Notes under the pieces: generated by a model
Database searches by the model: none
Told to the model about the DNA's origin: nothing
Seen by the model: the letters and a program-made list of their open reading frames with translations, nothing else
Part shown: piece after piece, positions 1-64,000 of the stretch
Layout of the letters: every line of letters starts with the position of its first letter
Numbering within the stretch: the first letter of the stretch is position 1
Source of the DNA: an uncultured Bacteroidales bacterium
Lineage (GTDB): Bacteria; Bacteroidota; Bacteroidia; Bacteroidales; Bacteroidaceae
Direction of reading: 5' to 3'
DNA length: 64,000 nt
NCBI GenBank assembly: GCA_902782245.1
Contig: CACZMI010000001.1
Coordinates: 158,472 to 222,471 of the forward strand
Program-made: the position numbers and the translations under genes

Positions 1-1396
1 GGCAATCGGTAGTGATATGCGGGTTCTGGCTGTCGGTAAAGGTGCAAGGAGTGTAATCCATGGGACCTATGACATTGCGGGTAAAGGGCAGCGTGGCATT
101 ATGCGCAGCGGCGGCATTGGTCATGCGGCGGTTGTTGTTATACCACTCGGCGCCATAGACTGCCTCCATAGACATCAGGTTGGGCCAGGTGCGGCTCCAT
201 CCGCGTGGTATGGTGCATCCGTGGAAATCAACCAGCAGATGATGCCGTGCCGCATCCTCCAGGATATCCAGATAGTAGTCCACCATTTCGTGGCCGTCGG
301 GCAGGAAAAAGTCCACCTTGATGCCGGTGGCGCCCATCTGCTCCAGGCGGGACATCTCACGCTCGCGGGCCTCACGGGTGCGCAGACGATCCTGCGGGCC
401 GGGAGCGCCGTTTCCAATCCACGATGTGCCGGAGTTATACCAGAGGTTCACCTTTACACCGCGTTCGCGCGCGTATGCCATCGCGTCCTCAATCGCGCCT
501 CCGTTAGCCATCTCATCCCACTCCCAGTCAATCAGGGTGTAGGGCCAGCCCATATCGTGCGCCAGGTCAACGTACTCCTTCACCTTCTGGAAATCCTTTG
601 AGCTGTGGTTGTAAGCCCAGTAAATCCATGACGATACGCCGGGCTTTATCCATGAAGTATCCTCAATCTTACACTCTTCTGAAAAATCCGTAACCATAGT
701 TGATTCAACGATATCGGCCAAAGAACCAACCATAATTATACGCCATGGATGCGGGCTGCCCGAATCCTCGTCAGTATAGGTCAAAGTGTACTCTTGGCCT
801 TTGCAATCCAGATAAGAACAGGAGTTGCCGTGTCCGATACCTGATTCCGTAATAAGTCCGAACACACCGTTTCCGTACTCTATCAGAGCCGGATAACCGT
901 ATTTACCGTTTTTGGCCGATGAACTCATAGGATAGAACCCCTCGTAATCTGTCTTAAGTTGCTGCATCCATCGTTTGGTTCCCTCAGGGATTACATATGT
1001 AATACTCTCATCGGATCCGTTGAATGTAAATGCCACTCCATTATCAGTTACTGCAAACGTTATAGTGATAGGCGTAGGGGTACCGTTCGCTCCCACGTAA
1101 ATCATTTCATTATAACTGTAAGAGCATTCAGACCGCTTGCCTGATATCATGCTGTAGGTTACTTTCTTAGGCTCTTTGGTGAAATAGCAGTCTTTGAAGG
1201 TGCCGTTCTCTATCCTGACGGTCTGAACCTCTACACCGTCATAAAGCACCACGAAATAGCCTTCAGTCACTTTTACGCTGACCCTTCCGTTTGGAGAACT
1301 GATCTGCTGGAAACCGTCACTCTTACTACCCGCGCAACTAACCGATGTCCAGGCAAACATCATTGCGCTAACAAACAAATACCAAATTTTTCTCAT
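1..1396 (-). CDS. GH97 glycoside hydrolase, retaining alpha-galactosidase-like (partial)
   Basis: The gene starts at the ATG at 1396 and runs off the left edge, so about 465 N-terminal residues are visible. It opens with MRKIWYLFVSAMMFAW and a cysteine shortly after (SVSC), which reads as a lipoprotein or secretion signal. An N-terminal beta-sandwich (about residues 30-260) is followed by a TIM barrel with WIYWAYNHSSKDF, LIDWEWDEM, GIKVDFFLPDG, LVDFHGCTIPRG and MSMEAVYGAEW. The Asp in KVDF fits the nucleophile of retaining GH97 alpha-galactosidases, and the Glu in MEAVYG fits the acid/base. Inverting SusB-like alpha-glucosidases use Glu bases instead, so an alpha-galactosidase or related exo-alpha-glycosidase of the periplasm or outer membrane is favoured. 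Substrate is inferred from the residue pattern. No neighbour on the left can be seen. Confidence 0.9.
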   Translation of the reverse strand, partial: MRKIWYLFVSAMMFAWTSVSCAGSKSDGFQQISSPNGRVSVKVTEGYFVVLYDGVEVQTVRIENGTFKDCYFTKEPKKVTYSMISGKRSECSYSYNEMIYVGANGTPTPITITFAVTDNGVAFTFNGSDESITYVIPEGTKRWMQQLKTDYEGFYPMSSSAKNGKYGYPALIEYGNGVFGLITESGIGHGNSCSYLDCKGQEYTLTYTDEDSGSPHPWRIIMVGSLADIVESTMVTDFSEECKIEDTSWIKPGVSSWIYWAYNHSSKDFQKVKEYVDLAHDMGWPYTLIDWEWDEMANGGAIEDAMAYARERGVKVNLWYNSGTSWIGNGAPGPQDRLRTREAREREMSRLEQMGATGIKVDFFLPDGHEMVDYYLDILEDAARHHLLVDFHGCTIPRGWSRTWPNLMSMEAVYGAEWYNNNRRMTNAAAAHNATLPFTRNVIGPMDYTPCTFTDSQNPHITTDC

Positions 1397-1437
1397 AGCA
1401 ATTAAGGACACAATCATGCAGACCATTCTGCTAGCGC

Positions 1438-1469
1438 CAAAATTAAATATATTTGCAAAAACGAACAAA
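1438..1469 (-). promoter_or_regulatory. Bacteroidota promoter for the GH97 gene
   Basis: Reading the minus strand, TTTG (1469-1466) lies exactly 20 bp upstream of TAATTTTG (1445-1438). These match the -33 and -7 elements of the Bacteroidota primary sigma factor. The ATG of the GH97 gene is about 40 nt further on. This is the most complete -33/-7 pair in the window. Confidence 0.7.
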
Positions 1470-1483
1470 AAAACGACGCAAAG

Positions 1484-1515
1484 TGACGCAAAGGGGTCGT
1501 TTCGTTTTGCGTCAC
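1484..1515. repeat. 32-bp palindromic repeat, copy 1
   Basis: The sequence begins TGACGCA and ends TGCGTCAC, so its ends can pair into a hairpin around a central GGGGTCGTTTC. A second copy at 5149-5180 differs at four of 32 positions. This copy lies between the GH97 promoter and the tRNA-Phe terminator. An extra half-copy (GACGCAAAG) precedes it directly. Confidence 0.75.
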
Positions 1516-1518
1516 AAA

Positions 1519-1550
1519 AAAAGAAGAGACGCTTTTGCGTCTCTTCTTTT
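1519..1550 (-). terminator. Intrinsic terminator of tRNA-Phe
   Basis: A perfect 12-bp stem (1521-1532 with 1537-1548) closes a TTTT/AAAA loop. On the minus strand it is followed by a run of T. It lies directly after the 3' end of tRNA-Phe. Confidence 0.8.
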
Positions 1551-1553
1551 CTG

Positions 1554-1626
1554 TGGTGCCACCGGGAATCGAACCAGGGACACAAGGATTTTCAGTCCTT
1601 TGCTCTACCAACTGAGCTATGACACC
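1554..1626 (-). tRNA. tRNA-Phe (GAA)
   Basis: The minus strand folds as a full cloverleaf of 73 nt. The acceptor GGTGTCA pairs with TGGCACC (one G-T pair), the D-arm is GCTCAGTTGGTAGAGC, the anticodon loop is CTGAAAA with anticodon GAA, and the T-arm contains GGTTCGATTCC. The discriminator is A and the 3' CCA is not encoded. Confidence 0.96.
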
Positions 1627-1652
1627 AGAAACATTTGTCTCAAATGCGGGTG

Positions 1653-1682
1653 CAAAGATACGCACTTTTTTAACTCCGGCAA
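1653..1682 (-). promoter_or_regulatory. Promoter of tRNA-Phe
   Basis: On the minus strand TTG (1682-1680) is followed after 19 bp by TATCTTTG (1660-1653), a perfect TAnnTTTG -7 element. The tRNA begins 27 nt downstream. Confidence 0.65.
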
Positions 1683-1723
1683 GTTTTTGAGAGCAAAAAA
1701 GTGCATATCATCAAAAAAAGGTG

Positions 1724-1731
1724 TACCTTTG
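1724..1731 (+). promoter_or_regulatory. -7 element of tRNA-Pro
   Basis: TACCTTTG matches the Bacteroidota -7 consensus and ends 20 nt before the tRNA-Pro 5' end. No clear -33 element is seen. Confidence 0.6.
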
Positions 1732-1751
1732 CACCGCAATTACGCAAGGAT

Positions 1752-1827
1752 CGGAATGTAGCGCAGTTGGTAGCGCACTACGTTCGGGACGTAGGGGTCG
1801 GGCGTTCGAGTCGCCTCATTCCGACCA
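1752..1827 (+). tRNA. tRNA-Pro (CGG)
   Basis: The acceptor CGGAATG pairs with CATTCCG. The anticodon stem CTACG/CGTAG encloses TTCGGGA, so the anticodon is CGG, reading CCG. The T-loop is TTCGAGT. Unlike the other two tRNAs in the window, the 3' CCA is encoded (1825-1827). Confidence 0.95.
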
Positions 1828-1833
1828 AAAAAA

Positions 1834-1858
1834 GGAGCCAAATCGGCTCCTTTTTTTT
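1834..1858. terminator. Bidirectional terminator between tRNA-Pro and the GH9 gene
   Basis: GGAGCC (1834-1839) and GGCTCC (1845-1850) form a stem with a 5-nt loop. Eight T follow on the plus strand and a run of T precedes it as read on the minus strand. It can therefore end both the tRNA-Pro transcript and the converging GH9 gene, whose TAA stop lies inside the T run. Confidence 0.85.
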
Positions 1859-4442
1859 ATTTAGCTGCCATCTGCTTGAAGGCCTCACCAAAGATGTAGT
1901 AACTGGTGTTACCGGCGATGGTACCCTCGTTCTGACCCCAAAGGAATGGCCAATCATCAAAGTTCTCAAAGTGGTCGGGCTTGCGGAACAGCAGTCCGGG
2001 TGCAACGTTTCCGGGAATGAATGAGAAATCGGCGCGGTTGTTTCCGTAGAACACCTGCTTGGGACGTGCTGCACCCACTGCAGCCACAAGTGAGTAGTTG
2101 TGGTACGGATGGCAGCCGAACATAAATGCGGCGGCGTTATAAGCGTATTTCTTATCGATGATATCCGGGAAATAGAGGTTTGCAAACGCTGCGGTGGTTC
2201 CGTAAGTTACAACGGCACCGCTACCTGCCCAGTTACCCTCGCCGATAGGCACGCCGTACGGGTTGTTGTTGGTTACCCGCTCCAGATAATCCTTATACTT
2301 CTCGGCATACGGACGCAGACGCTCCTTATAAGCGGCATCCATATGAGGTATGGCATCCATGGCAGTACGGATGGTGTTGTTTACGTTACGGTCCAGAGCC
2401 TGCCATATCTGCTGCTCAAACTGCTCGATGTATGATTTCTCGCCGGTTGCCACATAAAGCTGCAGGTTTGTAGCCAGATTTCCGCCACCTCCACGGTTGC
2501 CGCCACCAAAATTCTGGCCACCAAAGCCCTGACCGCCCTGACGGTTGCGGTTATTAGCCATGCGGCTCTGCTGGATCTGGGTAGCCTCGGCCTGCAGGCG
2601 CTTGGACTGCTTGAGGCAGCGGGCCGACAGGTCATCATTGTAACCCTTGAGCACGCGGCTGGCTGCTGCGAACATATTGGCTGCGTTGATATCGCTATTG
2701 GGATTGCGGTTGGTGAAAGCCCACATGTCATCGGGGGTTCCGCTGCGCTTGCCATCGGCCGATTTCACATACTTAGGCAGGCTGGGATCATAGTGCAGAC
2801 CATCGGTGATGGCGGCGGCATCACCCAGGTGATGGTAGTTGTCCAGAACTGAGTTGGACAGGGTCGATGACATAAAGCCGATGTTCTCGGCCTGGGCCAA
2901 CAGGTTAAGCACACCGTGCTCTATGTACTGCAGCAGGTCCGGCTTGCCGTCGGGACGGTGCAGGTCAACGTAACGCTGCTCCTCACTTACGAATGTCTCG
3001 TCACGCATGGGGTGGAACAGCTCCCAGGCGGCCACCATGTTCTGAACCACGCTGATATTTGATCCGGTCTCGATGTCAAAATCGCCGGCATCAAAGTAAC
3101 CGCCCACATTCAGGCCCGGGATAAGCTCATATGGTTTGTACTTGGTATTGGTCTGGGCACCCTGTGAGTGCAGGTCAAAGTGGTCGCTCTGTGGAGCCTG
3201 CAGGTAACCCTCCTTGAACGGCTCTCCGTGCCAGATGCGGTAGCCCTCGTTCACGGTCATATGGTTCATGTGGATAGGGATCCATACGTCGCTGGTGGCA
3301 TCGGTAATCCAGTTATAGACCGAGTTGTCAATTATAAAGTTACCGGTCTTGTAATCGCCGTACTGGATGTAATAGACACCGGGCTCCTTGACATCGCTGA
3401 AGTCAAACTTCACGTAGTTGTACTTGTAGTACATACCCCAAACGTCTATGTTGCCCTTGTAGGCCAACTTCTCACTGCCGTCATCCTCTATCTTGTAGAT
3501 TGATGCGGTCTTGAGAGGCTTGTCCATCTTGTCAAGTTCTATCACGGCAACCTTGGGCTGTGAAGGAACATAACCCACCTGTGAGAAACCTATGTTGGGC
3601 TCCCTTATCCAGCCGGGAATGGCGTGCGGCTCAACAATCCAGGTTACCACCTTGCCGGTCTTGCCTGCGGGCAAGACTGAACGCAGCACGAACCAGCCGT
3701 TCTGGGCAATCATTCGGCCGTCATAGAGTTCCAGAGTTGCATCATCCGATGAAATCTTTATCATGCGCTCGGGCTCATCGGGAGCAATCAGGATTTTATG
3801 ACCTGTCTCAAGTGGCAGCGGATCCACGAACTCACCGGTTCCGCGGTCATCGTAAGTGCGGAATCCCTTAAACTGACGGGGCTTTTCATCGTTGGATACG
3901 GCCTGTGTCTGGCTAACCGCATAACGCGGGAATCGGTTGGGACGGCCATCCATCAGATAGGTCTTGCCCCAGTACTGTGATGGCAGGAACTCCAGGTTGA
4001 AACCGGCCTTGCCAGCCAGGAACTCGGGCACGGGCTTGTCCAGATAGACTGCAATCTCCACGGCCTTACCCTTGGCGGTAACCACAACACGCGAGTCAAA
4101 GTCGTAATCAGCATAACGCATTACAACCTCTATGGACTGGTTTACAGAGTCCACAACGCGACGGGGCGAAGCGGGAACCAGGTCCCACTGCTCGGGGGTC
4201 TTGTTCAGGCGGACTGCACCACCCTGCACGGTACGTACACCGTGATGGATGATCTCTATTCCGGAGTTCTTCTCATCGTTGAATCCGCCAGAAAAAGTGT
4301 TGCTGAATACCAGGACGTTCACGCCCTGTGTCTCAAAATACTCCTTGTCGTTGAGTTTAAGGTCAGGAGCCTCCTTGGGCGACTTATCACATGCTGCAAT
4401 CAGGAATGCAGAAAGTCCCATCAGGACAATAGTTCTTTTCAT
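1857..4442 (-). CDS. GH9 family endoglucanase-like lipoprotein
   Basis: An 861-residue exported beta-glycanase of family GH9 (endo-beta-1,4-glucanase type). The N-terminus MKRTIVLMGLSAFLIAAC carries a lipobox, so the mature protein is lipid-anchored at Cys18. Residues about 30-280 form an uncharacterised beta-rich N-terminal region. About 285-375 looks like the Ig-like CelD_N domain (FSQVGYVPSQPKVAV). The (alpha/alpha)6 catalytic domain follows, with DAGD at 451-454 supplying the catalytic base. NEGTIAGNTSYY near residue 840 fits the C-terminal motif with the acid Glu. A glycine/asparagine-rich stretch at about 632-655 interrupts the catalytic domain, which is unusual for GH9. The gene is monocistronic, with a terminator after it. 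Cellulose, mixed-linkage glucan or xyloglucan are possible substrates. Confidence 0.88.
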   Translation of the reverse strand: MKRTIVLMGLSAFLIAACDKSPKEAPDLKLNDKEYFETQGVNVLVFSNTFSGGFNDEKNSGIEIIHHGVRTVQGGAVRLNKTPEQWDLVPASPRRVVDSVNQSIEVVMRYADYDFDSRVVVTAKGKAVEIAVYLDKPVPEFLAGKAGFNLEFLPSQYWGKTYLMDGRPNRFPRYAVSQTQAVSNDEKPRQFKGFRTYDDRGTGEFVDPLPLETGHKILIAPDEPERMIKISSDDATLELYDGRMIAQNGWFVLRSVLPAGKTGKVVTWIVEPHAIPGWIREPNIGFSQVGYVPSQPKVAVIELDKMDKPLKTASIYKIEDDGSEKLAYKGNIDVWGMYYKYNYVKFDFSDVKEPGVYYIQYGDYKTGNFIIDNSVYNWITDATSDVWIPIHMNHMTVNEGYRIWHGEPFKEGYLQAPQSDHFDLHSQGAQTNTKYKPYELIPGLNVGGYFDAGDFDIETGSNISVVQNMVAAWELFHPMRDETFVSEEQRYVDLHRPDGKPDLLQYIEHGVLNLLAQAENIGFMSSTLSNSVLDNYHHLGDAAAITDGLHYDPSLPKYVKSADGKRSGTPDDMWAFTNRNPNSDINAANMFAAASRVLKGYNDDLSARCLKQSKRLQAEATQIQQSRMANNRNRQGGQGFGGQNFGGGNRGGGGNLATNLQLYVATGEKSYIEQFEQQIWQALDRNVNNTIRTAMDAIPHMDAAYKERLRPYAEKYKDYLERVTNNNPYGVPIGEGNWAGSGAVVTYGTTAAFANLYFPDIIDKKYAYNAAAFMFGCHPYHNYSLVAAVGAARPKQVFYGNNRADFSFIPGNVAPGLLFRKPDHFENFDDWPFLWGQNEGTIAGNTSYYIFGEAFKQMAAK

Positions 4443-4482
4443 AACATATAAGGTTAACAGTAATTGACCAGGTTAGTGTCCG

Positions 4483-4490
4483 TAAATATA
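4483..4490 (-). promoter_or_regulatory. Possible -7 element for the GH9 gene
   Basis: On the minus strand TATATTTA is one base off the TAnnTTTG consensus and lies about 40 nt upstream of the GH9 start. There is no clear -33 partner. Confidence 0.35.
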
Positions 4491-4512
4491 TACAATCCTT
4501 ATCAATTATCAA

Positions 4513-4520
4513 TAACTTTG
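4513..4520 (+). promoter_or_regulatory. -7 element very close to the HAD phosphatase start
   Basis: TAACTTTG ends only 8 nt before the ATG at 4529. Transcription would begin at or within a few bases of the start codon, giving an almost leaderless mRNA. Confidence 0.6.
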
Positions 4521-4528
4521 CGGCCGAT

Positions 4529-5185
4529 ATGAACAAACTGGTAATTTTTGACCTGGACGGCACGCTGCTCAATACCATCGATGACCTGGGCACCGCCGCC
4601 AACCATACTCTGGCAGAACTTGGGCTGCCGCAGCACACACTTGATGAGTACCGCCTAATGGTAGGCAACGGAATGCGCAAACTGATAATGCGTGCCCTGC
4701 CCGATGACAAGGCATCCGATGATGCGTTTATAGACAGTACATTAAAACAGTTCCTGGAGTATTACGCTCAGCATATAGACGTCTATACCAAGCCCTATCC
4801 CGGCGTGCCCGAACTTATAAATACCCTTTCCACCGGCGGATATAAGCTTGCGGTAGCATCAAACAAGATTCAGGCAGGAGCAGAGAAACTGATAGAGAAG
4901 TTCTTTCCGGACATACCGTTTGTGGCAGTGATGGGCAACAGTCCGCTCTACCCGCTCAAGCCCGATGCCGCAGTAGTGGAATACATAATGGATAAAGCCG
5001 GAACTGACCGCGCCCACACCGTGATGGTTGGAGATTCGGGCACCGATATCCAGACCGCCCGCAACGCCGGCATCCCAATCATCGCCGTAAGCTGGGGCTT
5101 CCGCCCACGCCACGAACTCACATCGGCCAACTTCATCGCCGACAAAACTGACGCATTGGGGTCGTTTCTCTTTGCGTCACTTTAG
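4529..5185 (+). CDS. gph: HAD-family phosphatase, phosphoglycolate phosphatase type
   Basis: A 218-residue cytoplasmic hydrolase of the haloacid dehalogenase superfamily. Motif I is FDLDGTLLNT at residues 6-15 with the nucleophile Asp, motif II is ASNK, the motif III lysine is in LKPD, and motif IV is GDSGTD. A helical cap sits between motifs I and II, as in phosphoglycolate phosphatase and related PGP-like enzymes. The length is typical. The last twelve or so residues (TDALGSFLFASL) are encoded by a copy of the 32-bp palindromic repeat that also occurs in noncoding DNA at 1484-1515, so the C-terminus may be repeat-derived. The stop overlaps the stop of the converging DUF4249 gene by 4 bp. 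Exact substrate is uncertain. Confidence 0.85.
   Translation: MNKLVIFDLDGTLLNTIDDLGTAANHTLAELGLPQHTLDEYRLMVGNGMRKLIMRALPDDKASDDAFIDSTLKQFLEYYAQHIDVYTKPYPGVPELINTLSTGGYKLAVASNKIQAGAEKLIEKFFPDIPFVAVMGNSPLYPLKPDAAVVEYIMDKAGTDRAHTVMVGDSGTDIQTARNAGIPIIAVSWGFRPRHELTSANFIADKTDALGSFLFASL
5149..5180. repeat. 32-bp palindromic repeat, copy 2
   Basis: This matches copy 1 (1484-1515) at 28 of 32 positions and keeps the outer TGACGCA/TGCGTCA pairing. It forms the 3' end of the HAD phosphatase gene and sits between two converging genes, where it could act as a hairpin. Confidence 0.7.
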
Positions 5186-6081
5186 CGGTTGCCGGGGAAT
5201 GATCCGGGTCTGACGTGGAAAGTGTGAACAAATGAATTGTAGCCGCACCAGTATCCCCTGCCGCCCTTGATGTTGGTGGGAATTTCCTGGAAAGTGGACC
5301 CCACAATATAACTGCTCAAACTGCCCAGGCTACTGTTATCGGAGTAACTCTTCCAGAAAGCATAACTGACAGAATCAATAGCGCTCACTTTTATGCTGAC
5401 AACGGAATCATTCGGATAGTATCTGCTCCTGTCGTCTTTATTGTCATCCTTAATAGACTTGATAATAGGAATCACCATAGTAGAATCCGCCAGAGCATCA
5501 TCAATAACCCCCATATAGGCCGATAAATACTGCTTCCTGTCCGCACCCTGCCTGAAGAAAGTCTTAAAGTACTCTTTCCTGCCCGGAATATTTGAGACAT
5601 AGGCCGTTATGGCCGAATAGTTGTCAATGGAAGTCGGGCTGCAAACCACACTGTCCACAGCAGGCGGATAGAGCGGAATGGTTGTCTTTGATGTCAACAC
5701 CTTTCCGAGTGTCTCTACCCTAAGGGTATAGGTCTTGCCCGCCTCGCCCTTGATCAAAGGATTGATCGTGGTATAGATGTATGACGGCATATAATGACTG
5801 TCCGGCCTTCCTATCAGGACCACTTTGTCTTTACCGTTACTGACCGTCACCTTGGCCAACATGACCACAAAATCATTAATCCGGTTCAAATCCACCTCGT
5901 CGTCCTTAAGTCTTACCGGGAGTGCGCGGGTTAGCATTACTACGGGATACTGTCCCTCCTCTATCCAGCCCTCAACTATTATCTCATCAACATCGGCCGG
6001 CATAAAATCCGAGCGTTCACATGAGTGGCATAGAACCGCTGCAAGAATAATCAGTGAAAGGAAAAATCTATATGGTTTCAT
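5182..6081 (-). CDS. DUF4249 lipoprotein
   Basis: A 299-residue protein with a lipoprotein signal (MKPYRFFLSLIILAAVLCHSC). The mature part starts with DEIIVEGWIEEGQYPVVMLTR, the usual opening of DUF4249 proteins, and is beta-rich throughout. DUF4249 proteins are found in Bacteroidota next to TonB-dependent receptors and are thought to be surface lipoproteins that cooperate with them. Here the receptor gene ends 6 bp upstream. This is the last gene of the seven-gene operon. The ligand is unknown. Confidence 0.8.
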   Translation of the reverse strand: MKPYRFFLSLIILAAVLCHSCERSDFMPADVDEIIVEGWIEEGQYPVVMLTRALPVRLKDDEVDLNRINDFVVMLAKVTVSNGKDKVVLIGRPDSHYMPSYIYTTINPLIKGEAGKTYTLRVETLGKVLTSKTTIPLYPPAVDSVVCSPTSIDNYSAITAYVSNIPGRKEYFKTFFRQGADRKQYLSAYMGVIDDALADSTMVIPIIKSIKDDNKDDRSRYYPNDSVVSIKVSAIDSVSYAFWKSYSDNSSLGSLSSYIVGSTFQEIPTNIKGGRGYWCGYNSFVHTFHVRPGSFPGNR

Positions 6082-6087
6082 ACCGGT

Positions 6088-8106
6088 TCAGAACTTGCAA
6101 TAATAACTCAGTGAAGGGAGCGGGAACGTCACAAAAGCCACAGGATGGTAATAGAAATTGTTCTGATACACCTTAAGCCTGTATCCCAACTGATTGACCC
6201 TTCCCAATACATTATAGATGCTCAGATTGATGCCATGAGACCTGATGCGGCTGTCCTTGGCCACTTTCAGGTCATAATTGACCGACAGGTCCAACCTGAT
6301 ATAAGGTTTTAGCCTGTAACCGTTAAACTCTCCGTACTTGACAAAAATCTTCCTGTCCAGCATGTAAAAATACTCCGGAGCGGTAAACGGAGTTCCTCCT
6401 GCATACACAAGCACGGCCGATGGTTCCCAGCGTTTATGTGTCTTTAAGACCGCAACCGCATCAAGTTCATGCAGCCTCTCATGGCTGGCGTTATAATAAC
6501 GGTCCGGGGTTATCCTGTCAAAGCGTCTCAAGGCTCTGCCGTAACTGTATGCTATCCAACCGGTCAGAAGACCTTCATCCTTGGAAAACATCACGTCAAA
6601 TCCGTAGTTGTAGCCGTCGCCGCTTATAAGGTGGTCCTGCACCTTAAAGTCCGATGCCACCACGTCAATCATCGATCCGTAATACTCCAACTGGTTATAC
6701 AGTTTCTTGTAGTAGGCCGATGCGCTCAACGTATAACCTGCATCAAACTCTCTCATTGCGGACAGCGTGACGCCCCTCATAAACTGAGGCTTGTTTTCCT
6801 CATCGGCCGGCAGCCAGAACTCTGTAGGCAGTCCCATGGCGGAGAAACCGGTTTGGAAAAGATACTGGTTACGCTGAGCAATGCTGAGCGACACGTTCCA
6901 GCGCCTGTCGGCCCCATAATAGGTAGCCAAAAATGACGGATCCACCGAGTGATACCGCTGTCCTGAGCAGTCAAAAAGGTTGGCCCTTACACCCATTTTC
7001 AGATTCAGGCTTTCACCTATAAAGAATGAGTAATCATTGTACAGAGAGTATTCCCAGGCACTCTTGCGCGAATCTGTCCTGTATGCCCCGTCCACCACGG
7101 GAGTCTGCGGAATCAGGTCATGATACAGCACATCGGCACCCAGGCTTACAATTTTCCAGCCCACCAGGCCCTTGTATCCCAGGTCCGTTACCGATGAAGG
7201 AGCGCTTAACCGCCCGCTCTCATGGGAAATGCCCACATTATTTGAGAACGATGACCTGTAAAGTGTCTGTTTCATCCTGAATCCGTTATTCCTTTCATGT
7301 ATCCAGTGGACAGACTCGGCATCGTTTCCCCATTTGCATGAAATATCCGTCAATAAACCGGGTTCATTAAACTTTGCCTTATCCTGTCCCAAGTATGCAT
7401 CTGCCAGAATGGTGTTCCTGTCATTCGGTTTATAAGACCACGAAATGTTTGAATCAAAGAAGGAGTACTTGAGGGAAAGTCTGTCCATAGTGAGCCACCT
7501 GCCGTAAAGCAGGTTTACATATGTATCCCTCAAAGATACGGTGAGAAGGGACTTTTTTCCGGTTGGAATCTTAAGAGTACCCTGTGAGAACATGAGTCCC
7601 GTCATTACATCGGCCGAAAACTTATGATCATCTGCGGAATGAGGTCTGAACTGCAGTTCTCCGCCCAAACGGTTAGGTGCCCCCGCCCATTGGGGTGTCC
7701 TGTAGAGGGACATCGAACTGTAATGTGCGGGAATGAATGCCGAAAACAATCCCAGCAGGTGGTTCACATTATACAACGGCACATCCAGTACCGATATCAT
7801 GTTATGACCGTTATCACTGCCGTTTATATGGAGGCTGCCGTTTCCTTCGGCTGTTGTCTGAACTCCGGGCAGCAGTTTTGAAAAACTCACCGGGTCCGAA
7901 TTGCCCATTATCTTGGGGAGTGCATCCATGAGTTCCATGTTCAACTCCATGTTGCCGTCGGACATGGTTACTACCGATTGGGTGCTTTTTACGGCATTTA
8001 CCGTAACGGTATCCAATACAATGTTTGATTCACCTGTTCCGTGCTGGGCAAAAGCAGGACACAGGTGAATCAAAACAGTTATCAGTATTGTTCCAAACCT
8101 CTTCAC
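6088..8106 (-). CDS. TonB-dependent outer membrane receptor
   Basis: A 672-residue outer membrane transporter. A signal peptide (MKRFGTILITVLIHLCPAFAQ) is followed by a short segment with a TonB-box-like IVLDTVTVNA at about 30, then a plug domain (FSKLLPGVQTTAEGNGSLHI, VLDVPLYN). The beta-barrel ends in an aromatic residue (YYCKF), as expected for Bam recognition. It lacks the carboxypeptidase-like N-terminal domain common in SusC proteins and is much shorter than SusC. Receptors of this kind pair with DUF4249 lipoproteins, and here that gene follows after 6 bp. The GSCFA gene upstream overlaps it by 1 bp. The transported substrate cannot be read from sequence. Confidence 0.88.
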   Translation of the reverse strand: MKRFGTILITVLIHLCPAFAQHGTGESNIVLDTVTVNAVKSTQSVVTMSDGNMELNMELMDALPKIMGNSDPVSFSKLLPGVQTTAEGNGSLHINGSDNGHNMISVLDVPLYNVNHLLGLFSAFIPAHYSSMSLYRTPQWAGAPNRLGGELQFRPHSADDHKFSADVMTGLMFSQGTLKIPTGKKSLLTVSLRDTYVNLLYGRWLTMDRLSLKYSFFDSNISWSYKPNDRNTILADAYLGQDKAKFNEPGLLTDISCKWGNDAESVHWIHERNNGFRMKQTLYRSSFSNNVGISHESGRLSAPSSVTDLGYKGLVGWKIVSLGADVLYHDLIPQTPVVDGAYRTDSRKSAWEYSLYNDYSFFIGESLNLKMGVRANLFDCSGQRYHSVDPSFLATYYGADRRWNVSLSIAQRNQYLFQTGFSAMGLPTEFWLPADEENKPQFMRGVTLSAMREFDAGYTLSASAYYKKLYNQLEYYGSMIDVVASDFKVQDHLISGDGYNYGFDVMFSKDEGLLTGWIAYSYGRALRRFDRITPDRYYNASHERLHELDAVAVLKTHKRWEPSAVLVYAGGTPFTAPEYFYMLDRKIFVKYGEFNGYRLKPYIRLDLSVNYDLKVAKDSRIRSHGINLSIYNVLGRVNQLGYRLKVYQNNFYYHPVAFVTFPLPSLSYYCKF

Positions 8107-9050
8107 TATCCCCGTATCCTGGTCAAAAAAGATTCCAGGACCTCCTTTCGTTGCCGTTCAAACCTTATTGCCTCGGCCGTGCCTTCATTCATTATGCGGT
8201 GCTGCATCATTCCGCGAACCTTATCGGCCTCTTTGAGCAGGGGTTTGTCACTGTCGGCAAGCGCAAAATCCATAAAACGTTCAAAAATATAGTCGGCAGC
8301 CTGGGCCGACGGGTGCATCATGTCATCAGCATAGAAACGATAGTCACGGAGTTCATCCATCAGAATCTCGTACGCCGGGAAATAATGTGCGTTGGGATAG
8401 CGGTTAACCAGTTTCTCAATGCCCAGATGCAGCGTGGCCTTGCTCAGCGTGTTGGCGTGCAGGCCATCGGCCAGATGACGCACAGGACTTACCGTGAATA
8501 TCCACTGTCTGTCCGGGCGTGCTGCCACATACTGGCTCAGCGCATCGTAAACCTGATCGGCGCTTATCATGGTGCGCTCAAAACGGTCGGCGGGCAGTTT
8601 ATGGCAGTTGGCCACCACATTGCCCGACTCCTTATCGGTATAAATGAATGCCGTACCCAGCGTAACCACCACCCAACCCTCACGGTAATAGAAGTCCGAT
8701 GCATCCGCTAATACCTTGTTGGCATTGTCCAGGAACTCCTGTGCAGTTGGGCGTGCCATGCTGCCATGATGATGGAAAGAGCAGAATCCACCGACGGTTT
8801 CAATAACATCATCCGGAATGAAACTGCACTGCTCCGCGTTTATGCCGTAACCCTCAAGCAGGCCCAGACAGTCCGATATGGAGCAGGGGTTGAACAGCAC
8901 TCCGAACGGATTCACCCGCGTATCAAAATAACGCTCCGTGCATCGGCGGCCCATTTCATCGGCAAAACAGGAGCCTATGAACAGGATGCTGTCCTTATAG
9001 GTCAGCCTCTTATCCAGCGGATTGATTTGGACGGGTGTGGTCAGTTTCAT
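8106..9050 (-). CDS. GSCFA domain protein
   Basis: A 314-residue protein with the family-defining motif SILFIGSCFADEMG at about residues 20-33. Other SGNH-esterase-like elements are present: VVTLGTAFIYTD, FTVSPVRHLAD, and DDMMHPSAQAADYIF near 240, which resembles the catalytic DxxH block. No signal peptide is visible. GSCFA proteins are widespread in Bacteroidota, and a role as SGNH-type esterase or acyltransferase acting on glycans is inferred from the fold. It overlaps the upstream nucleotidyltransferase gene by 4 bp, so translational coupling is likely. A substrate linked to nucleotide-sugar metabolism is possible but unproven. Confidence 0.85.
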   Translation of the reverse strand: MKLTTPVQINPLDKRLTYKDSILFIGSCFADEMGRRCTERYFDTRVNPFGVLFNPCSISDCLGLLEGYGINAEQCSFIPDDVIETVGGFCSFHHHGSMARPTAQEFLDNANKVLADASDFYYREGWVVVTLGTAFIYTDKESGNVVANCHKLPADRFERTMISADQVYDALSQYVAARPDRQWIFTVSPVRHLADGLHANTLSKATLHLGIEKLVNRYPNAHYFPAYEILMDELRDYRFYADDMMHPSAQAADYIFERFMDFALADSDKPLLKEADKVRGMMQHRIMNEGTAEAIRFERQRKEVLESFLTRIRG

Positions 9051-9784
9051 TTTGTAATGCCTTTGTACTCAGCACAGACCTTGTGGTATGATTCCAGATT
9101 GCCAATGTCATATCGGCTGCCGGGCATCTCCATCGCATAAACCGGCGTCTGTGTGCAGAGCCAGGCTATGTAACTTCCGGGTGCATCTGTTCCGCAACCG
9201 GCTGCGATACCGGCGGGCACCAGTCGGGCATCGGCCTTGGTATAGTAGTAGAACGGCGGGCAGCACCAATTGGAACGGGGCTGTGCGGGTTTCTCTTCCA
9301 TTCCTATAATCCTATCGTCAGGGGCCACTTCCACTACTCCGCACTTGACCAGTTTGGCGGCATTGGGCTCAAAGTAGCGCATAATGCATGATGTCTGCTT
9401 GGAGTGAGCATAACGCACAAACTTCTGCAGGCTGAAATCAAGCACGTTGTCACCTGCTATCACCAGCATGTCATCATCAAGGCCAAGCTGATCTATGGCA
9501 AACTGTATGTCACGGACAGCACCCAGACGGGTCTCATTTGTACTGGTTCCGTCGTCAACAACAGTAATCTTCACTGTCTTGCCCGATGCCCATTCAGTAA
9601 AATGATGAGTGAACTTGTGGTTTGAGATAACAACGTATTCATCGACAAGACCGGCCCCTTCTATATCATCTATGAGCCAGTCCAGGATGGTCTTGTCACC
9701 CACCTTAAGCAGGGGCTTGGGGAAATTCTCGGTCAGGGGATACAACCTGGTTGCATAACCCGCTGCAAGTATCAGGCACTTCAT
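9047..9784 (-). CDS. Sugar-1-phosphate nucleotidyltransferase
   Basis: A 245-residue cytoplasmic enzyme of the NTP-transferase family (RmlA/GalU fold). The N-terminal signature LAAGYATRLYPLTENFPKP contains the usual Arg and Lys contacts to the NTP. IAGDNVLDF supplies the metal-binding Asp, and GMEEKP is the typical sugar-phosphate loop. It should join a sugar 1-phosphate to a nucleotide and release pyrophosphate. It lies between the GHMP kinase (4-bp overlap) and the GSCFA gene, with an NDP-sugar 4-epimerase just upstream of the kinase. It is therefore a candidate to take the kinase product to a UDP- or NDP-sugar. Nucleotide and sugar specificity are not determined by what can be seen. Confidence 0.88.
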   Translation of the reverse strand: MKCLILAAGYATRLYPLTENFPKPLLKVGDKTILDWLIDDIEGAGLVDEYVVISNHKFTHHFTEWASGKTVKITVVDDGTSTNETRLGAVRDIQFAIDQLGLDDDMLVIAGDNVLDFSLQKFVRYAHSKQTSCIMRYFEPNAAKLVKCGVVEVAPDDRIIGMEEKPAQPRSNWCCPPFYYYTKADARLVPAGIAAGCGTDAPGSYIAWLCTQTPVYAMEMPGSRYDIGNLESYHKVCAEYKGITK

Positions 9785-10953
9785 AACTGCAAGCCGTCGG
9801 CCGAGTGGCAGATAGTAGCCATATATTTGCCCTCAAGTGCGGGGAATGCCTTGAGGTACTCCTTTGAAACCTTGTCGATAATGCTCTCGCGGTAAGCGGG
9901 ATCAATCAGGGCCATACAGCAGCCCTTGAATCCGGCGCCACTGAAACGGCCTCCGTATATACCGTCGGTGCGGGTCATGATGTCGTACAGTGTCTTGAGT
10001 TCGGGCGATCCCGTCTCCCAGTTGTAGATTGATGAGTTGCCCGACTGGAAACTCAATCGGCCGTACTCCTCAATATCACCCTTGCGCCAGGCCTCGGCTC
10101 CGGCCATCACGCGCTCCTGCTCGGTGTACCAGTGCTCGGCACGCTTGCGCCAGTTATCGGGCAGGCGGTCCTTATAAGTATCATATACATCACGCGGAAC
10201 CTGACGGAAATAGGTCTCACCAAACTTGCCGTACTCCATACCGGCATAAGCCAGCAGGGCATATGCGGCGCTTCGGCACTCATCCACCCTCATATTGAAC
10301 TTGCTGCCTGCCAGCGTACGCTCCACACCGCTAAAGAAAATGGCAATTTCATACGGTTTCATCGCAGGTTTGGTAGGAATCAGTTCATATGTGTCATCCT
10401 TGGTGTCCAGGTACAGCAGGTGGTCCTTCTTGGAGTACATCTCACAGCTTTGGTCCAGTTTGCCGCTGCTCACACCTACATAGTTGTTCTCGGATGCCAT
10501 CGCTATGGTTATCATCTCAAGGGCCGAAAGCTTAATGTTGTTGACCTTGCACAGGGCCGACAGAAACACCAGACATACGGCGGCCGATGATGACAGTCCG
10601 CCAATGGGAAGCGTACCCTCAATCACGCCGCAAAGTCCGGTGGAAAGGGTATAACGCTGAGCCAGTGCGATGGTCACACCGCGCAGATAATCGGCCCAGT
10701 CATTCTGCTTGACATCGGCAATCTCACGGATATGGAACTGCGCACGCTTGTCAAACTGCAGTGACTGCAACTCTATCACACCGTTCTGTTTCGGACTGTA
10801 GGCAAAATGAATGCCACGGTCTATGGCCAGACCTGTGATTCGGCCCAGCTGATGGTCCACATGAGCACCTATAGGGCATATGCGGTACGGGCAGAACGCC
10901 ACATCATCGGGCGCCTTGCGGTAAGTCTCTTCAAATATCTCTTGGCACTTCAT
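9781..10953 (-). CDS. GHMP sugar kinase, galacturonokinase/galactokinase-like
   Basis: A 390-residue kinase of the GHMP superfamily. The N-terminal substrate motif is PYRICPIGAHVDHQ at about residues 22-35, where classical galactokinases carry a GR(V/I)NLIGEHTDY-type motif. The ATP-binding motif is GTLPIGGLSSSAAV at about 125. The third motif GGRFSGAGFKGCC is near 335. From memory, the motif PYRICPxGAHxDHQ is the form found in plant galacturonokinase, so galacturonate, galactose or a related sugar is the likely substrate. The gene is 2 bp downstream of galE and overlaps the nucleotidyltransferase by 4 bp. No galT-like gene is present, so the operon looks like a kinase plus pyrophosphorylase salvage route to a UDP-sugar. 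Confidence 0.85.
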   Translation of the reverse strand: MKCQEIFEETYRKAPDDVAFCPYRICPIGAHVDHQLGRITGLAIDRGIHFAYSPKQNGVIELQSLQFDKRAQFHIREIADVKQNDWADYLRGVTIALAQRYTLSTGLCGVIEGTLPIGGLSSSAAVCLVFLSALCKVNNIKLSALEMITIAMASENNYVGVSSGKLDQSCEMYSKKDHLLYLDTKDDTYELIPTKPAMKPYEIAIFFSGVERTLAGSKFNMRVDECRSAAYALLAYAGMEYGKFGETYFRQVPRDVYDTYKDRLPDNWRKRAEHWYTEQERVMAGAEAWRKGDIEEYGRLSFQSGNSSIYNWETGSPELKTLYDIMTRTDGIYGGRFSGAGFKGCCMALIDPAYRESIIDKVSKEYLKAFPALEGKYMATICHSADGLQL

Positions 10954-10955
10954 AA

Positions 10956-11969
10956 TCAGAATCCGTTAGGGTTTTGGCGCTGCCAGTTCCAGCTGTCACG
11001 AACCATCTCGTCAAGTCCATACTCAGCCTTCCAGCCCAACTCCCGCTCCGCCTTGGAGGGGTCGCTGTAGCAGGTGGCTATATCGCCCGGACGGCGGGGC
11101 TTGATGCTGTACGGCACCTTTACGCCGTTTACTCTCTCAAATGCCTTTACCACATCCAGCACCGAGTATCCGTGACCGGTACCAAGGTTGTAAAGTCCCA
11201 GGCCGCACTTACGCTCAATTGCCTTGAGGGCGCACACATGACCGCGGGCCAGGTCCACCACATGAATGTAGTCACGCACGCCTGTACCGTCAGGGGTATC
11301 GTAGTCATTGCCGAAAACTCCCAATTCATCGCGTTTTCCTACTGCCACCTGTGTCACGTAAGGCATCAGGTTGTTGGGTATGCCGTTGGGGTTCTCGCCT
11401 ATCAGGCCGCTGGGATGAGCGCCGATGGGGTTGAAGTAGCGCAACAGCACCACGTTCCACTCCTTATCGGCATATTGCATATCGGTCAATACCTGCTCCA
11501 GCATGCTCTTGGTCCAGCCGTAGGGGTTGGTGCAGACGCCTTTGGGGCACTCCTCGGTTATGGGGATTATCTGCGGATTGCCGTAAACGGTTGCGCTCGA
11601 TGAAAAGATTATGTTCTTGACACCGTGGTCGCGCATAGCCTCAACCAGCACCAGCGTACCGCTGATGTTGTTCTCATAATACTCTATAGGCTTGCTTACT
11701 GACTCGCCCACGGCCTTGAGTCCGGCAAAATGTATGCAGGCGTCAAACTTGTACTGCTCCAGCACCTTGTCCAGCCCCTTGCGGTCGCGGATATCGACCT
11801 TATGGAACGGTATCTCTGTTCCGCCCAGAATCCTGGACACACGTCTCAGGCTCTCGGGGTTGGAGTTACTCAGATTGTCAACCACTACAGCAGTATGACC
11901 CGCCTTATAAAGTTCAATAATTGTGTGTGAGCCTATGAATCCGGCTCCACCTGTTACCAGTATATTCAT
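10956..11969 (-). CDS. galE: UDP-glucose 4-epimerase
   Basis: A 337-residue SDR-family epimerase. The Rossmann motif GGAGFIGSH lies at residues 7-15, the catalytic SSSATVYG block at about 124 supplies Ser/Thr, and NPYGWTKSMLE supplies the Tyr-xxx-Lys pair. The C-terminal substrate-binding part (RRPGDIATCYSDPSKA) is typical of GalE, and the length matches the family. It interconverts UDP-galactose and UDP-glucose in the cytoplasm. It overlaps the esterase gene upstream by 4 bp and precedes the sugar kinase by 2 bp, so it is part of the seven-gene operon. With the kinase and nucleotidyltransferase it could complete a GalT-free route from a hexose to UDP-glucose. Confidence 0.93.
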   Translation of the reverse strand: MNILVTGGAGFIGSHTIIELYKAGHTAVVVDNLSNSNPESLRRVSRILGGTEIPFHKVDIRDRKGLDKVLEQYKFDACIHFAGLKAVGESVSKPIEYYENNISGTLVLVEAMRDHGVKNIIFSSSATVYGNPQIIPITEECPKGVCTNPYGWTKSMLEQVLTDMQYADKEWNVVLLRYFNPIGAHPSGLIGENPNGIPNNLMPYVTQVAVGKRDELGVFGNDYDTPDGTGVRDYIHVVDLARGHVCALKAIERKCGLGLYNLGTGHGYSVLDVVKAFERVNGVKVPYSIKPRRPGDIATCYSDPSKAERELGWKAEYGLDEMVRDSWNWQRQNPNGF

Positions 11970-12859
11970 TTACCAATGTTTTTTCTCTCCACAGTCCAGT
12001 CGGGGCGCTGCTCCAGTCCGCTGGGGCTACCCACAAGCATCTTCTGAGCCTCCTTATCGCCCTTGAGTTGCCAATTGAGCCAAGCCAGGGCTGCAATTGA
12101 GAACTCACCTCCGTGGGGCTGGCCGTATGTGCCGCCGTGACCTACGGGATAGTTCACTGCAATTGCCGGAACATGGTCAATCTGCTTGAAGTCATCCATA
12201 CCGTTCTCATATGCTATGTCGGTGGGACCGCCCAGCAGATACATCACCGGGGTGTGAATCTTCTTAAGGTCCTCCTTTGCGGGCATCGGCATACCGGGAA
12301 CTGCCCCTGACGGATCTATGAATGATCCGCTGTTACATATCATGATTGCCTTGAGTCTTGTATCGGCCGCATTGACCAGAGTCTGCAGACCGCCGCATGA
12401 CATACCTGCTGCAGCAATGTTCTTGACGTCCAGCTTATTGTAGTAGGGGCTGTTCTTATCGGCGTTCTGAGCAATTGCCCAATCAAGACCCTCAATCTGC
12501 TGCTCAGACTTGGACTGTGCGCCGCGGTAACGCTCGCCCTCAGCCGGCCAGTAACCTATGGCTACTACCAGGAATCCGTGTGATGCAATCTCGCTCAGGA
12601 AATTCTGATGCTCCCAGGGAGAGTTGGTGCAGGCTCCGTTACCCCATACCAGAATGGGCAGCGGGTTCTTCTTGCCGAACTTGCTCAAGTCTGCGGGACG
12701 GAATATGGTATGTGCCTCAAGGCTTGGCTCCTCTACCATAATAGCCTTGTAAGGACCCGTTCCGCCATCCTCAACCGTACGGTTCTTTGTATAAGTCTCT
12801 TGAGCATTCAAGCTCATAACAAACGCTGCACCCAGCAGCAGAGAAAGAATCCTTTTCAT
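11966..12859 (-). CDS. Exported alpha/beta hydrolase
   Basis: A 297-residue protein with a signal peptide (MKRILSLLLGAAFVMSLNAQ, cleavage after Ala-Gln). The alpha/beta-hydrolase core shows the oxyanion-side motif ILVWGNGACTN, the nucleophile elbow AAGMSCGGLQT (Ser about residue 147), a downstream acid region LLGGPTDIAYENGMDDF, and the His in NYPVGHGGTYGQPHGG. This resembles the cutinase/polyester hydrolase and dienelactone hydrolase-like group. In this setting a carbohydrate esterase is plausible, but the acyl group removed is unknown. It is the first gene of the operon, with a -7 element about 25 nt upstream of its start. Confidence 0.82.
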   Translation of the reverse strand: MKRILSLLLGAAFVMSLNAQETYTKNRTVEDGGTGPYKAIMVEEPSLEAHTIFRPADLSKFGKKNPLPILVWGNGACTNSPWEHQNFLSEIASHGFLVVAIGYWPAEGERYRGAQSKSEQQIEGLDWAIAQNADKNSPYYNKLDVKNIAAAGMSCGGLQTLVNAADTRLKAIMICNSGSFIDPSGAVPGMPMPAKEDLKKIHTPVMYLLGGPTDIAYENGMDDFKQIDHVPAIAVNYPVGHGGTYGQPHGGEFSIAALAWLNWQLKGDKEAQKMLVGSPSGLEQRPDWTVERKNIGK

Positions 12860-12884
12860 ATCATGAAGTTTTTATAGTCTTTCG

Positions 12885-12892
12885 CAAATATA
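12885..12892 (-). promoter_or_regulatory. -7 element of the esterase-galE-kinase operon
   Basis: On the minus strand TATATTTG is a perfect TAnnTTTG match 26 nt before the first start codon at 12859. No clear -33 element is present. Confidence 0.55.
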
Positions 12893-12915
12893 GACATTAT
12901 TCTCGTTTAGGAGGG

Positions 12916-13188
12916 AACTTTTTGGGGTATAGATATCTGAAACTACGCACGCCGAACCTTGGATTTGACGAGACAACGGCTCCAGGCTACTACGAGCCCC
13001 TACGGACCCTAAACGTCGAACTCCTCCTTATAGCCCCTACGGGGTCTAACGTTCGTCAGACATGCGCCGTTCTTAACGGGATCCTCCGTGGGCTCTACGC
13101 TTACGCCCTCCGCCAATGCTCGTCAAACCCAAAGTTCGGCTACTGCAACAAGTTGCAGGGTTTCCGATACCTATACCCCAAAAAGTTC
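12916..13188. repeat. Large imperfect palindromic element filling the gap
   Basis: The roughly 335-bp gap between the operon and the GH51 gene is mostly one nested inverted repeat. The outer arms share GAACTTTTTGGGGTATAG with a few later changes. Inner arms share GCCGAAC(C/T)TTGG followed by TTTGACGAG. The centre, near 13030-13050, is itself palindromic (TAGCCCCTACGGGGTCTA). It has no convincing gene. It may be a non-autonomous mobile element (MITE-like) or a long structured RNA or terminator. Coordinates are good to a base or two. Confidence 0.7.
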
Positions 13189-13194
13189 GCTCGC

Positions 13195-15735
13195 TTAATA
13201 AGCTTTGGTGATGGTCAGCACACCGGCCGATAAGGCGGGAACGGAAAGGATTACGTCGTTTCCATCGAGCTTTCCGGCTGCTTTCTGCAGAGCTACTGCG
13301 TTCTTGTTCTCCATGCTGTTGGCTACAGTGAGTGAGCCGGGCGCATAGTACTCAAACTCCGTCTTGCTGACGCCCTCCCAGTCTCCTTTGATGCGCAGGG
13401 TTGCGGGTTCATCGGTGGGGTTGACTACCTTTACTATTACATCGGCTCCGTTCTCGGACATTGTGGTGCTTACGCTCACGTTGCCGGTCTCACCGCTGTA
13501 TGCCAGGCGGTACTTGCTGAAGTGGTCGTACCAGAGCTCAGTTACCTGGCAGTTGGGGGCCTTGAACAGGTCCTTGTAGTCAAAGTTTATGAACGCATTG
13601 TTCCAGTCGGGGGCATCGGTACGGCGGATAAAGAGGGCGGCGGCGCCCATGGCAACTACGTCACGGGCCTCGCACATGTTCAGGAATCCACCGGCAAACA
13701 GACCTGTACGCCAGTCAATGCTGTTAAGGTTCCACTCTGAGATAAAGAGCTTGATATTGGGATTGGGGCCCTGGGCTATCATCTGGGCGTAACGGTCATA
13801 CTGCTGTCCCAGACGCACCGGGCCGGTGGCGTAACCGCCCTGCTGCTCGTAGTGGTGCAGGCTCAGATAGTCAAAAAAATTACCGCTGCGCTTAATGAAC
13901 TGCTCGTCCTCGCCGAATCCGCCGCAGGCAATAATCTTGATTGACGGATCAACCTCTCGCATGGCTGTGCTGAAATCACGCACGCATTTCTCGTATCGGT
14001 CAATACCCATCTCCCACATCTCGTTGTCTATCTCCCAGAACTTGACATTATACGGTTCTGGGTGTCCGTTGGCGGCACGCTTTGCACCCCACTCATCGGT
14101 GGCAGGAGCGTTGCAGTAACGCACCCAGTTCACGGCATTCTGTAGGATCTGGTCGTATTCATCGGCCGGACGCTCAAACCTGACGCTTACCACGATAACC
14201 GGCTCTGTGTTGACCTCACGGCAAAAACGGATGAATTCATCGGTACCAAAGCAGTTCTGGTCATAGTCCATCCACATCCAGTGTGCCCAGCGCTCACGGT
14301 TCTCCTGCGGGCCGATGCCCCATTGCCAGTCATACTGCGCAACGTATCCGCCACCCGGCCAGCGCAGGCAGGTGGGGTGCAGCTCCTTTACGGCCTGCAG
14401 GATGTCTGGACGGAAACCACCCAAGTCCTTACCGGTCTGGGTGCTCATGGTAACCATATCTATCTGTACGGTTCCACCCTTGACTGAAATCGCAAAATCG
14501 CCGTCACCACTCACCTCAGGTTCCAGGGTGAATTCATATTTCTTCCACTCCTTGCTTTTTATCTTGCCAAGTGACTGGCGGGCTACAAACTGGCCATTTT
14601 CGTTACGGAGTCCAACAATAAGTTCACCCTTACCCTTAGCATATATGGAGCCAACATATTTTTCACCAGCGATAATATTCTGCGGACCCTGCATAATGCC
14701 GGATTCGGTCTTTACAGCAGTAATCTCCTGTGAGTAGCGCATGTTCACGGCATCGTCCTTTACAAGACGGTACTTGCCCTTACCGGTAGTCCAGAAGGGA
14801 GTCCACTCAGGAGCCACCTCCGGAATCTGCACATCCTTGGGGGTGCCGCTGAAAACTGTCTGTTCACCGCTCTTTACCGTGATGTTACGGTATGTAGCCT
14901 CAGTGTAATTAACCCAGAATACCAGGTCATTCTTACCGGCCTGCTCCAGTCCGCTGTACTTGACCACCTCCTTGTCGTCAAAGTACATGGTAACATCGGC
15001 ACCCTTACGGCTTATGCGTAACTTGTGCCAGTCCTGGTTCTCATTGACCTGATCCTTGGTGGCGGGGGCCGATGCCAAGGCGGCAAGGGTATTCATGCGC
15101 CTGCCGGGGCGGCCACCGAATCCCTGTGACTCACGCACCTCCATTGCGCAGATTGAGAAATCGGCAGTGGAGCTCTGCTGCTGCAATGCGGCACGGGCGT
15201 TAGCCTCATTGGCGGCATCTATCTGTGACTGTGTCTGTGCGGGTGTGAATGTGCGGCCCTCGTAATAGGGATCGTGTATGCGTGCAAAATATGCGCTTCC
15301 ATCGGTCTTTTGACCGAATGCAAAGCGTATGTCCATCAGTCCACCGCTCCATGAACGGCGTGCCAGTTTGTACGAGCGCCAGTTCAGGTCCATGGTGATT
15401 TCGTAGTCATCGGACTCAACGGTGGTGATGCTGAGCGGCTGCTCGTAACGGGTGGGTGAGTGCAGGATCATGTCATCATCCATATACCAGCCGTCAAAAT
15501 ATCCGTCACGCGGCGGGATGCCGGGGTACTGCTCGGGCTCGAATGAGCGGCCGTAGATCAACTCCTGCCAGACACCGTTGTTGGCGCTGAAGTAGATGTG
15601 CTCAAACAACTGTCCGTACAGCATCTCATCAATGATGCCGCTGGGCTGCTTACTCTCAACTGTAATCTCATACTCGTTCTGTGCCTGAACCCCTAGACTC
15701 AGGGCAAGCACACACATTGCGGTTAGTTTTTTCAT
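13195..15735 (-). CDS. GH51 alpha-L-arabinofuranosidase
   Basis: An exported arabinofuranosidase of 846 residues from the ATG at 15735. A GTG four codons earlier is less likely because the signal peptide MKKLTAMCVLALSLGVQAQ begins at the ATG. The N-terminal GH51 block (MLYGQLFEHIYFSANNGVWQ) is followed by a LamG/DUF1080-like insertion (about 100-300) and a CBM4-like domain (about 330-440). The catalytic barrel follows with LRWPGGGYVAQYDW, the acid/base in EIDNEMW (about 575) and the nucleophile in FISEWN (about 670). A beta-sandwich closes the protein. It should release arabinofuranose from arabinan or arabinoxylan fragments in the periplasm. A copy of the intergenic repeat sits just upstream of it. 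Confidence 0.93.
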   Translation of the reverse strand: MKKLTAMCVLALSLGVQAQNEYEITVESKQPSGIIDEMLYGQLFEHIYFSANNGVWQELIYGRSFEPEQYPGIPPRDGYFDGWYMDDDMILHSPTRYEQPLSITTVESDDYEITMDLNWRSYKLARRSWSGGLMDIRFAFGQKTDGSAYFARIHDPYYEGRTFTPAQTQSQIDAANEANARAALQQQSSTADFSICAMEVRESQGFGGRPGRRMNTLAALASAPATKDQVNENQDWHKLRISRKGADVTMYFDDKEVVKYSGLEQAGKNDLVFWVNYTEATYRNITVKSGEQTVFSGTPKDVQIPEVAPEWTPFWTTGKGKYRLVKDDAVNMRYSQEITAVKTESGIMQGPQNIIAGEKYVGSIYAKGKGELIVGLRNENGQFVARQSLGKIKSKEWKKYEFTLEPEVSGDGDFAISVKGGTVQIDMVTMSTQTGKDLGGFRPDILQAVKELHPTCLRWPGGGYVAQYDWQWGIGPQENRERWAHWMWMDYDQNCFGTDEFIRFCREVNTEPVIVVSVRFERPADEYDQILQNAVNWVRYCNAPATDEWGAKRAANGHPEPYNVKFWEIDNEMWEMGIDRYEKCVRDFSTAMREVDPSIKIIACGGFGEDEQFIKRSGNFFDYLSLHHYEQQGGYATGPVRLGQQYDRYAQMIAQGPNPNIKLFISEWNLNSIDWRTGLFAGGFLNMCEARDVVAMGAAALFIRRTDAPDWNNAFINFDYKDLFKAPNCQVTELWYDHFSKYRLAYSGETGNVSVSTTMSENGADVIVKVVNPTDEPATLRIKGDWEGVSKTEFEYYAPGSLTVANSMENKNAVALQKAAGKLDGNDVILSVPALSAGVLTITKAY

Positions 15736-15745
15736 ATTTGTAGAC

Positions 15746-15848
15746 ACTTCGTTGTTTATAATACGTTAGCACCTGCGTTTCCTGTCCAAGCGTCCGTCTA
15801 TCACGCAGGTTCTTTAGTATTGTTGGACGCTTGGTTCAGAAAATACGC
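15746..15848. repeat. Intergenic repeat element A
   Basis: Read on the minus strand, this roughly 100-bp element aligns along most of its length with element C (20742-20880). Shared blocks include GCGTATT(C/T)TCTGA, CCTGCGT, GGACG and AACGTATTA. Within it, CCAAGCGTCC (15786-15795) and GGACGCTTGG (15825-15834) form an inverted repeat, and ACCTGCGT/ACGCAGGT form a second one. It fills the space between the GH51 and U32 genes. Confidence 0.65.
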
Positions 15849-15849
15849 T

Positions 15850-17133
15850 CTAAAGCTTGTTATTTGTCGAAACGTCCGGAGAAGACGCCCCTTTCTGCAC
15901 TACTTTGAACAGTTTGTCACCGCGGCGGACACGCTCCGGTGTCTTGAACGATACCCGGACTCCCTGCGGAACGGTCTCCACCGTCTTGAGGTCCACACGC
16001 GGATCATCCAGGTTGAAGGTGATGCAGCCGGTAGTGGCTCCCGTTACCATCAGTTTGTCACCGGCGCTTATGGGTGCGGCCTCGATGCTGAACTCGGCCA
16101 CCTCAATCTTGGAGAACCAGTCGGTGCACTTGCCCACATATACCTTGGTCTCGGTGGCCTGTGATCCGTAAACATCGTTCCACTCACCCAGGCGCTGACC
16201 CAGATAGTAGCCGTCCCAGAATCCGCGGTTGAATACGGTAGCCAGGCGCTTGTCCCACAAATCCTTCTTTTCATCGGTGAAATCACCGTCCAAAACAGCC
16301 TGGATTGCCTCGCCGTAGCACTCGGCCACAGTGCGAACGTATTCAGGTCCGCGGGCTCGGCCCTCAATCTTGAACACCTGCACACCTGCCTCAATCATAC
16401 GGTCCATAAAGCGTATGGTCTTAAGATCCTTGGGCGACATTATGTACTGGTTCTCAATGGCCAGTTCTATATCGGTCTCGCGGTCCTTGACAATGTATCC
16501 GCGACGGCATATCTGCATGCAGGCTCCGCGGTTGGCGCTGGCGTTCATCTCATTAAGGCTCAGGTAGCACTTGCCGCTTATGGCCATACAGAGTGCTCCG
16601 TGGCAGAACATCTCAATGCGGATCCGCTCACCTTTCGGCCCACGAATATCCTGCTCTATTATCTGCTTGTGAATATCGGCCACCTGGTCCAGATTCAGTT
16701 CACGCGCCAGCACCACCACATCGGCAAACTGAGCGTAGAACTTAAGCGCCTCGATGTTGCTTATGTTGAGCTGGGTGGACAGATGCACCTCCATCCCCAC
16801 CTTGTTGCAGTAGGTCATCACCGCAATATCGCACGCAATTATGGCCGATATCCCCGCCGCCAACGCAGCATCAACAATCTCGTGTACCAGCGGGATGTCC
16901 TCACCGTACATCACGGTATTCAGGGTCAGATAACTCTGGACACCGTGAGCATTGCACTGTGAGGCAATCTCACGCAGGTCATCCAGAGTAAAATGGCTCG
17001 CACTGCGTGACCGCATGTTCAGCTTCTCCACGCCAAAGTAGATTGACCCCGCTCCGGCCTGGAACGCAGCTGCCAGACTCTCCCACGAGCCCACCGGCGC
17101 CATTATCTCAAAATCTTTTCTCTCCATCTTCAT
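15850..17133 (-). CDS. Peptidase U32 family protein (tRNA hydroxylation/RlhA-TrhP type)
   Basis: A protein of about 427 residues from the ATG at 17133; a TTG three codons upstream lies in repeat B and is unlikely. The U32 signature is present: EMFCHGALCMAISGKCYLS and NRGACMQICRRGY near residues 175-215, whose cysteines may bind an iron-sulfur cluster. KIEGRARGPEYV follows. Although named peptidases, characterised U32 members such as RlhA and TrhO/TrhP-type proteins take part in RNA hydroxylation with prephenate as co-factor, so an RNA-modification role is more likely than proteolysis. A tRNA-dihydrouridine synthase lies just upstream on the same strand, which agrees with this. The protein is cytoplasmic and has no signal peptide. 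Confidence 0.88.
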   Translation of the reverse strand: MKMERKDFEIMAPVGSWESLAAAFQAGAGSIYFGVEKLNMRSRSASHFTLDDLREIASQCNAHGVQSYLTLNTVMYGEDIPLVHEIVDAALAAGISAIIACDIAVMTYCNKVGMEVHLSTQLNISNIEALKFYAQFADVVVLARELNLDQVADIHKQIIEQDIRGPKGERIRIEMFCHGALCMAISGKCYLSLNEMNASANRGACMQICRRGYIVKDRETDIELAIENQYIMSPKDLKTIRFMDRMIEAGVQVFKIEGRARGPEYVRTVAECYGEAIQAVLDGDFTDEKKDLWDKRLATVFNRGFWDGYYLGQRLGEWNDVYGSQATETKVYVGKCTDWFSKIEVAEFSIEAAPISAGDKLMVTGATTGCITFNLDDPRVDLKTVETVPQGVRVSFKTPERVRRGDKLFKVVQKGASSPDVSTNNKL

Positions 17134-17137
17134 TTTC

Positions 17138-17277
17138 GCCAAAGTGTCCCACGCTCACCCCGTTCAGAATACGTTCTCTCGCGGGTTACTGTGGGACATG
17201 TATTCATTCTAAGGGTGTGTAACACATTGAATCGCTTTCTGGGGTTTCTGAGAGGGGTTGTTGTGGGACACTTTGGC
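17138..17277. repeat. Intergenic repeat element B with terminal inverted repeats
   Basis: A perfect 15-bp inverted repeat, GCCAAAGTGTCCCAC (17138-17152) and its complement (17263-17277), bounds a 140-bp element. On the minus strand its interior contains CGCGAGAGAACGTATTCTGA, which resembles the core of element C. The right end extends into the 3' codons of the dus gene. Confidence 0.7.
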
Positions 17278-18259
17278 AAGCACCCCACTTAACTGTGATG
17301 CGATCCATAATCGCAAACAGTTCATCAACAGTCTCGGCGCGGAGCATCTCAATACGCGTGTGGCGGAAATCCTCCAGCCCTTTGAACAGCGGGCTGGCAG
17401 CCAGATGTCGGCGTATGTGCACAATGCCACGACGCTCATCCAGGCGGGCTATGCTGTCCAGAGTCTCCTGCTTGAGCACATCCATTTTCCACTGGAAACC
17501 GGGATCATCCCAAAGATGACCAGTCTCCAGATAGTGTTTTACCTCGCGGAAAATCCAGGGCCGCCCAAAACTGCCGCGACCAATCATGATGGCATCCACC
17601 CCGTATCGGTCAAAGCACTCCTTTGCACGCTCGGGAGTAGTGATATCTCCGTTGCCGATGATAGGGATCTTCATCCTGGGGTTCTCCTTTACCTTACCGA
17701 TGAGAGTCCAATCGGCCTGTCCGGTGTACATCTGGGCGCGGGTACGGCCGTGAATGGTCAGGGCCTGAATACCGCAGTCCTGCAGTTGCTCAGCAAGTTC
17801 CACTATTATCTTGCTCTCATCATCCCAACCCAGGCGGGTCTTTACAGTAACGGGAATCTTGACCGCATCCACCACGGCGCGCGTAATCTCCAGCATCTTG
17901 GGGATGTTCTGTAGCATGCCGGCACCGCCGCCCTTGCCTGCCACCTTCTTGACCGGACAGCCAAAGTTCAGGTCCAGCACATCGGGCCCGGCAGCCTCTA
18001 CCATCTTTGCGGCACCCACCATAGCATCAGTATCCTTACCGTAAATCTGAATAGCCACGGGACGCTCCTCATCACATATGGTAAGTTTCTGCATGGAGCG
18101 GTTCACCTCACGTATCAGCGCATCGCTCGATACGAACTCGGTATAGACCATATCTGCCCCGAACCGCTTGCAAAGCAGACGGAACGCCGGGTCCGTAACA
18201 TCCTCCATAGGAGCCAAAAACACCGGTCTCTCCCCAAAATCAATCTCTCCTATCTTCAT
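17204..18259 (-). CDS. dusB: tRNA-dihydrouridine synthase
   Basis: A 351-residue flavoenzyme that reduces uridine to dihydrouridine in tRNA. FLAPMEDVTDPAFRLL at the N-terminus binds FMN. LNFGCPVKKVAGKGGGAG carries the catalytic Cys near residue 100. TIHGRTRAQMYTGQADW and IGNGDI complete the barrel. The family body ends around VKWGA. The last roughly 28 residues (from CQSVPQQPL on) are encoded by repeat element B, so the tail is probably acquired and non-functional. DusB is the usual subgroup for a single Bacteroidota Dus, but the subgroup is not proven. It is divergent from the GH95 gene. Confidence 0.9.
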   Translation of the reverse strand: MKIGEIDFGERPVFLAPMEDVTDPAFRLLCKRFGADMVYTEFVSSDALIREVNRSMQKLTICDEERPVAIQIYGKDTDAMVGAAKMVEAAGPDVLDLNFGCPVKKVAGKGGGAGMLQNIPKMLEITRAVVDAVKIPVTVKTRLGWDDESKIIVELAEQLQDCGIQALTIHGRTRAQMYTGQADWTLIGKVKENPRMKIPIIGNGDITTPERAKECFDRYGVDAIMIGRGSFGRPWIFREVKHYLETGHLWDDPGFQWKMDVLKQETLDSIARLDERRGIVHIRRHLAASPLFKGLEDFRHTRIEMLRAETVDELFAIMDRITVKWGACQSVPQQPLSETPESDSMCYTPLE

Positions 18260-18317
18260 TTAAGGTGCTAAATTACTGATTTCCCCTACAATTCTGCCCC
18301 ACATCGCAAAAAAAGAG

Positions 18318-18325
18318 TACTTTTG
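18318..18325 (+). promoter_or_regulatory. -7 element of the GH95 gene
   Basis: TACTTTTG fits TAnnTTTG and ends about 25 nt before the first possible start at 18351. No -33 element is evident. Confidence 0.5.
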
Positions 18326-18350
18326 GAACCTATAACGTAGCTAACCCTAT

Positions 18351-20045
18351 ATGATTATGAAAAAATCTTTGCTTTTTGCAGTTGTGACCATGGTGTCACT
18401 TACCTGCTGCTCACAAAAACAGGAGTTGAAACTGTGGTACGATGCACCGGCCAGACAGTGGACCGATGCACTGCCGCTGGGTAACGGACGCCTGGGTGCC
18501 ATGGTGTTCGGAACACCCGCTCAGGAACGTATCCAGATTAATGAAGAGACCATCTGGGGCGGAGGCCCGCACAACAACGTCAATTACGCCGCCAAGGACG
18601 GACTGGACCAGATCCGCACCGCCCTTTGGGAGGGACGCCGTTCTGATGCGCAGGCCCTTTGCGATCAGTACATATCATCCAAGAGCGCACACGGAATGCC
18701 CTACCAGACAGCCGGTTCGCTGATGCTGGATTTTGACGGAATCACCGATTTCACCGACTATTACAGGGAGTTGGACATAGACCGTGCCGTGGCTCTGACC
18801 CGCTTCAAGGCAAACGGAACTGAATACACCCGCGAGTGTTTTGTATCATTCCCCGACCAGGTGATAGCAGTACGCCTGACAGCATCGGCCAAGGGTGCCC
18901 TCACATTCAAGGCCAGTTACAACCTGCCGTACCGCGAGGACCGCATCATAAGTCGCTCTGCCCAGGTTACCGGCAAGCAGGCCGTGATGACAGTATCCTG
19001 CAAGGGCGATGACCACGAAGGCATTGAGGGAAAGATCCGTTTCACCGACAAGACCCTGATCATACCCGAGGGCGGACAAATGACAGCCGATGACAACACC
19101 ATCGCAGTAAACGGAGCCGATGCCGTTACCATTTATATATCAATAGGTACAAACTTTGTGAACTACCAGAGCGTAAGCGGCGACGAAAATCAGGTTGCCG
19201 ACCGCTGGATAGAGCCGCTGAGCAAAGGCAAGAAAAAATATGACAAAATGCTGGCTGACCATATAGCCGCTTATCAGAAGCAGTTCCATACCGTAACAAT
19301 GGACCTTGGCACAAACGATCAGGCCAAACTGCCTACTGATCAGCGCGTGGCACAGTTTGCAAGCAACTTTGACCCACAGCTGGTAACACTATACTTCCAG
19401 TTCGGCCGATACCTGCTCATATGCTGCTCGCAGCCGGGCGGACAGGCCGCCAACCTGCAGGGTATCTGGAACGAGAGCCGCCAGGCTCCTTGGGACGGTA
19501 AGTATACCACCAATATCAACGTTGAGATGAACTACTGGCCGGCATTCGTATGCGGCATACCGCAGACATTCGATCCGTTCCTGCAGCTGGTCAAGGACTG
19601 CGCCGAGCACGGAAAGGAGACAGCCGCAATGTACGGCTGCCGCGGCTGGACCCTGCACCACAACACCGATATCTGGCGCTCCACAGGTGCCGTAGATGGC
19701 GCCTACAACGGCATGTGGCCCACCGGTGCCGCCTGGTTCTGCCAGCAGATCTGGGACGGCTACCTGTTCAACCAGGATCCCAAGTATCTCAAGGAGATAT
19801 ATCCTATAATGAAGAGCGCCTGCGAGTTCTTCATCGACTTCCTGGTGGAGGAACCCGTATCGGGCAACAAGTATCTTGTAATAGCTCCTTCATACTCTCC
19901 CGAGAACGCACCCCACGTACAGGATGTGCTGGGCAAGGGTAACATAACCACCGTATTCGGCGCCACAATGGACAACCAGATGATGGCCGACCTCTTTGGC
20001 AATATGATCGATGCGGCCCAGCTGATGGGTCCAGCTGATGGGTGA
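18351..20045 (+). CDS. GH95 alpha-L-fucosidase-like, N-terminal part of a split gene
   Basis: This 564-codon frame encodes the first 70% of a GH95 enzyme (alpha-1,2-L-fucosidase or alpha-galactosidase class). The signal peptide has a lipobox-like end (MVSLTCC). The N-terminal beta domain contains NEETIWGGGPHNN, and the (alpha/alpha)6 barrel contains TTNINVEMNYWPA, HNTDIWR and APSYSPEN with the candidate acid Glu. The frame is lost at an exact 13-bp tandem duplication (CCAGCTGATGGGT at 20018-20030 and 20031-20043), after which it ends in PADG. Deleting one copy joins this reading frame to the next, giving about 790 residues, normal for GH95. The start may equally be the ATG at 18357 (MKKSLLF). 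Confidence 0.85.
   Translation: MIMKKSLLFAVVTMVSLTCCSQKQELKLWYDAPARQWTDALPLGNGRLGAMVFGTPAQERIQINEETIWGGGPHNNVNYAAKDGLDQIRTALWEGRRSDAQALCDQYISSKSAHGMPYQTAGSLMLDFDGITDFTDYYRELDIDRAVALTRFKANGTEYTRECFVSFPDQVIAVRLTASAKGALTFKASYNLPYREDRIISRSAQVTGKQAVMTVSCKGDDHEGIEGKIRFTDKTLIIPEGGQMTADDNTIAVNGADAVTIYISIGTNFVNYQSVSGDENQVADRWIEPLSKGKKKYDKMLADHIAAYQKQFHTVTMDLGTNDQAKLPTDQRVAQFASNFDPQLVTLYFQFGRYLLICCSQPGGQAANLQGIWNESRQAPWDGKYTTNINVEMNYWPAFVCGIPQTFDPFLQLVKDCAEHGKETAAMYGCRGWTLHHNTDIWRSTGAVDGAYNGMWPTGAAWFCQQIWDGYLFNQDPKYLKEIYPIMKSACEFFIDFLVEEPVSGNKYLVIAPSYSPENAPHVQDVLGKGNITTVFGATMDNQMMADLFGNMIDAAQLMGPADG
20018..20043 (+). repeat. 13-bp perfect tandem duplication breaking GH95
   Basis: Two head-to-tail copies of CCAGCTGATGGGT. 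One copy restores the reading frame (AAQLMGEKDAE). See the split gene entries. Confidence 0.95.
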
Positions 20046-20736
20046 GAAGGATGCAGAGTTCGTAAAGACCATCAAGGATATCAAGAGCCGTCTTGCTCCT
20101 ATGAAGATAGGTAAGTGGGGACAACTCCAGGAATGGTTCGAGGATTGGGACGATCCCAAGGACAACCACCGTCACGTATCACATCTGTGGGGTATGTACC
20201 CCGGACGTCAGATTACTGCCGACGGTACCCCTGACCTGTTCAAGGCAGTACGTACCAGCCTTGAGGCACGCGGTGATGAATCGACCGGCTGGTCAATGGG
20301 CTGGAAGGTATGCCTGTGGGCCCGCCTGCTGGACGGAAACCATGCCTACAAACTTATTCAGGATCAGATCAAGCCTGCCGGCGGACGCGGATTCGGCGGT
20401 CGCGGCGGCACATACAACAACCTGTTCGATGCACACCCGCCATTCCAGATTGACGGAAACTTTGGCTGCACCGCCGGTATTGCCGAGATGCTGGTTCAGA
20501 GCCACACCGGTAAGGTAGTGCTCTTGCCCGCTCTGCCCGATGTATGGAAGGACGGAACCGTAAAGGGTCTGCAGTGCCGCGGCGGATTCATCCTTGACGA
20601 GCTTACCTGGAAGAACGGCAAGCCCGCAACCGTAAAGGTTCGCTCCACCGTGGGCGGCAAGCTCAATATCAGCTGGAACGGTCAGGACCAAAGCATCGAC
20701 ACAAAAAGTGGTAAAGTATACACGATACAATTCTGA
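20038..20736 (+). CDS. GH95 alpha-L-fucosidase-like, C-terminal part of a split gene
   Basis: This frame of 232 codons starts inside the second copy of the 13-bp duplication and carries the rest of the GH95 catalytic domain. WDDPKDNHRHVSHLWGMYPG, STGWSMGWKVCLWARL and LFDAHPPFQIDGNFGCTAG are family hallmarks; the Asp in FQIDGNFG corresponds to the Asp of the catalytic machinery in characterised GH95 fucosidases. A beta-sandwich tail ends the protein. On its own it lacks a signal peptide and most of the active site, so it is not a functional gene if the duplication is real. Repeat element C follows its stop. Confidence 0.85.
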   Translation: MGEKDAEFVKTIKDIKSRLAPMKIGKWGQLQEWFEDWDDPKDNHRHVSHLWGMYPGRQITADGTPDLFKAVRTSLEARGDESTGWSMGWKVCLWARLLDGNHAYKLIQDQIKPAGGRGFGGRGGTYNNLFDAHPPFQIDGNFGCTAGIAEMLVQSHTGKVVLLPALPDVWKDGTVKGLQCRGGFILDELTWKNGKPATVKVRSTVGGKLNISWNGQDQSIDTKSGKVYTIQF

Positions 20737-20741
20737 TATCA

Positions 20742-20880
20742 GGACGTTCCGACACGTTTTCCGCGAGCAAGCGTATTCTCTGAGCCCAAGTGTCCAAGAA
20801 TACGCCTACACCTGCGTAAACAGCGGACGTTCCGACATGAAACCAACGTATTACCGTGTTATTTTGTCTAAGTGTCCAAT
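20742..20880. repeat. Intergenic repeat element C
   Basis: This stretch between the GH95 stop and the porin gene contains two direct copies of GGACGTTCCGACA (20742-20754 and 20825-20837). It aligns along most of its length with element A read on the minus strand. The core CGCGAGCAAGCGTATTCT is shared with element B. Confidence 0.65.
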
Positions 20881-20894
20881 TTAACAACCATAAA

Positions 20895-22118
20895 ATGAAA
20901 ATCAGAAAGATTGTAATGCAGGCTCTCATAGTCGGCCTGCTCCCCGTGAGTGTAAACGCACAGCAGAAAGCAACAATCGATTGGTACGGTTTTGTTGCCG
21001 CACAGTCATGGATAAACACACATGAAAGTGTTGCCGGTGCCGAAGGATTCCTTTATCTGTATCCCACGGACCGCGCCCAGGATCCCGTTGACCAGCATGA
21101 CCGCAATGCAATTCCCCAGGGTTCATGGTTCGGAACCATGGCCCGTCTGGGATTTGTCCTCCATGGTCCCGAAATATTCGGTGCATCCAGCCGCGCAAAG
21201 GCAGAACTGGAGTTCTCGGGCCACTCCGCTCCCGGCAGTGTTCTATACCGCCACGCTTTCATCGCGTTGGATTGGGAAAACAGCACTCTGACCCTTGGTC
21301 AGACCTGGCACCCCATGAATGATCTGTTCCCCAGCACCGTGGGTATTGCCATCGGTTCACCTTTCAACGCCCTTAACCGCAGCCCGCAATTGCGTTATGA
21401 GTATTTCCTGGGCAGTGAAAAGAACATCAAGCTGACAGGTGCCGCCATCTTCCAGGCTGCAAACGGATCTTACGGTTATGCCACAGCCGGCAAATCATAT
21501 ATTTACAACCGCTGGTCTCTGATGCCTATGTTCTATGCGGGTGTTGACTTTACTTTTGGCGACCTCAAGGTGGGAGGCGGACTTGAATACAAGCGCACTG
21601 CACCATATATCGACTATGCCGACAACAACAAGAAATACTACCTGAACGGTCTGTGCGGAATGATTCAGGCTCAGTACAACAAGGATAAGCTTGCCATAAA
21701 GGCCAAGACTCTGATAGGTCACGATATGTCACATCTTGGCATATGCACGGGCTTTGGCCAGGTTGACCACCTTGATGCCGGTGATATACGCTTTGCTCCG
21801 CTGGCAGCCTCATCATCATGGGCGCAGGTTCAATGGGGCGGTGACCTCAAGTTTGGCCTTATGGGCGGATTCATGAGCAACTGGGGTGCAGGCAAGGACC
21901 TTATCCCTGGAACTATACGCGCTGCCGAGGGCGGAACAATCGATAACATGTGGCGCGTAGCACCCAGCGTGCAGTACAACGTAGGCAACATGAACCTGGG
22001 AGTTGAATACGAACTCACCACCGTGGCTTACGGCACACCGCAGGCAAACGGAACCGTGGCCGATACCCACAACGTCAGCAACAACCGCCTGCTGCTCTCC
22101 GTAATGTACGCCTTCTGA
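20895..22118 (+). CDS. DcaP-like outer membrane porin
   Basis: A protein of about 407 residues from the ATG at 20895, where a signal peptide begins (MKIRKIVMQALIVGLLPVSVNAQ). The upstream in-frame extension lies in repeat C and is not expected to be translated. The mature protein is beta-strand-rich with alternating aromatic and hydrophobic residues (WYGFVAAQSW, LTLGQTWHPM) and ends in an aromatic residue (MYAF), as a Bam-inserted barrel should. It resembles the DcaP trimeric porin group, which passes small solutes across the outer membrane. A terminator follows, and then xylulokinase and a GH8 exo-oligoxylanase. Uptake of xylo-oligosaccharides is therefore a reasonable guess. Confidence 0.75.
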   Translation: MKIRKIVMQALIVGLLPVSVNAQQKATIDWYGFVAAQSWINTHESVAGAEGFLYLYPTDRAQDPVDQHDRNAIPQGSWFGTMARLGFVLHGPEIFGASSRAKAELEFSGHSAPGSVLYRHAFIALDWENSTLTLGQTWHPMNDLFPSTVGIAIGSPFNALNRSPQLRYEYFLGSEKNIKLTGAAIFQAANGSYGYATAGKSYIYNRWSLMPMFYAGVDFTFGDLKVGGGLEYKRTAPYIDYADNNKKYYLNGLCGMIQAQYNKDKLAIKAKTLIGHDMSHLGICTGFGQVDHLDAGDIRFAPLAASSSWAQVQWGGDLKFGLMGGFMSNWGAGKDLIPGTIRAAEGGTIDNMWRVAPSVQYNVGNMNLGVEYELTTVAYGTPQANGTVADTHNVSNNRLLLSVMYAF

Positions 22119-22138
22119 TAATACACTTACATTCAATG

Positions 22139-22176
22139 CCACCGACCCACTTTTTGTCTGGGTCGGTGGTTTTTTT
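22139..22176 (+). terminator. Intrinsic terminator after the porin gene
   Basis: CCACCGACCCA (22139-22149) pairs perfectly with TGGGTCGGTGG (22159-22169), followed by seven T. Confidence 0.9.
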
Positions 22177-22189
22177 CTTATATTTTCAC

Positions 22190-22197
22190 TACCTTTG
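22190..22197 (+). promoter_or_regulatory. -7 element of the xylB operon
   Basis: TACCTTTG is a perfect match to TAnnTTTG, located between the porin terminator and xylB, about 50 nt before the start codon. Confidence 0.6.
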
Positions 22198-22248
22198 TTA
22201 GCCCTAATGCAAAGCAAGGAAAATTACTATCAATTATAAGGAAAAAGT

Positions 22249-23727
22249 ATGTATCTGTTAGGTTATGACATAGGCAGCTCTTCAGTGAAGTGCAGTCTTG
22301 TAGATGCCCAGAACGGCAATTGCGTAGCAACTGCGTTCGCCCCCAAGAGTGAAGCACCAATAAAAGCAGTAAACCCCGGTTGGGCCGAGCAGAACCCTGA
22401 AGACTGGTGGTCTTACCTTAAGGAAGCCACAGCCAATGTTCTCTCGCAGAGCAATGCCGATGTCAACGACATCAAAGCTATAGGTATCTCCTACCAGATG
22501 CACGGACTGGTTTGCGTAGACAAGAACCAGAAGGTGCTGCGCCCCGCAATCATCTGGTGTGACTCCCGCGCCGTAGGCATTGGCGAGACCGCATTCCAGG
22601 AACTGGGACGTTCACAGTGCCTGACCCACCTGCTCAACACCCCCGGAAACTTCACGGCATCCAAACTGGCATGGGTAAAGCAGAACGAGCCCAAGATATT
22701 TGACAAGATCGATAAGATCATGCTCCCCGGCGATTACATCGCAATGCGCCTGACCGGTGAGATTGCCACCACTATATCAGGCCTGAGTGAAGGTATGTTC
22801 TGGGATTTCCAGACCGGCGATGTAGCCGGATTCCTTCTTGACTACTATGGCATACCCCGTACATTCATCCCCAAGATAGTACCCACATTCGCCGAGCAGG
22901 GCCGCCTCACAGCCGCCGCTGCCAAGGAACTGTGCCTGGCACAGGGAACACCCGTTACCTACCGCGCAGGTGACCAGCCCAACAACGCCCTCTCACTGAA
23001 CGTATTCGAGCCCGGTGAGATTGCATCCACCGCAGGTACATCGGGCGTAGTTTACGGTGTAAACGGTGAGATAAGCTATGATCCCAAGTCAAGGGTAAAC
23101 ACCTTTGCCCACGTAAACCACAAGACCGGATTCAACCGTCTGGGAATACTGCTCTGCATCAACGGCACAGGTATCCTTAACGCCTGGATGAAACGTAACA
23201 TCGTACCCGAGGGCTTGGGTTATGCCGAGATGAACGACCTGGCAGCCCAGGCACCCATAGGTTCAGCCGGCGTATCGGTTCTGCCTTTTGGAAACGGCGC
23301 TGAGCGTGTACTTGAGAACAAGGAGCGCGGTTGCAGCTTTAACGGCGTTAACTTTAACATCCATAACCGCTCACACCTGATCCGTGCCGCCCAGGAGGGT
23401 ATAGTATTCTCCTTCAAGTACGGTATCGAGATAATGGAGGATATGGGAATGCCCGTCAACAAAATCCACGCCGGTAACGCCAATATGTTCCTGAGCCCCC
23501 TGTTCCGCGAAACCCTGGCCGGCGTAACCGGTGCAACCATCGAGCTTTATAACACTGACGGCTCAATAGGTGCCGCCAAGGGTGCAGGTATGGGAGCCCA
23601 CATCTACAATGACCACAACGAGGCCTTCGCATCACTTCAGAAGATCCGTGTCATAGAACCCAAGGCATCCGATATGCCCGCCTATGACGAGGCTTATCAG
23701 CGCTGGAAATCATATATTCAACAATAA
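22249..23727 (+). CDS. xylB: Xylulokinase (FGGY family)
   Basis: A 492-residue sugar kinase that phosphorylates D-xylulose to xylulose 5-phosphate in the cytoplasm. The N-terminal phosphate loop YDIGSSSVKCSLVD, the substrate region GISYQMHGLVCVD, IIWCDSRA and GDQPNNALSLN are typical of XylB. The C-terminal ATP-binding lobe has a GNANMFLSPLFRETLAGVTG-like motif, and the length matches the family. It is followed after 19 bp by a GH8 exo-oligoxylanase, so the two make a xylose operon. A xylose isomerase is not in the window. Other FGGY specificities are possible but less likely here. Confidence 0.9.
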   Translation: MYLLGYDIGSSSVKCSLVDAQNGNCVATAFAPKSEAPIKAVNPGWAEQNPEDWWSYLKEATANVLSQSNADVNDIKAIGISYQMHGLVCVDKNQKVLRPAIIWCDSRAVGIGETAFQELGRSQCLTHLLNTPGNFTASKLAWVKQNEPKIFDKIDKIMLPGDYIAMRLTGEIATTISGLSEGMFWDFQTGDVAGFLLDYYGIPRTFIPKIVPTFAEQGRLTAAAAKELCLAQGTPVTYRAGDQPNNALSLNVFEPGEIASTAGTSGVVYGVNGEISYDPKSRVNTFAHVNHKTGFNRLGILLCINGTGILNAWMKRNIVPEGLGYAEMNDLAAQAPIGSAGVSVLPFGNGAERVLENKERGCSFNGVNFNIHNRSHLIRAAQEGIVFSFKYGIEIMEDMGMPVNKIHAGNANMFLSPLFRETLAGVTGATIELYNTDGSIGAAKGAGMGAHIYNDHNEAFASLQKIRVIEPKASDMPAYDEAYQRWKSYIQQ

Positions 23728-23746
23728 AAGCCAAATTACTGACAAG

Positions 23747-25039
23747 ATGAGAAAAAACAAGACAATCACAATTCTTGTGGCTGCCCTCTGCCTGATCCTG
23801 AGCGTGGCCGCATGTTCATCATCCAAGGGTGCTTCAAAACTGGCTCCCGCCAAGAAAGGATATGCCGAGACCGGTAAGTACCGCAACTACCTCAAGGAAC
23901 TCGGTTTCAGCCAGGAGGAGATTGACGGAAAGATTCAGGAAATCTACTCAATCATTTTTGAGGGCGAGGAAGCCGCTTATCATGACGTTGACGTTGAGGT
24001 TGACGGCAAAATGGTGCCCATGGGTTACATATCGGACGTAAAGAACAACGACGTTCGTACCGAAGGCCAGTCATACGCTATGATGATTGCAGTCCAAATG
24101 GACAAGCCCGAACTGTTCAACAGAGTATGGCGCTGGTCAAAGCACTACATGCGTCATAACGAGGAGGGTCCCTCACACGGTCTGTTTGCATGGTCATGCC
24201 GTACCAACGGCCGCCGTACATCAAACGGATCGGCCAGTGACGGTGAACTTTACTACGTAACTGACCTTCTGCTGGCATCACGCCGCTGGGGCAGCTATGA
24301 GGAGTTCAACTACCTGGCCGAGGCACAGGAGCTGCTCAACGACCTCTTCTCAAAGGACGGCACAGGCGGTGTAACCAACATCATCAACATGGATGTCAAG
24401 CTCATCAACTTCTGCCCAGATTCACGTTCAAACCTCTGGACCGATCCCTCATACCACCTGCCCGCTTTCTATGAGATTTGGGCCGAGACAGCCAAGGACG
24501 GCCGCGAGGCAATCTACCGCGAACTTGCCGACAGCGCCCGTGCATACCTGCACCGCGCCTGCGACCCCGTTACCGGTATCAACCCCGACCAGAGCCAGTT
24601 TGACGGAACACCCAACCGCGGAAGCGAGTTCCACTATGACTCATGGCGCGTACCTATGAATATAGCAATGGACTTCACCTGGTATCATAAGGATGCCCAG
24701 TGGCAGACCGAGTACGCCCAGAAGTTCCAGAACACCATCCTGGGCCGCTACGGCATAACCGAATTCCCCGATCAGTTTGCCCTTAACGGCGATGTATCGG
24801 CACGTCCCATGGGCGGCGGCCGCTGGCGTCCCAACCTGCGTCACTCAATCGGCTTTGTAGGCACCATGGCCACAACAGCACTTATGTGTGACAGCGAGTA
24901 CAACCAGGAACTGGTTAAGCATATGTTCTCACTCAAGCATGAGCCCTATGAGGACGGTTACTACGACATCTACTACGATGGACTGATCTACCTCTTCGCC
25001 CTGCTTCACCTGAGCGGAAACTACCGCATGAACTGGTAA
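23747..25039 (+). CDS. GH8 reducing-end xylose-releasing exo-oligoxylanase-like lipoprotein
   Basis: A protein of about 430 residues from the ATG at 23747. The frame is open further upstream into xylB, but the signal peptide MRKNKTITILVAALCL and lipobox (SVAAC) fix the start. The GH8 (alpha/alpha)6 domain includes DVRTEGQSYAMMIAVQM, with the catalytic Glu, and ASDGELYYVTDLLLAS with the second acid. SEFHYDSWRVPMNIAMD completes the active site. The sequence resembles the Rex group, which removes xylose from the reducing end of xylo-oligosaccharides. The product xylose would feed the xylulokinase encoded just upstream. Anchoring as a lipoprotein places it in the periplasm or at the surface. Confidence 0.88.
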   Translation: MRKNKTITILVAALCLILSVAACSSSKGASKLAPAKKGYAETGKYRNYLKELGFSQEEIDGKIQEIYSIIFEGEEAAYHDVDVEVDGKMVPMGYISDVKNNDVRTEGQSYAMMIAVQMDKPELFNRVWRWSKHYMRHNEEGPSHGLFAWSCRTNGRRTSNGSASDGELYYVTDLLLASRRWGSYEEFNYLAEAQELLNDLFSKDGTGGVTNIINMDVKLINFCPDSRSNLWTDPSYHLPAFYEIWAETAKDGREAIYRELADSARAYLHRACDPVTGINPDQSQFDGTPNRGSEFHYDSWRVPMNIAMDFTWYHKDAQWQTEYAQKFQNTILGRYGITEFPDQFALNGDVSARPMGGGRWRPNLRHSIGFVGTMATTALMCDSEYNQELVKHMFSLKHEPYEDGYYDIYYDGLIYLFALLHLSGNYRMNW

Positions 25040-25060
25040 CAATATACACTCGTTATACAC

Positions 25061-25102
25061 AGCGTCCCGACCCTGACACAAGGCCGGGACGCTCTTTTTT
25101 TT
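25061..25102 (+). terminator. Intrinsic terminator of the xylB-GH8 operon
   Basis: AGCGTCCCG (25061-25069) pairs with CGGGACGCT (25085-25093), with a long T run following. Confidence 0.88.
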
Positions 25103-25146
25103 GTAAAAATTCTATATACCATAGTTACGCTTTCTAAAAATCTTGT

Positions 25147-25154
25147 TATCTTTA
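25147..25154 (+). promoter_or_regulatory. Probable -7 element of the orphan FAS1 gene
   Basis: TATCTTTA is one base off consensus and lies about 93 nt upstream of the start at 25247. The leader in between contains a GTGTATGTGCGC...GCGCAGACAC partial inverted repeat (about 25173-25200). Confidence 0.4.
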
Positions 25155-25246
25155 CGCGCTATATTAGTACAGGTGTATGTGCGCACGCGAGCGCAGACAC
25201 TCTATTGAGCAACCCTAAAAGACTAAATAATTAATTAACCAATAAT

Positions 25247-27535
25247 ATGAAAATCAACAGAAGATTATTCAAAAAGTCAGCACTGACCATTGCTGCTGTT
25301 GCTGTTATCGGATTCGGAGTTTCATCCTGCGCCGATCTTTGGGGCGAGGTCCATCCGGGTACCTATTACACTAACAATGGTGAGACCATAGCCGATTATC
25401 TTACCGGCAGGGTTGAATACCATGGCAGTTACAAGCATTTCATCACGATTCTTGAGAAGGCACAGCTTTGGGGACAGATGAGAACCTATGGTACTTATAC
25501 CTGTTTTGCTCCCAATGACGCTTCCATAGAGGCCTATCTGGCCGAAAGAAGAGCCGAGGCAGAAAGCATTTCAGACTCTCACAAGAGAGACTCCGTAATT
25601 GCCGCATTCCAGGATGTTGAGTCATTGCCCAAGGCTGTTTGTGATACAATAGCCAGGACTCATATTTTCAACAACCTGATGTTTGCTTCAGACCTGAACG
25701 GTAACGGAGTGCTCCAGCACCCCAACCTTCTGGACCGCTACGTAACCTATAACTCATTTGCCGATTCAACCCAAAAGGTATTGGATGAAAACGGTAATGT
25801 CGTGAAGGCTCATGACGGTACTGATTCAATCATGATTCAGCTTAAGTACATCATCAACATGCAGGCCGAGCTTGACCATGCCGATGATACCGTACAGAAT
25901 GGTGTAGTACATAAGATCAACAGGGTTCTGCGTTCATCCAACCAGTTCCTTCCCGGTCTTATCAAGGAGAATCCCAACCTGACCATATTCTATTCGGCAC
26001 TCACCGAGACCCGTCTCAGTTACGTTCTGGATAAGTATCTTGATGAGACTTATCCCCAGATCGGATATGAGTGGACAGAGCAGGCTTTGCGTGACGGTTA
26101 TCCCGGTATCCATTACAATGAGACCGCATATGAGAAAGGTGATAACGCCGACCGTGTGGCTTACCCTGAGAAGAGAGAGTTCAAGTATACCATATTCGTT
26201 ATGCCTGATACCGCTCTTGCAACATACAACGATGAGTACTGCCAGAAAGCCGGTCTGACCAACGGTATCAGAAACCTTGCCGATCTGCGTGCATATGCCA
26301 ACGAGGTTTATCCCGAGGGAGCCACTCTTCCTGATTCAGTAGCAGGCAGTTCTCTGTATAAACTCATAGCATATCATATCCTCCCCTGCTGGCTCTCATA
26401 TGACCAGTTCAACACCCGTCAGATAGAGTTGAGACAGCGTCACCTGTTCCTTACCGAGCATGATATGGAGGATTTCTACGAGACTATGCTGCCGCACTCA
26501 ATAATGCGTATAAGCACCGCATATGAGACTAATGAGAAGCCGTTGGGCATCTTCATCAACCGTAAGGGTTCCAAGAAGACCTCTCTCATCTCTGAGGGTG
26601 TCCGCATAGCAGAGACCAGTGAAGAGTATAACCTCCCCGGCAAACTCACCAGCATCTGCGTGAACGGCGGCTACCACTACATCAACAAACTTCTGGTTTA
26701 TGATGATTTCACCCGCAACACTGCCCTGCAGTGCCGTATGAGAATCATGTGCTGCACATTGTCACCTGATTTCATCAACAGCCGCGGACGTGGCCGTCTT
26801 AACGGAGATAAGACCAATGCCGGAATCAAGAACATAGACAAGATGTCTATGGCATATATGCCCGGTTATTGCACCAATTTCCTCTGGGTTGAGGATCAGA
26901 CCAAGTTCTTTGTAAGATATCGTGACAAGTCATTCGGTACCTATAACGGTGATGAGCTTACCGTACGCGGTAGTTATGACCTGGCATTCAAACTGCCTCC
27001 CGTTCCGGCAGACGGTACCTATGAGATCCGTATGTGGAACAACTCACTTGCAAGCAGTTCAAACAATGACCGTGGTATGGTACAGTTCTACTTCCACCAG
27101 TACAATCCTAATGTAGACGCCAGCATATACTGGCGTAACTGGGATTGGAAGCCTCAGGGTATTCCTGTAGATCTGCGTATCGGCGGTGAGGACGGACGTA
27201 TCGGTATGGTAAAGGATGATGATGACAGATACGGCTCAATGACTGCCACACAGAAGAAGGAAGCCATTTACCTGAATGACCGTGCTATGCGTATCCGCGG
27301 TTATCTTAAGGCTCCTGATTCATACACAGCAGGAACGTCAACTGACTATAGCGGTGATCCTATCCGTACTGATGCCAACTGCTACCGTAAGATCATGTGC
27401 ACAGAATACCTTAAGAGTGACAATGACTACTACGTACGTATGCGTCAGACTCTTGAGGACGACGGAGTGTTCCCGTTCAGTTTCATAGAGATTGTTCCCA
27501 AGAGCGTCTATGAAGGAAATGAGGATCAGCATTGA
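25247..27535 (+). CDS. Fasciclin (FAS1) lipoprotein with a shared C-terminal domain
   Basis: A 762-residue lipoprotein (signal MKINRRLFKKSALTIAAVAVIGFG, lipobox SSC). FAS1 features include YKHFITILEKAQLW and YGTYTCFAPNDASIEAYL in the first domain, and a second FAS1-like unit at about 300-480. The last roughly 260 residues, from RCRMRIMCCTLSPDF to the end (EGNEDQH), match the same region of the FAS1 protein at 43779-45794, as does the mature N-terminus (EVHPGTYYT). The two are paralogs with the same layout. FAS1 domains mediate binding in other organisms. In Bacteroidota such lipoproteins occur beside SusCD, so a surface glycan-binding role is inferred. This copy stands alone with its own terminator. 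Confidence 0.85.
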   Translation: MKINRRLFKKSALTIAAVAVIGFGVSSCADLWGEVHPGTYYTNNGETIADYLTGRVEYHGSYKHFITILEKAQLWGQMRTYGTYTCFAPNDASIEAYLAERRAEAESISDSHKRDSVIAAFQDVESLPKAVCDTIARTHIFNNLMFASDLNGNGVLQHPNLLDRYVTYNSFADSTQKVLDENGNVVKAHDGTDSIMIQLKYIINMQAELDHADDTVQNGVVHKINRVLRSSNQFLPGLIKENPNLTIFYSALTETRLSYVLDKYLDETYPQIGYEWTEQALRDGYPGIHYNETAYEKGDNADRVAYPEKREFKYTIFVMPDTALATYNDEYCQKAGLTNGIRNLADLRAYANEVYPEGATLPDSVAGSSLYKLIAYHILPCWLSYDQFNTRQIELRQRHLFLTEHDMEDFYETMLPHSIMRISTAYETNEKPLGIFINRKGSKKTSLISEGVRIAETSEEYNLPGKLTSICVNGGYHYINKLLVYDDFTRNTALQCRMRIMCCTLSPDFINSRGRGRLNGDKTNAGIKNIDKMSMAYMPGYCTNFLWVEDQTKFFVRYRDKSFGTYNGDELTVRGSYDLAFKLPPVPADGTYEIRMWNNSLASSSNNDRGMVQFYFHQYNPNVDASIYWRNWDWKPQGIPVDLRIGGEDGRIGMVKDDDDRYGSMTATQKKEAIYLNDRAMRIRGYLKAPDSYTAGTSTDYSGDPIRTDANCYRKIMCTEYLKSDNDYYVRMRQTLEDDGVFPFSFIEIVPKSVYEGNEDQH

Positions 27536-27550
27536 TACCTCAACATCGGT

Positions 27551-27593
27551 ATAAAGAATAAATCCCGGCTTTATGTCGGGATTTATTCTTTAT
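27551..27593 (+). terminator. Hairpin after the orphan FAS1 gene
   Basis: ATAAAGAATAAATCCCG pairs over 17 bp with the sequence at 27577-27593. A weak U tract follows, and the long AU-rich base may function in both directions. Confidence 0.7.
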
Positions 27594-27603
27594 ACGGGTA
27601 TAT

Positions 27604-27637
27604 AAAAACGGACGGTATCAAATATTACCGTCCGTTT
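27604..27637 (-). terminator. Terminator of the sigma factor operon
   Basis: AACGGACGGTA and its complement enclose an 8-nt loop (about 27607-27637). On the minus strand five T follow, just past the stop of the repeat-tailed gene. Confidence 0.8.
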
Positions 27638-27643
27638 ATTGTA

Positions 27644-28459
27644 TCAATCGTTATTCCTGTTTCTGGATGGATAATTGTTCCCTGGAACAAATTGAGGACC
27701 TCCGCCAAATCCGGGACCGAACTGCTGTCCTCCAAACCCCGGACCGAAACCTGGACCGAACTGCCCCTGAGGGAACTGCCCCTGAGGACCAAACTGCCCC
27801 TGAGGACCGAACTGCCCCTGAGGACCGAACTGCTGACGGCGCTGCTGCCAGATACTGTCACGGTTCTCAAAACGCCTGCGATTCTCTTCCATACGGCGAA
27901 TCAGAGCGGTATCGGGTTCCCCCCAATTGCGCCAGTAGTTCTCCCACCATTGCTGCTGCTGTTCATCGGCCTGCTGTATTTCATGCTGGCGGTGACGCTG
28001 GAAATCAAAAATGTGGGGTTGCATCATGAACTGCGGGTTCATCATATTCCACTGGCCCATCATCTGGAACTGACGTTCCGAATGAATACGGGTCTGCTCG
28101 GATCTCTCACCCCAGACTTTCTGACCAAGTTCCCATTGAGCCACACCCACTTTCTGGCGGGTTGAATCAGGCAAAGCCTTGTCAAGTTTCTGCATATAGT
28201 CAGAATTGATCTCCTGCCAGCGTTTCATGTATTCACGAGACTCCGGCTTGAGTTCACGGTTTAACTTGACCAACTGCTCATTGTATTCAATGTAGATCTT
28301 GGCAAACTTCTCGTACTCCTTCTTGGTGAGATTTGCATTCTCCTTTATGAAACGCAGGGACGCATTAATCATCTGCTCGTCCCTGTCCTGCGCCATAACA
28401 TTAGGCGAAGTCAGGAGCAAACCTGCCAGAATCAACAATGCCGTCCAACGCTTTTTCAT
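27644..28459 (-). CDS. Periplasmic protein with a FGPQGQ-repeat tail
   Basis: A 271-residue protein not assigned to a named family. A signal peptide (MKKRWTALLILAGLLLTSPNVMAQ) is followed by a charged helical region (about 28-150; NLTKKEYEKFAKIYIEYNEQ). This helical part is reminiscent of the Spy/CpxP (LTxxQ) type of periplasmic helical proteins. A Gln/Trp/Met-rich middle (about 125-180) leads into a low-complexity tail of FGPQGQ units and glycine/phenylalanine repeats (about 200-260), likely disordered. It is the last gene of an operon with an ECF sigma factor and a short membrane protein (3-bp gap). A role in envelope stress sensing is inferred from that context. Confidence 0.65.
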   Translation of the reverse strand: MKKRWTALLILAGLLLTSPNVMAQDRDEQMINASLRFIKENANLTKKEYEKFAKIYIEYNEQLVKLNRELKPESREYMKRWQEINSDYMQKLDKALPDSTRQKVGVAQWELGQKVWGERSEQTRIHSERQFQMMGQWNMMNPQFMMQPHIFDFQRHRQHEIQQADEQQQQWWENYWRNWGEPDTALIRRMEENRRRFENRDSIWQQRRQQFGPQGQFGPQGQFGPQGQFPQGQFGPGFGPGFGGQQFGPGFGGGPQFVPGNNYPSRNRNND

Positions 28460-28461
28460 AA

Positions 28462-28788
28462 TCAGTTGCCGTAATAGTTGCTCATCATTGAATAGACACC
28501 CAGTTCATCGGCTGTCATATTCTGTAACACCTCATCCACGCTTGCGCACTGTGAGATGCTGTCGTAGTCGGGAATATCAATCCCGCCGCCAAAGGGGTGC
28601 AGGAACAGCAGAGCAACTGCAGCTACACTGGCTGCGCTGGCAAACAGAGCCACGATACGACGCTCCGTGCGATGCTTGCGCTGCTTTCCAATCTGGGCAA
28701 CGACACGTTCTGTCATGTCATCGAGGAAATGCTCGGGCATCTTGTACGGCATTTCTCTGCTAAGTCCTTCCAGATCAAAATCTTTCAT
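28462..28788 (-). CDS. Short single-pass membrane protein, probable anti-sigma factor
   Basis: A 108-residue protein with a soluble N-terminal half (EMPYKMPEHFLDDMTERVVAQIG), one membrane segment (ALFASAASVAAVALLFLHPF, about residues 48-67) and a short C-terminal part outside the membrane (ASVDEVLQNMTADELGVYSM). It starts inside the last codons of the ECF sigma gene (4-bp overlap) and ends 3 bp before the repeat-tailed periplasmic gene. Size, topology and coupling to an ECF sigma factor are those of an anti-sigma factor. No recognisable zinc-binding HxxxCxxC motif is present, so the family is unassigned. Confidence 0.6.
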   Translation of the reverse strand: MKDFDLEGLSREMPYKMPEHFLDDMTERVVAQIGKQRKHRTERRIVALFASAASVAAVALLFLHPFGGGIDIPDYDSISQCASVDEVLQNMTADELGVYSMMSNYYGN

Positions 28789-29375
28789 AACTGATGTTCT
28801 AATATATAATCCTTTATCTTCTGTACTGCATAATGATAGTTGGTCTTGAGCGTATTAACGCTGTCTCCCACTATCTGGTGAATCTCCTCGTAACTCTTGT
28901 CATCATAGTATCTGAGGTTAAACACCATCTTCTGTTTGGCCGGCAGGAGTGCTATCGCCTCCTGGAGGAGAATCAGAGTCTCATCGGCATCCGGACTGGC
29001 TTCCTCTCTGACGCTGTCCTTAAGTGAATCACCCAGGTCATCAACAGACATTGTAAAACCGGAGCGGTTCTTGAGCAGTTTAAGACTCTCATTCGTTGCT
29101 ATCTTGTAGAGCCATGATGAAAGCGGATACTCATTGGAGTATGTACTCCTGTACTTGTATACGTTAATCATAGTCTCCTGCAAGCAGTCCTCAGCATCAT
29201 CATGGGCCACCACCATTCGGCGAATGTGCCAATATAACGGCTCTCCGTATTTCTTCATGATGAGGCGTACGGCCTCCTCTACGTGATTGTCATCACATAG
29301 CAGACGGGCAATGGATTCGTCGCTAACTGAAAGAGATCCTTGGCTGTTCACTATGCTATTTTCCTCACGTTTCAT
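28785..29375 (-). CDS. ECF-type RNA polymerase sigma factor
   Basis: A 196-residue sigma-70 family protein of the extracytoplasmic function class. Region 2 (about residues 35-100) contains DAEDCLQETMINVYKY and LSSWLYKIATNE. Region 4 (about 130-190) contains LLPAKQKMVFNLRYYDDKSYEEI and a DNA-binding helix-turn-helix (VNTLKTNYHYAVQKIK). Regions 1.1 and 3 are absent, as expected. The gene is translationally coupled to the probable anti-sigma gene. It begins 52 bp after the stop of the last GH43 of the polysaccharide locus on the same strand, so it may be read through from that locus as well as having its own promoter. Confidence 0.92.
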   Translation of the reverse strand: MKREENSIVNSQGSLSVSDESIARLLCDDNHVEEAVRLIMKKYGEPLYWHIRRMVVAHDDAEDCLQETMINVYKYRSTYSNEYPLSSWLYKIATNESLKLLKNRSGFTMSVDDLGDSLKDSVREEASPDADETLILLQEAIALLPAKQKMVFNLRYYDDKSYEEIHQIVGDSVNTLKTNYHYAVQKIKDYILEHQL

Positions 29376-29390
29376 CCTTAATATAAATAT

Positions 29391-29398
29391 ACTGTGCC
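29391..29398 (-). promoter_or_regulatory. Possible -7 element of the sigma factor operon
   Basis: On the minus strand TATATTTA lies 15 nt before the start at 29375, one base off the TAnnTTTG consensus. Confidence 0.35.
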
Positions 29399-29427
29399 GA
29401 AGTTAAATTCTTATACTTTTTTAACTG

Positions 29428-31053
29428 TCAATACACAGCCTGGCGGAAGTAGTCAAAATCTGCATAACCGCCGGCCTGACCGGTACAGAAACTGTACAGA
29501 CCCGTACGGTAGCCGGTAAAGTAATCCAGACTGAAAGACATCTGCAATGTTGCATCCACGTCTGTCCAGTTCTTGCCGTCAAGAGAGTAACTCATGAACG
29601 CCTGATCGGCGCGCTCACCCTCTGCCTGAGGAGTGAACACATACTTTATCTTGAGCCATACCTTATCCTGGTTGAGCGGAATGCGCAGAGCCTCAGTATC
29701 GGGACTGGGAGCATTTTCGGCCTGAGGACCACGACGTCTGCCCATATTGCGGTGAGTCATGGCTACAAGGCTCTTTGTTCCGTCATCGGCCACTTCAACG
29801 CCTATGGTACAATAATTGCTCTGGAAGGCAATTATACCGGCTCTGTCGCCCGGTTTCATGCCGCTGGCGTCCATCAGCACCTCGCTGTAGCAACGCGGTC
29901 CTACAGTACGCTGAGTAAGGGTGTTGCGGGCGTTCATTACGTTTGTAGCCTGCTGGCCGGTCTTAAGGCGGAGCCAACCCTTGCGTTCGGTTACTGACCA
30001 TGCTGAGTTGTCAGGCTTATGGTTCCACTGCCATACTAGGTCAAGCTGGTTCTTTTTATAGTTGAACTCATCATTGTCCCATGTACGGTTCTTGCCGCTT
30101 TGGGGCAGGTTTACTGTAAACTGCTTGACAGGTTTGGTGTCATCACCCAGAATAGGCCATCCGTCAACCCACTTTACAGGCTGCAGGGTAGGAATACGTC
30201 CTACTGCGCCGTGATCCTGGAACATCATGGCGTACCAGTCACCGTTCTGGGTCTCTATGATACCGCCCTGTGCGACGCCGTCACCACGGCCGTCAAATGC
30301 ACCGCTCAGGATAACCTTGCTCTCATAGGGACCGAACAGATCCTTTGAGCGCCAGCAGGTCTCGGTGCGTACGCCACCGCTGGGCCAGTCTATCTCAAGT
30401 ATGTAGTAATAATCACCTATATGGTAGATATGGGCACCCTCGGCACGCAGATTGAATCCCTGACGCGGAGAGTCTATCAGTATCTTCTCCTCGGCACCGG
30501 CCTTGATAGCAGAGCCATCGGGCTCCAACTCAATGATGCGTATCTCTCCGTTACCCCATATTACATAGAGATGTCCGTCCTCAAACAGCATTGAAGCATC
30601 ATGGAATGAACGGTTTATCACCGAACGCTCCCAACCGCTCCTGGTTATGTCCTTGGTACGGTAGATATAGGTCTTACCCTGGTCATTGGCAATAAAAAGA
30701 GCATAATAGGTACCGTTCTCATAACGGAGCGATGTAGCCCACTGACCCTTGCCATATGCATTGCGGCCGTTACGCAGGTTATAGACATCATCATCCTCAA
30801 TATAGTCACAAACGTAACTTATTATCTCCCAATGAACCAGGTCCTTGGAGTGCATTATAGGCACACCGGGGCAGAAATACATGGTAGTACTTACCATATA
30901 ATAGTCATTACCTACACGGATCCAGTCATTATCGGGTATATCTGTGTAAGTGAGCGGGTTTACACACTCTGTGGTCTTGTCCTTTGCAGAACAACCTGAC
31001 CATGCTCCTATGAGCATGGTAAGTGTTATTGTCAGTAATGTCTTGGCTTTCAT
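29428..31053 (-). CDS. GH43 lipoprotein with C-terminal beta-sandwich (xylosidase/arabinofuranosidase)
   Basis: A 541-residue exported exo-glycosidase. The lipobox is in LIGAWSGC. The five-bladed propeller carries the three GH43 acids: the base Asp in YTDIPDNDW (about residue 40), the pKa-setting Asp in SFHDASMLF (about 150), and the acid Glu in LRAEGAHIY (about 210). Residues about 330-540 form a concanavalin-like beta-sandwich of the type found in GH43 beta-xylosidases (RTVGPRCYSEVLMD, YSLDGKNWTDV). The DNWIR and WATSLRY context suggests a GH43 subfamily 12-like enzyme. It lies 20 bp downstream of another GH43, so both are co-transcribed at the end of the locus. Confidence 0.9.
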   Translation of the reverse strand: MKAKTLLTITLTMLIGAWSGCSAKDKTTECVNPLTYTDIPDNDWIRVGNDYYMVSTTMYFCPGVPIMHSKDLVHWEIISYVCDYIEDDDVYNLRNGRNAYGKGQWATSLRYENGTYYALFIANDQGKTYIYRTKDITRSGWERSVINRSFHDASMLFEDGHLYVIWGNGEIRIIELEPDGSAIKAGAEEKILIDSPRQGFNLRAEGAHIYHIGDYYYILEIDWPSGGVRTETCWRSKDLFGPYESKVILSGAFDGRGDGVAQGGIIETQNGDWYAMMFQDHGAVGRIPTLQPVKWVDGWPILGDDTKPVKQFTVNLPQSGKNRTWDNDEFNYKKNQLDLVWQWNHKPDNSAWSVTERKGWLRLKTGQQATNVMNARNTLTQRTVGPRCYSEVLMDASGMKPGDRAGIIAFQSNYCTIGVEVADDGTKSLVAMTHRNMGRRRGPQAENAPSPDTEALRIPLNQDKVWLKIKYVFTPQAEGERADQAFMSYSLDGKNWTDVDATLQMSFSLDYFTGYRTGLYSFCTGQAGGYADFDYFRQAVY

Positions 31054-31073
31054 GTCACTTATTTTTGTTTCTG

Positions 31074-32429
31074 TTATTCAAAAGAGAGCCAGTCAACCTG
31101 GACATTTCCCTTTGATGCCAAACGCACCTTTAAGTGATGAACACCGGTAGCGGCGCCTTTGACATCGGCTACAATCTCTGATGCAGTGTTCTTGGGACTG
31201 AGCTTTACCTTTGATATCACCTTGTCATCCTGCAGGATCTCCAGTGTTCCGGTTGAGGGTGCAGCCACCTTTACCTTTACTCTCTGGGGAGCATTCTCAA
31301 AGTTTACGGTGTTGTACTTAACCCATGCGCCCTGCTCGTAGAACACGGTCTTCCAACCGGCAAAATAATTGGTTGTATCGATATAGGCGATAGAGTCACC
31401 ACTCTGGCTTATCTCTGAGTAACGGTCTATCTGTATCTCCTTATTGGCCTGGGTAACACCAATGCCGCGGAGTGAAGGCTTAACCATACGGATGCTTCCG
31501 TCCGGCTCAAAGAAGATGCTGTCTGCGCAGACTGCACGGTTCTTATCAAACTTAGGTGAGTAATCATTGTGGTGATAGAACAGATAAGTCTGGCCTTTGA
31601 ACTCTATGATTGAGTGGTGGTTGGTCCAGCACTTGTTGGCATGCTCCTCAAAGAATACACCCATGAACTTGTAAGGGCCAAAGATATTGTCGGCCATGCA
31701 ATATGCAAGAACCTCCTCTACATCACGAGCCCAGGGGAATGTCATGTAGTACTTGCCGTTATGCTTGAACAGGTAAGGACCTTCTACCAGACCCTTGGTG
31801 GGAACCTCCTCTACGCGGTGACGGTCTGCAGGATCTGTAGAAACAGAGAGCCAGTCATCATTCAACTTGGTGATTGTGATACCGGGCATAACCAGATAGG
31901 CGGTGCCGTCATCATCAACAAAGATACAGGGGTCAATACCGCCTACGCCCTCCAGAGGAGTAGCCTGAGGGATATAAGGTCCGAAAGGATTGTGGGCGAT
32001 TGCTACACCTACACGGTTACCGCCACCCATGGCACGACGGCCGTCTGCTCTGGGCTGGGGTTTGGCACCTGCGGGCCAGAAGAAATAATAATCACCGTTA
32101 TTGGGATTCTGCTTGCAGTCAGGAGCCCACATAGAATAACCTTTCTCATTAACCCAGGGTGCGGTCCACTGGTCAACTATTACGCCATGATCCTTCCAGT
32201 CAGTAAGGTTATCACTTGAGAATACATGATAGTCTGCCATGCAGAACCAGTCCTTACGGGCGTATTCATCGGGAGCGGGAATATCATGTGAAGGGAATAC
32301 ATAGACGCGGTCGCCTACAACCAGAGCCGACGGATCGGCCGAGAACTGATCACGGATGATAGGGTTCTGTGCCTGAACGGCAATGCCGGCCAGCATCAGA
32401 GCGGCCAGGAGTGAAAATCTTGCTTTCAT
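31074..32429 (-). CDS. Exported GH43 enzyme with C-terminal CBM6-like domain
   Basis: A 451-residue protein with a cleavable signal peptide (MKARFSLLAALMLAGIAVQAQ). The catalytic propeller (about 25-310) shows the base Asp in FSADPSALVVGDRVYVFPSHD, the second Asp in GGIDPCIFVDDDG and the acid Glu in LVEGPYLFKHNG. The histidines in TNHHSIIEF are typical of arabinan/xylan-active GH43. The last roughly 125 residues resemble a CBM6-type beta-sandwich (FAGWKTVFYEQGAWVKYNTVNF to VQVDWLSFE). It acts in the periplasm or outside the cell, probably on arabinoxylan- or arabinan-derived oligosaccharides. It precedes the other exported GH43 by 20 bp. Confidence 0.9.
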   Translation of the reverse strand: MKARFSLLAALMLAGIAVQAQNPIIRDQFSADPSALVVGDRVYVFPSHDIPAPDEYARKDWFCMADYHVFSSDNLTDWKDHGVIVDQWTAPWVNEKGYSMWAPDCKQNPNNGDYYFFWPAGAKPQPRADGRRAMGGGNRVGVAIAHNPFGPYIPQATPLEGVGGIDPCIFVDDDGTAYLVMPGITITKLNDDWLSVSTDPADRHRVEEVPTKGLVEGPYLFKHNGKYYMTFPWARDVEEVLAYCMADNIFGPYKFMGVFFEEHANKCWTNHHSIIEFKGQTYLFYHHNDYSPKFDKNRAVCADSIFFEPDGSIRMVKPSLRGIGVTQANKEIQIDRYSEISQSGDSIAYIDTTNYFAGWKTVFYEQGAWVKYNTVNFENAPQRVKVKVAAPSTGTLEILQDDKVISKVKLSPKNTASEIVADVKGAATGVHHLKVRLASKGNVQVDWLSFE

Positions 32430-32476
32430 CTGTTGATTATAATGAGGTTAATAATATACATATTTGGTAAGCGAGT

Positions 32477-32484
32477 ATAAAGAT
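32477..32484 (-). promoter_or_regulatory. Possible -7 element before the two exported GH43 genes
   Basis: TATCTTTA on the minus strand lies about 50 nt upstream of the start at 32429, downstream of a terminator-like hairpin. It could give the two GH43 genes their own transcription. Confidence 0.35.
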
Positions 32485-32520
32485 ACCCTCTTTTGTGCAA
32501 ACCACACAACAGAGACGGCA

Positions 32521-32572
32521 AAAAAGTGATAAAAAGAGAATCGGCGGGGAGCCGTATGCTCTCCGCCGATTC
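32521..32572 (-). terminator. Strong hairpin after the 1380-residue gene
   Basis: GAATCGGCGGGGAGC (32538-32552) pairs with the segment ending at 32572 (one G-T pair). On the minus strand the stem is followed by T-rich sequence. It should separate expression of the large surface protein from the GH43 pair. Confidence 0.75.
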
Positions 32573-32595
32573 ATTATAGATCAGTTATTACTTAA

Positions 32596-35500
32596 TCACT
32601 TAAGCAGAACCTTGTCAACTACAACCTTACCGTTAACATTTGTCTTGCGGATAAGGATCTGACCAGCCTTAGGAGCTGCAACCTGTACACCACCCAGAGT
32701 GTAGTACTCAACGTTGGCGGCAACAGCCTTAGCAGGATTAACGATGGTCAGCAGACCTGCTATCTCATCCTCCAGACCCTCGACAGCCTCGTCATAAGCG
32801 AAGTCCGGATCCTGACGGAAGTGCAGGAAGAAGTTGTCGGCACGTGACCAACCGTTACCAGACCACAGAGTCAGCTTGATGTCAACTGAATCAGCGCCAC
32901 CAACCATGATGCTGTCAATCTTAAGGGTCTGAACACCATCAGTATTGGCCTGAGCCTGATATGCTGAGTCACCAGCATTTACATCCAGCAATGTAGGAGT
33001 AGCGGGATGTGCGCCCCAACCGGTAGCCTCGGGACGGAACTTGTGCTCGGGCAGTTCAACACCGATTGAATACATACCTGCAGGCAGGTCATCAACAGTC
33101 TGCCAGAGTTCTGACTTGGTGTTCCAGTCCATACCGATTTCAGCATCGAATACGGGATAACCAACAACGTAAGCATTGTAACTCTTGTCACCGGTTACCA
33201 TCTGGTTACCCTCGGTAGAAGCGAGAACTGTCCAACCGGGATATACATCAGTGTACTCAATGGTCTGGATGATGATCCAGATAGGCATCTGGCCATTCAG
33301 GCTACCACTGTTGTACTGGTGCTGTACATGCTGCATGTTGGCGCCGTCAGGATCAGCCTTGTGAGCATCACCGCTATTAGCCTTCAGGTTACCACGCTCA
33401 ACAACCTTAGGAGTCTGATACAGATGATAGTTCTTGATAAACGGAGTCAGGTCAAGGCTATCCTTTGTATAGATATTTGCATCATCGGCCAGTTTCTCAT
33501 AGAGAGCCAACTTGATAGCAGCCTTGTAGACATTGGCCAGCATATCGTCATCATCCTCCAGAGTCTGGAGAGCATTCTTGATAATAGCGGTATCACCGAT
33601 GGTTGAACCGAGCTTACGTGACAGGGCATCGAGAGCCTTTACACGCTTAGGCATAACCTCTGACTTAATAACTCTGAATTCATAAGCATCAGCGGCACCG
33701 TGAACGATAGCATAAGTAGCGTTGATGTCATCATCAGTTGCTGCGATTACATCGTAGTTCTTGTAAGATTCGTATGTTCTCTTAAGAGCGGGATACTCCT
33801 CAAATGAGATCTTTGCGCTGTCCTCAAGCAACTGGAATGCTCTGGTGAGTTCCTTAGCATACGTGGTGTTCAGGGCGATACGGTCATCCAGAGTCTGGAT
33901 AGCCTTCTTCATCGTCTCGTTGAACTCGTTGATCTCTGTACCAATCTTGGTGGTAACAGGATAAGCGTTAGCCTCGGTCTCAACGGCCTTAAGAGCAGCC
34001 CATGTTGAAAGACCACCGTACTGAGTCTCAGTAGCAGCCAGTTTATCAGATACAGCCTTTCTCTGGTTAGCAAATCCGTCAACTGTATCCATACGGAGTT
34101 TCAGTTTAGAGGTAGCATCATCAAGAGCCTTAGAGGCAGCAGCCCACTCAGAAGGCTTGGTAGGCTTGGTAGACTCAAATCCACCGTCTACATCGTAGTA
34201 AACAACAGATGTCTTAAGGTTGTTGAGTAACACACCTGAATAGAGTTCAGTCTTGGCCTCAGCTAAAGCGATACGCTCCTTGGCAGCAATTACAGAATTG
34301 TTAAGATTCTTTACCGGAGTGTAATAAGAAGGTACAAAGAATCCAGGTGTAGTGACGCTCAAATCACTTACAAGAACTCCGTGCCAGTTATTATTACCAG
34401 AATTGGTGATTTCGAACTCAAATACATAGTTACCGGCAGTTGCGATTTCAAGAGGTATGGAAATATAGTCTGCTGTATTGATACGCAAATCCTTGTTCTT
34501 ACCATCATTGCTTGAAATCATGTTGGTCGGAGTGATTGTATCAAGAGGTATCCTGTCAGGATCGGTAACCAGATCAGCATTGCCTTCGGGTTTTGCAAAC
34601 ATGAACACCTTGGTCTCAGCCTTGCCGTCCCAACCCAAAATGTAGAAGTTGAGTTCATACTGACCTGCATCCAAACGGATGTTCTGATTACCAACACCTA
34701 CCCACAGATGACCACCATTGGACGATCCACGAGGACTAATATAGAATCCGCGTGCGAACTGTGATTCAGGATTGTTGTATACATACAAACGCATACCATT
34801 GCTGGAGAGCTTGCCTCCGGTTCCAAGTGTATATTCCTTATGAGTATCCTCCTTGATAGCAGTACCTACAGGAACTTCATCCTGACCGTTAGTGCTCCAG
34901 GTGGTCTCAAATGCCTTCTCAGGAAGGCTTCTGCTGTAATCGCCGAAGTGGTAGTTCAACTTGACATCCTTACCGTATTCTGTACCCAGACCCTTGAGCT
35001 GAACGAGCTCAAATTCAACATCACCGTTAAGAGCCGGTGCTGAGTTGGGCTTTGTAATAACAACGATAGAGTCATTGCCCTCCTTATAAGAGAAGTTCCA
35101 TCTGGTACCGTTTACATAAGCGATAGCACCTGTAGTATTCTCCAGGTTGTCAAATACAATCTTACGTGAGAACTTGAACTCGAGGCTGGTTACAGGGGTA
35201 AGACCGAATGAATTCTCCTCGTAGGGCAGTCCCTGCAGAACAGGAGGCAGATCCTTCATTGAGTGAACACCCTTGAAGATGTTGGGGTTAGGAGTAGCAA
35301 GCTCATTGTAGAAGTCAGGAACTAACTTACCTTCCTTGATCCATGTGGTATCAAGAGCCTTGGGGAACAACTCTGCTGCGCTCTTACCTGTACCTGTGTA
35401 CTTAAGGGCAAGCTTAGGATTGTCAACGGGGTTGAGGAAAGTTACGAGAACCTGATCATAGTCATCGAACATGAACGGGGTATCATTAAAATACTCGGTG

Positions 35501-36738
35501 AACATATACATGTAACCGTCGCTGTGATACTCGGCTGAACGGATAGGCATATCCTCCCAATCATCAGGATCGTCAGGATCACCGCCCTTTGTAAGGCACC
35601 ATACCTCGAATGCGTCACCGGGAAGTTCGATAGCGTCGATACGGGTCTCCTTATATGCGTCCTCTACCAGTTTGCCAAGGTTGGTCTTGTAACCGAAGTC
35701 TACACGCATCTTATCCTTATCATACTCGCAACCTGCAATCCATGACTTGGTAAGAGAGATGTTATCAACCATGAAGTCTGTTGAGTCAGAACGGAAAGAC
35801 ATACGGAAGAAGAACTTATCCGGCTGATGGATGAACTTGAGATCTTCCTCAGTGCCGTTGTCAGCAGCCTTCCAGGTCCAGCTATCTGACCACCAGTAAC
35901 CACTTGAAAGCATGTAGTAATCAGCGATTGAGTCATTCAGATAGTAATCCATGAAGGTTACCTTCTCCCAATCACCTGAAAACTCAGTCTTCTCATAAGT
36001 GATCTCTGTTTTGAACTTGTTATGGTCGTTATCATCCTCCATACCCATTGTGAAAGGCTTCTCTGAATGGAAATAACCACGGTACAGACCGGCATGCAGA
36101 CGAGGTGAATAACCTGATGAAGCTGTGGTTGATTTAGCCTTTACATAGAATGTAACACGGTAAGAGGTCTCGGGCTCGATAACGTTCTTAAGACGTACAA
36201 ACAGGTTACGGCGATAGTCGTCAGTGTACTTGTTGTCACTGCTTCCTACTGCAGATGTACCATCAGCGTTGTAACGTCCTGCTGAAACGAAATGGAAGGC
36301 CTTTTCACCACCGTCCTGTCCCCACTTCTCAAATGCCTCGGCACGAGCCTGTGTGTTCTCTGTAACGATAGCATAGTCATCGTTGCGATACTTTCTATTA
36401 TCAATATCAGCCTTGTCGTCGGTAAGCATTACACCGTTGTAGATAATGATACCGCCCTCCTTTCCGGGGGTTACAGAGTCTGTTCTGACAAGAATATTGT
36501 CAGCTTTGAATCTGGCATCATTCCAGGCTCCGGAGAACGCCTGATTTCCACCTGTTATGCCCTTGTAGTACTCCAGTTTGTAGATGGTATCTACAGGAGT
36601 ATTCTGCCATGCATCCCAGTCATCCTCAAAGGTCTGCGTAAAGATGACTTTAGCATCCTGCGGAGTTCTGGTAGGCTGTGCAATTGCGGAGACTCCCATA
36701 AGGAGCAGTCCTGCAAATAATAAGTCTCGTTTTTTCAT
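32596..36738 (-). CDS. 1380-residue secreted protein of unknown function in the polysaccharide locus
   Basis: I do not recognise this protein as a whole. It has a signal peptide (MKKRDLLFAGLLLMGVSAIAQ) with no lipobox. The N-terminal third contains beta-rich segments resembling carbohydrate-binding modules (SYRVTFYVKAKS and MRLYVYNNPESQFARGFYISPRG regions), with an Ig-like part at about 500-650. Residues about 830-1130 are strongly helical and charged (AAKERIALAEAKTELY, ALDDATSKLKLRMD). Another beta-domain follows. The last 40 residues (EYYTLGGVQVAAPKAGQILI, then basic) resemble the short C-terminal tail found on many secreted Bacteroidales proteins. Position directly after SusD-2 is where surface glycan-binding proteins sit, so such a role is inferred. 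Confidence 0.7.
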   Translation of the reverse strand: MKKRDLLFAGLLLMGVSAIAQPTRTPQDAKVIFTQTFEDDWDAWQNTPVDTIYKLEYYKGITGGNQAFSGAWNDARFKADNILVRTDSVTPGKEGGIIIYNGVMLTDDKADIDNRKYRNDDYAIVTENTQARAEAFEKWGQDGGEKAFHFVSAGRYNADGTSAVGSSDNKYTDDYRRNLFVRLKNVIEPETSYRVTFYVKAKSTTASSGYSPRLHAGLYRGYFHSEKPFTMGMEDDNDHNKFKTEITYEKTEFSGDWEKVTFMDYYLNDSIADYYMLSSGYWWSDSWTWKAADNGTEEDLKFIHQPDKFFFRMSFRSDSTDFMVDNISLTKSWIAGCEYDKDKMRVDFGYKTNLGKLVEDAYKETRIDAIELPGDAFEVWCLTKGGDPDDPDDWEDMPIRSAEYHSDGYMYMFTEYFNDTPFMFDDYDQVLVTFLNPVDNPKLALKYTGTGKSAAELFPKALDTTWIKEGKLVPDFYNELATPNPNIFKGVHSMKDLPPVLQGLPYEENSFGLTPVTSLEFKFSRKIVFDNLENTTGAIAYVNGTRWNFSYKEGNDSIVVITKPNSAPALNGDVEFELVQLKGLGTEYGKDVKLNYHFGDYSRSLPEKAFETTWSTNGQDEVPVGTAIKEDTHKEYTLGTGGKLSSNGMRLYVYNNPESQFARGFYISPRGSSNGGHLWVGVGNQNIRLDAGQYELNFYILGWDGKAETKVFMFAKPEGNADLVTDPDRIPLDTITPTNMISSNDGKNKDLRINTADYISIPLEIATAGNYVFEFEITNSGNNNWHGVLVSDLSVTTPGFFVPSYYTPVKNLNNSVIAAKERIALAEAKTELYSGVLLNNLKTSVVYYDVDGGFESTKPTKPSEWAAASKALDDATSKLKLRMDTVDGFANQRKAVSDKLAATETQYGGLSTWAALKAVETEANAYPVTTKIGTEINEFNETMKKAIQTLDDRIALNTTYAKELTRAFQLLEDSAKISFEEYPALKRTYESYKNYDVIAATDDDINATYAIVHGAADAYEFRVIKSEVMPKRVKALDALSRKLGSTIGDTAIIKNALQTLEDDDDMLANVYKAAIKLALYEKLADDANIYTKDSLDLTPFIKNYHLYQTPKVVERGNLKANSGDAHKADPDGANMQHVQHQYNSGSLNGQMPIWIIIQTIEYTDVYPGWTVLASTEGNQMVTGDKSYNAYVVGYPVFDAEIGMDWNTKSELWQTVDDLPAGMYSIGVELPEHKFRPEATGWGAHPATPTLLDVNAGDSAYQAQANTDGVQTLKIDSIMVGGADSVDIKLTLWSGNGWSRADNFFLHFRQDPDFAYDEAVEGLEDEIAGLLTIVNPAKAVAANVEYYTLGGVQVAAPKAGQILIRKTNVNGKVVVDKVLLK

Positions 36739-36832
36739 AATTTAATTGTTAATTAATAAATAGGTTAAATTACTCTTTTTCTCTCCAAGTTGTTTGTTAA
36801 TAGATTAATTAAAAAGTTTAAACTATCACCAA

Positions 36833-36873
36833 AACCTGTTCCTGTGCAGGCATTTCTGCACAGGATTCAGGTT
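36833..36873 (-). terminator. Interrupted hairpin after SusD-2
   Basis: CCTGTGCAG (36841-36849) pairs with CTGCACAGG (36856-36864). An outer AACCTG/CAGGTT stem extends it. The U tract is weak, so it is better read as an attenuator or mRNA-stabilising hairpin than a full stop. Confidence 0.5.
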
Positions 36874-36879
36874 GTTAAA

Positions 36880-38847
36880 TCATTCTGTTGCCTGTTTTTC
36901 GTCAGGAAGAACCAGGAACCATGCCTTGTTGAGGCTCTTGCCGTCACCAAGCAGTTTGGTGTAGAGTTCCGTATCCATATCCCTGTAGAAATCCACATTG
37001 TCGTCCATAACTGCCTTGTCACGTGCTGCAACGCGTCTTGCCAGGAAATCATTCTCTGCAAAACCGCCGTAACCGGGAGAACTGGGATCTGCTGCACGGT
37101 GCATTGCAATACGCATCAGATCACCAAAACGGTATCCCTCAAAGCAGGTCTCAAGGGCCATCTCATCAATAAGTCTCAACTCTACCGCACGGATTGAATC
37201 CTCAAGAGTGGGAACGCGTCCGCCCAAGGTATCAACCGGGATGGTGTAGTTGGGATCAAACTCTGCATCACCGCAGCCACGTGAATGGATACCGATGGTG
37301 TTTCCGAATGATGTATTCCACTCTGCGCAGTAGACCTCCTGAGTTGATCCGCCAGTCCTCAGAGTCTGATAATTCCATGTGATGGAAGACTTCTGGAATG
37401 ACCTTCTGGGGAAGCTATAAACAGCACTGATATCCACACCGTCCACATTGGTGGCTCTGGTCTTTTCTACCTGACTCAAACTGTCAATGGTCTCCTCGCA
37501 AAGACCGCTCTTAAGCACTGCAAATGCCGTCTGGGGCAGTCCACAGCGATTGAGTGCCTCTGCAAGCCTCAAATATACGACGTCCTTACGATATAACCAA
37601 ATTTTCTCTGAATTAATTTTATTTAACGTTTGATAATCGGTACCGTAGTTGGAAGAGTTGTTGTCGTCATCGTCATAGTAGACCTCAGAGTTCTCCATTA
37701 CAGAGCCCAGTCTCAAGTCACCGCGATACAGGATCTCTTCCTCGGCGTTCTTATCAGGTATATACTCGGGCCACTCAAAACGGTTTGAAGGATTACGTTT
37801 TGCATGATAGCAATAATTCTGTCTTACACTGATGGCAGTGGCGGCCTTTGAGCGTGTGAGCTGATACCAGTAGTAATTGTCCTCCGTTGAGCAGAAGATA
37901 TTCTCAAGGTCACTTACCTCACCACTGTACTTATCGGCCTCCATAGGAATATATGTTATATGGCCGTTGTTTCCGAATATGGTTCCTACATAACGGTCGG
38001 AACCCATGTTGAGAAAGTCATATGTCAGCCACATCACGGTATTGTTTCCGGTAGTAACGGCACGGTTGTCGCCTGCCAGGAAATCATGATAGTACAATGC
38101 TGCATGTGCATAATCCTCGGCCCAGAGGCAAAGGTCACCCAGGATAAGGCGGATGGGGATGAACAGGTCTTTTGACTCGTGCTGTGTGGTCTTGGAACCG
38201 TCACCCAGAGTCTCGCCACCCAGTTTGCCGTAGTTGGGCTGATAGCGGTCATAATATGAAATGAACTCATCCTTGAAGTCAAGCAACAGAGTCTTGGCAA
38301 GGTCCTTGATGTTCATCTTGACACCGCTGGCGGCATTGTCGCCGGTAATGGGTTTGTCAAAATAGGGAACCTGGCCGTAAATCTGAGCCAACTGCAGGTA
38401 AGCCCATGCCCTGTAGCAGAGCATGGTGATATACTCACCCTTCATTACCTGCTTCTGATTACGGGTAAATGTGGTATCCACCTTATTTATAAAGAAGTTG
38501 CAGTTGTTGATTATTGCATAGTAATCAACAGCCTGGTCATACTTGTTTGTGGATTTGACCGAACCGAAATCATAGGAGTAGAGTTCACGGAGATCCTCAG
38601 ATGCATGATCGGATATGGTAACCAGGTCACCGCGAATCTCACCCAGTATCACTGTACGGTCCGCAATTTTCTGCAGGTTTTTGATTACTCCCAGTACTGA
38701 ATATACAGTATCTACGGGTGAATCCAAGGTGTTCTGATAATCGAACATGTAGGTCTTGGAATCAACCTTGAGAATATCCTCGCATGATGTTACTCCGGCT
38801 ACAAGAGTTGTAGCCAGAGCAATGGAAAATATGGTTTTCAGTTTCAT
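36880..38847 (-). CDS. SusD/RagB-like glycan-binding lipoprotein 2
   Basis: A 655-residue outer membrane lipoprotein (signal MKLKTIFSIALATTLVAGVTSC). The N-terminal SusD region (DILKVDSKTYMF, then helical TPR-like repeats with YRAWAYLQLAQIYGQVPYF at about 145-165) and the C-terminal half with WLYRKDVVYLRLAEALNRCG and the conserved ELRLIDEMALETCFEGYRF block are typical of RagB/SusD. It caps the SusC-2 barrel encoded 11 bp upstream and delivers glycan fragments to it. At 655 residues it is longer than the usual 500-600. A hairpin and the large secreted protein follow. Confidence 0.92.
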   Translation of the reverse strand: MKLKTIFSIALATTLVAGVTSCEDILKVDSKTYMFDYQNTLDSPVDTVYSVLGVIKNLQKIADRTVILGEIRGDLVTISDHASEDLRELYSYDFGSVKSTNKYDQAVDYYAIINNCNFFINKVDTTFTRNQKQVMKGEYITMLCYRAWAYLQLAQIYGQVPYFDKPITGDNAASGVKMNIKDLAKTLLLDFKDEFISYYDRYQPNYGKLGGETLGDGSKTTQHESKDLFIPIRLILGDLCLWAEDYAHAALYYHDFLAGDNRAVTTGNNTVMWLTYDFLNMGSDRYVGTIFGNNGHITYIPMEADKYSGEVSDLENIFCSTEDNYYWYQLTRSKAATAISVRQNYCYHAKRNPSNRFEWPEYIPDKNAEEEILYRGDLRLGSVMENSEVYYDDDDNNSSNYGTDYQTLNKINSEKIWLYRKDVVYLRLAEALNRCGLPQTAFAVLKSGLCEETIDSLSQVEKTRATNVDGVDISAVYSFPRRSFQKSSITWNYQTLRTGGSTQEVYCAEWNTSFGNTIGIHSRGCGDAEFDPNYTIPVDTLGGRVPTLEDSIRAVELRLIDEMALETCFEGYRFGDLMRIAMHRAADPSSPGYGGFAENDFLARRVAARDKAVMDDNVDFYRDMDTELYTKLLGDGKSLNKAWFLVLPDEKQATE

Positions 38848-38858
38848 AATACCCTATA

Positions 38859-41800
38859 TTAGAGGTTAATCTTCAATCCTAATGAGAAATTGGCTGACTG
38901 CGGAGCAAGGCCACGGTCTATACCGCGCAGAAGCACGTTGTTACCGGCTGCAAATTCCGGATCAGAACCCAGATAGTTTGTCAGCGTAAAGAGGTTGTTT
39001 GCAGAACCCCAGATGGTAAGACCCTGCAGGTATGTGCTGTGAACAGGAATCTTATAGCTCAAAGTCACGTTCTTGAGACGCATGTATGAACCGTCCTCGA
39101 TCCAACGGTCTGAGAAACGTGCATTCTGATGGGGATCCTCAAATACTATGCGGGGAACATCGGTCTCCTGACCCTCAACCATCCAGTGGTTGGTCATGGC
39201 CAGTGACTGGTTCATAAAGCGTGAACCACTCTCCAGAAGCATACGCTCGTAGTTGTATATGTCACCGCCTACGGAGTAGGTCATTGTAGCACTGAGAGAG
39301 AAGTTGCCGAATCCCAACTTGGTAGATATACGGCCATAGAAATCAGGATTGGGGTCACCTATCTGGACCATATCGTCAGCATTGATGACCTTGTCACCGT
39401 TCTGGTCTACAAAGGCTACATCACCTGCTTCAAAGTATGTATGGAAGCCCTTGTCTGAGAGCATATACAAACCTGAGTCAGTTGCCTGCTTGGTGGTTGT
39501 GAATACGCCGTTTGTCTCATAACCGTAGAACACACCTACGGGCTTGCCCACCTCTGTCCTTACGGTTGCACCGTAGATCTCAGTGTCATAACCCTTGGTA
39601 GGCAGCTTGACAACCTCATTCTTATAATGACCTATGCCTGCACCAACCTCCCACTTGAATGCGCCTGCATTGATGAGTTTGAGGTTGAAAGATGCGTCAA
39701 ATCCGTTGTTGGTAAGAGTTCCGCCGTTACCCCAGGTATTGGGAAGACCTGTGGCATATGAAAGGGAACCTATAGACAGCAGATTGTCGGTTGTTGAATT
39801 GAATATGTGAGCAGAAACGTTCAGACGGTTGCCCAACAGATTCATATCGATTCCGGCAGTGAACTTTCTGGTGGTTTCCCAACTCAGTGAGCCGTTACCG
39901 ATATTGGCCATGGTCACACCTGACTTACCCAACAGTTTTACGGGATAGAAGTAAGTCTTGGATGAAGATGCGTCATATCCGTCATTACCGGTTACATCAA
40001 ATCCGGCACTGAACTTGAGGAAATCAATGAAATCAACATTGAACCAGGATTCGGATGATGCAACCCATGCTGCAGATACTGACGGGAATATACCCCATGG
40101 CACACCGAACATTGAGAGTCCTGCATCAACATCTGTACCGAAACGTGAGGAGGCCATAAGACCTACACTTGCTGACAGATAATATTTCTCCTTGTAGTTA
40201 TAGTCAGCCTGACCCCACCATGTCAGAGAGATATCCTCTGATTCAACACCGTCAGTTTCACGGTACTTGAGGTTCTGGTCCATATTAGGCTTCTTATCGT
40301 TACCTGAGTTGTAACCTACCATTGATGTCTGGAACATGGAGTTGTTGATGAAACGGAAACCGCCCTGAATGTTCAGGTCACTGGCACCGAATCTCTTCAT
40401 GTATTCCAGATATGTGTTGCTCATGAAACCGTCCTGCTTGGCCGACATGGCTGCAGCCTTGTTGTCTACCATACCGATACCCTCGATGCGGAAACGGGGA
40501 GTTCCGTTCAGAGGTATGTAGTAGTTCTCATCAGAGTTGGCCAGGGTATAGGTAAACTGCTCATACATATTAAGGCGGTTACGCTTGATCTCCCACTTGG
40601 GAGTAACGGCCAATGTGATGAAACGGCTTCCGAAATAGTTCTTGTTGATACCGTCACCGTTTTCGAGAATGGCAAGCGGGTTGGCAAGTGAAACCTCTGA
40701 TCCGAGCACCTCCTCAAGGTAATCATCCTCGGTAGCAAGGAAGTTGGTGATGCCACCGCCATACAGGTGTGCATACGGTGAGAGGAAAGGAGACTTGACA
40801 AGTGCCAGGAAACCGGGGGCATTGATCATTGTATTGTCAATATCGGCGGGAGCACCGTCATCGCGAAGGTCACGTGTAACATCGCTGTAAGAAGCGTCAA
40901 AACGCATTGTAAAGCGGTCACCCAACACGATGTCTGAATTCAGACGCAGGTTGAAACGTGAGAACTCGTTTTCCTTAAGTGTAGCGTCGCCTGTTACATA
41001 ACCTACGGACAAACTGTAGTTTGCTACATCATCACCACCCTGAACACTTACGTTGTAGTTCTGAACGAATGCATCCTGATATGAAATCTTGCTCCAGTCT
41101 GTCTCATTCTCGTGATACCAGTAATAATATGGGTAATTGTTGTCAGACTGCAGGAACTTGAAGGATGAGAGTGTAGTACCGGTGGTACCCAGAAGCTCTG
41201 ATGCATATGCACGGTACTGGTTCTCGTCCATAACCATGGGAAGTTTAGGCATGGTCTGATAATTGCCGGAGATGTTCACGTCAATTCTTGTGGCCATGGT
41301 CTTGATACGCTTGGTCTTGATAACTATGACACCGTTTGCACCCTTGGCTCCGTAAATACCGTAACCGTTCTTAAGAACCTCAACAGACTCAATATCCTCT
41401 ACAGGAATGTTTGCCAGGAGATTGTTATAGAAACCGTCGTGCATGGCAACATGGTCATAACCCATATCAAGGATTATACCGTCCAGTACAATCAGAGGCA
41501 GGGTATTGATGTTGAGCGAATTGATACCGTCTATCTGCATGAGAGAACCGATACCTACCTGTCCCGAACGGGTGATTGACAGAATGTTACCCAGGAGTGA
41601 CTGCTGGATCAGGCCATCTACGATTACATCATTGCTCAAGCCCGAAATCTCGGCCTCTGCTATTGATTTGGAATCTGTCTTGGTCTGATAGATTTCTGAA
41701 AAGTTCTCATCAAACATCTTGACGTCTATTCCCTCTGTACGGCCTCTCAGCGCGCATACAACCGTGTTGCAACCGTCCAGTGAGAAAGTGAGTGATGTAA

Positions 41801-42041
41801 CATAATCAGGAATCCTGATTGTAAAAGATCCGTCCTCCTTGGACATGGCCGAATGACGCGAGATGTTGTATGCCTGAACCCTAACACCCGCCATCGGAGT
41901 GTTCTGTGCAGCATCATACACATGACCGGTCACTGCGATCAAGCCGTCAGAATTGTTCTGTGACGATACCGGAGCCATGAACAACAGCATTATGCCTGCC
42001 AGCCCCAAAGGCAGAAGCCTTTTCTTGTCAAATAACTTCAT
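38859..42041 (-). CDS. SusC/RagA-like TonB-dependent transporter 2
   Basis: A 1060-residue outer membrane transporter. Signal peptide (ending APVSSQ), a carboxypeptidase-regulatory-like domain at about 35-110 (VTGHVYDAAQNTPMAGVRV), and a plug domain (about 130-250) ending in the SusC-type VEVLKNGYGIYGAKGANGV. The barrel ends with NFSLGLKINL. The plug opening is unusual: the common SusC stretch around ALGIKREEK is missing and LPLIVLDGIILDMGYDH stands in the place of the usual VIDGVP block. It pairs with SusD-2, 11 bp downstream, and follows a FAS1 gene by 16 bp. It imports oligosaccharides bound at the surface using TonB-ExbBD energy. Confidence 0.93.
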   Translation of the reverse strand: MKLFDKKRLLPLGLAGIMLLFMAPVSSQNNSDGLIAVTGHVYDAAQNTPMAGVRVQAYNISRHSAMSKEDGSFTIRIPDYVTSLTFSLDGCNTVVCALRGRTEGIDVKMFDENFSEIYQTKTDSKSIAEAEISGLSNDVIVDGLIQQSLLGNILSITRSGQVGIGSLMQIDGINSLNINTLPLIVLDGIILDMGYDHVAMHDGFYNNLLANIPVEDIESVEVLKNGYGIYGAKGANGVIVIKTKRIKTMATRIDVNISGNYQTMPKLPMVMDENQYRAYASELLGTTGTTLSSFKFLQSDNNYPYYYWYHENETDWSKISYQDAFVQNYNVSVQGGDDVANYSLSVGYVTGDATLKENEFSRFNLRLNSDIVLGDRFTMRFDASYSDVTRDLRDDGAPADIDNTMINAPGFLALVKSPFLSPYAHLYGGGITNFLATEDDYLEEVLGSEVSLANPLAILENGDGINKNYFGSRFITLAVTPKWEIKRNRLNMYEQFTYTLANSDENYYIPLNGTPRFRIEGIGMVDNKAAAMSAKQDGFMSNTYLEYMKRFGASDLNIQGGFRFINNSMFQTSMVGYNSGNDKKPNMDQNLKYRETDGVESEDISLTWWGQADYNYKEKYYLSASVGLMASSRFGTDVDAGLSMFGVPWGIFPSVSAAWVASSESWFNVDFIDFLKFSAGFDVTGNDGYDASSSKTYFYPVKLLGKSGVTMANIGNGSLSWETTRKFTAGIDMNLLGNRLNVSAHIFNSTTDNLLSIGSLSYATGLPNTWGNGGTLTNNGFDASFNLKLINAGAFKWEVGAGIGHYKNEVVKLPTKGYDTEIYGATVRTEVGKPVGVFYGYETNGVFTTTKQATDSGLYMLSDKGFHTYFEAGDVAFVDQNGDKVINADDMVQIGDPNPDFYGRISTKLGFGNFSLSATMTYSVGGDIYNYERMLLESGSRFMNQSLAMTNHWMVEGQETDVPRIVFEDPHQNARFSDRWIEDGSYMRLKNVTLSYKIPVHSTYLQGLTIWGSANNLFTLTNYLGSDPEFAAGNNVLLRGIDRGLAPQSANFSLGLKINL

Positions 42042-42057
42042 ATCTTATATATTTTTT

Positions 42058-43740
42058 TTATTCAACGATAGGATCCAGAATTATGCAGTCAAGCCACAAC
42101 TCACTTGAGTACTTCTCGCTGTTCATCTCATTCACACCGCTGGAGAGTGTTACTGAAAGACGGGCCTGATTCATATCATAATTGCAGTAGGGAACATCTA
42201 TTTCACCAATCTCGATGGTATCCATTTTGGTCAGACTGTTAATAGCATAGTATTTGACAGTAAGATTCCTGAATTTACCGGGACGGTATTCAACTCTTTC
42301 AATTGTAACTGAATCCACCAGGTCAACTTCCTTACGGTTAGGCATGTAGTAAGAAACCTTGGGATGGATGTAGTTAGGCATCATATTTACCACATCGGGA
42401 GCCATAACCATCTTGACCGAGTAACGTCCCTTGAGGTTGTCATGGATATATATCTTGGCATCCCAGTCCTTACGTCCTTCCTGTGATATTCTCATTACCT
42501 GAACGGGGTCGTTATCGTCAATCTGGATTGATGTCTGCTTAAGACTCATTTCAGAAAGGTTGGTATATGACTCAGCCTCAAGTCTGATTCTGCGAAGGTA
42601 GGTAAGAGTATCGGCAAAGGGCCATGAATCGATGATATAGACCATACCGTTGCTGCACTCAATGGAATCAACGCTGGAACTGAAAAGTCCGGTATTTGAA
42701 TCATAGGGCTTTGAGAATATATGATACGGCTTGTTGTCCCTGCGGTTCTCTGTTGCATTGTACTTGGTTGAGAATACCGAATCAGGCAGATAACGGTTCA
42801 CTTTTTTGTTCAGGTTATAGAACATATCAGTCATCATCGTTGTATTGGTGTAGAACTTCTGGAGAGAATCGTTGTTCAGTCCGGCCTCTGCAAACTCAAA
42901 TGACTCCTTGATATGATTGTATACCGAATCCCATACACGTGGGGTAGGCAACACCATTGCAAAGGTACTGTCCTCGGCGTTGATACGGGCGTAACGGTTA
43001 AGCAGGATATTGTACTCGGTCATGACAGAGTCAACATATACCATCTCACCGTCATCATTGAATCCCTGAGCCACACTGCGTGAAGGATCCAGTTCCTTTA
43101 TGGTATAACTCTTGAACCAGTCTCCAAAGATATCCTTGTAATCGGCCGAAGTGGTTATGAACTCATAGAGGTTGGGAAGGTATTCCAGATGTCCGTCTAT
43201 GCAGTGCAGTACACCGTTGCTGCAACGGATGTTCCTGTCATCAGCTGAATGGTAGGCTCTTCCGTCCAGACCGTCATTGGTTGACTTGTAGGCCTTTCCG
43301 TTGAGCATGTAAATCATCTCATCGGTACCTTCACCTACAGAGTGCTTGAAACGGGCAATGTGGTTCATGATGAACTTCTCACCTACCTCCTTATGCTCGG
43401 CTGCACTCTTGTTCTTCTTTGTGTACAGGCTCCAGTCCTGAACAGAACTGTTTGAGGGAGCCCAAACTGTAAGGAACTGATCCTCTGAAAGCAGGTCCAG
43501 ATAAGTGATATTAAGAGGAACTCCATGCTTGTCACACATCTTGGTAGTGCGCAAGGCCTCATAGAACTGGTCAAAACCGCTGATTCCGTCAAGTGTCTCA
43601 GCAATTTTTGATACCGGATACTTACTGCTGGTCTCCTTGAAACTGTAATGCTCGTTCCATGTATCTTTACATGAACCCAAGATCATCACGGCTGCCAACA
43701 GCAGAACGGATTTCTTTGAAAAATTGAAATAACTGTTCAT
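42058..43740 (-). CDS. Fasciclin (FAS1) lipoprotein with two FAS1-like units
   Basis: A 560-residue lipoprotein (signal MNSYFNFSKKSVLLLAAVMI, lipobox LGSC). The first FAS1 domain (about 45-190) shows FLTVWAPSNSSVQDW and SNGVLHCIDGHLEYLPN, the H2-box-like end of FAS1. A second FAS1-like unit covers about 195-395 and ends SNGMVYIIDSWPF. The C-terminal roughly 160 residues (from RIRLEAESYTNLSEMSLKQ) form a beta-sandwich with carbohydrate-binding-module character. It sits between another FAS1 gene and SusC-2 (16 bp). A surface glycan-binding function is inferred from position, since FAS1 families are not enzymes. Confidence 0.82.
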   Translation of the reverse strand: MNSYFNFSKKSVLLLAAVMILGSCKDTWNEHYSFKETSSKYPVSKIAETLDGISGFDQFYEALRTTKMCDKHGVPLNITYLDLLSEDQFLTVWAPSNSSVQDWSLYTKKNKSAAEHKEVGEKFIMNHIARFKHSVGEGTDEMIYMLNGKAYKSTNDGLDGRAYHSADDRNIRCSNGVLHCIDGHLEYLPNLYEFITTSADYKDIFGDWFKSYTIKELDPSRSVAQGFNDDGEMVYVDSVMTEYNILLNRYARINAEDSTFAMVLPTPRVWDSVYNHIKESFEFAEAGLNNDSLQKFYTNTTMMTDMFYNLNKKVNRYLPDSVFSTKYNATENRRDNKPYHIFSKPYDSNTGLFSSSVDSIECSNGMVYIIDSWPFADTLTYLRRIRLEAESYTNLSEMSLKQTSIQIDDNDPVQVMRISQEGRKDWDAKIYIHDNLKGRYSVKMVMAPDVVNMMPNYIHPKVSYYMPNRKEVDLVDSVTIERVEYRPGKFRNLTVKYYAINSLTKMDTIEIGEIDVPYCNYDMNQARLSVTLSSGVNEMNSEKYSSELWLDCIILDPIVE

Positions 43741-43778
43741 ATCATTAATTAATTAATATTTCATTAGTTAGGGTTATA

Positions 43779-45794
43779 TCAATGTTTATCTTCATTCATA
43801 CTGAAAATGCTTTTGGGACACCACTCCATATAGTCAAAATTCATCTCTGCATTGGGATTCTCAAGAACTAGCCTCATCCTGAGATAGTAGTCTTTGTTTG
43901 CCTTGAAATAATCTGTGGTTATGACACGGCGCGCAATAAGACTGTAATCACGGAACTTCTCGGCCTTATCGGATGTCCAATGGGAATCCGGTCCTTTCAT
44001 ATATCCACGGTTATGCATAGCCTTGTCATATGCATCTATAGCTATCGTGTCTCCGTTAAAGTCCGAATCGTTTTTCCAGCGGATATTGGGATTCTCGTAG
44101 GCTGAATAACGAAGGTCGGTGGGGATACCGCAAGGCATAAGGCGCAACGGATCATCTCCGACAAAGTTCTGGACCACGCCGCAACCGGCCGATCCGCGGT
44201 ATGACAGACGCAACTCCCATGTTCCGTCATGCGGAACGGGCGGCAACTTGAGCATTATGTCATAGTTACCCTGAAGGTCAACGCCGTCACCCTGATAACT
44301 TATGTTGGCTACGAAAGCACTGCGAACCCACATGCAGTAGTCGGAGTTATATGAGTAGAAATTGGTGGGCTGCTTGAAACCTACTCCCTCATAGTTGTCA
44401 TCAGTCTTTTTCTGACGGGCACCGGAGGTGAGGAAATCAGGAGACAATGTGCAGCAGTCAATTCTGAGACGACGGTCCAGGATATTGTTCCTGATAAAAT
44501 CAGAATACTCCAGGATGTCATCAACATAGAACAAATAACCGTTGCAACCTTCATTGGCTGCACCCTCTTCCACTTCCACAATCTTTACTCCGCGATAGAA
44601 ACTGCGGCCCAACTCTCCCTTGCCGTCGGGACCGACGCCGCGACGGTTAATGAAGACACCGTTGTAGGTACCGGGGTTCTTTACTCTGGATATTCTCATG
44701 ATGGAATGCGGCAGATAAGCCTCAAAGTAATCCTCAGCGTCAATAAGGGTTGTCTCGACTTTTGCATCGATGATATCCTCACGGCAGTTGAAGTTAACGA
44801 TTGAGGGGATACTGAATGGCAGGATATGGTATTCCACGAATCGTCTGAGCGGACAACGGCGGTCATGCCATATGGTATCATATTTACTGCCCAGGGTATC
44901 ATACTCTGCCTGATAAGCCAGATGATAAACATTATTGGCGTACTCGGCAAGTTCCTGTATGGAGTTGATATTATGGCTTGCATAGACCTCATTGGGCTCG
45001 GCAAATACGGTGAATCCGTAATTACGTTCCGGCACATACTTAATGGTATAAGTAGAACCGCCGCCCTGTTTCTTAAGGCCTGTATAAGCCGAATCAAATC
45101 CGATGGTGTAACTCTTGTCATGCCACTTCTGGAGAGAATCCTCCAGACCTACCAGATGCATGGCCTCAAAGAAGAGACTAACCCTGGGATTTGCCTTGAC
45201 TATATCATAGATATATTCACCTGATACATTTATCACATCGCTGACCACCTGAACTACACCGTTCTGGACAGTATCATCATCCTCTATAACCCTAGAATCC
45301 CTGTTGATCGTAGGACGTGCCTTGATTATTCCGTTTTCAAGGGTATCGGCAACATAGCCCAATACCAGGAAACGGTTCAACTGGTTTACTGAAGGAAGTC
45401 CGCCTTCGGACTGATCCGTCAGGAAGAGTACAGAGTTTATAAGATGAGTTCTGCAGATGGTGTCACACTGGTCATAGGTGAGAGAATCCAGAGAACTGAT
45501 GTTTCTTGACTTAAGGTATTTGTCAAATGCCTCATCAGTAGGAGCAAAACATGTAAAGGTACCATAGGTTTCAAGCTCTCCCCATACTCCGGCTCTCTTT
45601 AGAACCTTTATGAATGAACTGAAGCCGTAAACCGTATCCTGCTCAAGATATGAGGCTACGGTCTGACCGGTGAACGTATAGTACGTACCGGGGTGAACCT
45701 CGTCCCAGCAGGATATGGTCATCAGCATCGCAACAACAGCTGCGAACACCTTAAGCGCCAGTTTATATGTCACTCCTGATCTAAACATAATCAA
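43779..45794 (-). CDS. Fasciclin (FAS1) lipoprotein, paralog of the orphan FAS1 protein
   Basis: A 671-residue lipoprotein (lipobox MTISC). The mature N-terminus WDEVHPGTYYTFTGQT and the first FAS1 domain (FIKVLKRAGVWGELETYGTF, TCFAPTDEAFDKYL) match the orphan protein at 25247-27535. So does the C-terminal roughly 230-residue domain (RRLRIDCCTLSPDFL to NEDKH), which has no name I can assign. The start overlaps the SusD-1 stop by 4 bp (ATGA), so translation of the two is coupled. This strongly suggests that this FAS1 protein works with SusC-1/SusD-1 at the surface, in the position of SusE/F-like binding proteins. Confidence 0.84.
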   Translation of the reverse strand: MIMFRSGVTYKLALKVFAAVVAMLMTISCWDEVHPGTYYTFTGQTVASYLEQDTVYGFSSFIKVLKRAGVWGELETYGTFTCFAPTDEAFDKYLKSRNISSLDSLTYDQCDTICRTHLINSVLFLTDQSEGGLPSVNQLNRFLVLGYVADTLENGIIKARPTINRDSRVIEDDDTVQNGVVQVVSDVINVSGEYIYDIVKANPRVSLFFEAMHLVGLEDSLQKWHDKSYTIGFDSAYTGLKKQGGGSTYTIKYVPERNYGFTVFAEPNEVYASHNINSIQELAEYANNVYHLAYQAEYDTLGSKYDTIWHDRRCPLRRFVEYHILPFSIPSIVNFNCREDIIDAKVETTLIDAEDYFEAYLPHSIMRISRVKNPGTYNGVFINRRGVGPDGKGELGRSFYRGVKIVEVEEGAANEGCNGYLFYVDDILEYSDFIRNNILDRRLRIDCCTLSPDFLTSGARQKKTDDNYEGVGFKQPTNFYSYNSDYCMWVRSAFVANISYQGDGVDLQGNYDIMLKLPPVPHDGTWELRLSYRGSAGCGVVQNFVGDDPLRLMPCGIPTDLRYSAYENPNIRWKNDSDFNGDTIAIDAYDKAMHNRGYMKGPDSHWTSDKAEKFRDYSLIARRVITTDYFKANKDYYLRMRLVLENPNAEMNFDYMEWCPKSIFSMNEDKH

Positions 45795-47533
45795 TGTGCC
45801 TGTTCTACCTTTTCATCATCCTTGTAAGCGGGATTCTGCTTGAGAACACCCTGACTGTTGCGAACCTCGTCCTTTGCCATGGGGAAATACATGGCATAGG
45901 GGTTCTTGAGTTTGATCTTGACAGCACTCAGAGTGGCTGAATCATACTTCTTCTCAACGAATGAGAGAAGACGCTCCTGATTACCGTCACGACGGGCCAT
46001 ACGAACCAAATCATACCAGCGCTTGCCTTCAAACATAAGTTCGCGGCGACGCTCCTTGAACAGCACGCTCTCCAGTTCATTTACGGTAGTACTGTTACTG
46101 TAACTGATTACCTGGGTAAGAGTGTTAGGTGTGATGTTGAAATTATCCGAATTGATTGAGCGGGCATTGACGGCATCAATCAGATTGAATGCCTTGTCCT
46201 TATACTCTTTCAATGCTGCTACCTGAGTAAGGCTGTCCTCACCGGCCGGAGCAATCTGCTTGGCCTTCATGATATAAGCCTCGGCTTCAAAAAGAAGCAC
46301 CTCGGTGTAACGGTAAATAATCCAGTTGGCCTGAACCTGATTGCGGAATGAAGCACCTGAATATTCAAGTGAACCTGAGCTGAAAGAGAGTGTCAGGTCA
46401 TCATATGCATACTTGGTTATTGCATATGACTGGGAACCTCTGTCATAAACATTCTGATAGTAACGGACATCCTGAGCCTGCTCAAAGACTGAGTTACCCT
46501 TTACTGATGAGAATTCTGAACCGATCTTCTCAAAGGCCTTGATTCTACCTACATTGGTAGACTGGTTATTCTGGTAATAATCACCTACAAACGGGTTCTT
46601 TACGTCATTGTTATACGGGAACTCAAACAGTGACTCGAATGAGTTACCGGTTCCGAAGATCTCGTTGTAGGAGTTGCCGGGAATATCTTCCGGAGCATCG
46701 CAGATAAGAGGATAACCGTTGTAAAGTTTTAATGTACAGTTCTTACCCTCCTTACTTCTGATCTTCTCATAATCGGCAAGTTTAAGGGCGTTTACCTCTT
46801 CACATACAGCGATACACTTGTCCCAGTCACCGGGAGCTCCACGCCACAGATACATATCTGCAAGCATGGCGCAGATGGTTGACTTGGTTATACGGCAAGT
46901 AGTTGCCTCGTCTGATGAGAACTTGTTGACGGCGTATTTCTTTATGCCCTCCAGGTCACTGATAAGAGAATCCAGAATGGTCTCAAATGAACTCTGGGGA
47001 ACATAGAACTTCATATGGCCGCCCTCATCATCGATAGAAGGCTCTGTCACATAAGGTACATCGTGGAAACTGCGGATAAGATACCAGTAACTCAGGCAGC
47101 GCAGGGCAATGGCCTCGGCCTGGTTGGCAAGCAACTCGTCAATGATATAGTTAGGATCCTTAGCGGCAACCTGAGGTGCAAAGTAGAGCACTGTGTTGGC
47201 GCGGTTAACTACATCATAGAATGCCTTATAGTTGCAATAGGCATTTGTATGCAGAAGGTTCTCACGGCATATCTGACGGATATCGTCAGATGTACCGTTA
47301 CCCTCTACTACATTATCTGAACGCATCTCACCCCAAACTGACATACGGAGCAGACAGTCTGACTTCTCCATGGCACTGTAAGCACCCAGAAGAACACTCT
47401 CCACGTCGGATTTATCGGTCCAGAAGTTCTCCAGAACGATATCGTTAAGGGGCTCCAGATTAAGGAAATCATTACATGATGTAAATGAACTCCCTAACAG
47501 GGCTATTATCAGTAAAGACTTAATACTTTTCAT
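45791..47533 (-). CDS. SusD/RagB-like glycan-binding lipoprotein 1
   Basis: A 580-residue lipoprotein (signal MKSIKSLLIIALLGSSFTSC). It has the standard SusD start (NDFLNLEPLNDIVLENFWTD) and helical repeats with NQAEAIALRCLSYWYLIRSFHDVPYV near 135-160. The C-terminal half contains IIYRYTEVLLFEAEAYIMKAK and LESVLFKERRRELMFEGKRWYDLVRM, the most conserved SusD block. The length is normal. It is encoded 20 bp after SusC-1 and coupled to the following FAS1 gene. It binds glycan at the cell surface and acts as the lid of the SusC-1 transporter. Confidence 0.95.
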   Translation of the reverse strand: MKSIKSLLIIALLGSSFTSCNDFLNLEPLNDIVLENFWTDKSDVESVLLGAYSAMEKSDCLLRMSVWGEMRSDNVVEGNGTSDDIRQICRENLLHTNAYCNYKAFYDVVNRANTVLYFAPQVAAKDPNYIIDELLANQAEAIALRCLSYWYLIRSFHDVPYVTEPSIDDEGGHMKFYVPQSSFETILDSLISDLEGIKKYAVNKFSSDEATTCRITKSTICAMLADMYLWRGAPGDWDKCIAVCEEVNALKLADYEKIRSKEGKNCTLKLYNGYPLICDAPEDIPGNSYNEIFGTGNSFESLFEFPYNNDVKNPFVGDYYQNNQSTNVGRIKAFEKIGSEFSSVKGNSVFEQAQDVRYYQNVYDRGSQSYAITKYAYDDLTLSFSSGSLEYSGASFRNQVQANWIIYRYTEVLLFEAEAYIMKAKQIAPAGEDSLTQVAALKEYKDKAFNLIDAVNARSINSDNFNITPNTLTQVISYSNSTTVNELESVLFKERRRELMFEGKRWYDLVRMARRDGNQERLLSFVEKKYDSATLSAVKIKLKNPYAMYFPMAKDEVRNSQGVLKQNPAYKDDEKVEQAH

Positions 47534-47553
47534 ATTATCCTTAATCTTAAGAG

Positions 47554-50500
47554 TTAGAAATTAACATTAACACCGAATGTTACTCTGCGTGAGCGCGGGG
47601 TACGGCTGTTATCGGCAGCAACCTGGCCACGACCGGAACTAACCTCGGGATCCAGACCTGTATACTTGGTCCAGGTTGCAAGGTTACTCAAACTGCAGTT
47701 GAAACTTACACCACTCAGATGAACCTTCTTGGTGATCTTGGGATCAAGAGAGTAACTCAGGGTGCTGGAGCCCCAACGTATGAATGAACCGTCTTCTACG
47801 AAACGATCTGAACCCAGGTCGTTGTAACCCCACTGGTAAATAGTACGCGGAACTTCGGTCACATCACCCTCAACGCGCCAGCGCCAGTTGATGGCTGCCA
47901 TCACGTTACGGATCTCACGTGTGCTCTCGGCACCCAGACGTGACATGTTCACGATCTTGTTACCTCCGCGGAAGTTGAAACTGTTACTCCATGAGAGACG
48001 TCCCCAAGACATACGCAGGCTGCAACCACCGTTGATCTTAGGAAGTGAACTACCCAGGTAAACGATATCAAGTTCGTTGATATTACCGTCATTGTTGATA
48101 TCCTCATATGCTACATCACCGCCTACAAACTCGTAAGGAGTTGTCAGAGTTCCGTAACCGAACATCATAGGTTTGGTCTTACCCTTCGAGTTGAGGATTA
48201 CATTGCCATCGGCATCCTTTACTACAGGAGCGTTAGGACCGCTTACGCCGGGAACCTCAACTTCACTGTAGTCACTGTACTGATAAACGCCTTTATACTT
48301 GAAACCGTAGATAGAACCGTAGGAGTTCTTAAGTGCCACGTATGAAAGGTATGAACGGTGGGCATTGTCAAAGTCAAAGTCTTTCTGCCAGCTCTTAAGA
48401 ATGATTTCATTCATCTCAAGCACCTGGTTGGTGTTGTCACCGAAGTTGATGCTACCGCCAACGTTGAAATCCTTGCCTGCCAGTCTTGTTGAATAGATAC
48501 GGTTAGCAGAGATACTCATATCCCAACCTTCGTTCATCATCTTACCGTCGTTAACAGCACCGAGTGATGTGAAACCGGATGATGAAGGAATAGGATAGTT
48601 ACTGTTGATCAGCTTGTCATTGGTAGTATGATAGAAGTTGATGCTTGCATTCAACTTATCATCGAACAGACCTAACTGAAGACCGAAGTTCCACTGAGTT
48701 GACTCCTCCCACTGGAAATCGCTAAGACGGATGTTGGCGGGATAGATTGTGGAGATACCCATATAGGAATCACCGGATGAATAACGGCTGCGGAACATAT
48801 CGTCACCGCCCGGAGCATTACCTGTGAAACCCCAACTCATTGTGAAGCCGGCCATTGTAAGCAGACCGCTCTCACGGATAGCGTCAAACCACTTCTCATC
48901 AGTGATGTTCCAACGTGCTGAAGCGGCAGGGAATGTACCCCACTTCTTGGCATTACCTGTTCTGGTGGTACCATCTGAACGGGTAGTGAATGTTAATGAG
49001 TACTTACTCTTATATGAGTAGTGCAACTGAGTTGTAATACCTACACTGCGGTTACGGCTTGCACCTGTGCTCATGCCGGTGATACGGCCGGGCAGACCGG
49101 GTGATTTGAAAGGACCTGAAGGAAGGCCGCCTACACCGGTACTCATGCTCTTACCGTTACTGTTGTTCACAGTCATTCTGGCCATAGCCTGGAAACTGTG
49201 GTTACGGTTCTTGATATGCGGCTGGAACGTGAGTGAGTGCTGGGTATTGATCTGTGAGTTCTTGTTTGAACTTGTAGAGGTAGAGTTGGCGTTCTGGTCA
49301 GACCAACCGTCACGAGACAGGGTCTGAGGAGTGTAGTTCTCGCTACTGCTGTTAGACACGCCGAATGTTACCTGACCCTCATATCTGAGTCGGGTCTGAT
49401 CGTTTTCAAGTCCCAACAGATTATAGGTGATGCGGAAATCGGGGTTTACATTCAGACTGATGCTGTTGCTCTCCTTCTCGGCAGCCTCCAGAACGGGGTT
49501 GTTCTGCTTGGGCAGATCTGACGATGAAGATGAAGGCATCAGGTAATACTCACCGGTGGGTTCACCTGTAAGAGGATCCTCATAGTAGATGGCCAGGTTA
49601 GGCATCATCTCCTGAGCACTGCTTACAGCGGCGCTACCGCTACGACGGTTGTTTGAGTATGACATTGAGAAGTTTGTAGAAACCCTGATACGCTCTGAAA
49701 CGAAGTAGTCAAAGTTTACACGTGTTGTGAAACGGTTCATCTTCTGACCGATTACGGTACCTGTCTCATCATCGAAACCGGCCGAAATACGGAACTGAGC
49801 CTTATCACCACCACCTGATACTGACAGGTTATGTGACTGAGAGATACCTACCTTCTTTACAGCCGATACCCAATCGGTATTGTCATTCCACATCTCATAC
49901 TCAGGTCTGGTCTGAACGTAGTTGATCTCCCAGATTGAGTTGGTACGTGAATCGTCCAGATGCGGGTTGAAGAGTGACTCCTTAACGAACATTGTGTACT
50001 GGTCACCGTTAAGATACTTATAACCCTCAGGCTGGAAGTTGGCGTTGAGACGATATGAGTAGTTTACACGGGTGGCACCGCGCGCTCCGCGCTTGGTCTT
50101 GATTTCCATAACACCGTTGGCACCGCGCATACCCCAGATGGCTGTAGCAGCGGCATCCTTAAGGAATGATATTGACTGGATATCGGCGGGGTTGATACTC
50201 AACAACTCGGCCAGACGATCCTGCTCAGGACTGTTACCGTTAAGAATACTACCGCCCAGATCCTGGTTGATCATCTCAGTGGTCATGTTCATGGTGTTCT
50301 CATCGATTGACAGGATATTACCGTCAATAACGATAAGCGGGTTACCGTCACCGGTCAGAGTTGACTGACCACGCAGACGCATTGTTGAACGTGAACCAAG
50401 GTCACCTGAGTCGAACACGATGTCAAGTCCTGCAACCTGACCCTGAAGAGCCTCATCGACTGTGGTTATACCGAGATCGGCGAAATCATCCATATTAATG

Positions 50501-50913
50501 GTCTGAACCACGGATGATGCCTCACGCAGAGGAATCTGAAGACCGGTGGTCTCCTGGTAGCGCTCGGCTGTAATCTCAACCTCAGGAATCTCACCTGCTT
50601 CCTTCATCATAATCTCAAAGTAGGTCTTGTTGATAGGAATATCAACAGTCTCATAACCTACGTATGTAACCTGAAGGTGGTCATTGGGATTGACCAGACG
50701 GAAAGAGAAGTTACCTTCCATATCGGTGATGTCGTGAGCCACGATACGGTCAGCGGCATCTCTTTCAGTTACATTCACCATCATCATAGGGCCTTCTGCG
50801 TCTTCAATGACACCACTGATGACATCGCCGGCCTTCTGTGCCTGAAGCAAACCGGGCATTACGGCCAGAACAGCGGCCATCGCCCATCTAAAAAATCTGT
50901 TAGTATATTTCAT
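47554..50913 (-). CDS. SusC/RagA-like TonB-dependent transporter 1
   Basis: A 1119-residue outer membrane transporter with signal peptide (ending LLQAQ), carboxypeptidase-regulatory-like domain (about 30-110; GVIEDAEGPMMMVNV, GNFSFRLV), plug domain with TVDEALQGQVAGLDIV, STMRLRGQST, LIVIDGNIL and FLKDAAATAIWGMRGANGV, and a large barrel ending FGVNVNF. The TonB-dependent SusC hallmark motifs are all present. It follows the four-repeat FAS1 gene and precedes SusD-1 by 20 bp. The Gln/Ser-rich loops (PSSSSSDLPKQ, NSTSTSSNKNSQINTQ) are long surface loops of the barrel. The glycan is inferred, from the linked GH43 enzymes, to contain arabinose or xylose. Confidence 0.95.
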   Translation of the reverse strand: MKYTNRFFRWAMAAVLAVMPGLLQAQKAGDVISGVIEDAEGPMMMVNVTERDAADRIVAHDITDMEGNFSFRLVNPNDHLQVTYVGYETVDIPINKTYFEIMMKEAGEIPEVEITAERYQETTGLQIPLREASSVVQTINMDDFADLGITTVDEALQGQVAGLDIVFDSGDLGSRSTMRLRGQSTLTGDGNPLIVIDGNILSIDENTMNMTTEMINQDLGGSILNGNSPEQDRLAELLSINPADIQSISFLKDAAATAIWGMRGANGVMEIKTKRGARGATRVNYSYRLNANFQPEGYKYLNGDQYTMFVKESLFNPHLDDSRTNSIWEINYVQTRPEYEMWNDNTDWVSAVKKVGISQSHNLSVSGGGDKAQFRISAGFDDETGTVIGQKMNRFTTRVNFDYFVSERIRVSTNFSMSYSNNRRSGSAAVSSAQEMMPNLAIYYEDPLTGEPTGEYYLMPSSSSSDLPKQNNPVLEAAEKESNSISLNVNPDFRITYNLLGLENDQTRLRYEGQVTFGVSNSSSENYTPQTLSRDGWSDQNANSTSTSSNKNSQINTQHSLTFQPHIKNRNHSFQAMARMTVNNSNGKSMSTGVGGLPSGPFKSPGLPGRITGMSTGASRNRSVGITTQLHYSYKSKYSLTFTTRSDGTTRTGNAKKWGTFPAASARWNITDEKWFDAIRESGLLTMAGFTMSWGFTGNAPGGDDMFRSRYSSGDSYMGISTIYPANIRLSDFQWEESTQWNFGLQLGLFDDKLNASINFYHTTNDKLINSNYPIPSSSGFTSLGAVNDGKMMNEGWDMSISANRIYSTRLAGKDFNVGGSINFGDNTNQVLEMNEIILKSWQKDFDFDNAHRSYLSYVALKNSYGSIYGFKYKGVYQYSDYSEVEVPGVSGPNAPVVKDADGNVILNSKGKTKPMMFGYGTLTTPYEFVGGDVAYEDINNDGNINELDIVYLGSSLPKINGGCSLRMSWGRLSWSNSFNFRGGNKIVNMSRLGAESTREIRNVMAAINWRWRVEGDVTEVPRTIYQWGYNDLGSDRFVEDGSFIRWGSSTLSYSLDPKITKKVHLSGVSFNCSLSNLATWTKYTGLDPEVSSGRGQVAADNSRTPRSRRVTFGVNVNF

Positions 50914-50931
50914 TTCCTCTATGTTTGCTTA

Positions 50932-53900
50932 TTAGAAAATCATGTCACCGTTACACAACGGTTCATCAATCAGATGAACAACCGCATAAGATGAAGTCTC
51001 GATAGAGAAAGTAGTATATGTACCTTCTGAGAGAGTTGAGCCGGACAACGGCTTGACTTCATACTCACGGCACATAATGTTGTAATACGGTTTGCCCGAA
51101 GCAGTAGAAATTTTCTGAACCTGACGGGTATGTCCGTTCTTGTCCGAAACGGTAATGTCGGCACCACCCTTTACGGAGAGTTTTACGAACTGCTGGTTAG
51201 CATTCATGAAAGCTGTCTCATACTCAGCAATGGTGGCGGGATTACCATGCTCGTCAACACCGGCATTGAAATCGGCACCGATATACACTGAGTTATCCTG
51301 GATGTGGTACTTGACAAAGTTCTGGAGCTGAGCGAGTTTCTTTCTTGTAAAGTACTTGGCATTTGTATTGTTGGCAACTGCTGCCTTGGCTCCGACCGTA
51401 TCAGCAACACCGAACAGCTGCTGTGACAGTACAATAAGTGAATCTGTAAACATTGCATTCACTGCGCTGTCCTTGCTCTGTGCGGGACCGGTATAATCAT
51501 CCTCAATATCAAGCTTGAGCAACTCATACTCATTCTCTATAGCCTGGAGTTTCTCGGGCCACATGAGTTTTCCGCTTGCGAACAGAGCGTCAACACCTGC
51601 GTTCTTGGGGATGTAAACGGTATAGTGATATGTATTGAAAGTAGAGATACACTTGGCAGAACCTATGTCGTTGGTGTTTGACTTGTCTGCGAATATATCG
51701 GCAGCTTTCATAACCTTGAAGAAGGATGTGAACTCGGGATATGTAATTGTATCTGAAACTATGTCATATACGGATTTTCTTGAAGGCATGAGCGGACGGT
51801 CAATGATATAGGTACGTCCGTTACCGGGAGTAAGTGATGTCTTCTTGGACAAGTCAACACGCTGAAGAATCTTGACCGGTCTCTCAATCTCATCACCCAT
51901 ACCCTGGTGCTCGATCTGCCAGCCGCCCTGTACACTCATGGTTGTTACATCGCCGAATGCACCGGTATTCTTGAACCTTACGGTTCCGCGGCCCTTGGTT
52001 CTGAAATATGAGTAACCGAATTCATCCTGTACTGAAGCGTCCTCCACATCACCTATTATAATATGGTAATCCATGATGTCGAGCAGACGGTTGCGGACGA
52101 ACTTGGCATCGTCATTATCTCTGGTCTCATTATTCACAGTGACAACATCAGGAATGAGCTGGTCACCGGTGGCGACGAATGTTCCGAGAGTGTCATCATA
52201 ATCATATACATCGGCCAGGACCTTATCCTCATTCTTGGTGTTCTTGCCGTAACTGAAAGCAAGAGCCTTGAGTGAGTAACCCTCCTTCTGCAGATAGAAT
52301 GAAGCGGGATCGATCCAAACCAGCTTGTTCTTGAACTCAGGAAGCGGAGTTCCAACAGTATCGATCAGGGGTACGAAGAAACTGTACTCTGATACCATTG
52401 AGTTCAGGTAAGCCTTGTATGCCAATACCTCATCAGTACGGATGGCCCAGTCAATAATCTTGAGTTTCTCATTTACAAGAACAGGATATGCAACTGACTT
52501 GTAAGCTGTAGGAACATATACGTTTGTAGTGAAATAAACGGCACCGTTGCAGCACATTACAACATCTGAAATTGTTGACTCGGCCTCCTCACGGCTCTTG
52601 TTCTCAAAGAAAGGATCCTGTGCATCGTTGAGCACGCTTGAGAACTTACTGGGAACTGAACCGATCAGAGAAGACTGCATGTTCACGTTGACAAGTTCAA
52701 GGATAACGCTCATAGGAATCTGACCCATATCCTTTATAACCTCATCAACGGTAAGGTCATTGCGACCCTTGAACTCTTCAAGTCCGTAACGGGCTCTCAG
52801 ACGGGCACCGACCTGGCTCTCATCAAGCCACCACTGCTTGAGGGCGTCATCCAGAGGAACGAACATAAGGCCCATATCTTTCTGGAGGGCTACATCAGTG
52901 TTGCTGCCTATAGTAGATGAGATAAAGCTGTTCCATCCCGGATCGAACTTGAGAAGGTTGTCAGTGGGAGCCATCTGATCCAGATTGGTCTTCTGGGCCT
53001 CGGACTCGGTACGTGATCCGATTCTGGCACGCTTGGACAGATACTTCTTTACAAATACAGAGTCTGTATTGGCATCCATAGCCTCCTTGAGGGCAGGATT
53101 GGTAACAAGACCTGAATTGATAAGCATTCTGACGTTAACATCCCTCTCCTGCTTGGCGGCACCTGAATAATAAGGTACTGCGAAACGCTCCAGAATAGAA
53201 CTGTAAATTCTGGCGTTGGGGTTTGAAGCGATATAATCGGCCATGTTAGGCAGCAGATATACTACATCTGACATAACATGGAGGAATCCGTTGAAGCACT
53301 TCTTGTTGGGCCATGCGATAGTTACACCGTTCACGCTGGCATCACCCGGCTTGTGGGCAGGTCTGATGTTGTTGGGACGGCTGTACTTACCCAGACGGAA
53401 CAGGAAGTCGTAATCATCCCTGTCTATCTTGTTTGACTCCAGGAACTTGTTTACGAAGAATATGATAGGCTTGTTGGTTCCATCCTGCAGAAGTACGATA
53501 CCCTTGTCGCTCTTGTTGCGGAGACGGTCCCAGTAAGCGTTGTTCTTGGGCATGTCTTCGGGCTTTACAACCGGGATGGTATCCAGTACCTGTGCGGCAG
53601 ATACCCTACGCATACAGTTGCCAAGAATAGGAGGTGACTGCTCACCGCCGGGGCTACTGGAAAGCATGGCTACCTGATACACGTTATTGAGCATCGAACC
53701 GTTCAGAATCATAGATTTCTGAGCCTTGCTGAGCTGCTCATAACTTGTAATCTTGTTACCGTTGGCATCTACAAACGGGCAATCCTTGAAGAAACGCTCG
53801 AATGCCTTGTCATCGGCTACGAACAGGGTCTTACTACCGGTCTTGGCCAGGATGTTGACCTGATCCATATCCTCAATAAGCCTGATGAATGTTTTGAATG

Positions 53901-54108
53901 AGTACTCCTCGCCGGTGCTGTCATTCCTGAAGCCTTCGCTAAGGGTCTCATAGATACTGGTACCAAGCCATTCCGGCATTCTCTTGTCAAGGTCAAAATC
54001 CGGACGGCATGACTGCATACCGAACGCTGTGGCCAAGACGGTCAGAATTGCACCGAACAACCTGGAACGGTTAGTTAGGGATTTGAGTCTTTTCATTATA
54101 TGAGTCAT
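50932..54108 (-). CDS. Large fasciclin lipoprotein with about four FAS1-like repeats
   Basis: A 1058-residue protein (1054 if the inner ATG, MKRLKSLTN, is used) with a lipoprotein signal ending FGMQSC. FAS1-like units begin around YSFKTFIRLIEDMDQVNILA (about 68), NSFISSTIGSNTDVALQKDM (about 395), EVLAYKAYLNSMVSEYSFFV (about 555) and YPEFTSFFKVMKAADIFAD (about 800). Typical FAS1 strands such as SKTLFVADDKAFERFF, MFVPLDDALKQWW and YTVYIPKNAGVDALF are present. It is the second gene of the locus, 22 bp after the cytoplasmic GH43 and 19 bp before SusC-1. A long, multi-domain surface fibre or binding platform is a reasonable inference. Function is unknown. Confidence 0.8.
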   Translation of the reverse strand: MTHIMKRLKSLTNRSRLFGAILTVLATAFGMQSCRPDFDLDKRMPEWLGTSIYETLSEGFRNDSTGEEYSFKTFIRLIEDMDQVNILAKTGSKTLFVADDKAFERFFKDCPFVDANGNKITSYEQLSKAQKSMILNGSMLNNVYQVAMLSSSPGGEQSPPILGNCMRRVSAAQVLDTIPVVKPEDMPKNNAYWDRLRNKSDKGIVLLQDGTNKPIIFFVNKFLESNKIDRDDYDFLFRLGKYSRPNNIRPAHKPGDASVNGVTIAWPNKKCFNGFLHVMSDVVYLLPNMADYIASNPNARIYSSILERFAVPYYSGAAKQERDVNVRMLINSGLVTNPALKEAMDANTDSVFVKKYLSKRARIGSRTESEAQKTNLDQMAPTDNLLKFDPGWNSFISSTIGSNTDVALQKDMGLMFVPLDDALKQWWLDESQVGARLRARYGLEEFKGRNDLTVDEVIKDMGQIPMSVILELVNVNMQSSLIGSVPSKFSSVLNDAQDPFFENKSREEAESTISDVVMCCNGAVYFTTNVYVPTAYKSVAYPVLVNEKLKIIDWAIRTDEVLAYKAYLNSMVSEYSFFVPLIDTVGTPLPEFKNKLVWIDPASFYLQKEGYSLKALAFSYGKNTKNEDKVLADVYDYDDTLGTFVATGDQLIPDVVTVNNETRDNDDAKFVRNRLLDIMDYHIIIGDVEDASVQDEFGYSYFRTKGRGTVRFKNTGAFGDVTTMSVQGGWQIEHQGMGDEIERPVKILQRVDLSKKTSLTPGNGRTYIIDRPLMPSRKSVYDIVSDTITYPEFTSFFKVMKAADIFADKSNTNDIGSAKCISTFNTYHYTVYIPKNAGVDALFASGKLMWPEKLQAIENEYELLKLDIEDDYTGPAQSKDSAVNAMFTDSLIVLSQQLFGVADTVGAKAAVANNTNAKYFTRKKLAQLQNFVKYHIQDNSVYIGADFNAGVDEHGNPATIAEYETAFMNANQQFVKLSVKGGADITVSDKNGHTRQVQKISTASGKPYYNIMCREYEVKPLSGSTLSEGTYTTFSIETSSYAVVHLIDEPLCNGDMIF

Positions 54109-54129
54109 TTAAATATTAGACATAGGAGA

Positions 54130-55164
54130 TTATTCCTTATCAATACCCTCGATGGTCTTGATGTGACCCTGGGCATCGTATTCTATCTCGCAGACCTTAA
54201 GGCTGCGGAGCCATGACTTGCCGCCTGAAGGCACACTGTCATGATGGAACAGATACCACTTGCCTTTGTACTCAATGATTGAGTGGTGGGTTGTCCAACC
54301 TACGACGGGAGTCAGGATGACACCCTGGTAAGTGAAGGGACCATAGGGATTGTCACCGGTTGCATAGCACAGCAGATGGCTGTCACCGGTTGAATATGAG
54401 AAATAATATTTGCCTTTGTATTTGTGCATCCAGGATGCCTCGAAGAAGCGATGGGGATCATCGGCCTTAAGGGGATTACCCTTCTCGTCAACTACCAGGA
54501 TGGGACGCGGAGCCTCTGCAAAATTCAGACCGTCCTTGGTCAGGCGTACGCAGCGGCTGGGCAGTGCATCCTCCTTACCCTCGGGAAGATACGGAGTCTC
54601 CAGATGGATATTGTCCTTGTAACGCTGCAGCTGGCCTCCCCACAGACCGCCGAAGTATACGTAAACCTCACCGTCTGCATCGTCACGGAAAGCGCACATA
54701 TCGATGCTGTAGCTACCGGGTACGGGTGCGGGATTGGGGATGAACGGCCCCTCGGGACGCTGGGCGATGGCTGTACCCCAATGGAAAACGTCATTGCGGT
54801 CCTTCATCGGGAAGTACATGATGTAACGCTTGATTTTTTTGCTGAATCCCATTCCCTGAGACTGTTCCTCTGCGTTGGTGGGAACCTCGATTTCATACTC
54901 CTGAACGTCGCAGTCCCAAAGCTGGCGGCCGGCCCATGGAATATCTTCCAGACCTATTACCTTGCCGTGGTCAACTACCTGACCGTTCATGATGTCATCA
55001 GTGGAAAGGACGTGATAATCTTTCATGACGTACTGGTCGCCGTTGTCATTCTCGACATTCTCGCACTCCCAGTCATGTGAAGGATAGATGTAAACTCGTC
55101 CGTTGAATACGTGTACAGAGGGGTCTGCCATGTAATCAGCGGGAAAAAGATAACGCTTCTTCAT
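54130..55164 (-). CDS. GH43 family enzyme without a signal peptide
   Basis: A 344-residue single-domain five-bladed propeller. The three acids are visible: Asp in MADPSVHVFNGRVYIYPSHD (about residue 14), Asp in YSIDMCAFRDDADG (about 155) and Glu in RFFEASWMHKYKGK (about 240). TTHHSIIEYKGKWYLFHHD near the end is typical of arabinoxylan/arabinan-active GH43. The N-terminus MKKRYLFPADYMAD goes straight into the catalytic domain, so the enzyme stays in the cytoplasm and probably trims imported oligosaccharides to monosaccharides. It is the first gene of the locus, with a promoter about 45 nt upstream. Confidence 0.9.
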   Translation of the reverse strand: MKKRYLFPADYMADPSVHVFNGRVYIYPSHDWECENVENDNGDQYVMKDYHVLSTDDIMNGQVVDHGKVIGLEDIPWAGRQLWDCDVQEYEIEVPTNAEEQSQGMGFSKKIKRYIMYFPMKDRNDVFHWGTAIAQRPEGPFIPNPAPVPGSYSIDMCAFRDDADGEVYVYFGGLWGGQLQRYKDNIHLETPYLPEGKEDALPSRCVRLTKDGLNFAEAPRPILVVDEKGNPLKADDPHRFFEASWMHKYKGKYYFSYSTGDSHLLCYATGDNPYGPFTYQGVILTPVVGWTTHHSIIEYKGKWYLFHHDSVPSGGKSWLRSLKVCEIEYDAQGHIKTIEGIDKE

Positions 55165-55211
55165 AAGTTTGTTGGTTAATATATTATTATCTAAAAAATC
55201 AAGTTAGCGGT

Positions 55212-55219
55212 CAAAGTTA
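55212..55219 (-). promoter_or_regulatory. -7 element of the polysaccharide locus
   Basis: On the minus strand TAACTTTG is a perfect match to TAnnTTTG, 48 nt before the first start codon (55164). It lies just downstream of the terminator at 55284-55314. Confidence 0.55.
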
Positions 55220-55283
55220 ACTCTTTTTTGTCTTTGAAAACAGTTTTATTCGGTTTTTTTTCAAAAAACATAAAAAAAGAACC

Positions 55284-55314
55284 AAAAAAAAAGAGACCGC
55301 TCTGATGCGATCCC
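55284..55314 (-). terminator. Terminator upstream of the polysaccharide locus
   Basis: GGGATCGC (minus strand, 55314-55307) pairs with GCGGTCTC (two wobble pairs) around a 6-nt loop, followed by nine T. It isolates the locus from tRNA-Gln and from the -7 element at 55408. Confidence 0.78.
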
Positions 55315-55407
55315 TTTTTAAGGTCCTTGTCCTCATCTTCTCAGACCGGAGTCCGGACATCACGAAAGTCAATTACTAACCAAATATGTGCATGAAAACT
55401 TACGCCA
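55284..55407 (-). ncRNA. Candidate small RNA between tRNA-Gln and the locus
   Basis: A perfect -7 element (55408-55415) and a strong terminator (55284-55314) bound about 110 nt with no reading frame on the minus strand. The interior contains a GTCCGGACTCCGG partial palindrome near 55340. This is a hypothesis from promoter-terminator spacing. The same stretch could simply be the tRNA-Gln trailer. Confidence 0.3.
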
Positions 55408-55452
55408 CAAAGATATGGCACGTTTCCGGCTTTGGGCGCCAGAAACGTGCCA
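55408..55452 (-). promoter_or_regulatory. -7 element with an overlapping 11-bp inverted repeat
   Basis: TATCTTTG (minus strand, 55415-55408) is immediately preceded by a perfect 11-bp inverted repeat (TGGCACGTTTC at 55416-55426 with 55442-55452). The repeat covers the -10 to -45 zone where sigma contacts would lie, so it could be an operator. Confidence 0.45.
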
Positions 55453-55499
55453 TTGACGTTAAGAATTGTTCCGACCAGCGGATTTTTTTGCTAAAAAAG

Positions 55500-55570
55500 C
55501 TGTCGTACCCGGATTCGAACCAGGACAAACAGAACCAAAACCTGTTGTGCTACCATTACACCATACGACA
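55500..55570 (-). tRNA. tRNA-Gln (TTG)
   Basis: On the minus strand TGTCGTA pairs with TACGACA. The D-arm is GTGTAATGGTAGCAC, and the anticodon loop TTTTGGT between ACAGG and TCTGT gives anticodon TTG. The T-arm is CTGGTTCGAATCCGG. The discriminator is G and the CCA end is not encoded. Length is 71 nt. Confidence 0.95.
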
Positions 55571-55614
55571 ATCGCCTTATGCCCCAAAGGGCTTGCAAAT
55601 ATAGGGTTTTTCCC

Positions 55615-56913
55615 TTATTCGGCTATCAGGAGATAGTAGTTTTTCTTGCCTCTCTGCAGCACTATGTAGCGGTTGTCAACCAGGTCAGCCTCAGTGAAGA
55701 CACGTGAGTGATCATAGGTTTTTTCCTTGTTGACCGAAACTCCGCCGCCCTGCATCATCTTGCGGGCCTCACTCTTGCTGAAGAATACCGGGCAGATATC
55801 AGTCAGGAAATCCGATGCCTTCACATCCTGCTTGAGCACCTCGCGGCTGAAACGGAACTGGGGAACACCGTCAAACACTGAAAGCAGCATTGACTCATCG
55901 ATGTTCTTGAGGTCATCGGCACTGGCTGAGTTTCCGAACAGTATGTCCGATGCCTCTGCGGCAGCCTTGTAATCCTCTTCACTGTGAACCATGCAGGTGA
56001 CATCCTTGGCCAGACGCTTCTGTACCAGACGCAGATGGGGAGCCGCATCATGCTCGGCAATCAGAGCCTCGCACTCCTCCTTGCCTATGTTGGTGAAAAT
56101 CTTTATGTAGCGCTTGGCGTCCTCATCGCTAACATTGAGCCAGAACTGATAGAACTTGTAGGGTGATGTATACTCGGGGTTGAGCCATACGTTGCCGCCC
56201 TCGGTCTTGCCGAACTTGGTGCCGTCGGACTTGGTGATGAGAGGGCAGGTCAGGGCGAAGCACTCGGTTCCGTTGATACGGCGTATCAGCTCGGCACCGG
56301 TGGTGATGTTGCCCCACTGATCAGCACCGCCCATCTGGAGTTTGCAGTTCTTATGCTCGTTCAGGTAGAGGAAGTCATAACCCTGAAGGAGTTGGTATGT
56401 GAACTCGGTGAATGAAAGACCGTCACGTGCCTCTCCGTTGAGACGCTTCTTTACGGAGTCCTTTGCCATCATGTAATTGACGGTTATATGCTTACCGATA
56501 TCACGTGAAAAATCAAGGAAAGTTACATCCTTGAGCCAGTCATAATTATTTACAAGTTCTGCCTTGTTGGAGGCGTCGCTGTCAAAGTCCAGGAACTTGG
56601 CCAGCTGCTTACGGATACACTCCACATTATGCTTCAGAGTCTCCTCATTCAGAAGGTTGCGCTCCTGTGATTTTCCGCTGGGGTCACCAATCATTCCGGT
56701 GGCTCCTCCTATCAGTGCCAGGGGCTTGTGTCCGCAGCGCTGGAAATGGCGGAGTATCATGATACTGCACAGATGTCCGATATGAAGGGAATCTGCGGTG
56801 GGATCAAAGCCCACGTAAGCTGTTACCTGTTCCTTGCTCAGGAGTTCGTCGGTACCGGGCATCATCTGGTGGATCATGCCCCTCCAGGTCAGTTCTTCAA
56901 CAAAATTGGTCAT
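55615..56913 (-). CDS. tyrS: Tyrosyl-tRNA synthetase
   Basis: A 432-residue class I aminoacyl-tRNA synthetase that charges tRNA-Tyr. The HIGH motif is in [15 protein letters not shown] (about residue 45), and the KMSKS-type loop is [11 protein letters not shown] (about 235). [10 protein letters not shown] and [11 protein letters not shown] bind tyrosine and ATP. The C-terminal S4-like RNA-binding domain ([19 protein letters not shown]) is present, so it is the long bacterial form. Its promoter lies 33 nt upstream. It is followed on the same strand by tRNA-Gln after about 45 bp. Confidence 0.97.
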
Positions 56914-56945
56914 AAAAATGTTCTTAGATTTTGTACAAAAGCCCG

Positions 56946-56976
56946 CAAATATACAACTCTTTAATTAAAGACGCAA
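56946..56976 (-). promoter_or_regulatory. Promoter of tyrS
   Basis: On the minus strand TTG (near 56976) is followed after 20 bp by TATATTTG (56953-56946), a full Bacteroidota -33/-7 pair, 33 nt before the tyrS start. Confidence 0.6.
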
Positions 56977-56991
56977 CACGCACGGTTTCTT

Positions 56992-57624
56992 TTAACTCCC
57001 GGGGGATAGCAGTTGAGTGGTGTTTTGAGTGATTTGGTATTGTATTGTTTCGGGCGAGGTAACTCGAAGAGTTGCAGCATCAGAAATGACTTGAGATATG
57101 GGGCCCACGCCGTCTGTTTCCAGGAAGAGACGTTCGGATGGGACTGCTTTCAGTGATTCGGGGTTGTGTTTGAGGCCGAATGAGACCAGGATGCCTTGAG
57201 CGTAGAGCTGGTTCATCTGCTCGGGACCTCCGCGGAAGCCGTGGATGAGCCAGGGTTGGGTAGGTTTCAGTTGTTTGCGTAGGCGGATTACACTGTCAAA
57301 ATCGCGTACCACGTGCAGAATCATAGGTTTGCGGAATTGCTCCGACAGCTGCACCTGACTGACGAATGCCTGCTCCTGCAATTCGTAAGAAGGGCCCTTG
57401 AGAGCGTCGAAGCCACACTCTCCAACCGCCACAACCTGGGGATTCGCAAGTAGCTTTTCCAACACATTCAATTGATTGTCAAAGCCTTCGGTAACATCCC
57501 AAGGATGAAGTCCCGCACAGAACCAGTGTCCCTCCTCCCGAGGCAACGGTCCGCAGCCTATGCACACCAGCGCCGACCCCGGCTCCTCCGGCAAAACATG
57601 TGTATGTATATCAAGGATGTTCAT
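56992..57624 (-). CDS. TatD-family metal-dependent hydrolase
   Basis: A 210-residue TIM-barrel hydrolase. Metal ligands are seen in [10 protein letters not shown] (residues 3-12), GECGFDAL (about 95), ILHVVRDFD (about 130), the His in WLIHGFRG (about 150) and LETDGVGP (about 187). TatD enzymes act as DNases or on D-amino acyl-tRNA-like substrates; the role here is not defined. At 210 residues it is shorter than the common 255-residue form, as in other Bacteroidota. It overlaps yidD by 4 bp at the end of the hemD-rnpA-yidD cluster. Confidence 0.87.
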
Positions 57625-57863
57625 GGGACCGGATCATAACCCGAGCCGCCCCACGGATGACAGCGCAGGATACGCTTTATGGCAAGCCAGGTTCCCTTAA
57701 AGGGACCGTGTTTGGTTATGGCTTGTATCGCGTACTCCGAGCAGGTTGGGGTGAATCTGCATGTAGGCGGCGTAAGGGGTGAGATGAATTTGCGGTAAAA
57801 CCGTATGGGAAGCATCAGCAACCACCCTAGTGATTTGGTAAAATATCCCAACAAATTCCTCAT
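57621..57863 (-). CDS. yidD: Membrane protein insertion efficiency factor YidD
   Basis: An 80-residue protein. The family core is plain: [30 protein letters not shown] with the three conserved cysteines of the family (the last in ILRCHPWGG) and the GSGYDPVP end. YidD associates with the inner membrane and helps YidC-dependent insertion of membrane proteins. It lies between rnpA (4-bp overlap upstream) and the TatD gene (4-bp overlap downstream), the arrangement seen in many bacteria. Confidence 0.96.
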
Positions 57864-58240
57864 TGTTCAGACACCGCTTCAACCAGTTTTTCCATAGCTG
57901 ATCCCAGACGTGCCCACAACTTTGGAGTATCCCAAAGACGGGTGTCGTTAAAGAGGAAGGCAAGAGCCAGGCCCTGCCCTTTTGAAGCGACGGCCTCCTT
58001 AAGAGGTGCTGATGATGTGCGGTAGAACTCCCTTATCTGCCGTTTTATACGGTTACGGTCCACCGCATGATGAAAATTCCGCTTGGGTGCGCTGATGAGA
58101 ACCTGGATGCCTTCAACATCATCGGCCAGGAGCCAAACCAAACGGATGGGGAATACCGATATCTGACGGTTCCCTTCACTGAAGAGCCTGTCAATCAGCG
58201 TGCTGCTGCACAGACGCTCAGCTTTTGAGAATGTGTTCAC
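57860..58240 (-). CDS. rnpA: Ribonuclease P protein component
   Basis: The protein subunit of RNase P, which removes 5' leaders from tRNA precursors. The GTG at 58240 gives 126 residues beginning [19 protein letters not shown], the usual start of RnpA. It overlaps the hemD stop as GTGA, so the two are coupled. An ATG eight codons upstream (58264) is possible and would give 134 residues. The RNR motif appears as [18 protein letters not shown] around residue 65. YidD follows with a 4-bp overlap. Confidence 0.92.
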
Positions 58241-58986
58241 TTTTTCTGATTGGCTGCGAACCATGCATCGATGGCGGCAGACATGGAGGTGATTCCGGGA
58301 ACCGGAGCCTCAATATCAAGACGCAGACCTGCATCGCGGATAGCCTTTGCAGTGGTACCGCCAAAGCAGCCGATGATCTTTTCACCCTGAACAAAATCGG
58401 GAGCGTTCTGCTTGAGAGACTCGATACCGGCGGGGCTGAAGAACACCAGCATATCGTAATCATCAAGTTCACCTGCTGCAAACTCGTTGCTTACGGTACG
58501 GTACATGACAGCCTCGGTATGAGCAATCTTGTTGGCGTCCAGAAGTTCCTTGAGTTCACCGGTATGAACGTTTGACATCGGGATGAAATATTTCTCGGTC
58601 TTGTGTTTGAGGATGGGAGCCATGAGGCTGTCCACCTTTCCGGTGTTGCCGAAGAATACTTTACGCTTGCGGTACTGGACATACTTCTGGATGTAGAGAG
58701 ATACTGTCTCAGTGATGCAGAAATATTTCATATCCTCCGGGATGTTTATTCTCATCTCGGAGCAAAGCTGGAAGAAATGGTCAACAGCGTGACGTGAAGT
58801 GAATACTACAGCTGTGTGGTCAAGTATGTTGACATGCTGCTGTCTGAACTCCTTGGCACTGAGCGGGTCAACACGGATGAAAGGTTTGAACACAAACTCA
58901 ACGCCATATTTCTCAGCCAGATCAAAGTAGGGAGACTTGCCTGTTGTAGGCTGCGGCTGGGATATGAGAACCTTCTTAACTTTCAA
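58237..58986 (-). CDS. hemD: Uroporphyrinogen-III synthase
   Basis: About 249 residues from the TTG at 58986, which puts KVKKVLISQPQPTTGKSPY at the start as in related Bacteroidota proteins. The frame stays open further upstream (to 59067), but that stretch overlaps the DUF4271 gene and looks noncoding. HemD closes hydroxymethylbilane into uroporphyrinogen III in haem and sirohaem synthesis. Motifs include HTAVVFTSRHAVDHF (about 70), KYFIPMSNVHTGELKELL and LVFFSPAGIESL, and the two-lobed Rossmann-like build is evident. It heads the rnpA-yidD-tatD string and has a -7 element upstream. Confidence 0.85.
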   Translation of the reverse strand: MKVKKVLISQPQPTTGKSPYFDLAEKYGVEFVFKPFIRVDPLSAKEFRQQHVNILDHTAVVFTSRHAVDHFFQLCSEMRINIPEDMKYFCITETVSLYIQKYVQYRKRKVFFGNTGKVDSLMAPILKHKTEKYFIPMSNVHTGELKELLDANKIAHTEAVMYRTVSNEFAAGELDDYDMLVFFSPAGIESLKQNAPDFVQGEKIIGCFGGTTAKAIRDAGLRLDIEAPVPGITSMSAAIDAWFAANQKK

Positions 58987-58997
58987 GGCTGTACGGT

Positions 58998-59690
58998 TTA
59001 AATTAGACCAAATAATCTGCTCGTTAGCATGAACTCTATAAGAATAGGCGCTAATTCGAACGCACAAAGGTACATAATAAATCCCGAATTGGAACGCTGA
59101 TTCTTAAATAAGGTGGTTTTTATCTTGAAAATTCTGCCGGCTATGACCAAAACTCGCATAAAGTATGCAAAAATGAGCAGTGCCAGAAGATGAATGCCCA
59201 GAAAAACCACGAAGAATGAGAAAATCAGAATAAACAAACCTGCAACCGAATAGGACATCACGAAAAAGCAATTCCAACGGCCCGGTTTGAGGGTTATTAT
59301 CTGTCTTCGGTAGAGAATCTTGTTGGTAACTGTATAAAGCATCAGCTTGATTACCAGACAAAGTACTACCAGGAAGGAATACCAGAGCAGGAAAACGACC
59401 TGTGAAAAACCCTCCTCCATCAGATCATGTGAGTAAATGCCTACCGAAATTCCTATGCTGAGGCTGGAAAGTATGAAGACTGCAATGTTCTCACCCGTAG
59501 AAAGGAGAGGATAACTTACATCACCGTCAGGACTCTTGAACCTGAACATGGAAAGAAAAGATTTGACATAGTCATACCTGTAAGGACCCATTATCACAAG
59601 CATGAGCAGCAATGTCAGTATCATTGCTGAGAGGAACCAATCATTAAGCTGATATGAGTTCGCTAAATCGATTATTGGAATAAAGGACAT
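58998..59690 (-). CDS. DUF4271 membrane protein
   Basis: A 230-residue inner membrane protein of a Bacteroidota-specific family of unknown function. About six hydrophobic helices are visible (ILTLLLMLVIMGPY, IAVFILSSLSIGISVGIY, VVFLLWYSFLVVLCLVIK, FVMSYSVAGLFILIFSFFVV, LLALLIFAYFMRVLVIAG and the C-terminal YLCAFELAPILIEFML). The gene overlaps the LOG-family stop by 1 bp and ends 12 bp before the hemD start. Linkage to hemD is common in Bacteroidales and suggests a membrane-linked partner of haem or envelope biology, which is only an inference. Confidence 0.85.
   Translation of the reverse strand: MSFIPIIDLANSYQLNDWFLSAMILTLLLMLVIMGPYRYDYVKSFLSMFRFKSPDGDVSYPLLSTGENIAVFILSSLSIGISVGIYSHDLMEEGFSQVVFLLWYSFLVVLCLVIKLMLYTVTNKILYRRQIITLKPGRWNCFFVMSYSVAGLFILIFSFFVVFLGIHLLALLIFAYFMRVLVIAGRIFKIKTTLFKNQRSNSGFIMYLCAFELAPILIEFMLTSRLFGLI
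59065..59072 (-). promoter_or_regulatory. Internal -7 element driving hemD-rnpA-yidD-tatD
   Basis: TACCTTTG on the minus strand, a perfect TAnnTTTG match, lies inside the 3' end of the DUF4271 gene about 80 nt before the hemD start. Confidence 0.5.
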
Positions 59691-60277
59691 TATTTGTTTG
59701 TATTGATTTTGCTTGTTGTATCATTCCAGTCAGGAAGCGTATCCACAAGTTCAATGGCTTCCTCAGGAGTTTTTGCCACAGCCCACAGCTTCTTGAACAC
59801 GGGGTTCATGAAATGACGCTGCGCAGTACGGTCAAGCATATCAAGGAGAGGATCGTAATAGTTATCTGTGTTGAGAATAATGATGGGTTTTACGAAAAGT
59901 CCCAACATCTTCCAGGTAATGATTTCAAACAGTTCCTCAAAGGTTCCGGTTCCTCCGGGTAGGGCCACAACGGCATCGGCCATCTGGGCCATGCGGTTCT
60001 TGCGTTCATGCATGGTTGGGGTTATGATGACCTCAGTCAACCCCTCATGAAGCCAGCCGTTGTCGACCATGAACTGCGGTATGATGCCTATAGATATACC
60101 GCCGGCATCAAGGGCTCCGTTCTCGACGGCCGCCATAAGTCCGGTGCTTCCCGCACCTGACACAAGCCTCTTGCCGGATCTGGCTATAAGCCCGCCCAGT
60201 TCAAAGGCGGCATCCACGAAAACCTTCTCGGCATCGGCGCTGGATGCACCGTACACAACTACAGTCTTACGCTCCAT
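59690..60277 (-). CDS. LOG-family cytokinin riboside 5'-monophosphate phosphoribohydrolase-like protein
   Basis: About 195 residues from the ATG at 60277 (MERKTVVVYG); a TTG three codons upstream falls in the tandem repeat. The LOG/TIGR00730 Rossmann fold shows VVVYGASSADAEKVF, GLMAAVENGALDAGG, MHERKNRM and the hallmark PGGTGTFEELFEIITW (about 115-130). Bacterial LOG proteins cleave nucleoside 5'-monophosphates to the base and ribose 5-phosphate, so a nucleotide-salvage or detoxification role is more likely than cytokinin synthesis. The stop overlaps the DUF4271 start by 1 bp. The gene is downstream of ahcY, with the tandem repeat in between. Confidence 0.87.
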   Translation of the reverse strand: MERKTVVVYGASSADAEKVFVDAAFELGGLIARSGKRLVSGAGSTGLMAAVENGALDAGGISIGIIPQFMVDNGWLHEGLTEVIITPTMHERKNRMAQMADAVVALPGGTGTFEELFEIITWKMLGLFVKPIIILNTDNYYDPLLDMLDRTAQRHFMNPVFKKLWAVAKTPEEAIELVDTLPDWNDTTSKINTNK

Positions 60278-60281
60278 AACC

Positions 60282-60309
60282 CTCAATTCTCAATTCTCAA
60301 TTCTCAATT
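60282..60309. repeat. Four tandem copies of a 7-bp unit
   Basis: CTCAATT is repeated four times head to tail, without error, between the LOG gene and ahcY. The last copy runs into the ahcY stop codon (minus-strand unit AATTGAG). Confidence 0.9.
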
Positions 60310-61726
60310 AATATCTGTAGTGTTCTGCCTTGTAAGGACCTTCAACAGGTACGCCAATGTAATCAGCCTGTGCCTGGGTCAGTTTGGACAGATGTACGCC
60401 GATGCGCTCCAGGTGCAGGCGGGCAACCTCCTCGTCAAGATGCTTGGGCAGGCGGTATACATCTACCGGATACTGCTTGTTGAACAGTTCTATCTGGGCC
60501 AGAGTCTGGTTGGTGAAACTGTTGCTCATCACAAAGCTGGGGTGACCTGTTGCACAACCCAGATTAACCAGTCGGCCATCAGCCAACAGGATGATGCTGT
60601 GTCCGTCGGGGAAGAAGTAACGGTCCACCTGAGGCTTTACGTTCTGGCACTTTATGCCTGGTATCTTCTTGAGTTTGTCAACCTGAATCTCACTGTCAAA
60701 GTGGCCGATGTTGCAGACGATGGCCTGATCGGGCATTACCTTGAGGTGATCAGTTGTTATGACATCGATATTACCTGTTGTGGTTACGAATATGTTGCCA
60801 AGGGGTGCGGCCTCGTCCATGGTCACAACCTCATAACCTTCCATGGCAGCCTGAAGTGCGCAGATGGGGTCAATCTCGGTTACCAGCACGCGGGCTCCGT
60901 ATGAGCGCATGCTCTGGGCGCAGCCCTTGCCTACCTCACCGTAACCGGCCACGACGCAAACCTTACCGGCTATCATCACGTCGGTGGCGCGCTTGATACC
61001 GTCGGCAAGTGACTCGCGGCAACCGTACAGGTTGTCAAACTTGCTCTTGGTAACGGAATCATTCACGTTGAATGCGGGGAACAGGAGCTCACCGTTCTGC
61101 TGCATGCGGTACAGACGGTGTACGCCGGTAGTAGTCTCCTCACTCACTCCCTTTATGTTCTTGGCTATGTTCTGCCAGTAGGTGTTTCCCTTTACCTTGG
61201 CAACAGCTTTGAGTGCGGCCAGGAGTTCACGTTCATCGGCCGATTCAGCCTCATAATCCAGGGCCTTGGGGTCTTTCTCTCCCTTAACACCCAGATGTAT
61301 CATGAGAGTGGCGTCACCGCCGTCATCGACTATCATGTTGGGTCCTCCCTCGGGGAAATTCATGGCCTGAAGCGTGCACCACCAGTACTCCTGTGCGGTC
61401 TCGCCCTTCCAGGCAAATACTGCAGCACTGCCTGCGGCGGCAATGGCGGCTGCGGCATGATCCTGAGTGGAATATATGTTGCATGAGCACCAGCGGATAT
61501 CGGCACCCAACTCATGCAGAGTTTCTATAAGGACTGCTGTCTGGATGGTCATGTGCAGGGAACCCATAATGCGGGCACCCTTAAGAGGTTTTGTATCACG
61601 GTACTTGTCACGGAGAGCCATCAGACCGGGCATCTCCTTCTCGGCCATCTCAATCTCCTTACGGCCGAAATCAGCCAGATTAATGTCTGCCACCTTGTAC
61701 GGCAGGTTAGAATAAAGTTCGTTCAT
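60308..61726 (-). CDS. ahcY: S-adenosylhomocysteine hydrolase
   Basis: A 472-residue cytoplasmic enzyme that splits S-adenosylhomocysteine into adenosine and homocysteine and so keeps methyltransferases running. The substrate part has [16 protein letters not shown] (about 54-70) and [18 protein letters not shown]-binding is at [17 protein letters not shown] (about 245). [10 protein letters not shown] (about 345) and the C-terminal PYKAEHYRY tail, which reaches into the neighbouring subunit, are all intact. The length is normal. A -7 element lies 20 nt before the start. The LOG gene may share its transcript. Confidence 0.97.
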
Positions 61727-61745
61727 ACTTAAATAATTGTGTCCG

Positions 61746-61753
61746 CAAAGTTA
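61746..61753 (-). promoter_or_regulatory. -7 element of ahcY
   Basis: TAACTTTG on the minus strand, a perfect consensus match, 20 nt before the ahcY start at 61726. Confidence 0.6.
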
Positions 61754-61795
61754 GCAAAAGTTCCCTAAAACAAGGTCTAAAGGCCAGGGACGAAA

Positions 61796-61826
61796 AAAAG
61801 GGTTGGCCATTTGGTCAACCCTTTTT
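61796..61826 (-). terminator. Terminator of rpsO
   Basis: GGGTTGGCC (61800-61808) pairs with GGTCAACCC (61813-61821) with one wobble. It is flanked by A and T runs, so it works for the minus-strand rpsO. Confidence 0.88.
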
Positions 61827-61840
61827 CTTCATCACTAGCC

Positions 61841-62110
61841 TTACTTACGCAGACCGAGAGCCTTAACGATGGCGCGGTAGCGCTCAATGTCTCTCTCCTT
61901 GAGGTAGTTGAGCAGTCTGCGACGCTTACCTACCAGCTGGGTCAGTGCCCTTTCAGTGCTATAATCCTTACGGTTCTCCTTAAGATGTTCCGTCAAATGG
62001 GAAATACGGTATGAGAACAAGGCTATCTGGGCTTCGGGTGAGCCAGTATCCGTGTTGGACTTTCCGTATTGTCCAAAGATCTCTTGTTTTTTCTCTTTGT
62101 CTAAATACAT
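61841..62110 (-). CDS. rpsO: 30S ribosomal protein S15
   Basis: An 89-residue protein, the standard length of S15, which binds 16S rRNA and the small-subunit platform. [30 protein letters not shown] and the [17 protein letters not shown] region are the family's RNA-binding blocks (GSPEAQ and the conserved arginines). It has its own -7 element (62148-62155) and terminator, and is divergent from typA. Confidence 0.98.
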
Positions 62111-62147
62111 TTTCTTAAAAATAATGTGAAAACTCGTTTAGCGGGCG

Positions 62148-62155
62148 CAAAGATA
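62148..62155 (-). promoter_or_regulatory. -7 element of rpsO
   Basis: TATCTTTG on the minus strand, a perfect match, 38 nt before the rpsO start. Confidence 0.6.
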
Positions 62156-62193
62156 GAGCTTCTTTTTCAATGAAAAATCTGACATTTTTGCCG

Positions 62194-62201
62194 TAACTTT
62201 G
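62194..62201 (+). promoter_or_regulatory. -7 element of typA
   Basis: TAACTTTG, a perfect match, 24 nt before the typA start at 62226. An AAAAGGAA stretch precedes the ATG and could be a weak ribosome-binding site. Together with the element at 62148 it makes a divergent promoter pair. Confidence 0.6.
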
Positions 62202-62225
62202 CAGCCGATAAACAAAAGGAAAGAT

Positions 62226-63038
62226 ATGAATATAAGGAACATCGCTATTATTGCGCATGTAGATCATGGTAAGACAACACTGGTTGACAAGATGATGCTG
62301 GCCGGACACCTGTTCCGCGACAATCAGGCCAAAGGAGAACTTATGCTCGACAACAACGACCTGGAGCGCGAACGCGGCATAACCATCCTGTCCAAGAACG
62401 TATCTATTACTTATAAGGATACCAAGATTAACATCATTGACACTCCGGGACACTCCGATTTTGGCGGTGAGGTGGAGCGCGTGCTCAACATGGCCGATGG
62501 CTGCATCCTGCTGGTGGATGCATTTGAAGGCCCCATGCCTCAGACCCGCTTTGTTCTGCAGAAGGCTCTGCAGATAGGACTTAAGCCTATAGTAGTAGTA
62601 AATAAGGTAGATAAGCCCAACTGCCGCCCCGAGGAGGTTTACGAGATGGTGTTTGACCTTATGTTTGCACTTGATGCAACTGAGGACCAGCTGGATTTCC
62701 CCGTCCTGTACGGATCGGCCAAGCAGAACTGGATGAGCACCGACTGGAAACAGCCTACCGACAACATACTGCCTCTGCTGGATGCAATCATAGAGCATAT
62801 CCCCGCTCCCAAGCAGGAGGAGGGCACCCTGCAGATGCTTATCACTTCACTTGACTACTCATCATACACCGGACGTATTGCAGTGGGCCGAGTTAACCGC
62901 GGCACCCTGAGCGAGGGTATGACCTGCACTCTGGCTCACCGTGACGGCAGCAAGGAGAAGGTTAAGATCAAGGAACTCCATACATTTGAGGGAATGGGCC
63001 GCAAGCGTGTTGGGCCGCAAGCGTGTTCCCACAGTTGA
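62226..63038 (+). CDS. typA: TypA/BipA ribosome-associated GTPase, N-terminal part of a split gene
   Basis: This 270-codon frame holds the GTPase domain of Typ[20 protein letters not shown] (P-loop), [11 protein letters not shown] (switch I), [16 protein letters not shown] (G3), [13 protein letters not shown] (G4) and the start of domain II. TypA helps ribosome assembly and stress growth. The frame is broken by an exact 16-bp tandem duplication (GGGCCGCAAGCGTGTT at 62996-63011 and 63012-63027), after which it ends almost at once. Removing one copy reads [15 protein letters not shown], the expected sequence. The earlier TTG at 62199 is inside the promoter and not a real start. Confidence 0.9.
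62996..63027 (+). repeat. 16-bp perfect tandem duplication breaking typA
   Basis: Two head-to-tail copies of GGGCCGCAAGCGTGTT. One copy restores a continuous TypA reading frame. Confidence 0.95.
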
Positions 63039-64000
63039 GGCCGGTGATATATGCGCCATAGTAGGTCTTGACAAGTTTGAGATTGGTGATACCATCTGCG
63101 ATGCAGAGAACCCTGATCCCCTGCCCCCTATCGCTATTGACGAGCCTACCATGAGTATGCTCTTCTCTATAAATGACTCACCTTTCTTTGGCAAGGAGGG
63201 TAAGTACGTTACATCACGTCACATTCAGGACCGTCTGAATCTGGAGCTTGACAAGAACCTGGCTCTGCGCGTACGCCGCACCGAGGAGGACGGCAAGTGG
63301 ATTGTATCGGGCCGTGGCGTGCTGCACCTTTCAATACTCATAGAGACCATGCGCCGTGAGGGCTACGAACTCCAGGTGGGTCAGCCTCAGGTAATCATGA
63401 AGGAGATAGACGGCCGCACCTGTGAGCCTATAGAGGAACTCACCATCAGCGTCCCTGAGGAGTTTGCCAGCAAGATGATTGACCTGGCCACCAAGCGCAA
63501 GGGCGAGATGACATCAATGGATACTCAGGGGGACCGTGTGGTGATTGTTTTCGACATACCTTCACGCGGTATCATCGGCCTTAGGACCAACGTACTCACA
63601 GCATCTCAGGGTGAAGCCGTGATGGCACACCGTTTCAAGGAGTATCAGCCCTACAAGGGTGACATAGAGCGCCGCACCAACGGATCGATGGTTGCAATGG
63701 AGACCGGTACCGTATTCGCATACGCGCTCGATAAACTGCAGGACCGCGGCAAGTTCTTTGTAAACCCGCAGGAACAGGTGTATGCAGGTCAGGTGGTAGG
63801 TGAGCACGTACATGAGAAGGATCTGGTCATCAATGTGACCAAGAGCAAGCAGCTTACCAACATGCGTGCCAGCGGCGCCGATGAAAAGGCCCACATAGCA
63901 CCTCCCGTGATATTTTCACTTGAGGAGGCTCTGGAGTACATCAAGAACGATGAGTACGTTGAGGTTACTCCCAAGAGCATGCGTATGCGCAAGATCATAC
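63013..64000 (+). CDS. typA: TypA/BipA C-terminal part of a split gene (runs off the window)
   Basis: The frame that opens inside the second copy of the duplication encodes the rest of domain II, the EF-G-like domains III and V, and the start of the TypA-specific C-terminal domain. Examples are [87 protein letters not shown]-like [14 protein letters not shown] and [18 protein letters not shown]. The gene continues past 64000 (MRMRKII). It has no start codon of its own at the break, so it depends on the upstream half being in frame. All visible TypA motifs downstream are intact, which argues that the gene is not decaying. Confidence 0.88.

What the first reader, a model, noticed from the sequence alone, without database searches (positions are those of the whole stretch)
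29428..55164. Polysaccharide locus with two SusCD pairs interleaved with three fasciclin lipoproteins
The gene order is GH43, FAS1 (four units), SusC, SusD, FAS1, FAS1, SusC, SusD, large secreted protein, GH43, GH43. FAS1 lipoproteins take the places normally held by SusE/F-like binding proteins, and one is translationally coupled to SusD-1 by a 4-bp overlap. This suggests a surface glycan-capture apparatus built on FAS1 domains for an arabinose- or xylose-containing glycan. FAS1 proteins are better known for adhesion, so a glycan-binding function would be worth testing.
Basis: partly seen in the sequence, partly recalled or inferred. Interest (0 to 1): 0.72.

Follow-up and report, generated by a model that had tools for sequence, protein, structure and literature searches.

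The report
Conserved double-transporter cassette with fasciclin lipoproteins
This gut-type bacterium carries a seven-gene set (two nutrient importers and three fasciclin lipoproteins) that is kept in nearly the same order in many related bacterial families; it is probably a surface machine for taking up plant cell-wall sugars, but that function has not been tested.

Summary
Seven consecutive genes (FAS1-A, SusC1, SusD1, FAS1-B, FAS1-C, SusC2, SusD2) form a conserved cassette: exact in 42 of the 80 genome-contig loci kept, cut or split in 8 more; the other 30 are solitary FAS1-B homologues. In 26 further stretches with room upstream (nine other families of the order, other orders, one other genus) the same set recurs, with FAS1-B displaced or not seen in six and FAS1-A moved in one. 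The seven genes diverge in step; SusC1 and SusC2 are each one clade. Flanking genes vary; many are xylan or pectin enzymes. Predicted structures give FAS1-B and FAS1-C two FAS1 domains plus a beta-sandwich; the best non-FAS1 matches are carbohydrate-binding modules. So glycan binding is plausible, more likely through that module than through FAS1. Local enzymes suggest arabinoxylan. The claimed 4-bp coupling needs an unlikely TTG start, and only two of four FAS1 units of FAS1-A are supported. Eight searches of the held paper library found no description of the cassette. Binding and complex formation are untested.

The parts
54130..55164 (-). GH43 enzyme, first gene of the run, no signal peptide visible; outside the conserved seven
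   Evidence: PF04616 E 2.3e-12; a relative stands before FAS1-A in 8 of the 80 named loci
50932..54108 (-). FAS1-A, 1058-residue putative lipoprotein; FAS1 units at both ends
   Evidence: PF02469 5.1e-11; hhalign units 1 and 4; conserved place before SusC1
47554..50913 (-). SusC1, TonB-dependent outer-membrane transporter
   Evidence: TIGR04056 1.4e-185; one clade across families
45791..47533 (-). SusD1, lid lipoprotein
   Evidence: PF07980 1.1e-16, PF14322 1.5e-11
43779..45794 (-). FAS1-B: putative lipoprotein with two FAS1 domains and a C-terminal beta-sandwich; likely start is the ATG 2 nt after the SusD1 stop, not the TTG
   Evidence: PF02469 8.8e-15; model pLDDT 89.7; Foldseek; start site
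42058..43740 (-). FAS1-C: putative lipoprotein with two FAS1 domains and a different C-terminal beta-sandwich
   Evidence: PF02469 5.1e-6; model pLDDT 83.9; Foldseek
38859..42041 (-). SusC2, second TonB-dependent transporter
   Evidence: TIGR04056 1.8e-157; own clade
36880..38847 (-). SusD2, second lid lipoprotein
   Evidence: PF14322 5.3e-7, PF07980 1.1e-5
32596..36738 (-). large secreted protein of unknown family
   Evidence: no Pfam or PDB-sequence match; relatives after SusD2 in several close loci
31074..32429 (-). GH43 with CBM6
   Evidence: PF04616 4.6e-40, PF03422 1.1e-8
29428..31053 (-). GH43 with beta-xylosidase C-terminal domain
   Evidence: PF04616 1.2e-34, PF17851 3.7e-38
25247..27535 (+). 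solitary FAS1-B-type protein, outside the finding, next to a GH8 gene
   Evidence: PF02469 1.5e-9; full-length relative of FAS1-B, 38% identity

Best explanation
The seven genes at 36880-54108 encode one conserved outer-membrane uptake module: two SusC barrels, each with its SusD lid, plus three surface lipoproteins built on FAS1 domains. In FAS1-B and FAS1-C the two FAS1 domains act as membrane-anchored spacers or docking parts, and the C-terminal carbohydrate-binding-like beta-sandwich captures a plant cell-wall glycan; pieces cut by nearby enzymes enter through the two transporters. FAS1-A is probably a scaffold. The module is combined with different enzymes in different genomes; here with three GH43 enzymes, which points to arabinoxylan or a related arabinose/xylose glycan. 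Shown: gene content, order, wide conservation, divergence in step, lipobox-like motifs, predicted folds. Inferred: surface exposure, glycan binding, spacer role of FAS1, complex formation, substrate.
For: Exact seven-gene order in 42 of 80 loci and 8 cut or split; 26 further stretches in nine other families of the order, other orders and one other genus. Pairwise identities of the seven genes correlate at 0.87-0.96 over 903 pairs; SusC1 and SusC2 each one clade, support 1.0 and 0.98, 19 sequences each. Lipobox-like motifs in 42-44 of 45 copies. AlphaFold models of good confidence; best non-FAS1 Foldseek match for both is 7ehg, a xanthan-binding module, E 4e-5 and 1e-5, then CBM35 and, for FAS1-C, CBM22 and CBM4 among others. 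Flanking enzymes: GH43 in 10 and GH67 in 5 of 46 upstream proteins; GH115, GH30, GH98, GH28 and rhamnogalacturonan lyases among 97 downstream proteins.
Against: No binding or transport data. Foldseek printed no residue ranges, and other beta-sandwich proteins (insecticidal Cry toxins, laminin, virus capsids) also match. The two C-terminal parts are not alike in sequence, and that of FAS1-C also occurs in four BspA-type leucine-rich-repeat proteins, not in enzymes. The C-terminal part is about as conserved as the FAS1 parts, which does not single it out. FAS1-B is displaced or not seen in 6 of 19 order-level cassettes, and 30 of 80 loci hold FAS1-B alone. Of ten genes beside solitary FAS1-B genes, four are glycoside hydrolases or phosphorylases and one glucuronate isomerase; five are unrelated to glycan breakdown. 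GH115 is not enriched near FAS1-C and GH67 only weakly.
Confidence: 0.55

Rival explanations
1. The FAS1 domains themselves bind the glycan and replace SusE/F.
For: FAS1 domains are present in three proteins of every exact cassette; place in the operon fits.
Against: The FAS1 parts match known FAS1 structures such as TGFBIp and periostin, best known for protein contacts and adhesion (recalled); a separate module with a carbohydrate-binding-like fold follows in FAS1-B and FAS1-C.
Confidence: 0.15
2. The FAS1 lipoproteins are adhesion or structural parts that hold the two SusCD pairs or the cell surface together and bind no glycan; the C-terminal modules bind protein.
For: FAS1 fold; the FAS1-C module also sits on BspA-type leucine-rich-repeat surface proteins; fixed gene set despite changing enzymes; similar conservation of all domains.
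Against: Best non-FAS1 fold matches are carbohydrate-binding modules; tight linkage to nutrient transporters and frequent glycan enzymes nearby.
Confidence: 0.2
3. The module imports something other than plant glycans, such as peptides or glycopeptides, as RagAB does.
For: SusC/SusD-type pairs can import peptides (RagAB; recalled); some neighbours scanned are housekeeping genes.
Against: GH43, GH67, GH115, GH30, GH98, pectin lyases and acetylesterases recur beside the cassettes.
Confidence: 0.1

Closest known systems
Levan and dextran utilisomes of Bacteroides thetaiotaomicron (PMC7618045, passages seen)
   Same: SusC and SusD with extra surface lipoproteins; the levan glycan-binding protein also has three domains with the mobile glycan-binding part at the C-terminus.
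   Different: One SusCD pair there, two here; no FAS1 domains are mentioned in the passages seen; a complex has not been shown here.
Xus xylan system of Prevotella bryantii, xusABCD (PMC8002723, passages seen)
   Same: Two SusC/SusD-type pairs in one locus, xylan as likely substrate.
   Different: FAS1 genes stand before and between the pairs here; the passages seen name none in Xus (gene order of Xus is recalled).
SusE/SusF-type surface glycan-binding proteins
   Same: Lipoprotein genes next to SusD, repeated N-terminal domains and a beta-sandwich.
   Different: FAS1 domains instead of the usual Ig-like ones (recalled); binding not shown.
DUF1735 proteins proposed as membrane-bound spacers in PULs (PMC11216935, search listing)
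   Same: A domain common in PULs proposed as spacer.
   Different: A different domain; only title and start of abstract seen.
[quoted passage not shown]
   Same: FAS1 fold.
   Different: Bacterial lipoproteins with an added C-terminal module, linked to transporters.

Membership tests
SusCD-type polysaccharide utilization locus | adjacent susC- and susD-type genes | tested here: met
   two pairs, TIGR04056 and SusD Pfam families
SusCD-type polysaccharide utilization locus | glycan-active enzymes in the same run | tested here: met
   three GH43 genes
SusCD-type polysaccharide utilization locus | induction by the target glycan | not testable with these tools
   needs expression data
FAS1 (fasciclin) domain family | FAS1 domain above the Pfam cut-off | tested here: met
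   43.3, 55.4 and 27.1 bits against a cut-off of 22
FAS1 (fasciclin) domain family | four FAS1 units in FAS1-A | tested here: inconclusive
   units 1 and 4 supported, 2 and 3 not
Surface glycan-binding protein (SusE/F-like) | lipoprotein encoded next to susD | tested here: met
   FAS1-B follows SusD1; lipobox-like motifs
Surface glycan-binding protein (SusE/F-like) | carbohydrate-binding-type C-terminal domain | tested here: inconclusive
   Foldseek matches to carbohydrate-binding modules without printed ranges
Surface glycan-binding protein (SusE/F-like) | glycan binding | not testable with these tools
   needs purified protein
Xus-type tandem SusCD | two SusCD pairs in one locus | tested here: met
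Xus-type tandem SusCD | pairs directly adjacent, without FAS1 genes between them (order recalled) | tested here: not met
   two FAS1 genes lie between the pairs
Utilisome | stable complex of SusCD with surface lipoproteins | not testable with these tools
   no multi-chain prediction or experiment available

The most novel reading that the evidence does not exclude
The cassette encodes a single large complex in which two different SusCD transporters, fed by FAS1-based glycan-capture arms, work side by side on different products of one plant glycan: an old dual-transporter utilisome that is kept as a fixed unit while the enzymes around it change.
Probability: 0.3. Interest if true: 0.8.

Novelty: new variant of a known kind. 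Interest (0 to 1): 0.62.

Why it matters
PULs are usually read as one SusCD pair plus variable helpers. Here two transporters and three helpers are kept together over families and orders while the enzymes around them change, which suggests that the surface machinery is a fixed unit that can be joined to different degradation kits. It also gives FAS1, known mainly from adhesion, a place in nutrient uptake that can be tested with a few purified proteins from named strains that carry the exact cassette (Paraprevotella xylaniphila YIT 11841, Xylanibacter muris, Hallella seregens ATCC 51272).

Tried and rejected
Pairwise BLAST of FAS1-B with FAS1-C and of FAS1-C with FAS1-A gave no useful alignment. 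PDB sequence searches found only FAS1-type proteins for FAS1-B, nothing for FAS1-C or the large protein, and for FAS1-A mostly ankyrin-type chance hits. Rfam at gathering thresholds found three tRNAs only, so no known leader RNA. Promoter scan: 45 sites, 31.4 expected (sd 6.2), not interpretable for this phylum; terminator-like sites 14, 14.0 expected.

I hoped that the C-terminal module of FAS1-C, found without FAS1 in four other proteins of the genus, would sit on enzymes; it sits on BspA-type leucine-rich-repeat proteins. That speaks for a mobile surface module, not for glycan binding as such.

I considered that the cassette is specific for uronic-acid-bearing glycans (GH67, GH115, rhamnogalacturonan lyases, glucuronate isomerase beside a solitary FAS1-B). 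Within 15 kb of FAS1-C lie 5 of 46 GH67 genes (1.04 expected; three of the five genomes are of genus g23 and two of g20, so not independent), 3 of 101 GH115 genes (2.5 expected) and 0 of 41 GH97 control genes (0.95 expected). Kept as a hint only. The lists for FAS1-C, GH115 and GH97 were cut by the tool at 150 rows; GH67 was complete at 75. The expected values assume a 2.9-Mb genome for all.

Origin of the two SusCD pairs by duplication is undecided: the four SusC paralogues do not resolve it (midpoint root). Per-domain conservation does not single out the C-terminal module.

The distant stretches were chosen by strong FAS1-C hits, so cassettes without FAS1-C cannot be seen, and at most 3 candidates per genome were scored. 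The phylum search with the FAS1-A profile missed G601 and G644, which do carry the cassette, so its low count is not evidence of absence. Overlap counts use the first start codon and overstate overlaps. In alignment mode Pfam prints only the 25 commonest families.

Full report
What is there. The window lies in a 2.5-Mb draft genome (98 contigs); the nearest named records are MAGs from sheep, water buffalo, red deer and horse. On the minus strand from 55164 to 29428 run eleven genes: GH43, FAS1-A, SusC1, SusD1, FAS1-B, FAS1-C, SusC2, SusD2, a 1380-residue secreted protein, GH43-CBM6, and GH43 with a beta-xylosidase C-terminal domain. An ECF sigma factor gene (28785-29375) follows on the same strand, and a fourth FAS1 protein (25247-27535, +) lies after a GH8 gene and an FGGY-family sugar kinase gene. 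Only six SusC genes of this genome (85.7% complete) pass the family cut-off, and two of them are here.

Two details of the finding do not hold. The 4-bp overlap of SusD1 and FAS1-B assumes a TTG start; an ATG two bases after the SusD1 stop is the likelier start. FAS1-A has FAS1 units at its two ends by profile comparison; the two middle units are not supported.

Conservation. In 42 of the 80 the seven genes FAS1-A, SusC1, SusD1, FAS1-B, FAS1-C, SusC2, SusD2 stand in that exact order on one strand; 8 more are cut by contig ends or have one gene split; 30 are FAS1-B homologues with no SusCD, FAS1-A or FAS1-C match in the stretch held. The exact ones include Hallella seregens ATCC 51272, Xylanibacter muris and Paraprevotella xylaniphila YIT 11841.

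Beyond the family, FAS1-C was searched in 393 genomes of the order (47 with a match at E 1e-3, 34 of 207 genera), and 20 stretches around strong hits were read: 19 from nine other families and one second copy in a genome of another genus of this family. FAS1-C is followed by SusC2 in 20 of 20. Of the 19 with room upstream, SusC1-SusD1 precede in 19; FAS1-A comes before SusC1 in 18 and lies after SusD2 in the other; FAS1-B sits between SusD1 and FAS1-C in 13, elsewhere in the stretch in 4, and is not seen in 2. In the class search (395 genomes, 93 with a match at 1e-10, most rows being single FAS1 domains) long matches also came from five genomes of other orders. Seven stretches (six from these five genomes, one from G179 of this order) show the same order in 7 of 7; one ends before SusD2, and in two the FAS1-C gene was recognised by the broader profile, not by the family profile. 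In the genus, FAS1-C at E 1e-100 or better is in 34 of 37 genomes, own included; in the family, at 1e-60, in 80 of 151 genomes and 14 of 30 genera, up to seven matches per genome. Six genus stretches read all show the cassette, one without FAS1-B between SusD1 and FAS1-C and one cut within SusC1. A search of 296 genomes of the phylum with the FAS1-A profile found only this genome and one of another order at 1e-20, but it missed two genomes that carry the cassette, so it says little about absence.

Pairwise identities of the seven genes among the cassettes correlate at 0.87-0.96 over 903 pairs. In a tree of 38 cassette SusC and four SusC paralogues of this genome, SusC1 (19 sequences) and SusC2 (19) are each one clade, support 1.0 and 0.98, and in both the other-order sequences (with that of G179) split from the rest. 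The simplest reading is that the set was assembled once and has been passed on as a unit.

Anatomy of the FAS1 proteins. AlphaFold models (pLDDT 89.7 and 83.9) give FAS1-B and FAS1-C a helix-and-strand N-terminal part and a strand-rich C-terminal part; profile comparison supports two FAS1 domains in each. Foldseek against the PDB lists TGFBIp, periostin and fasciclin I first; the best match outside FAS1 is 7ehg for both (E 4.2e-5 and 1.2e-5), and CBM35 and other beta-sandwich proteins follow, among them insecticidal toxin domains, laminin and capsid proteins. A review names 7ehg as MiXBM of a xanthan lyase and puts the modules of that enzyme in CBM84 (PMC10881899, passages). Foldseek printed no ranges, so placing these matches in the C-terminal part is an inference from the secondary structure. 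The two C-terminal parts are not alike in sequence; both have conserved aromatic residues; neither is clearly more or less conserved than the FAS1 parts. Lipobox-like motifs are in 42-44 of 45 copies of each of FAS1-A, FAS1-B, FAS1-C, SusD1 and SusD2, and an acidic residue follows the cysteine within six positions in 31 of 42 to 37 of 42 of them, which recalls the surface-export signal of Bacteroides (recalled, not tested).

Neighbours and substrate. Pfam scans of 143 flanking proteins in alignment mode (56, 41 and 46) and of chosen ones gave GH43, GH67, GH115, GH30, GH98, GH28, arabinofuranosidases, rhamnogalacturonan lyases, acetylesterases and two-component regulators, but also housekeeping genes such as ATP synthase, Hsp70 and UvrB-type proteins. 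PMC8002723 names GH30, GH43, GH98, GH95 and GH115 for glucuronoarabinoxylan (passage). The window has three GH43 genes and, further off, GH8, GH95 in two pieces and an arabinofuranosidase-like gene. Arabinoxylan is the best guess here. In 151 family genomes GH67 lies near FAS1-C a little more often than chance, GH115 does not, and the GH97 control does not. Of ten genes beside solitary FAS1-B homologues, five act on glycans or uronates and five do not.

Mechanism. By comparison with the levan and dextran utilisomes (PMC7618045, passages) I propose that the FAS1 pairs are spacers or docking parts, that the C-terminal modules catch the glycan, and that the two SusCD pairs import the products. 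Gene content, order, conservation and predicted folds are shown; the rest is inference. FAS1-A was not modelled.

Prior knowledge. Eight full-text searches on FAS1/fasciclin with SusC, SusD, PULs, Prevotella or Bacteroidetes terms showed no description of such a cassette; the listings show 20 of 208, 20 of 5,801 and 15 of 59 papers. The one paper that holds fasciclin, SusC and SusD together has fasciclin once, in its reference list (PMC10199937, passages). The library lacks most subscription journals, so this does not prove that the cassette is undescribed.

Verdict. It is a new variant of a known kind: a conserved double-SusCD uptake module with FAS1-based lipoproteins.

Noticed in passing
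window 25247-27535 (+): A fourth FAS1 protein of the FAS1-B type, outside the finding, directly after a GH8 gene; solitary FAS1-B homologues are common in the genus (30 of 80 loci).
   Followed up: partly
window 18351-20045 and 20038-20736 (+): A GH95 gene read as two overlapping pieces whose domain matches join end to end: a frameshift, real or from assembly. Not mended.
   Followed up: no
window 28785-29375 and 27644-28459 (-): An ECF sigma factor gene close behind the last GH43, followed by a small secreted protein with a glutamine- and glycine-rich tail and no Pfam hit.
   Followed up: no
window 55288-55453 (-): Two strong terminator-like hairpins between tRNA-Gln and the first GH43; total number of such sites in the region equals chance.
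   Followed up: no
L178:3563-9163, L179:6827-9763, L180:514-2634, L181:1166-4555: The C-terminal module of FAS1-C occurs without FAS1 in four BspA-type leucine-rich-repeat proteins of the genus.
   Followed up: partly
L044:8485-9885: Glucuronate isomerase gene directly before a solitary FAS1-B homologue; genes of the same length stand there in several other loci.
   Followed up: no
L183:1127-3709 and L188:5521-8004: CotH kinase-type proteins with lamin-tail domains near the cassette in two genus genomes.
   Followed up: no
window 32596-36738 (-): The 1380-residue secreted protein after SusD2 has no known domain, yet relatives stand at the same place in several close loci.
   Followed up: no
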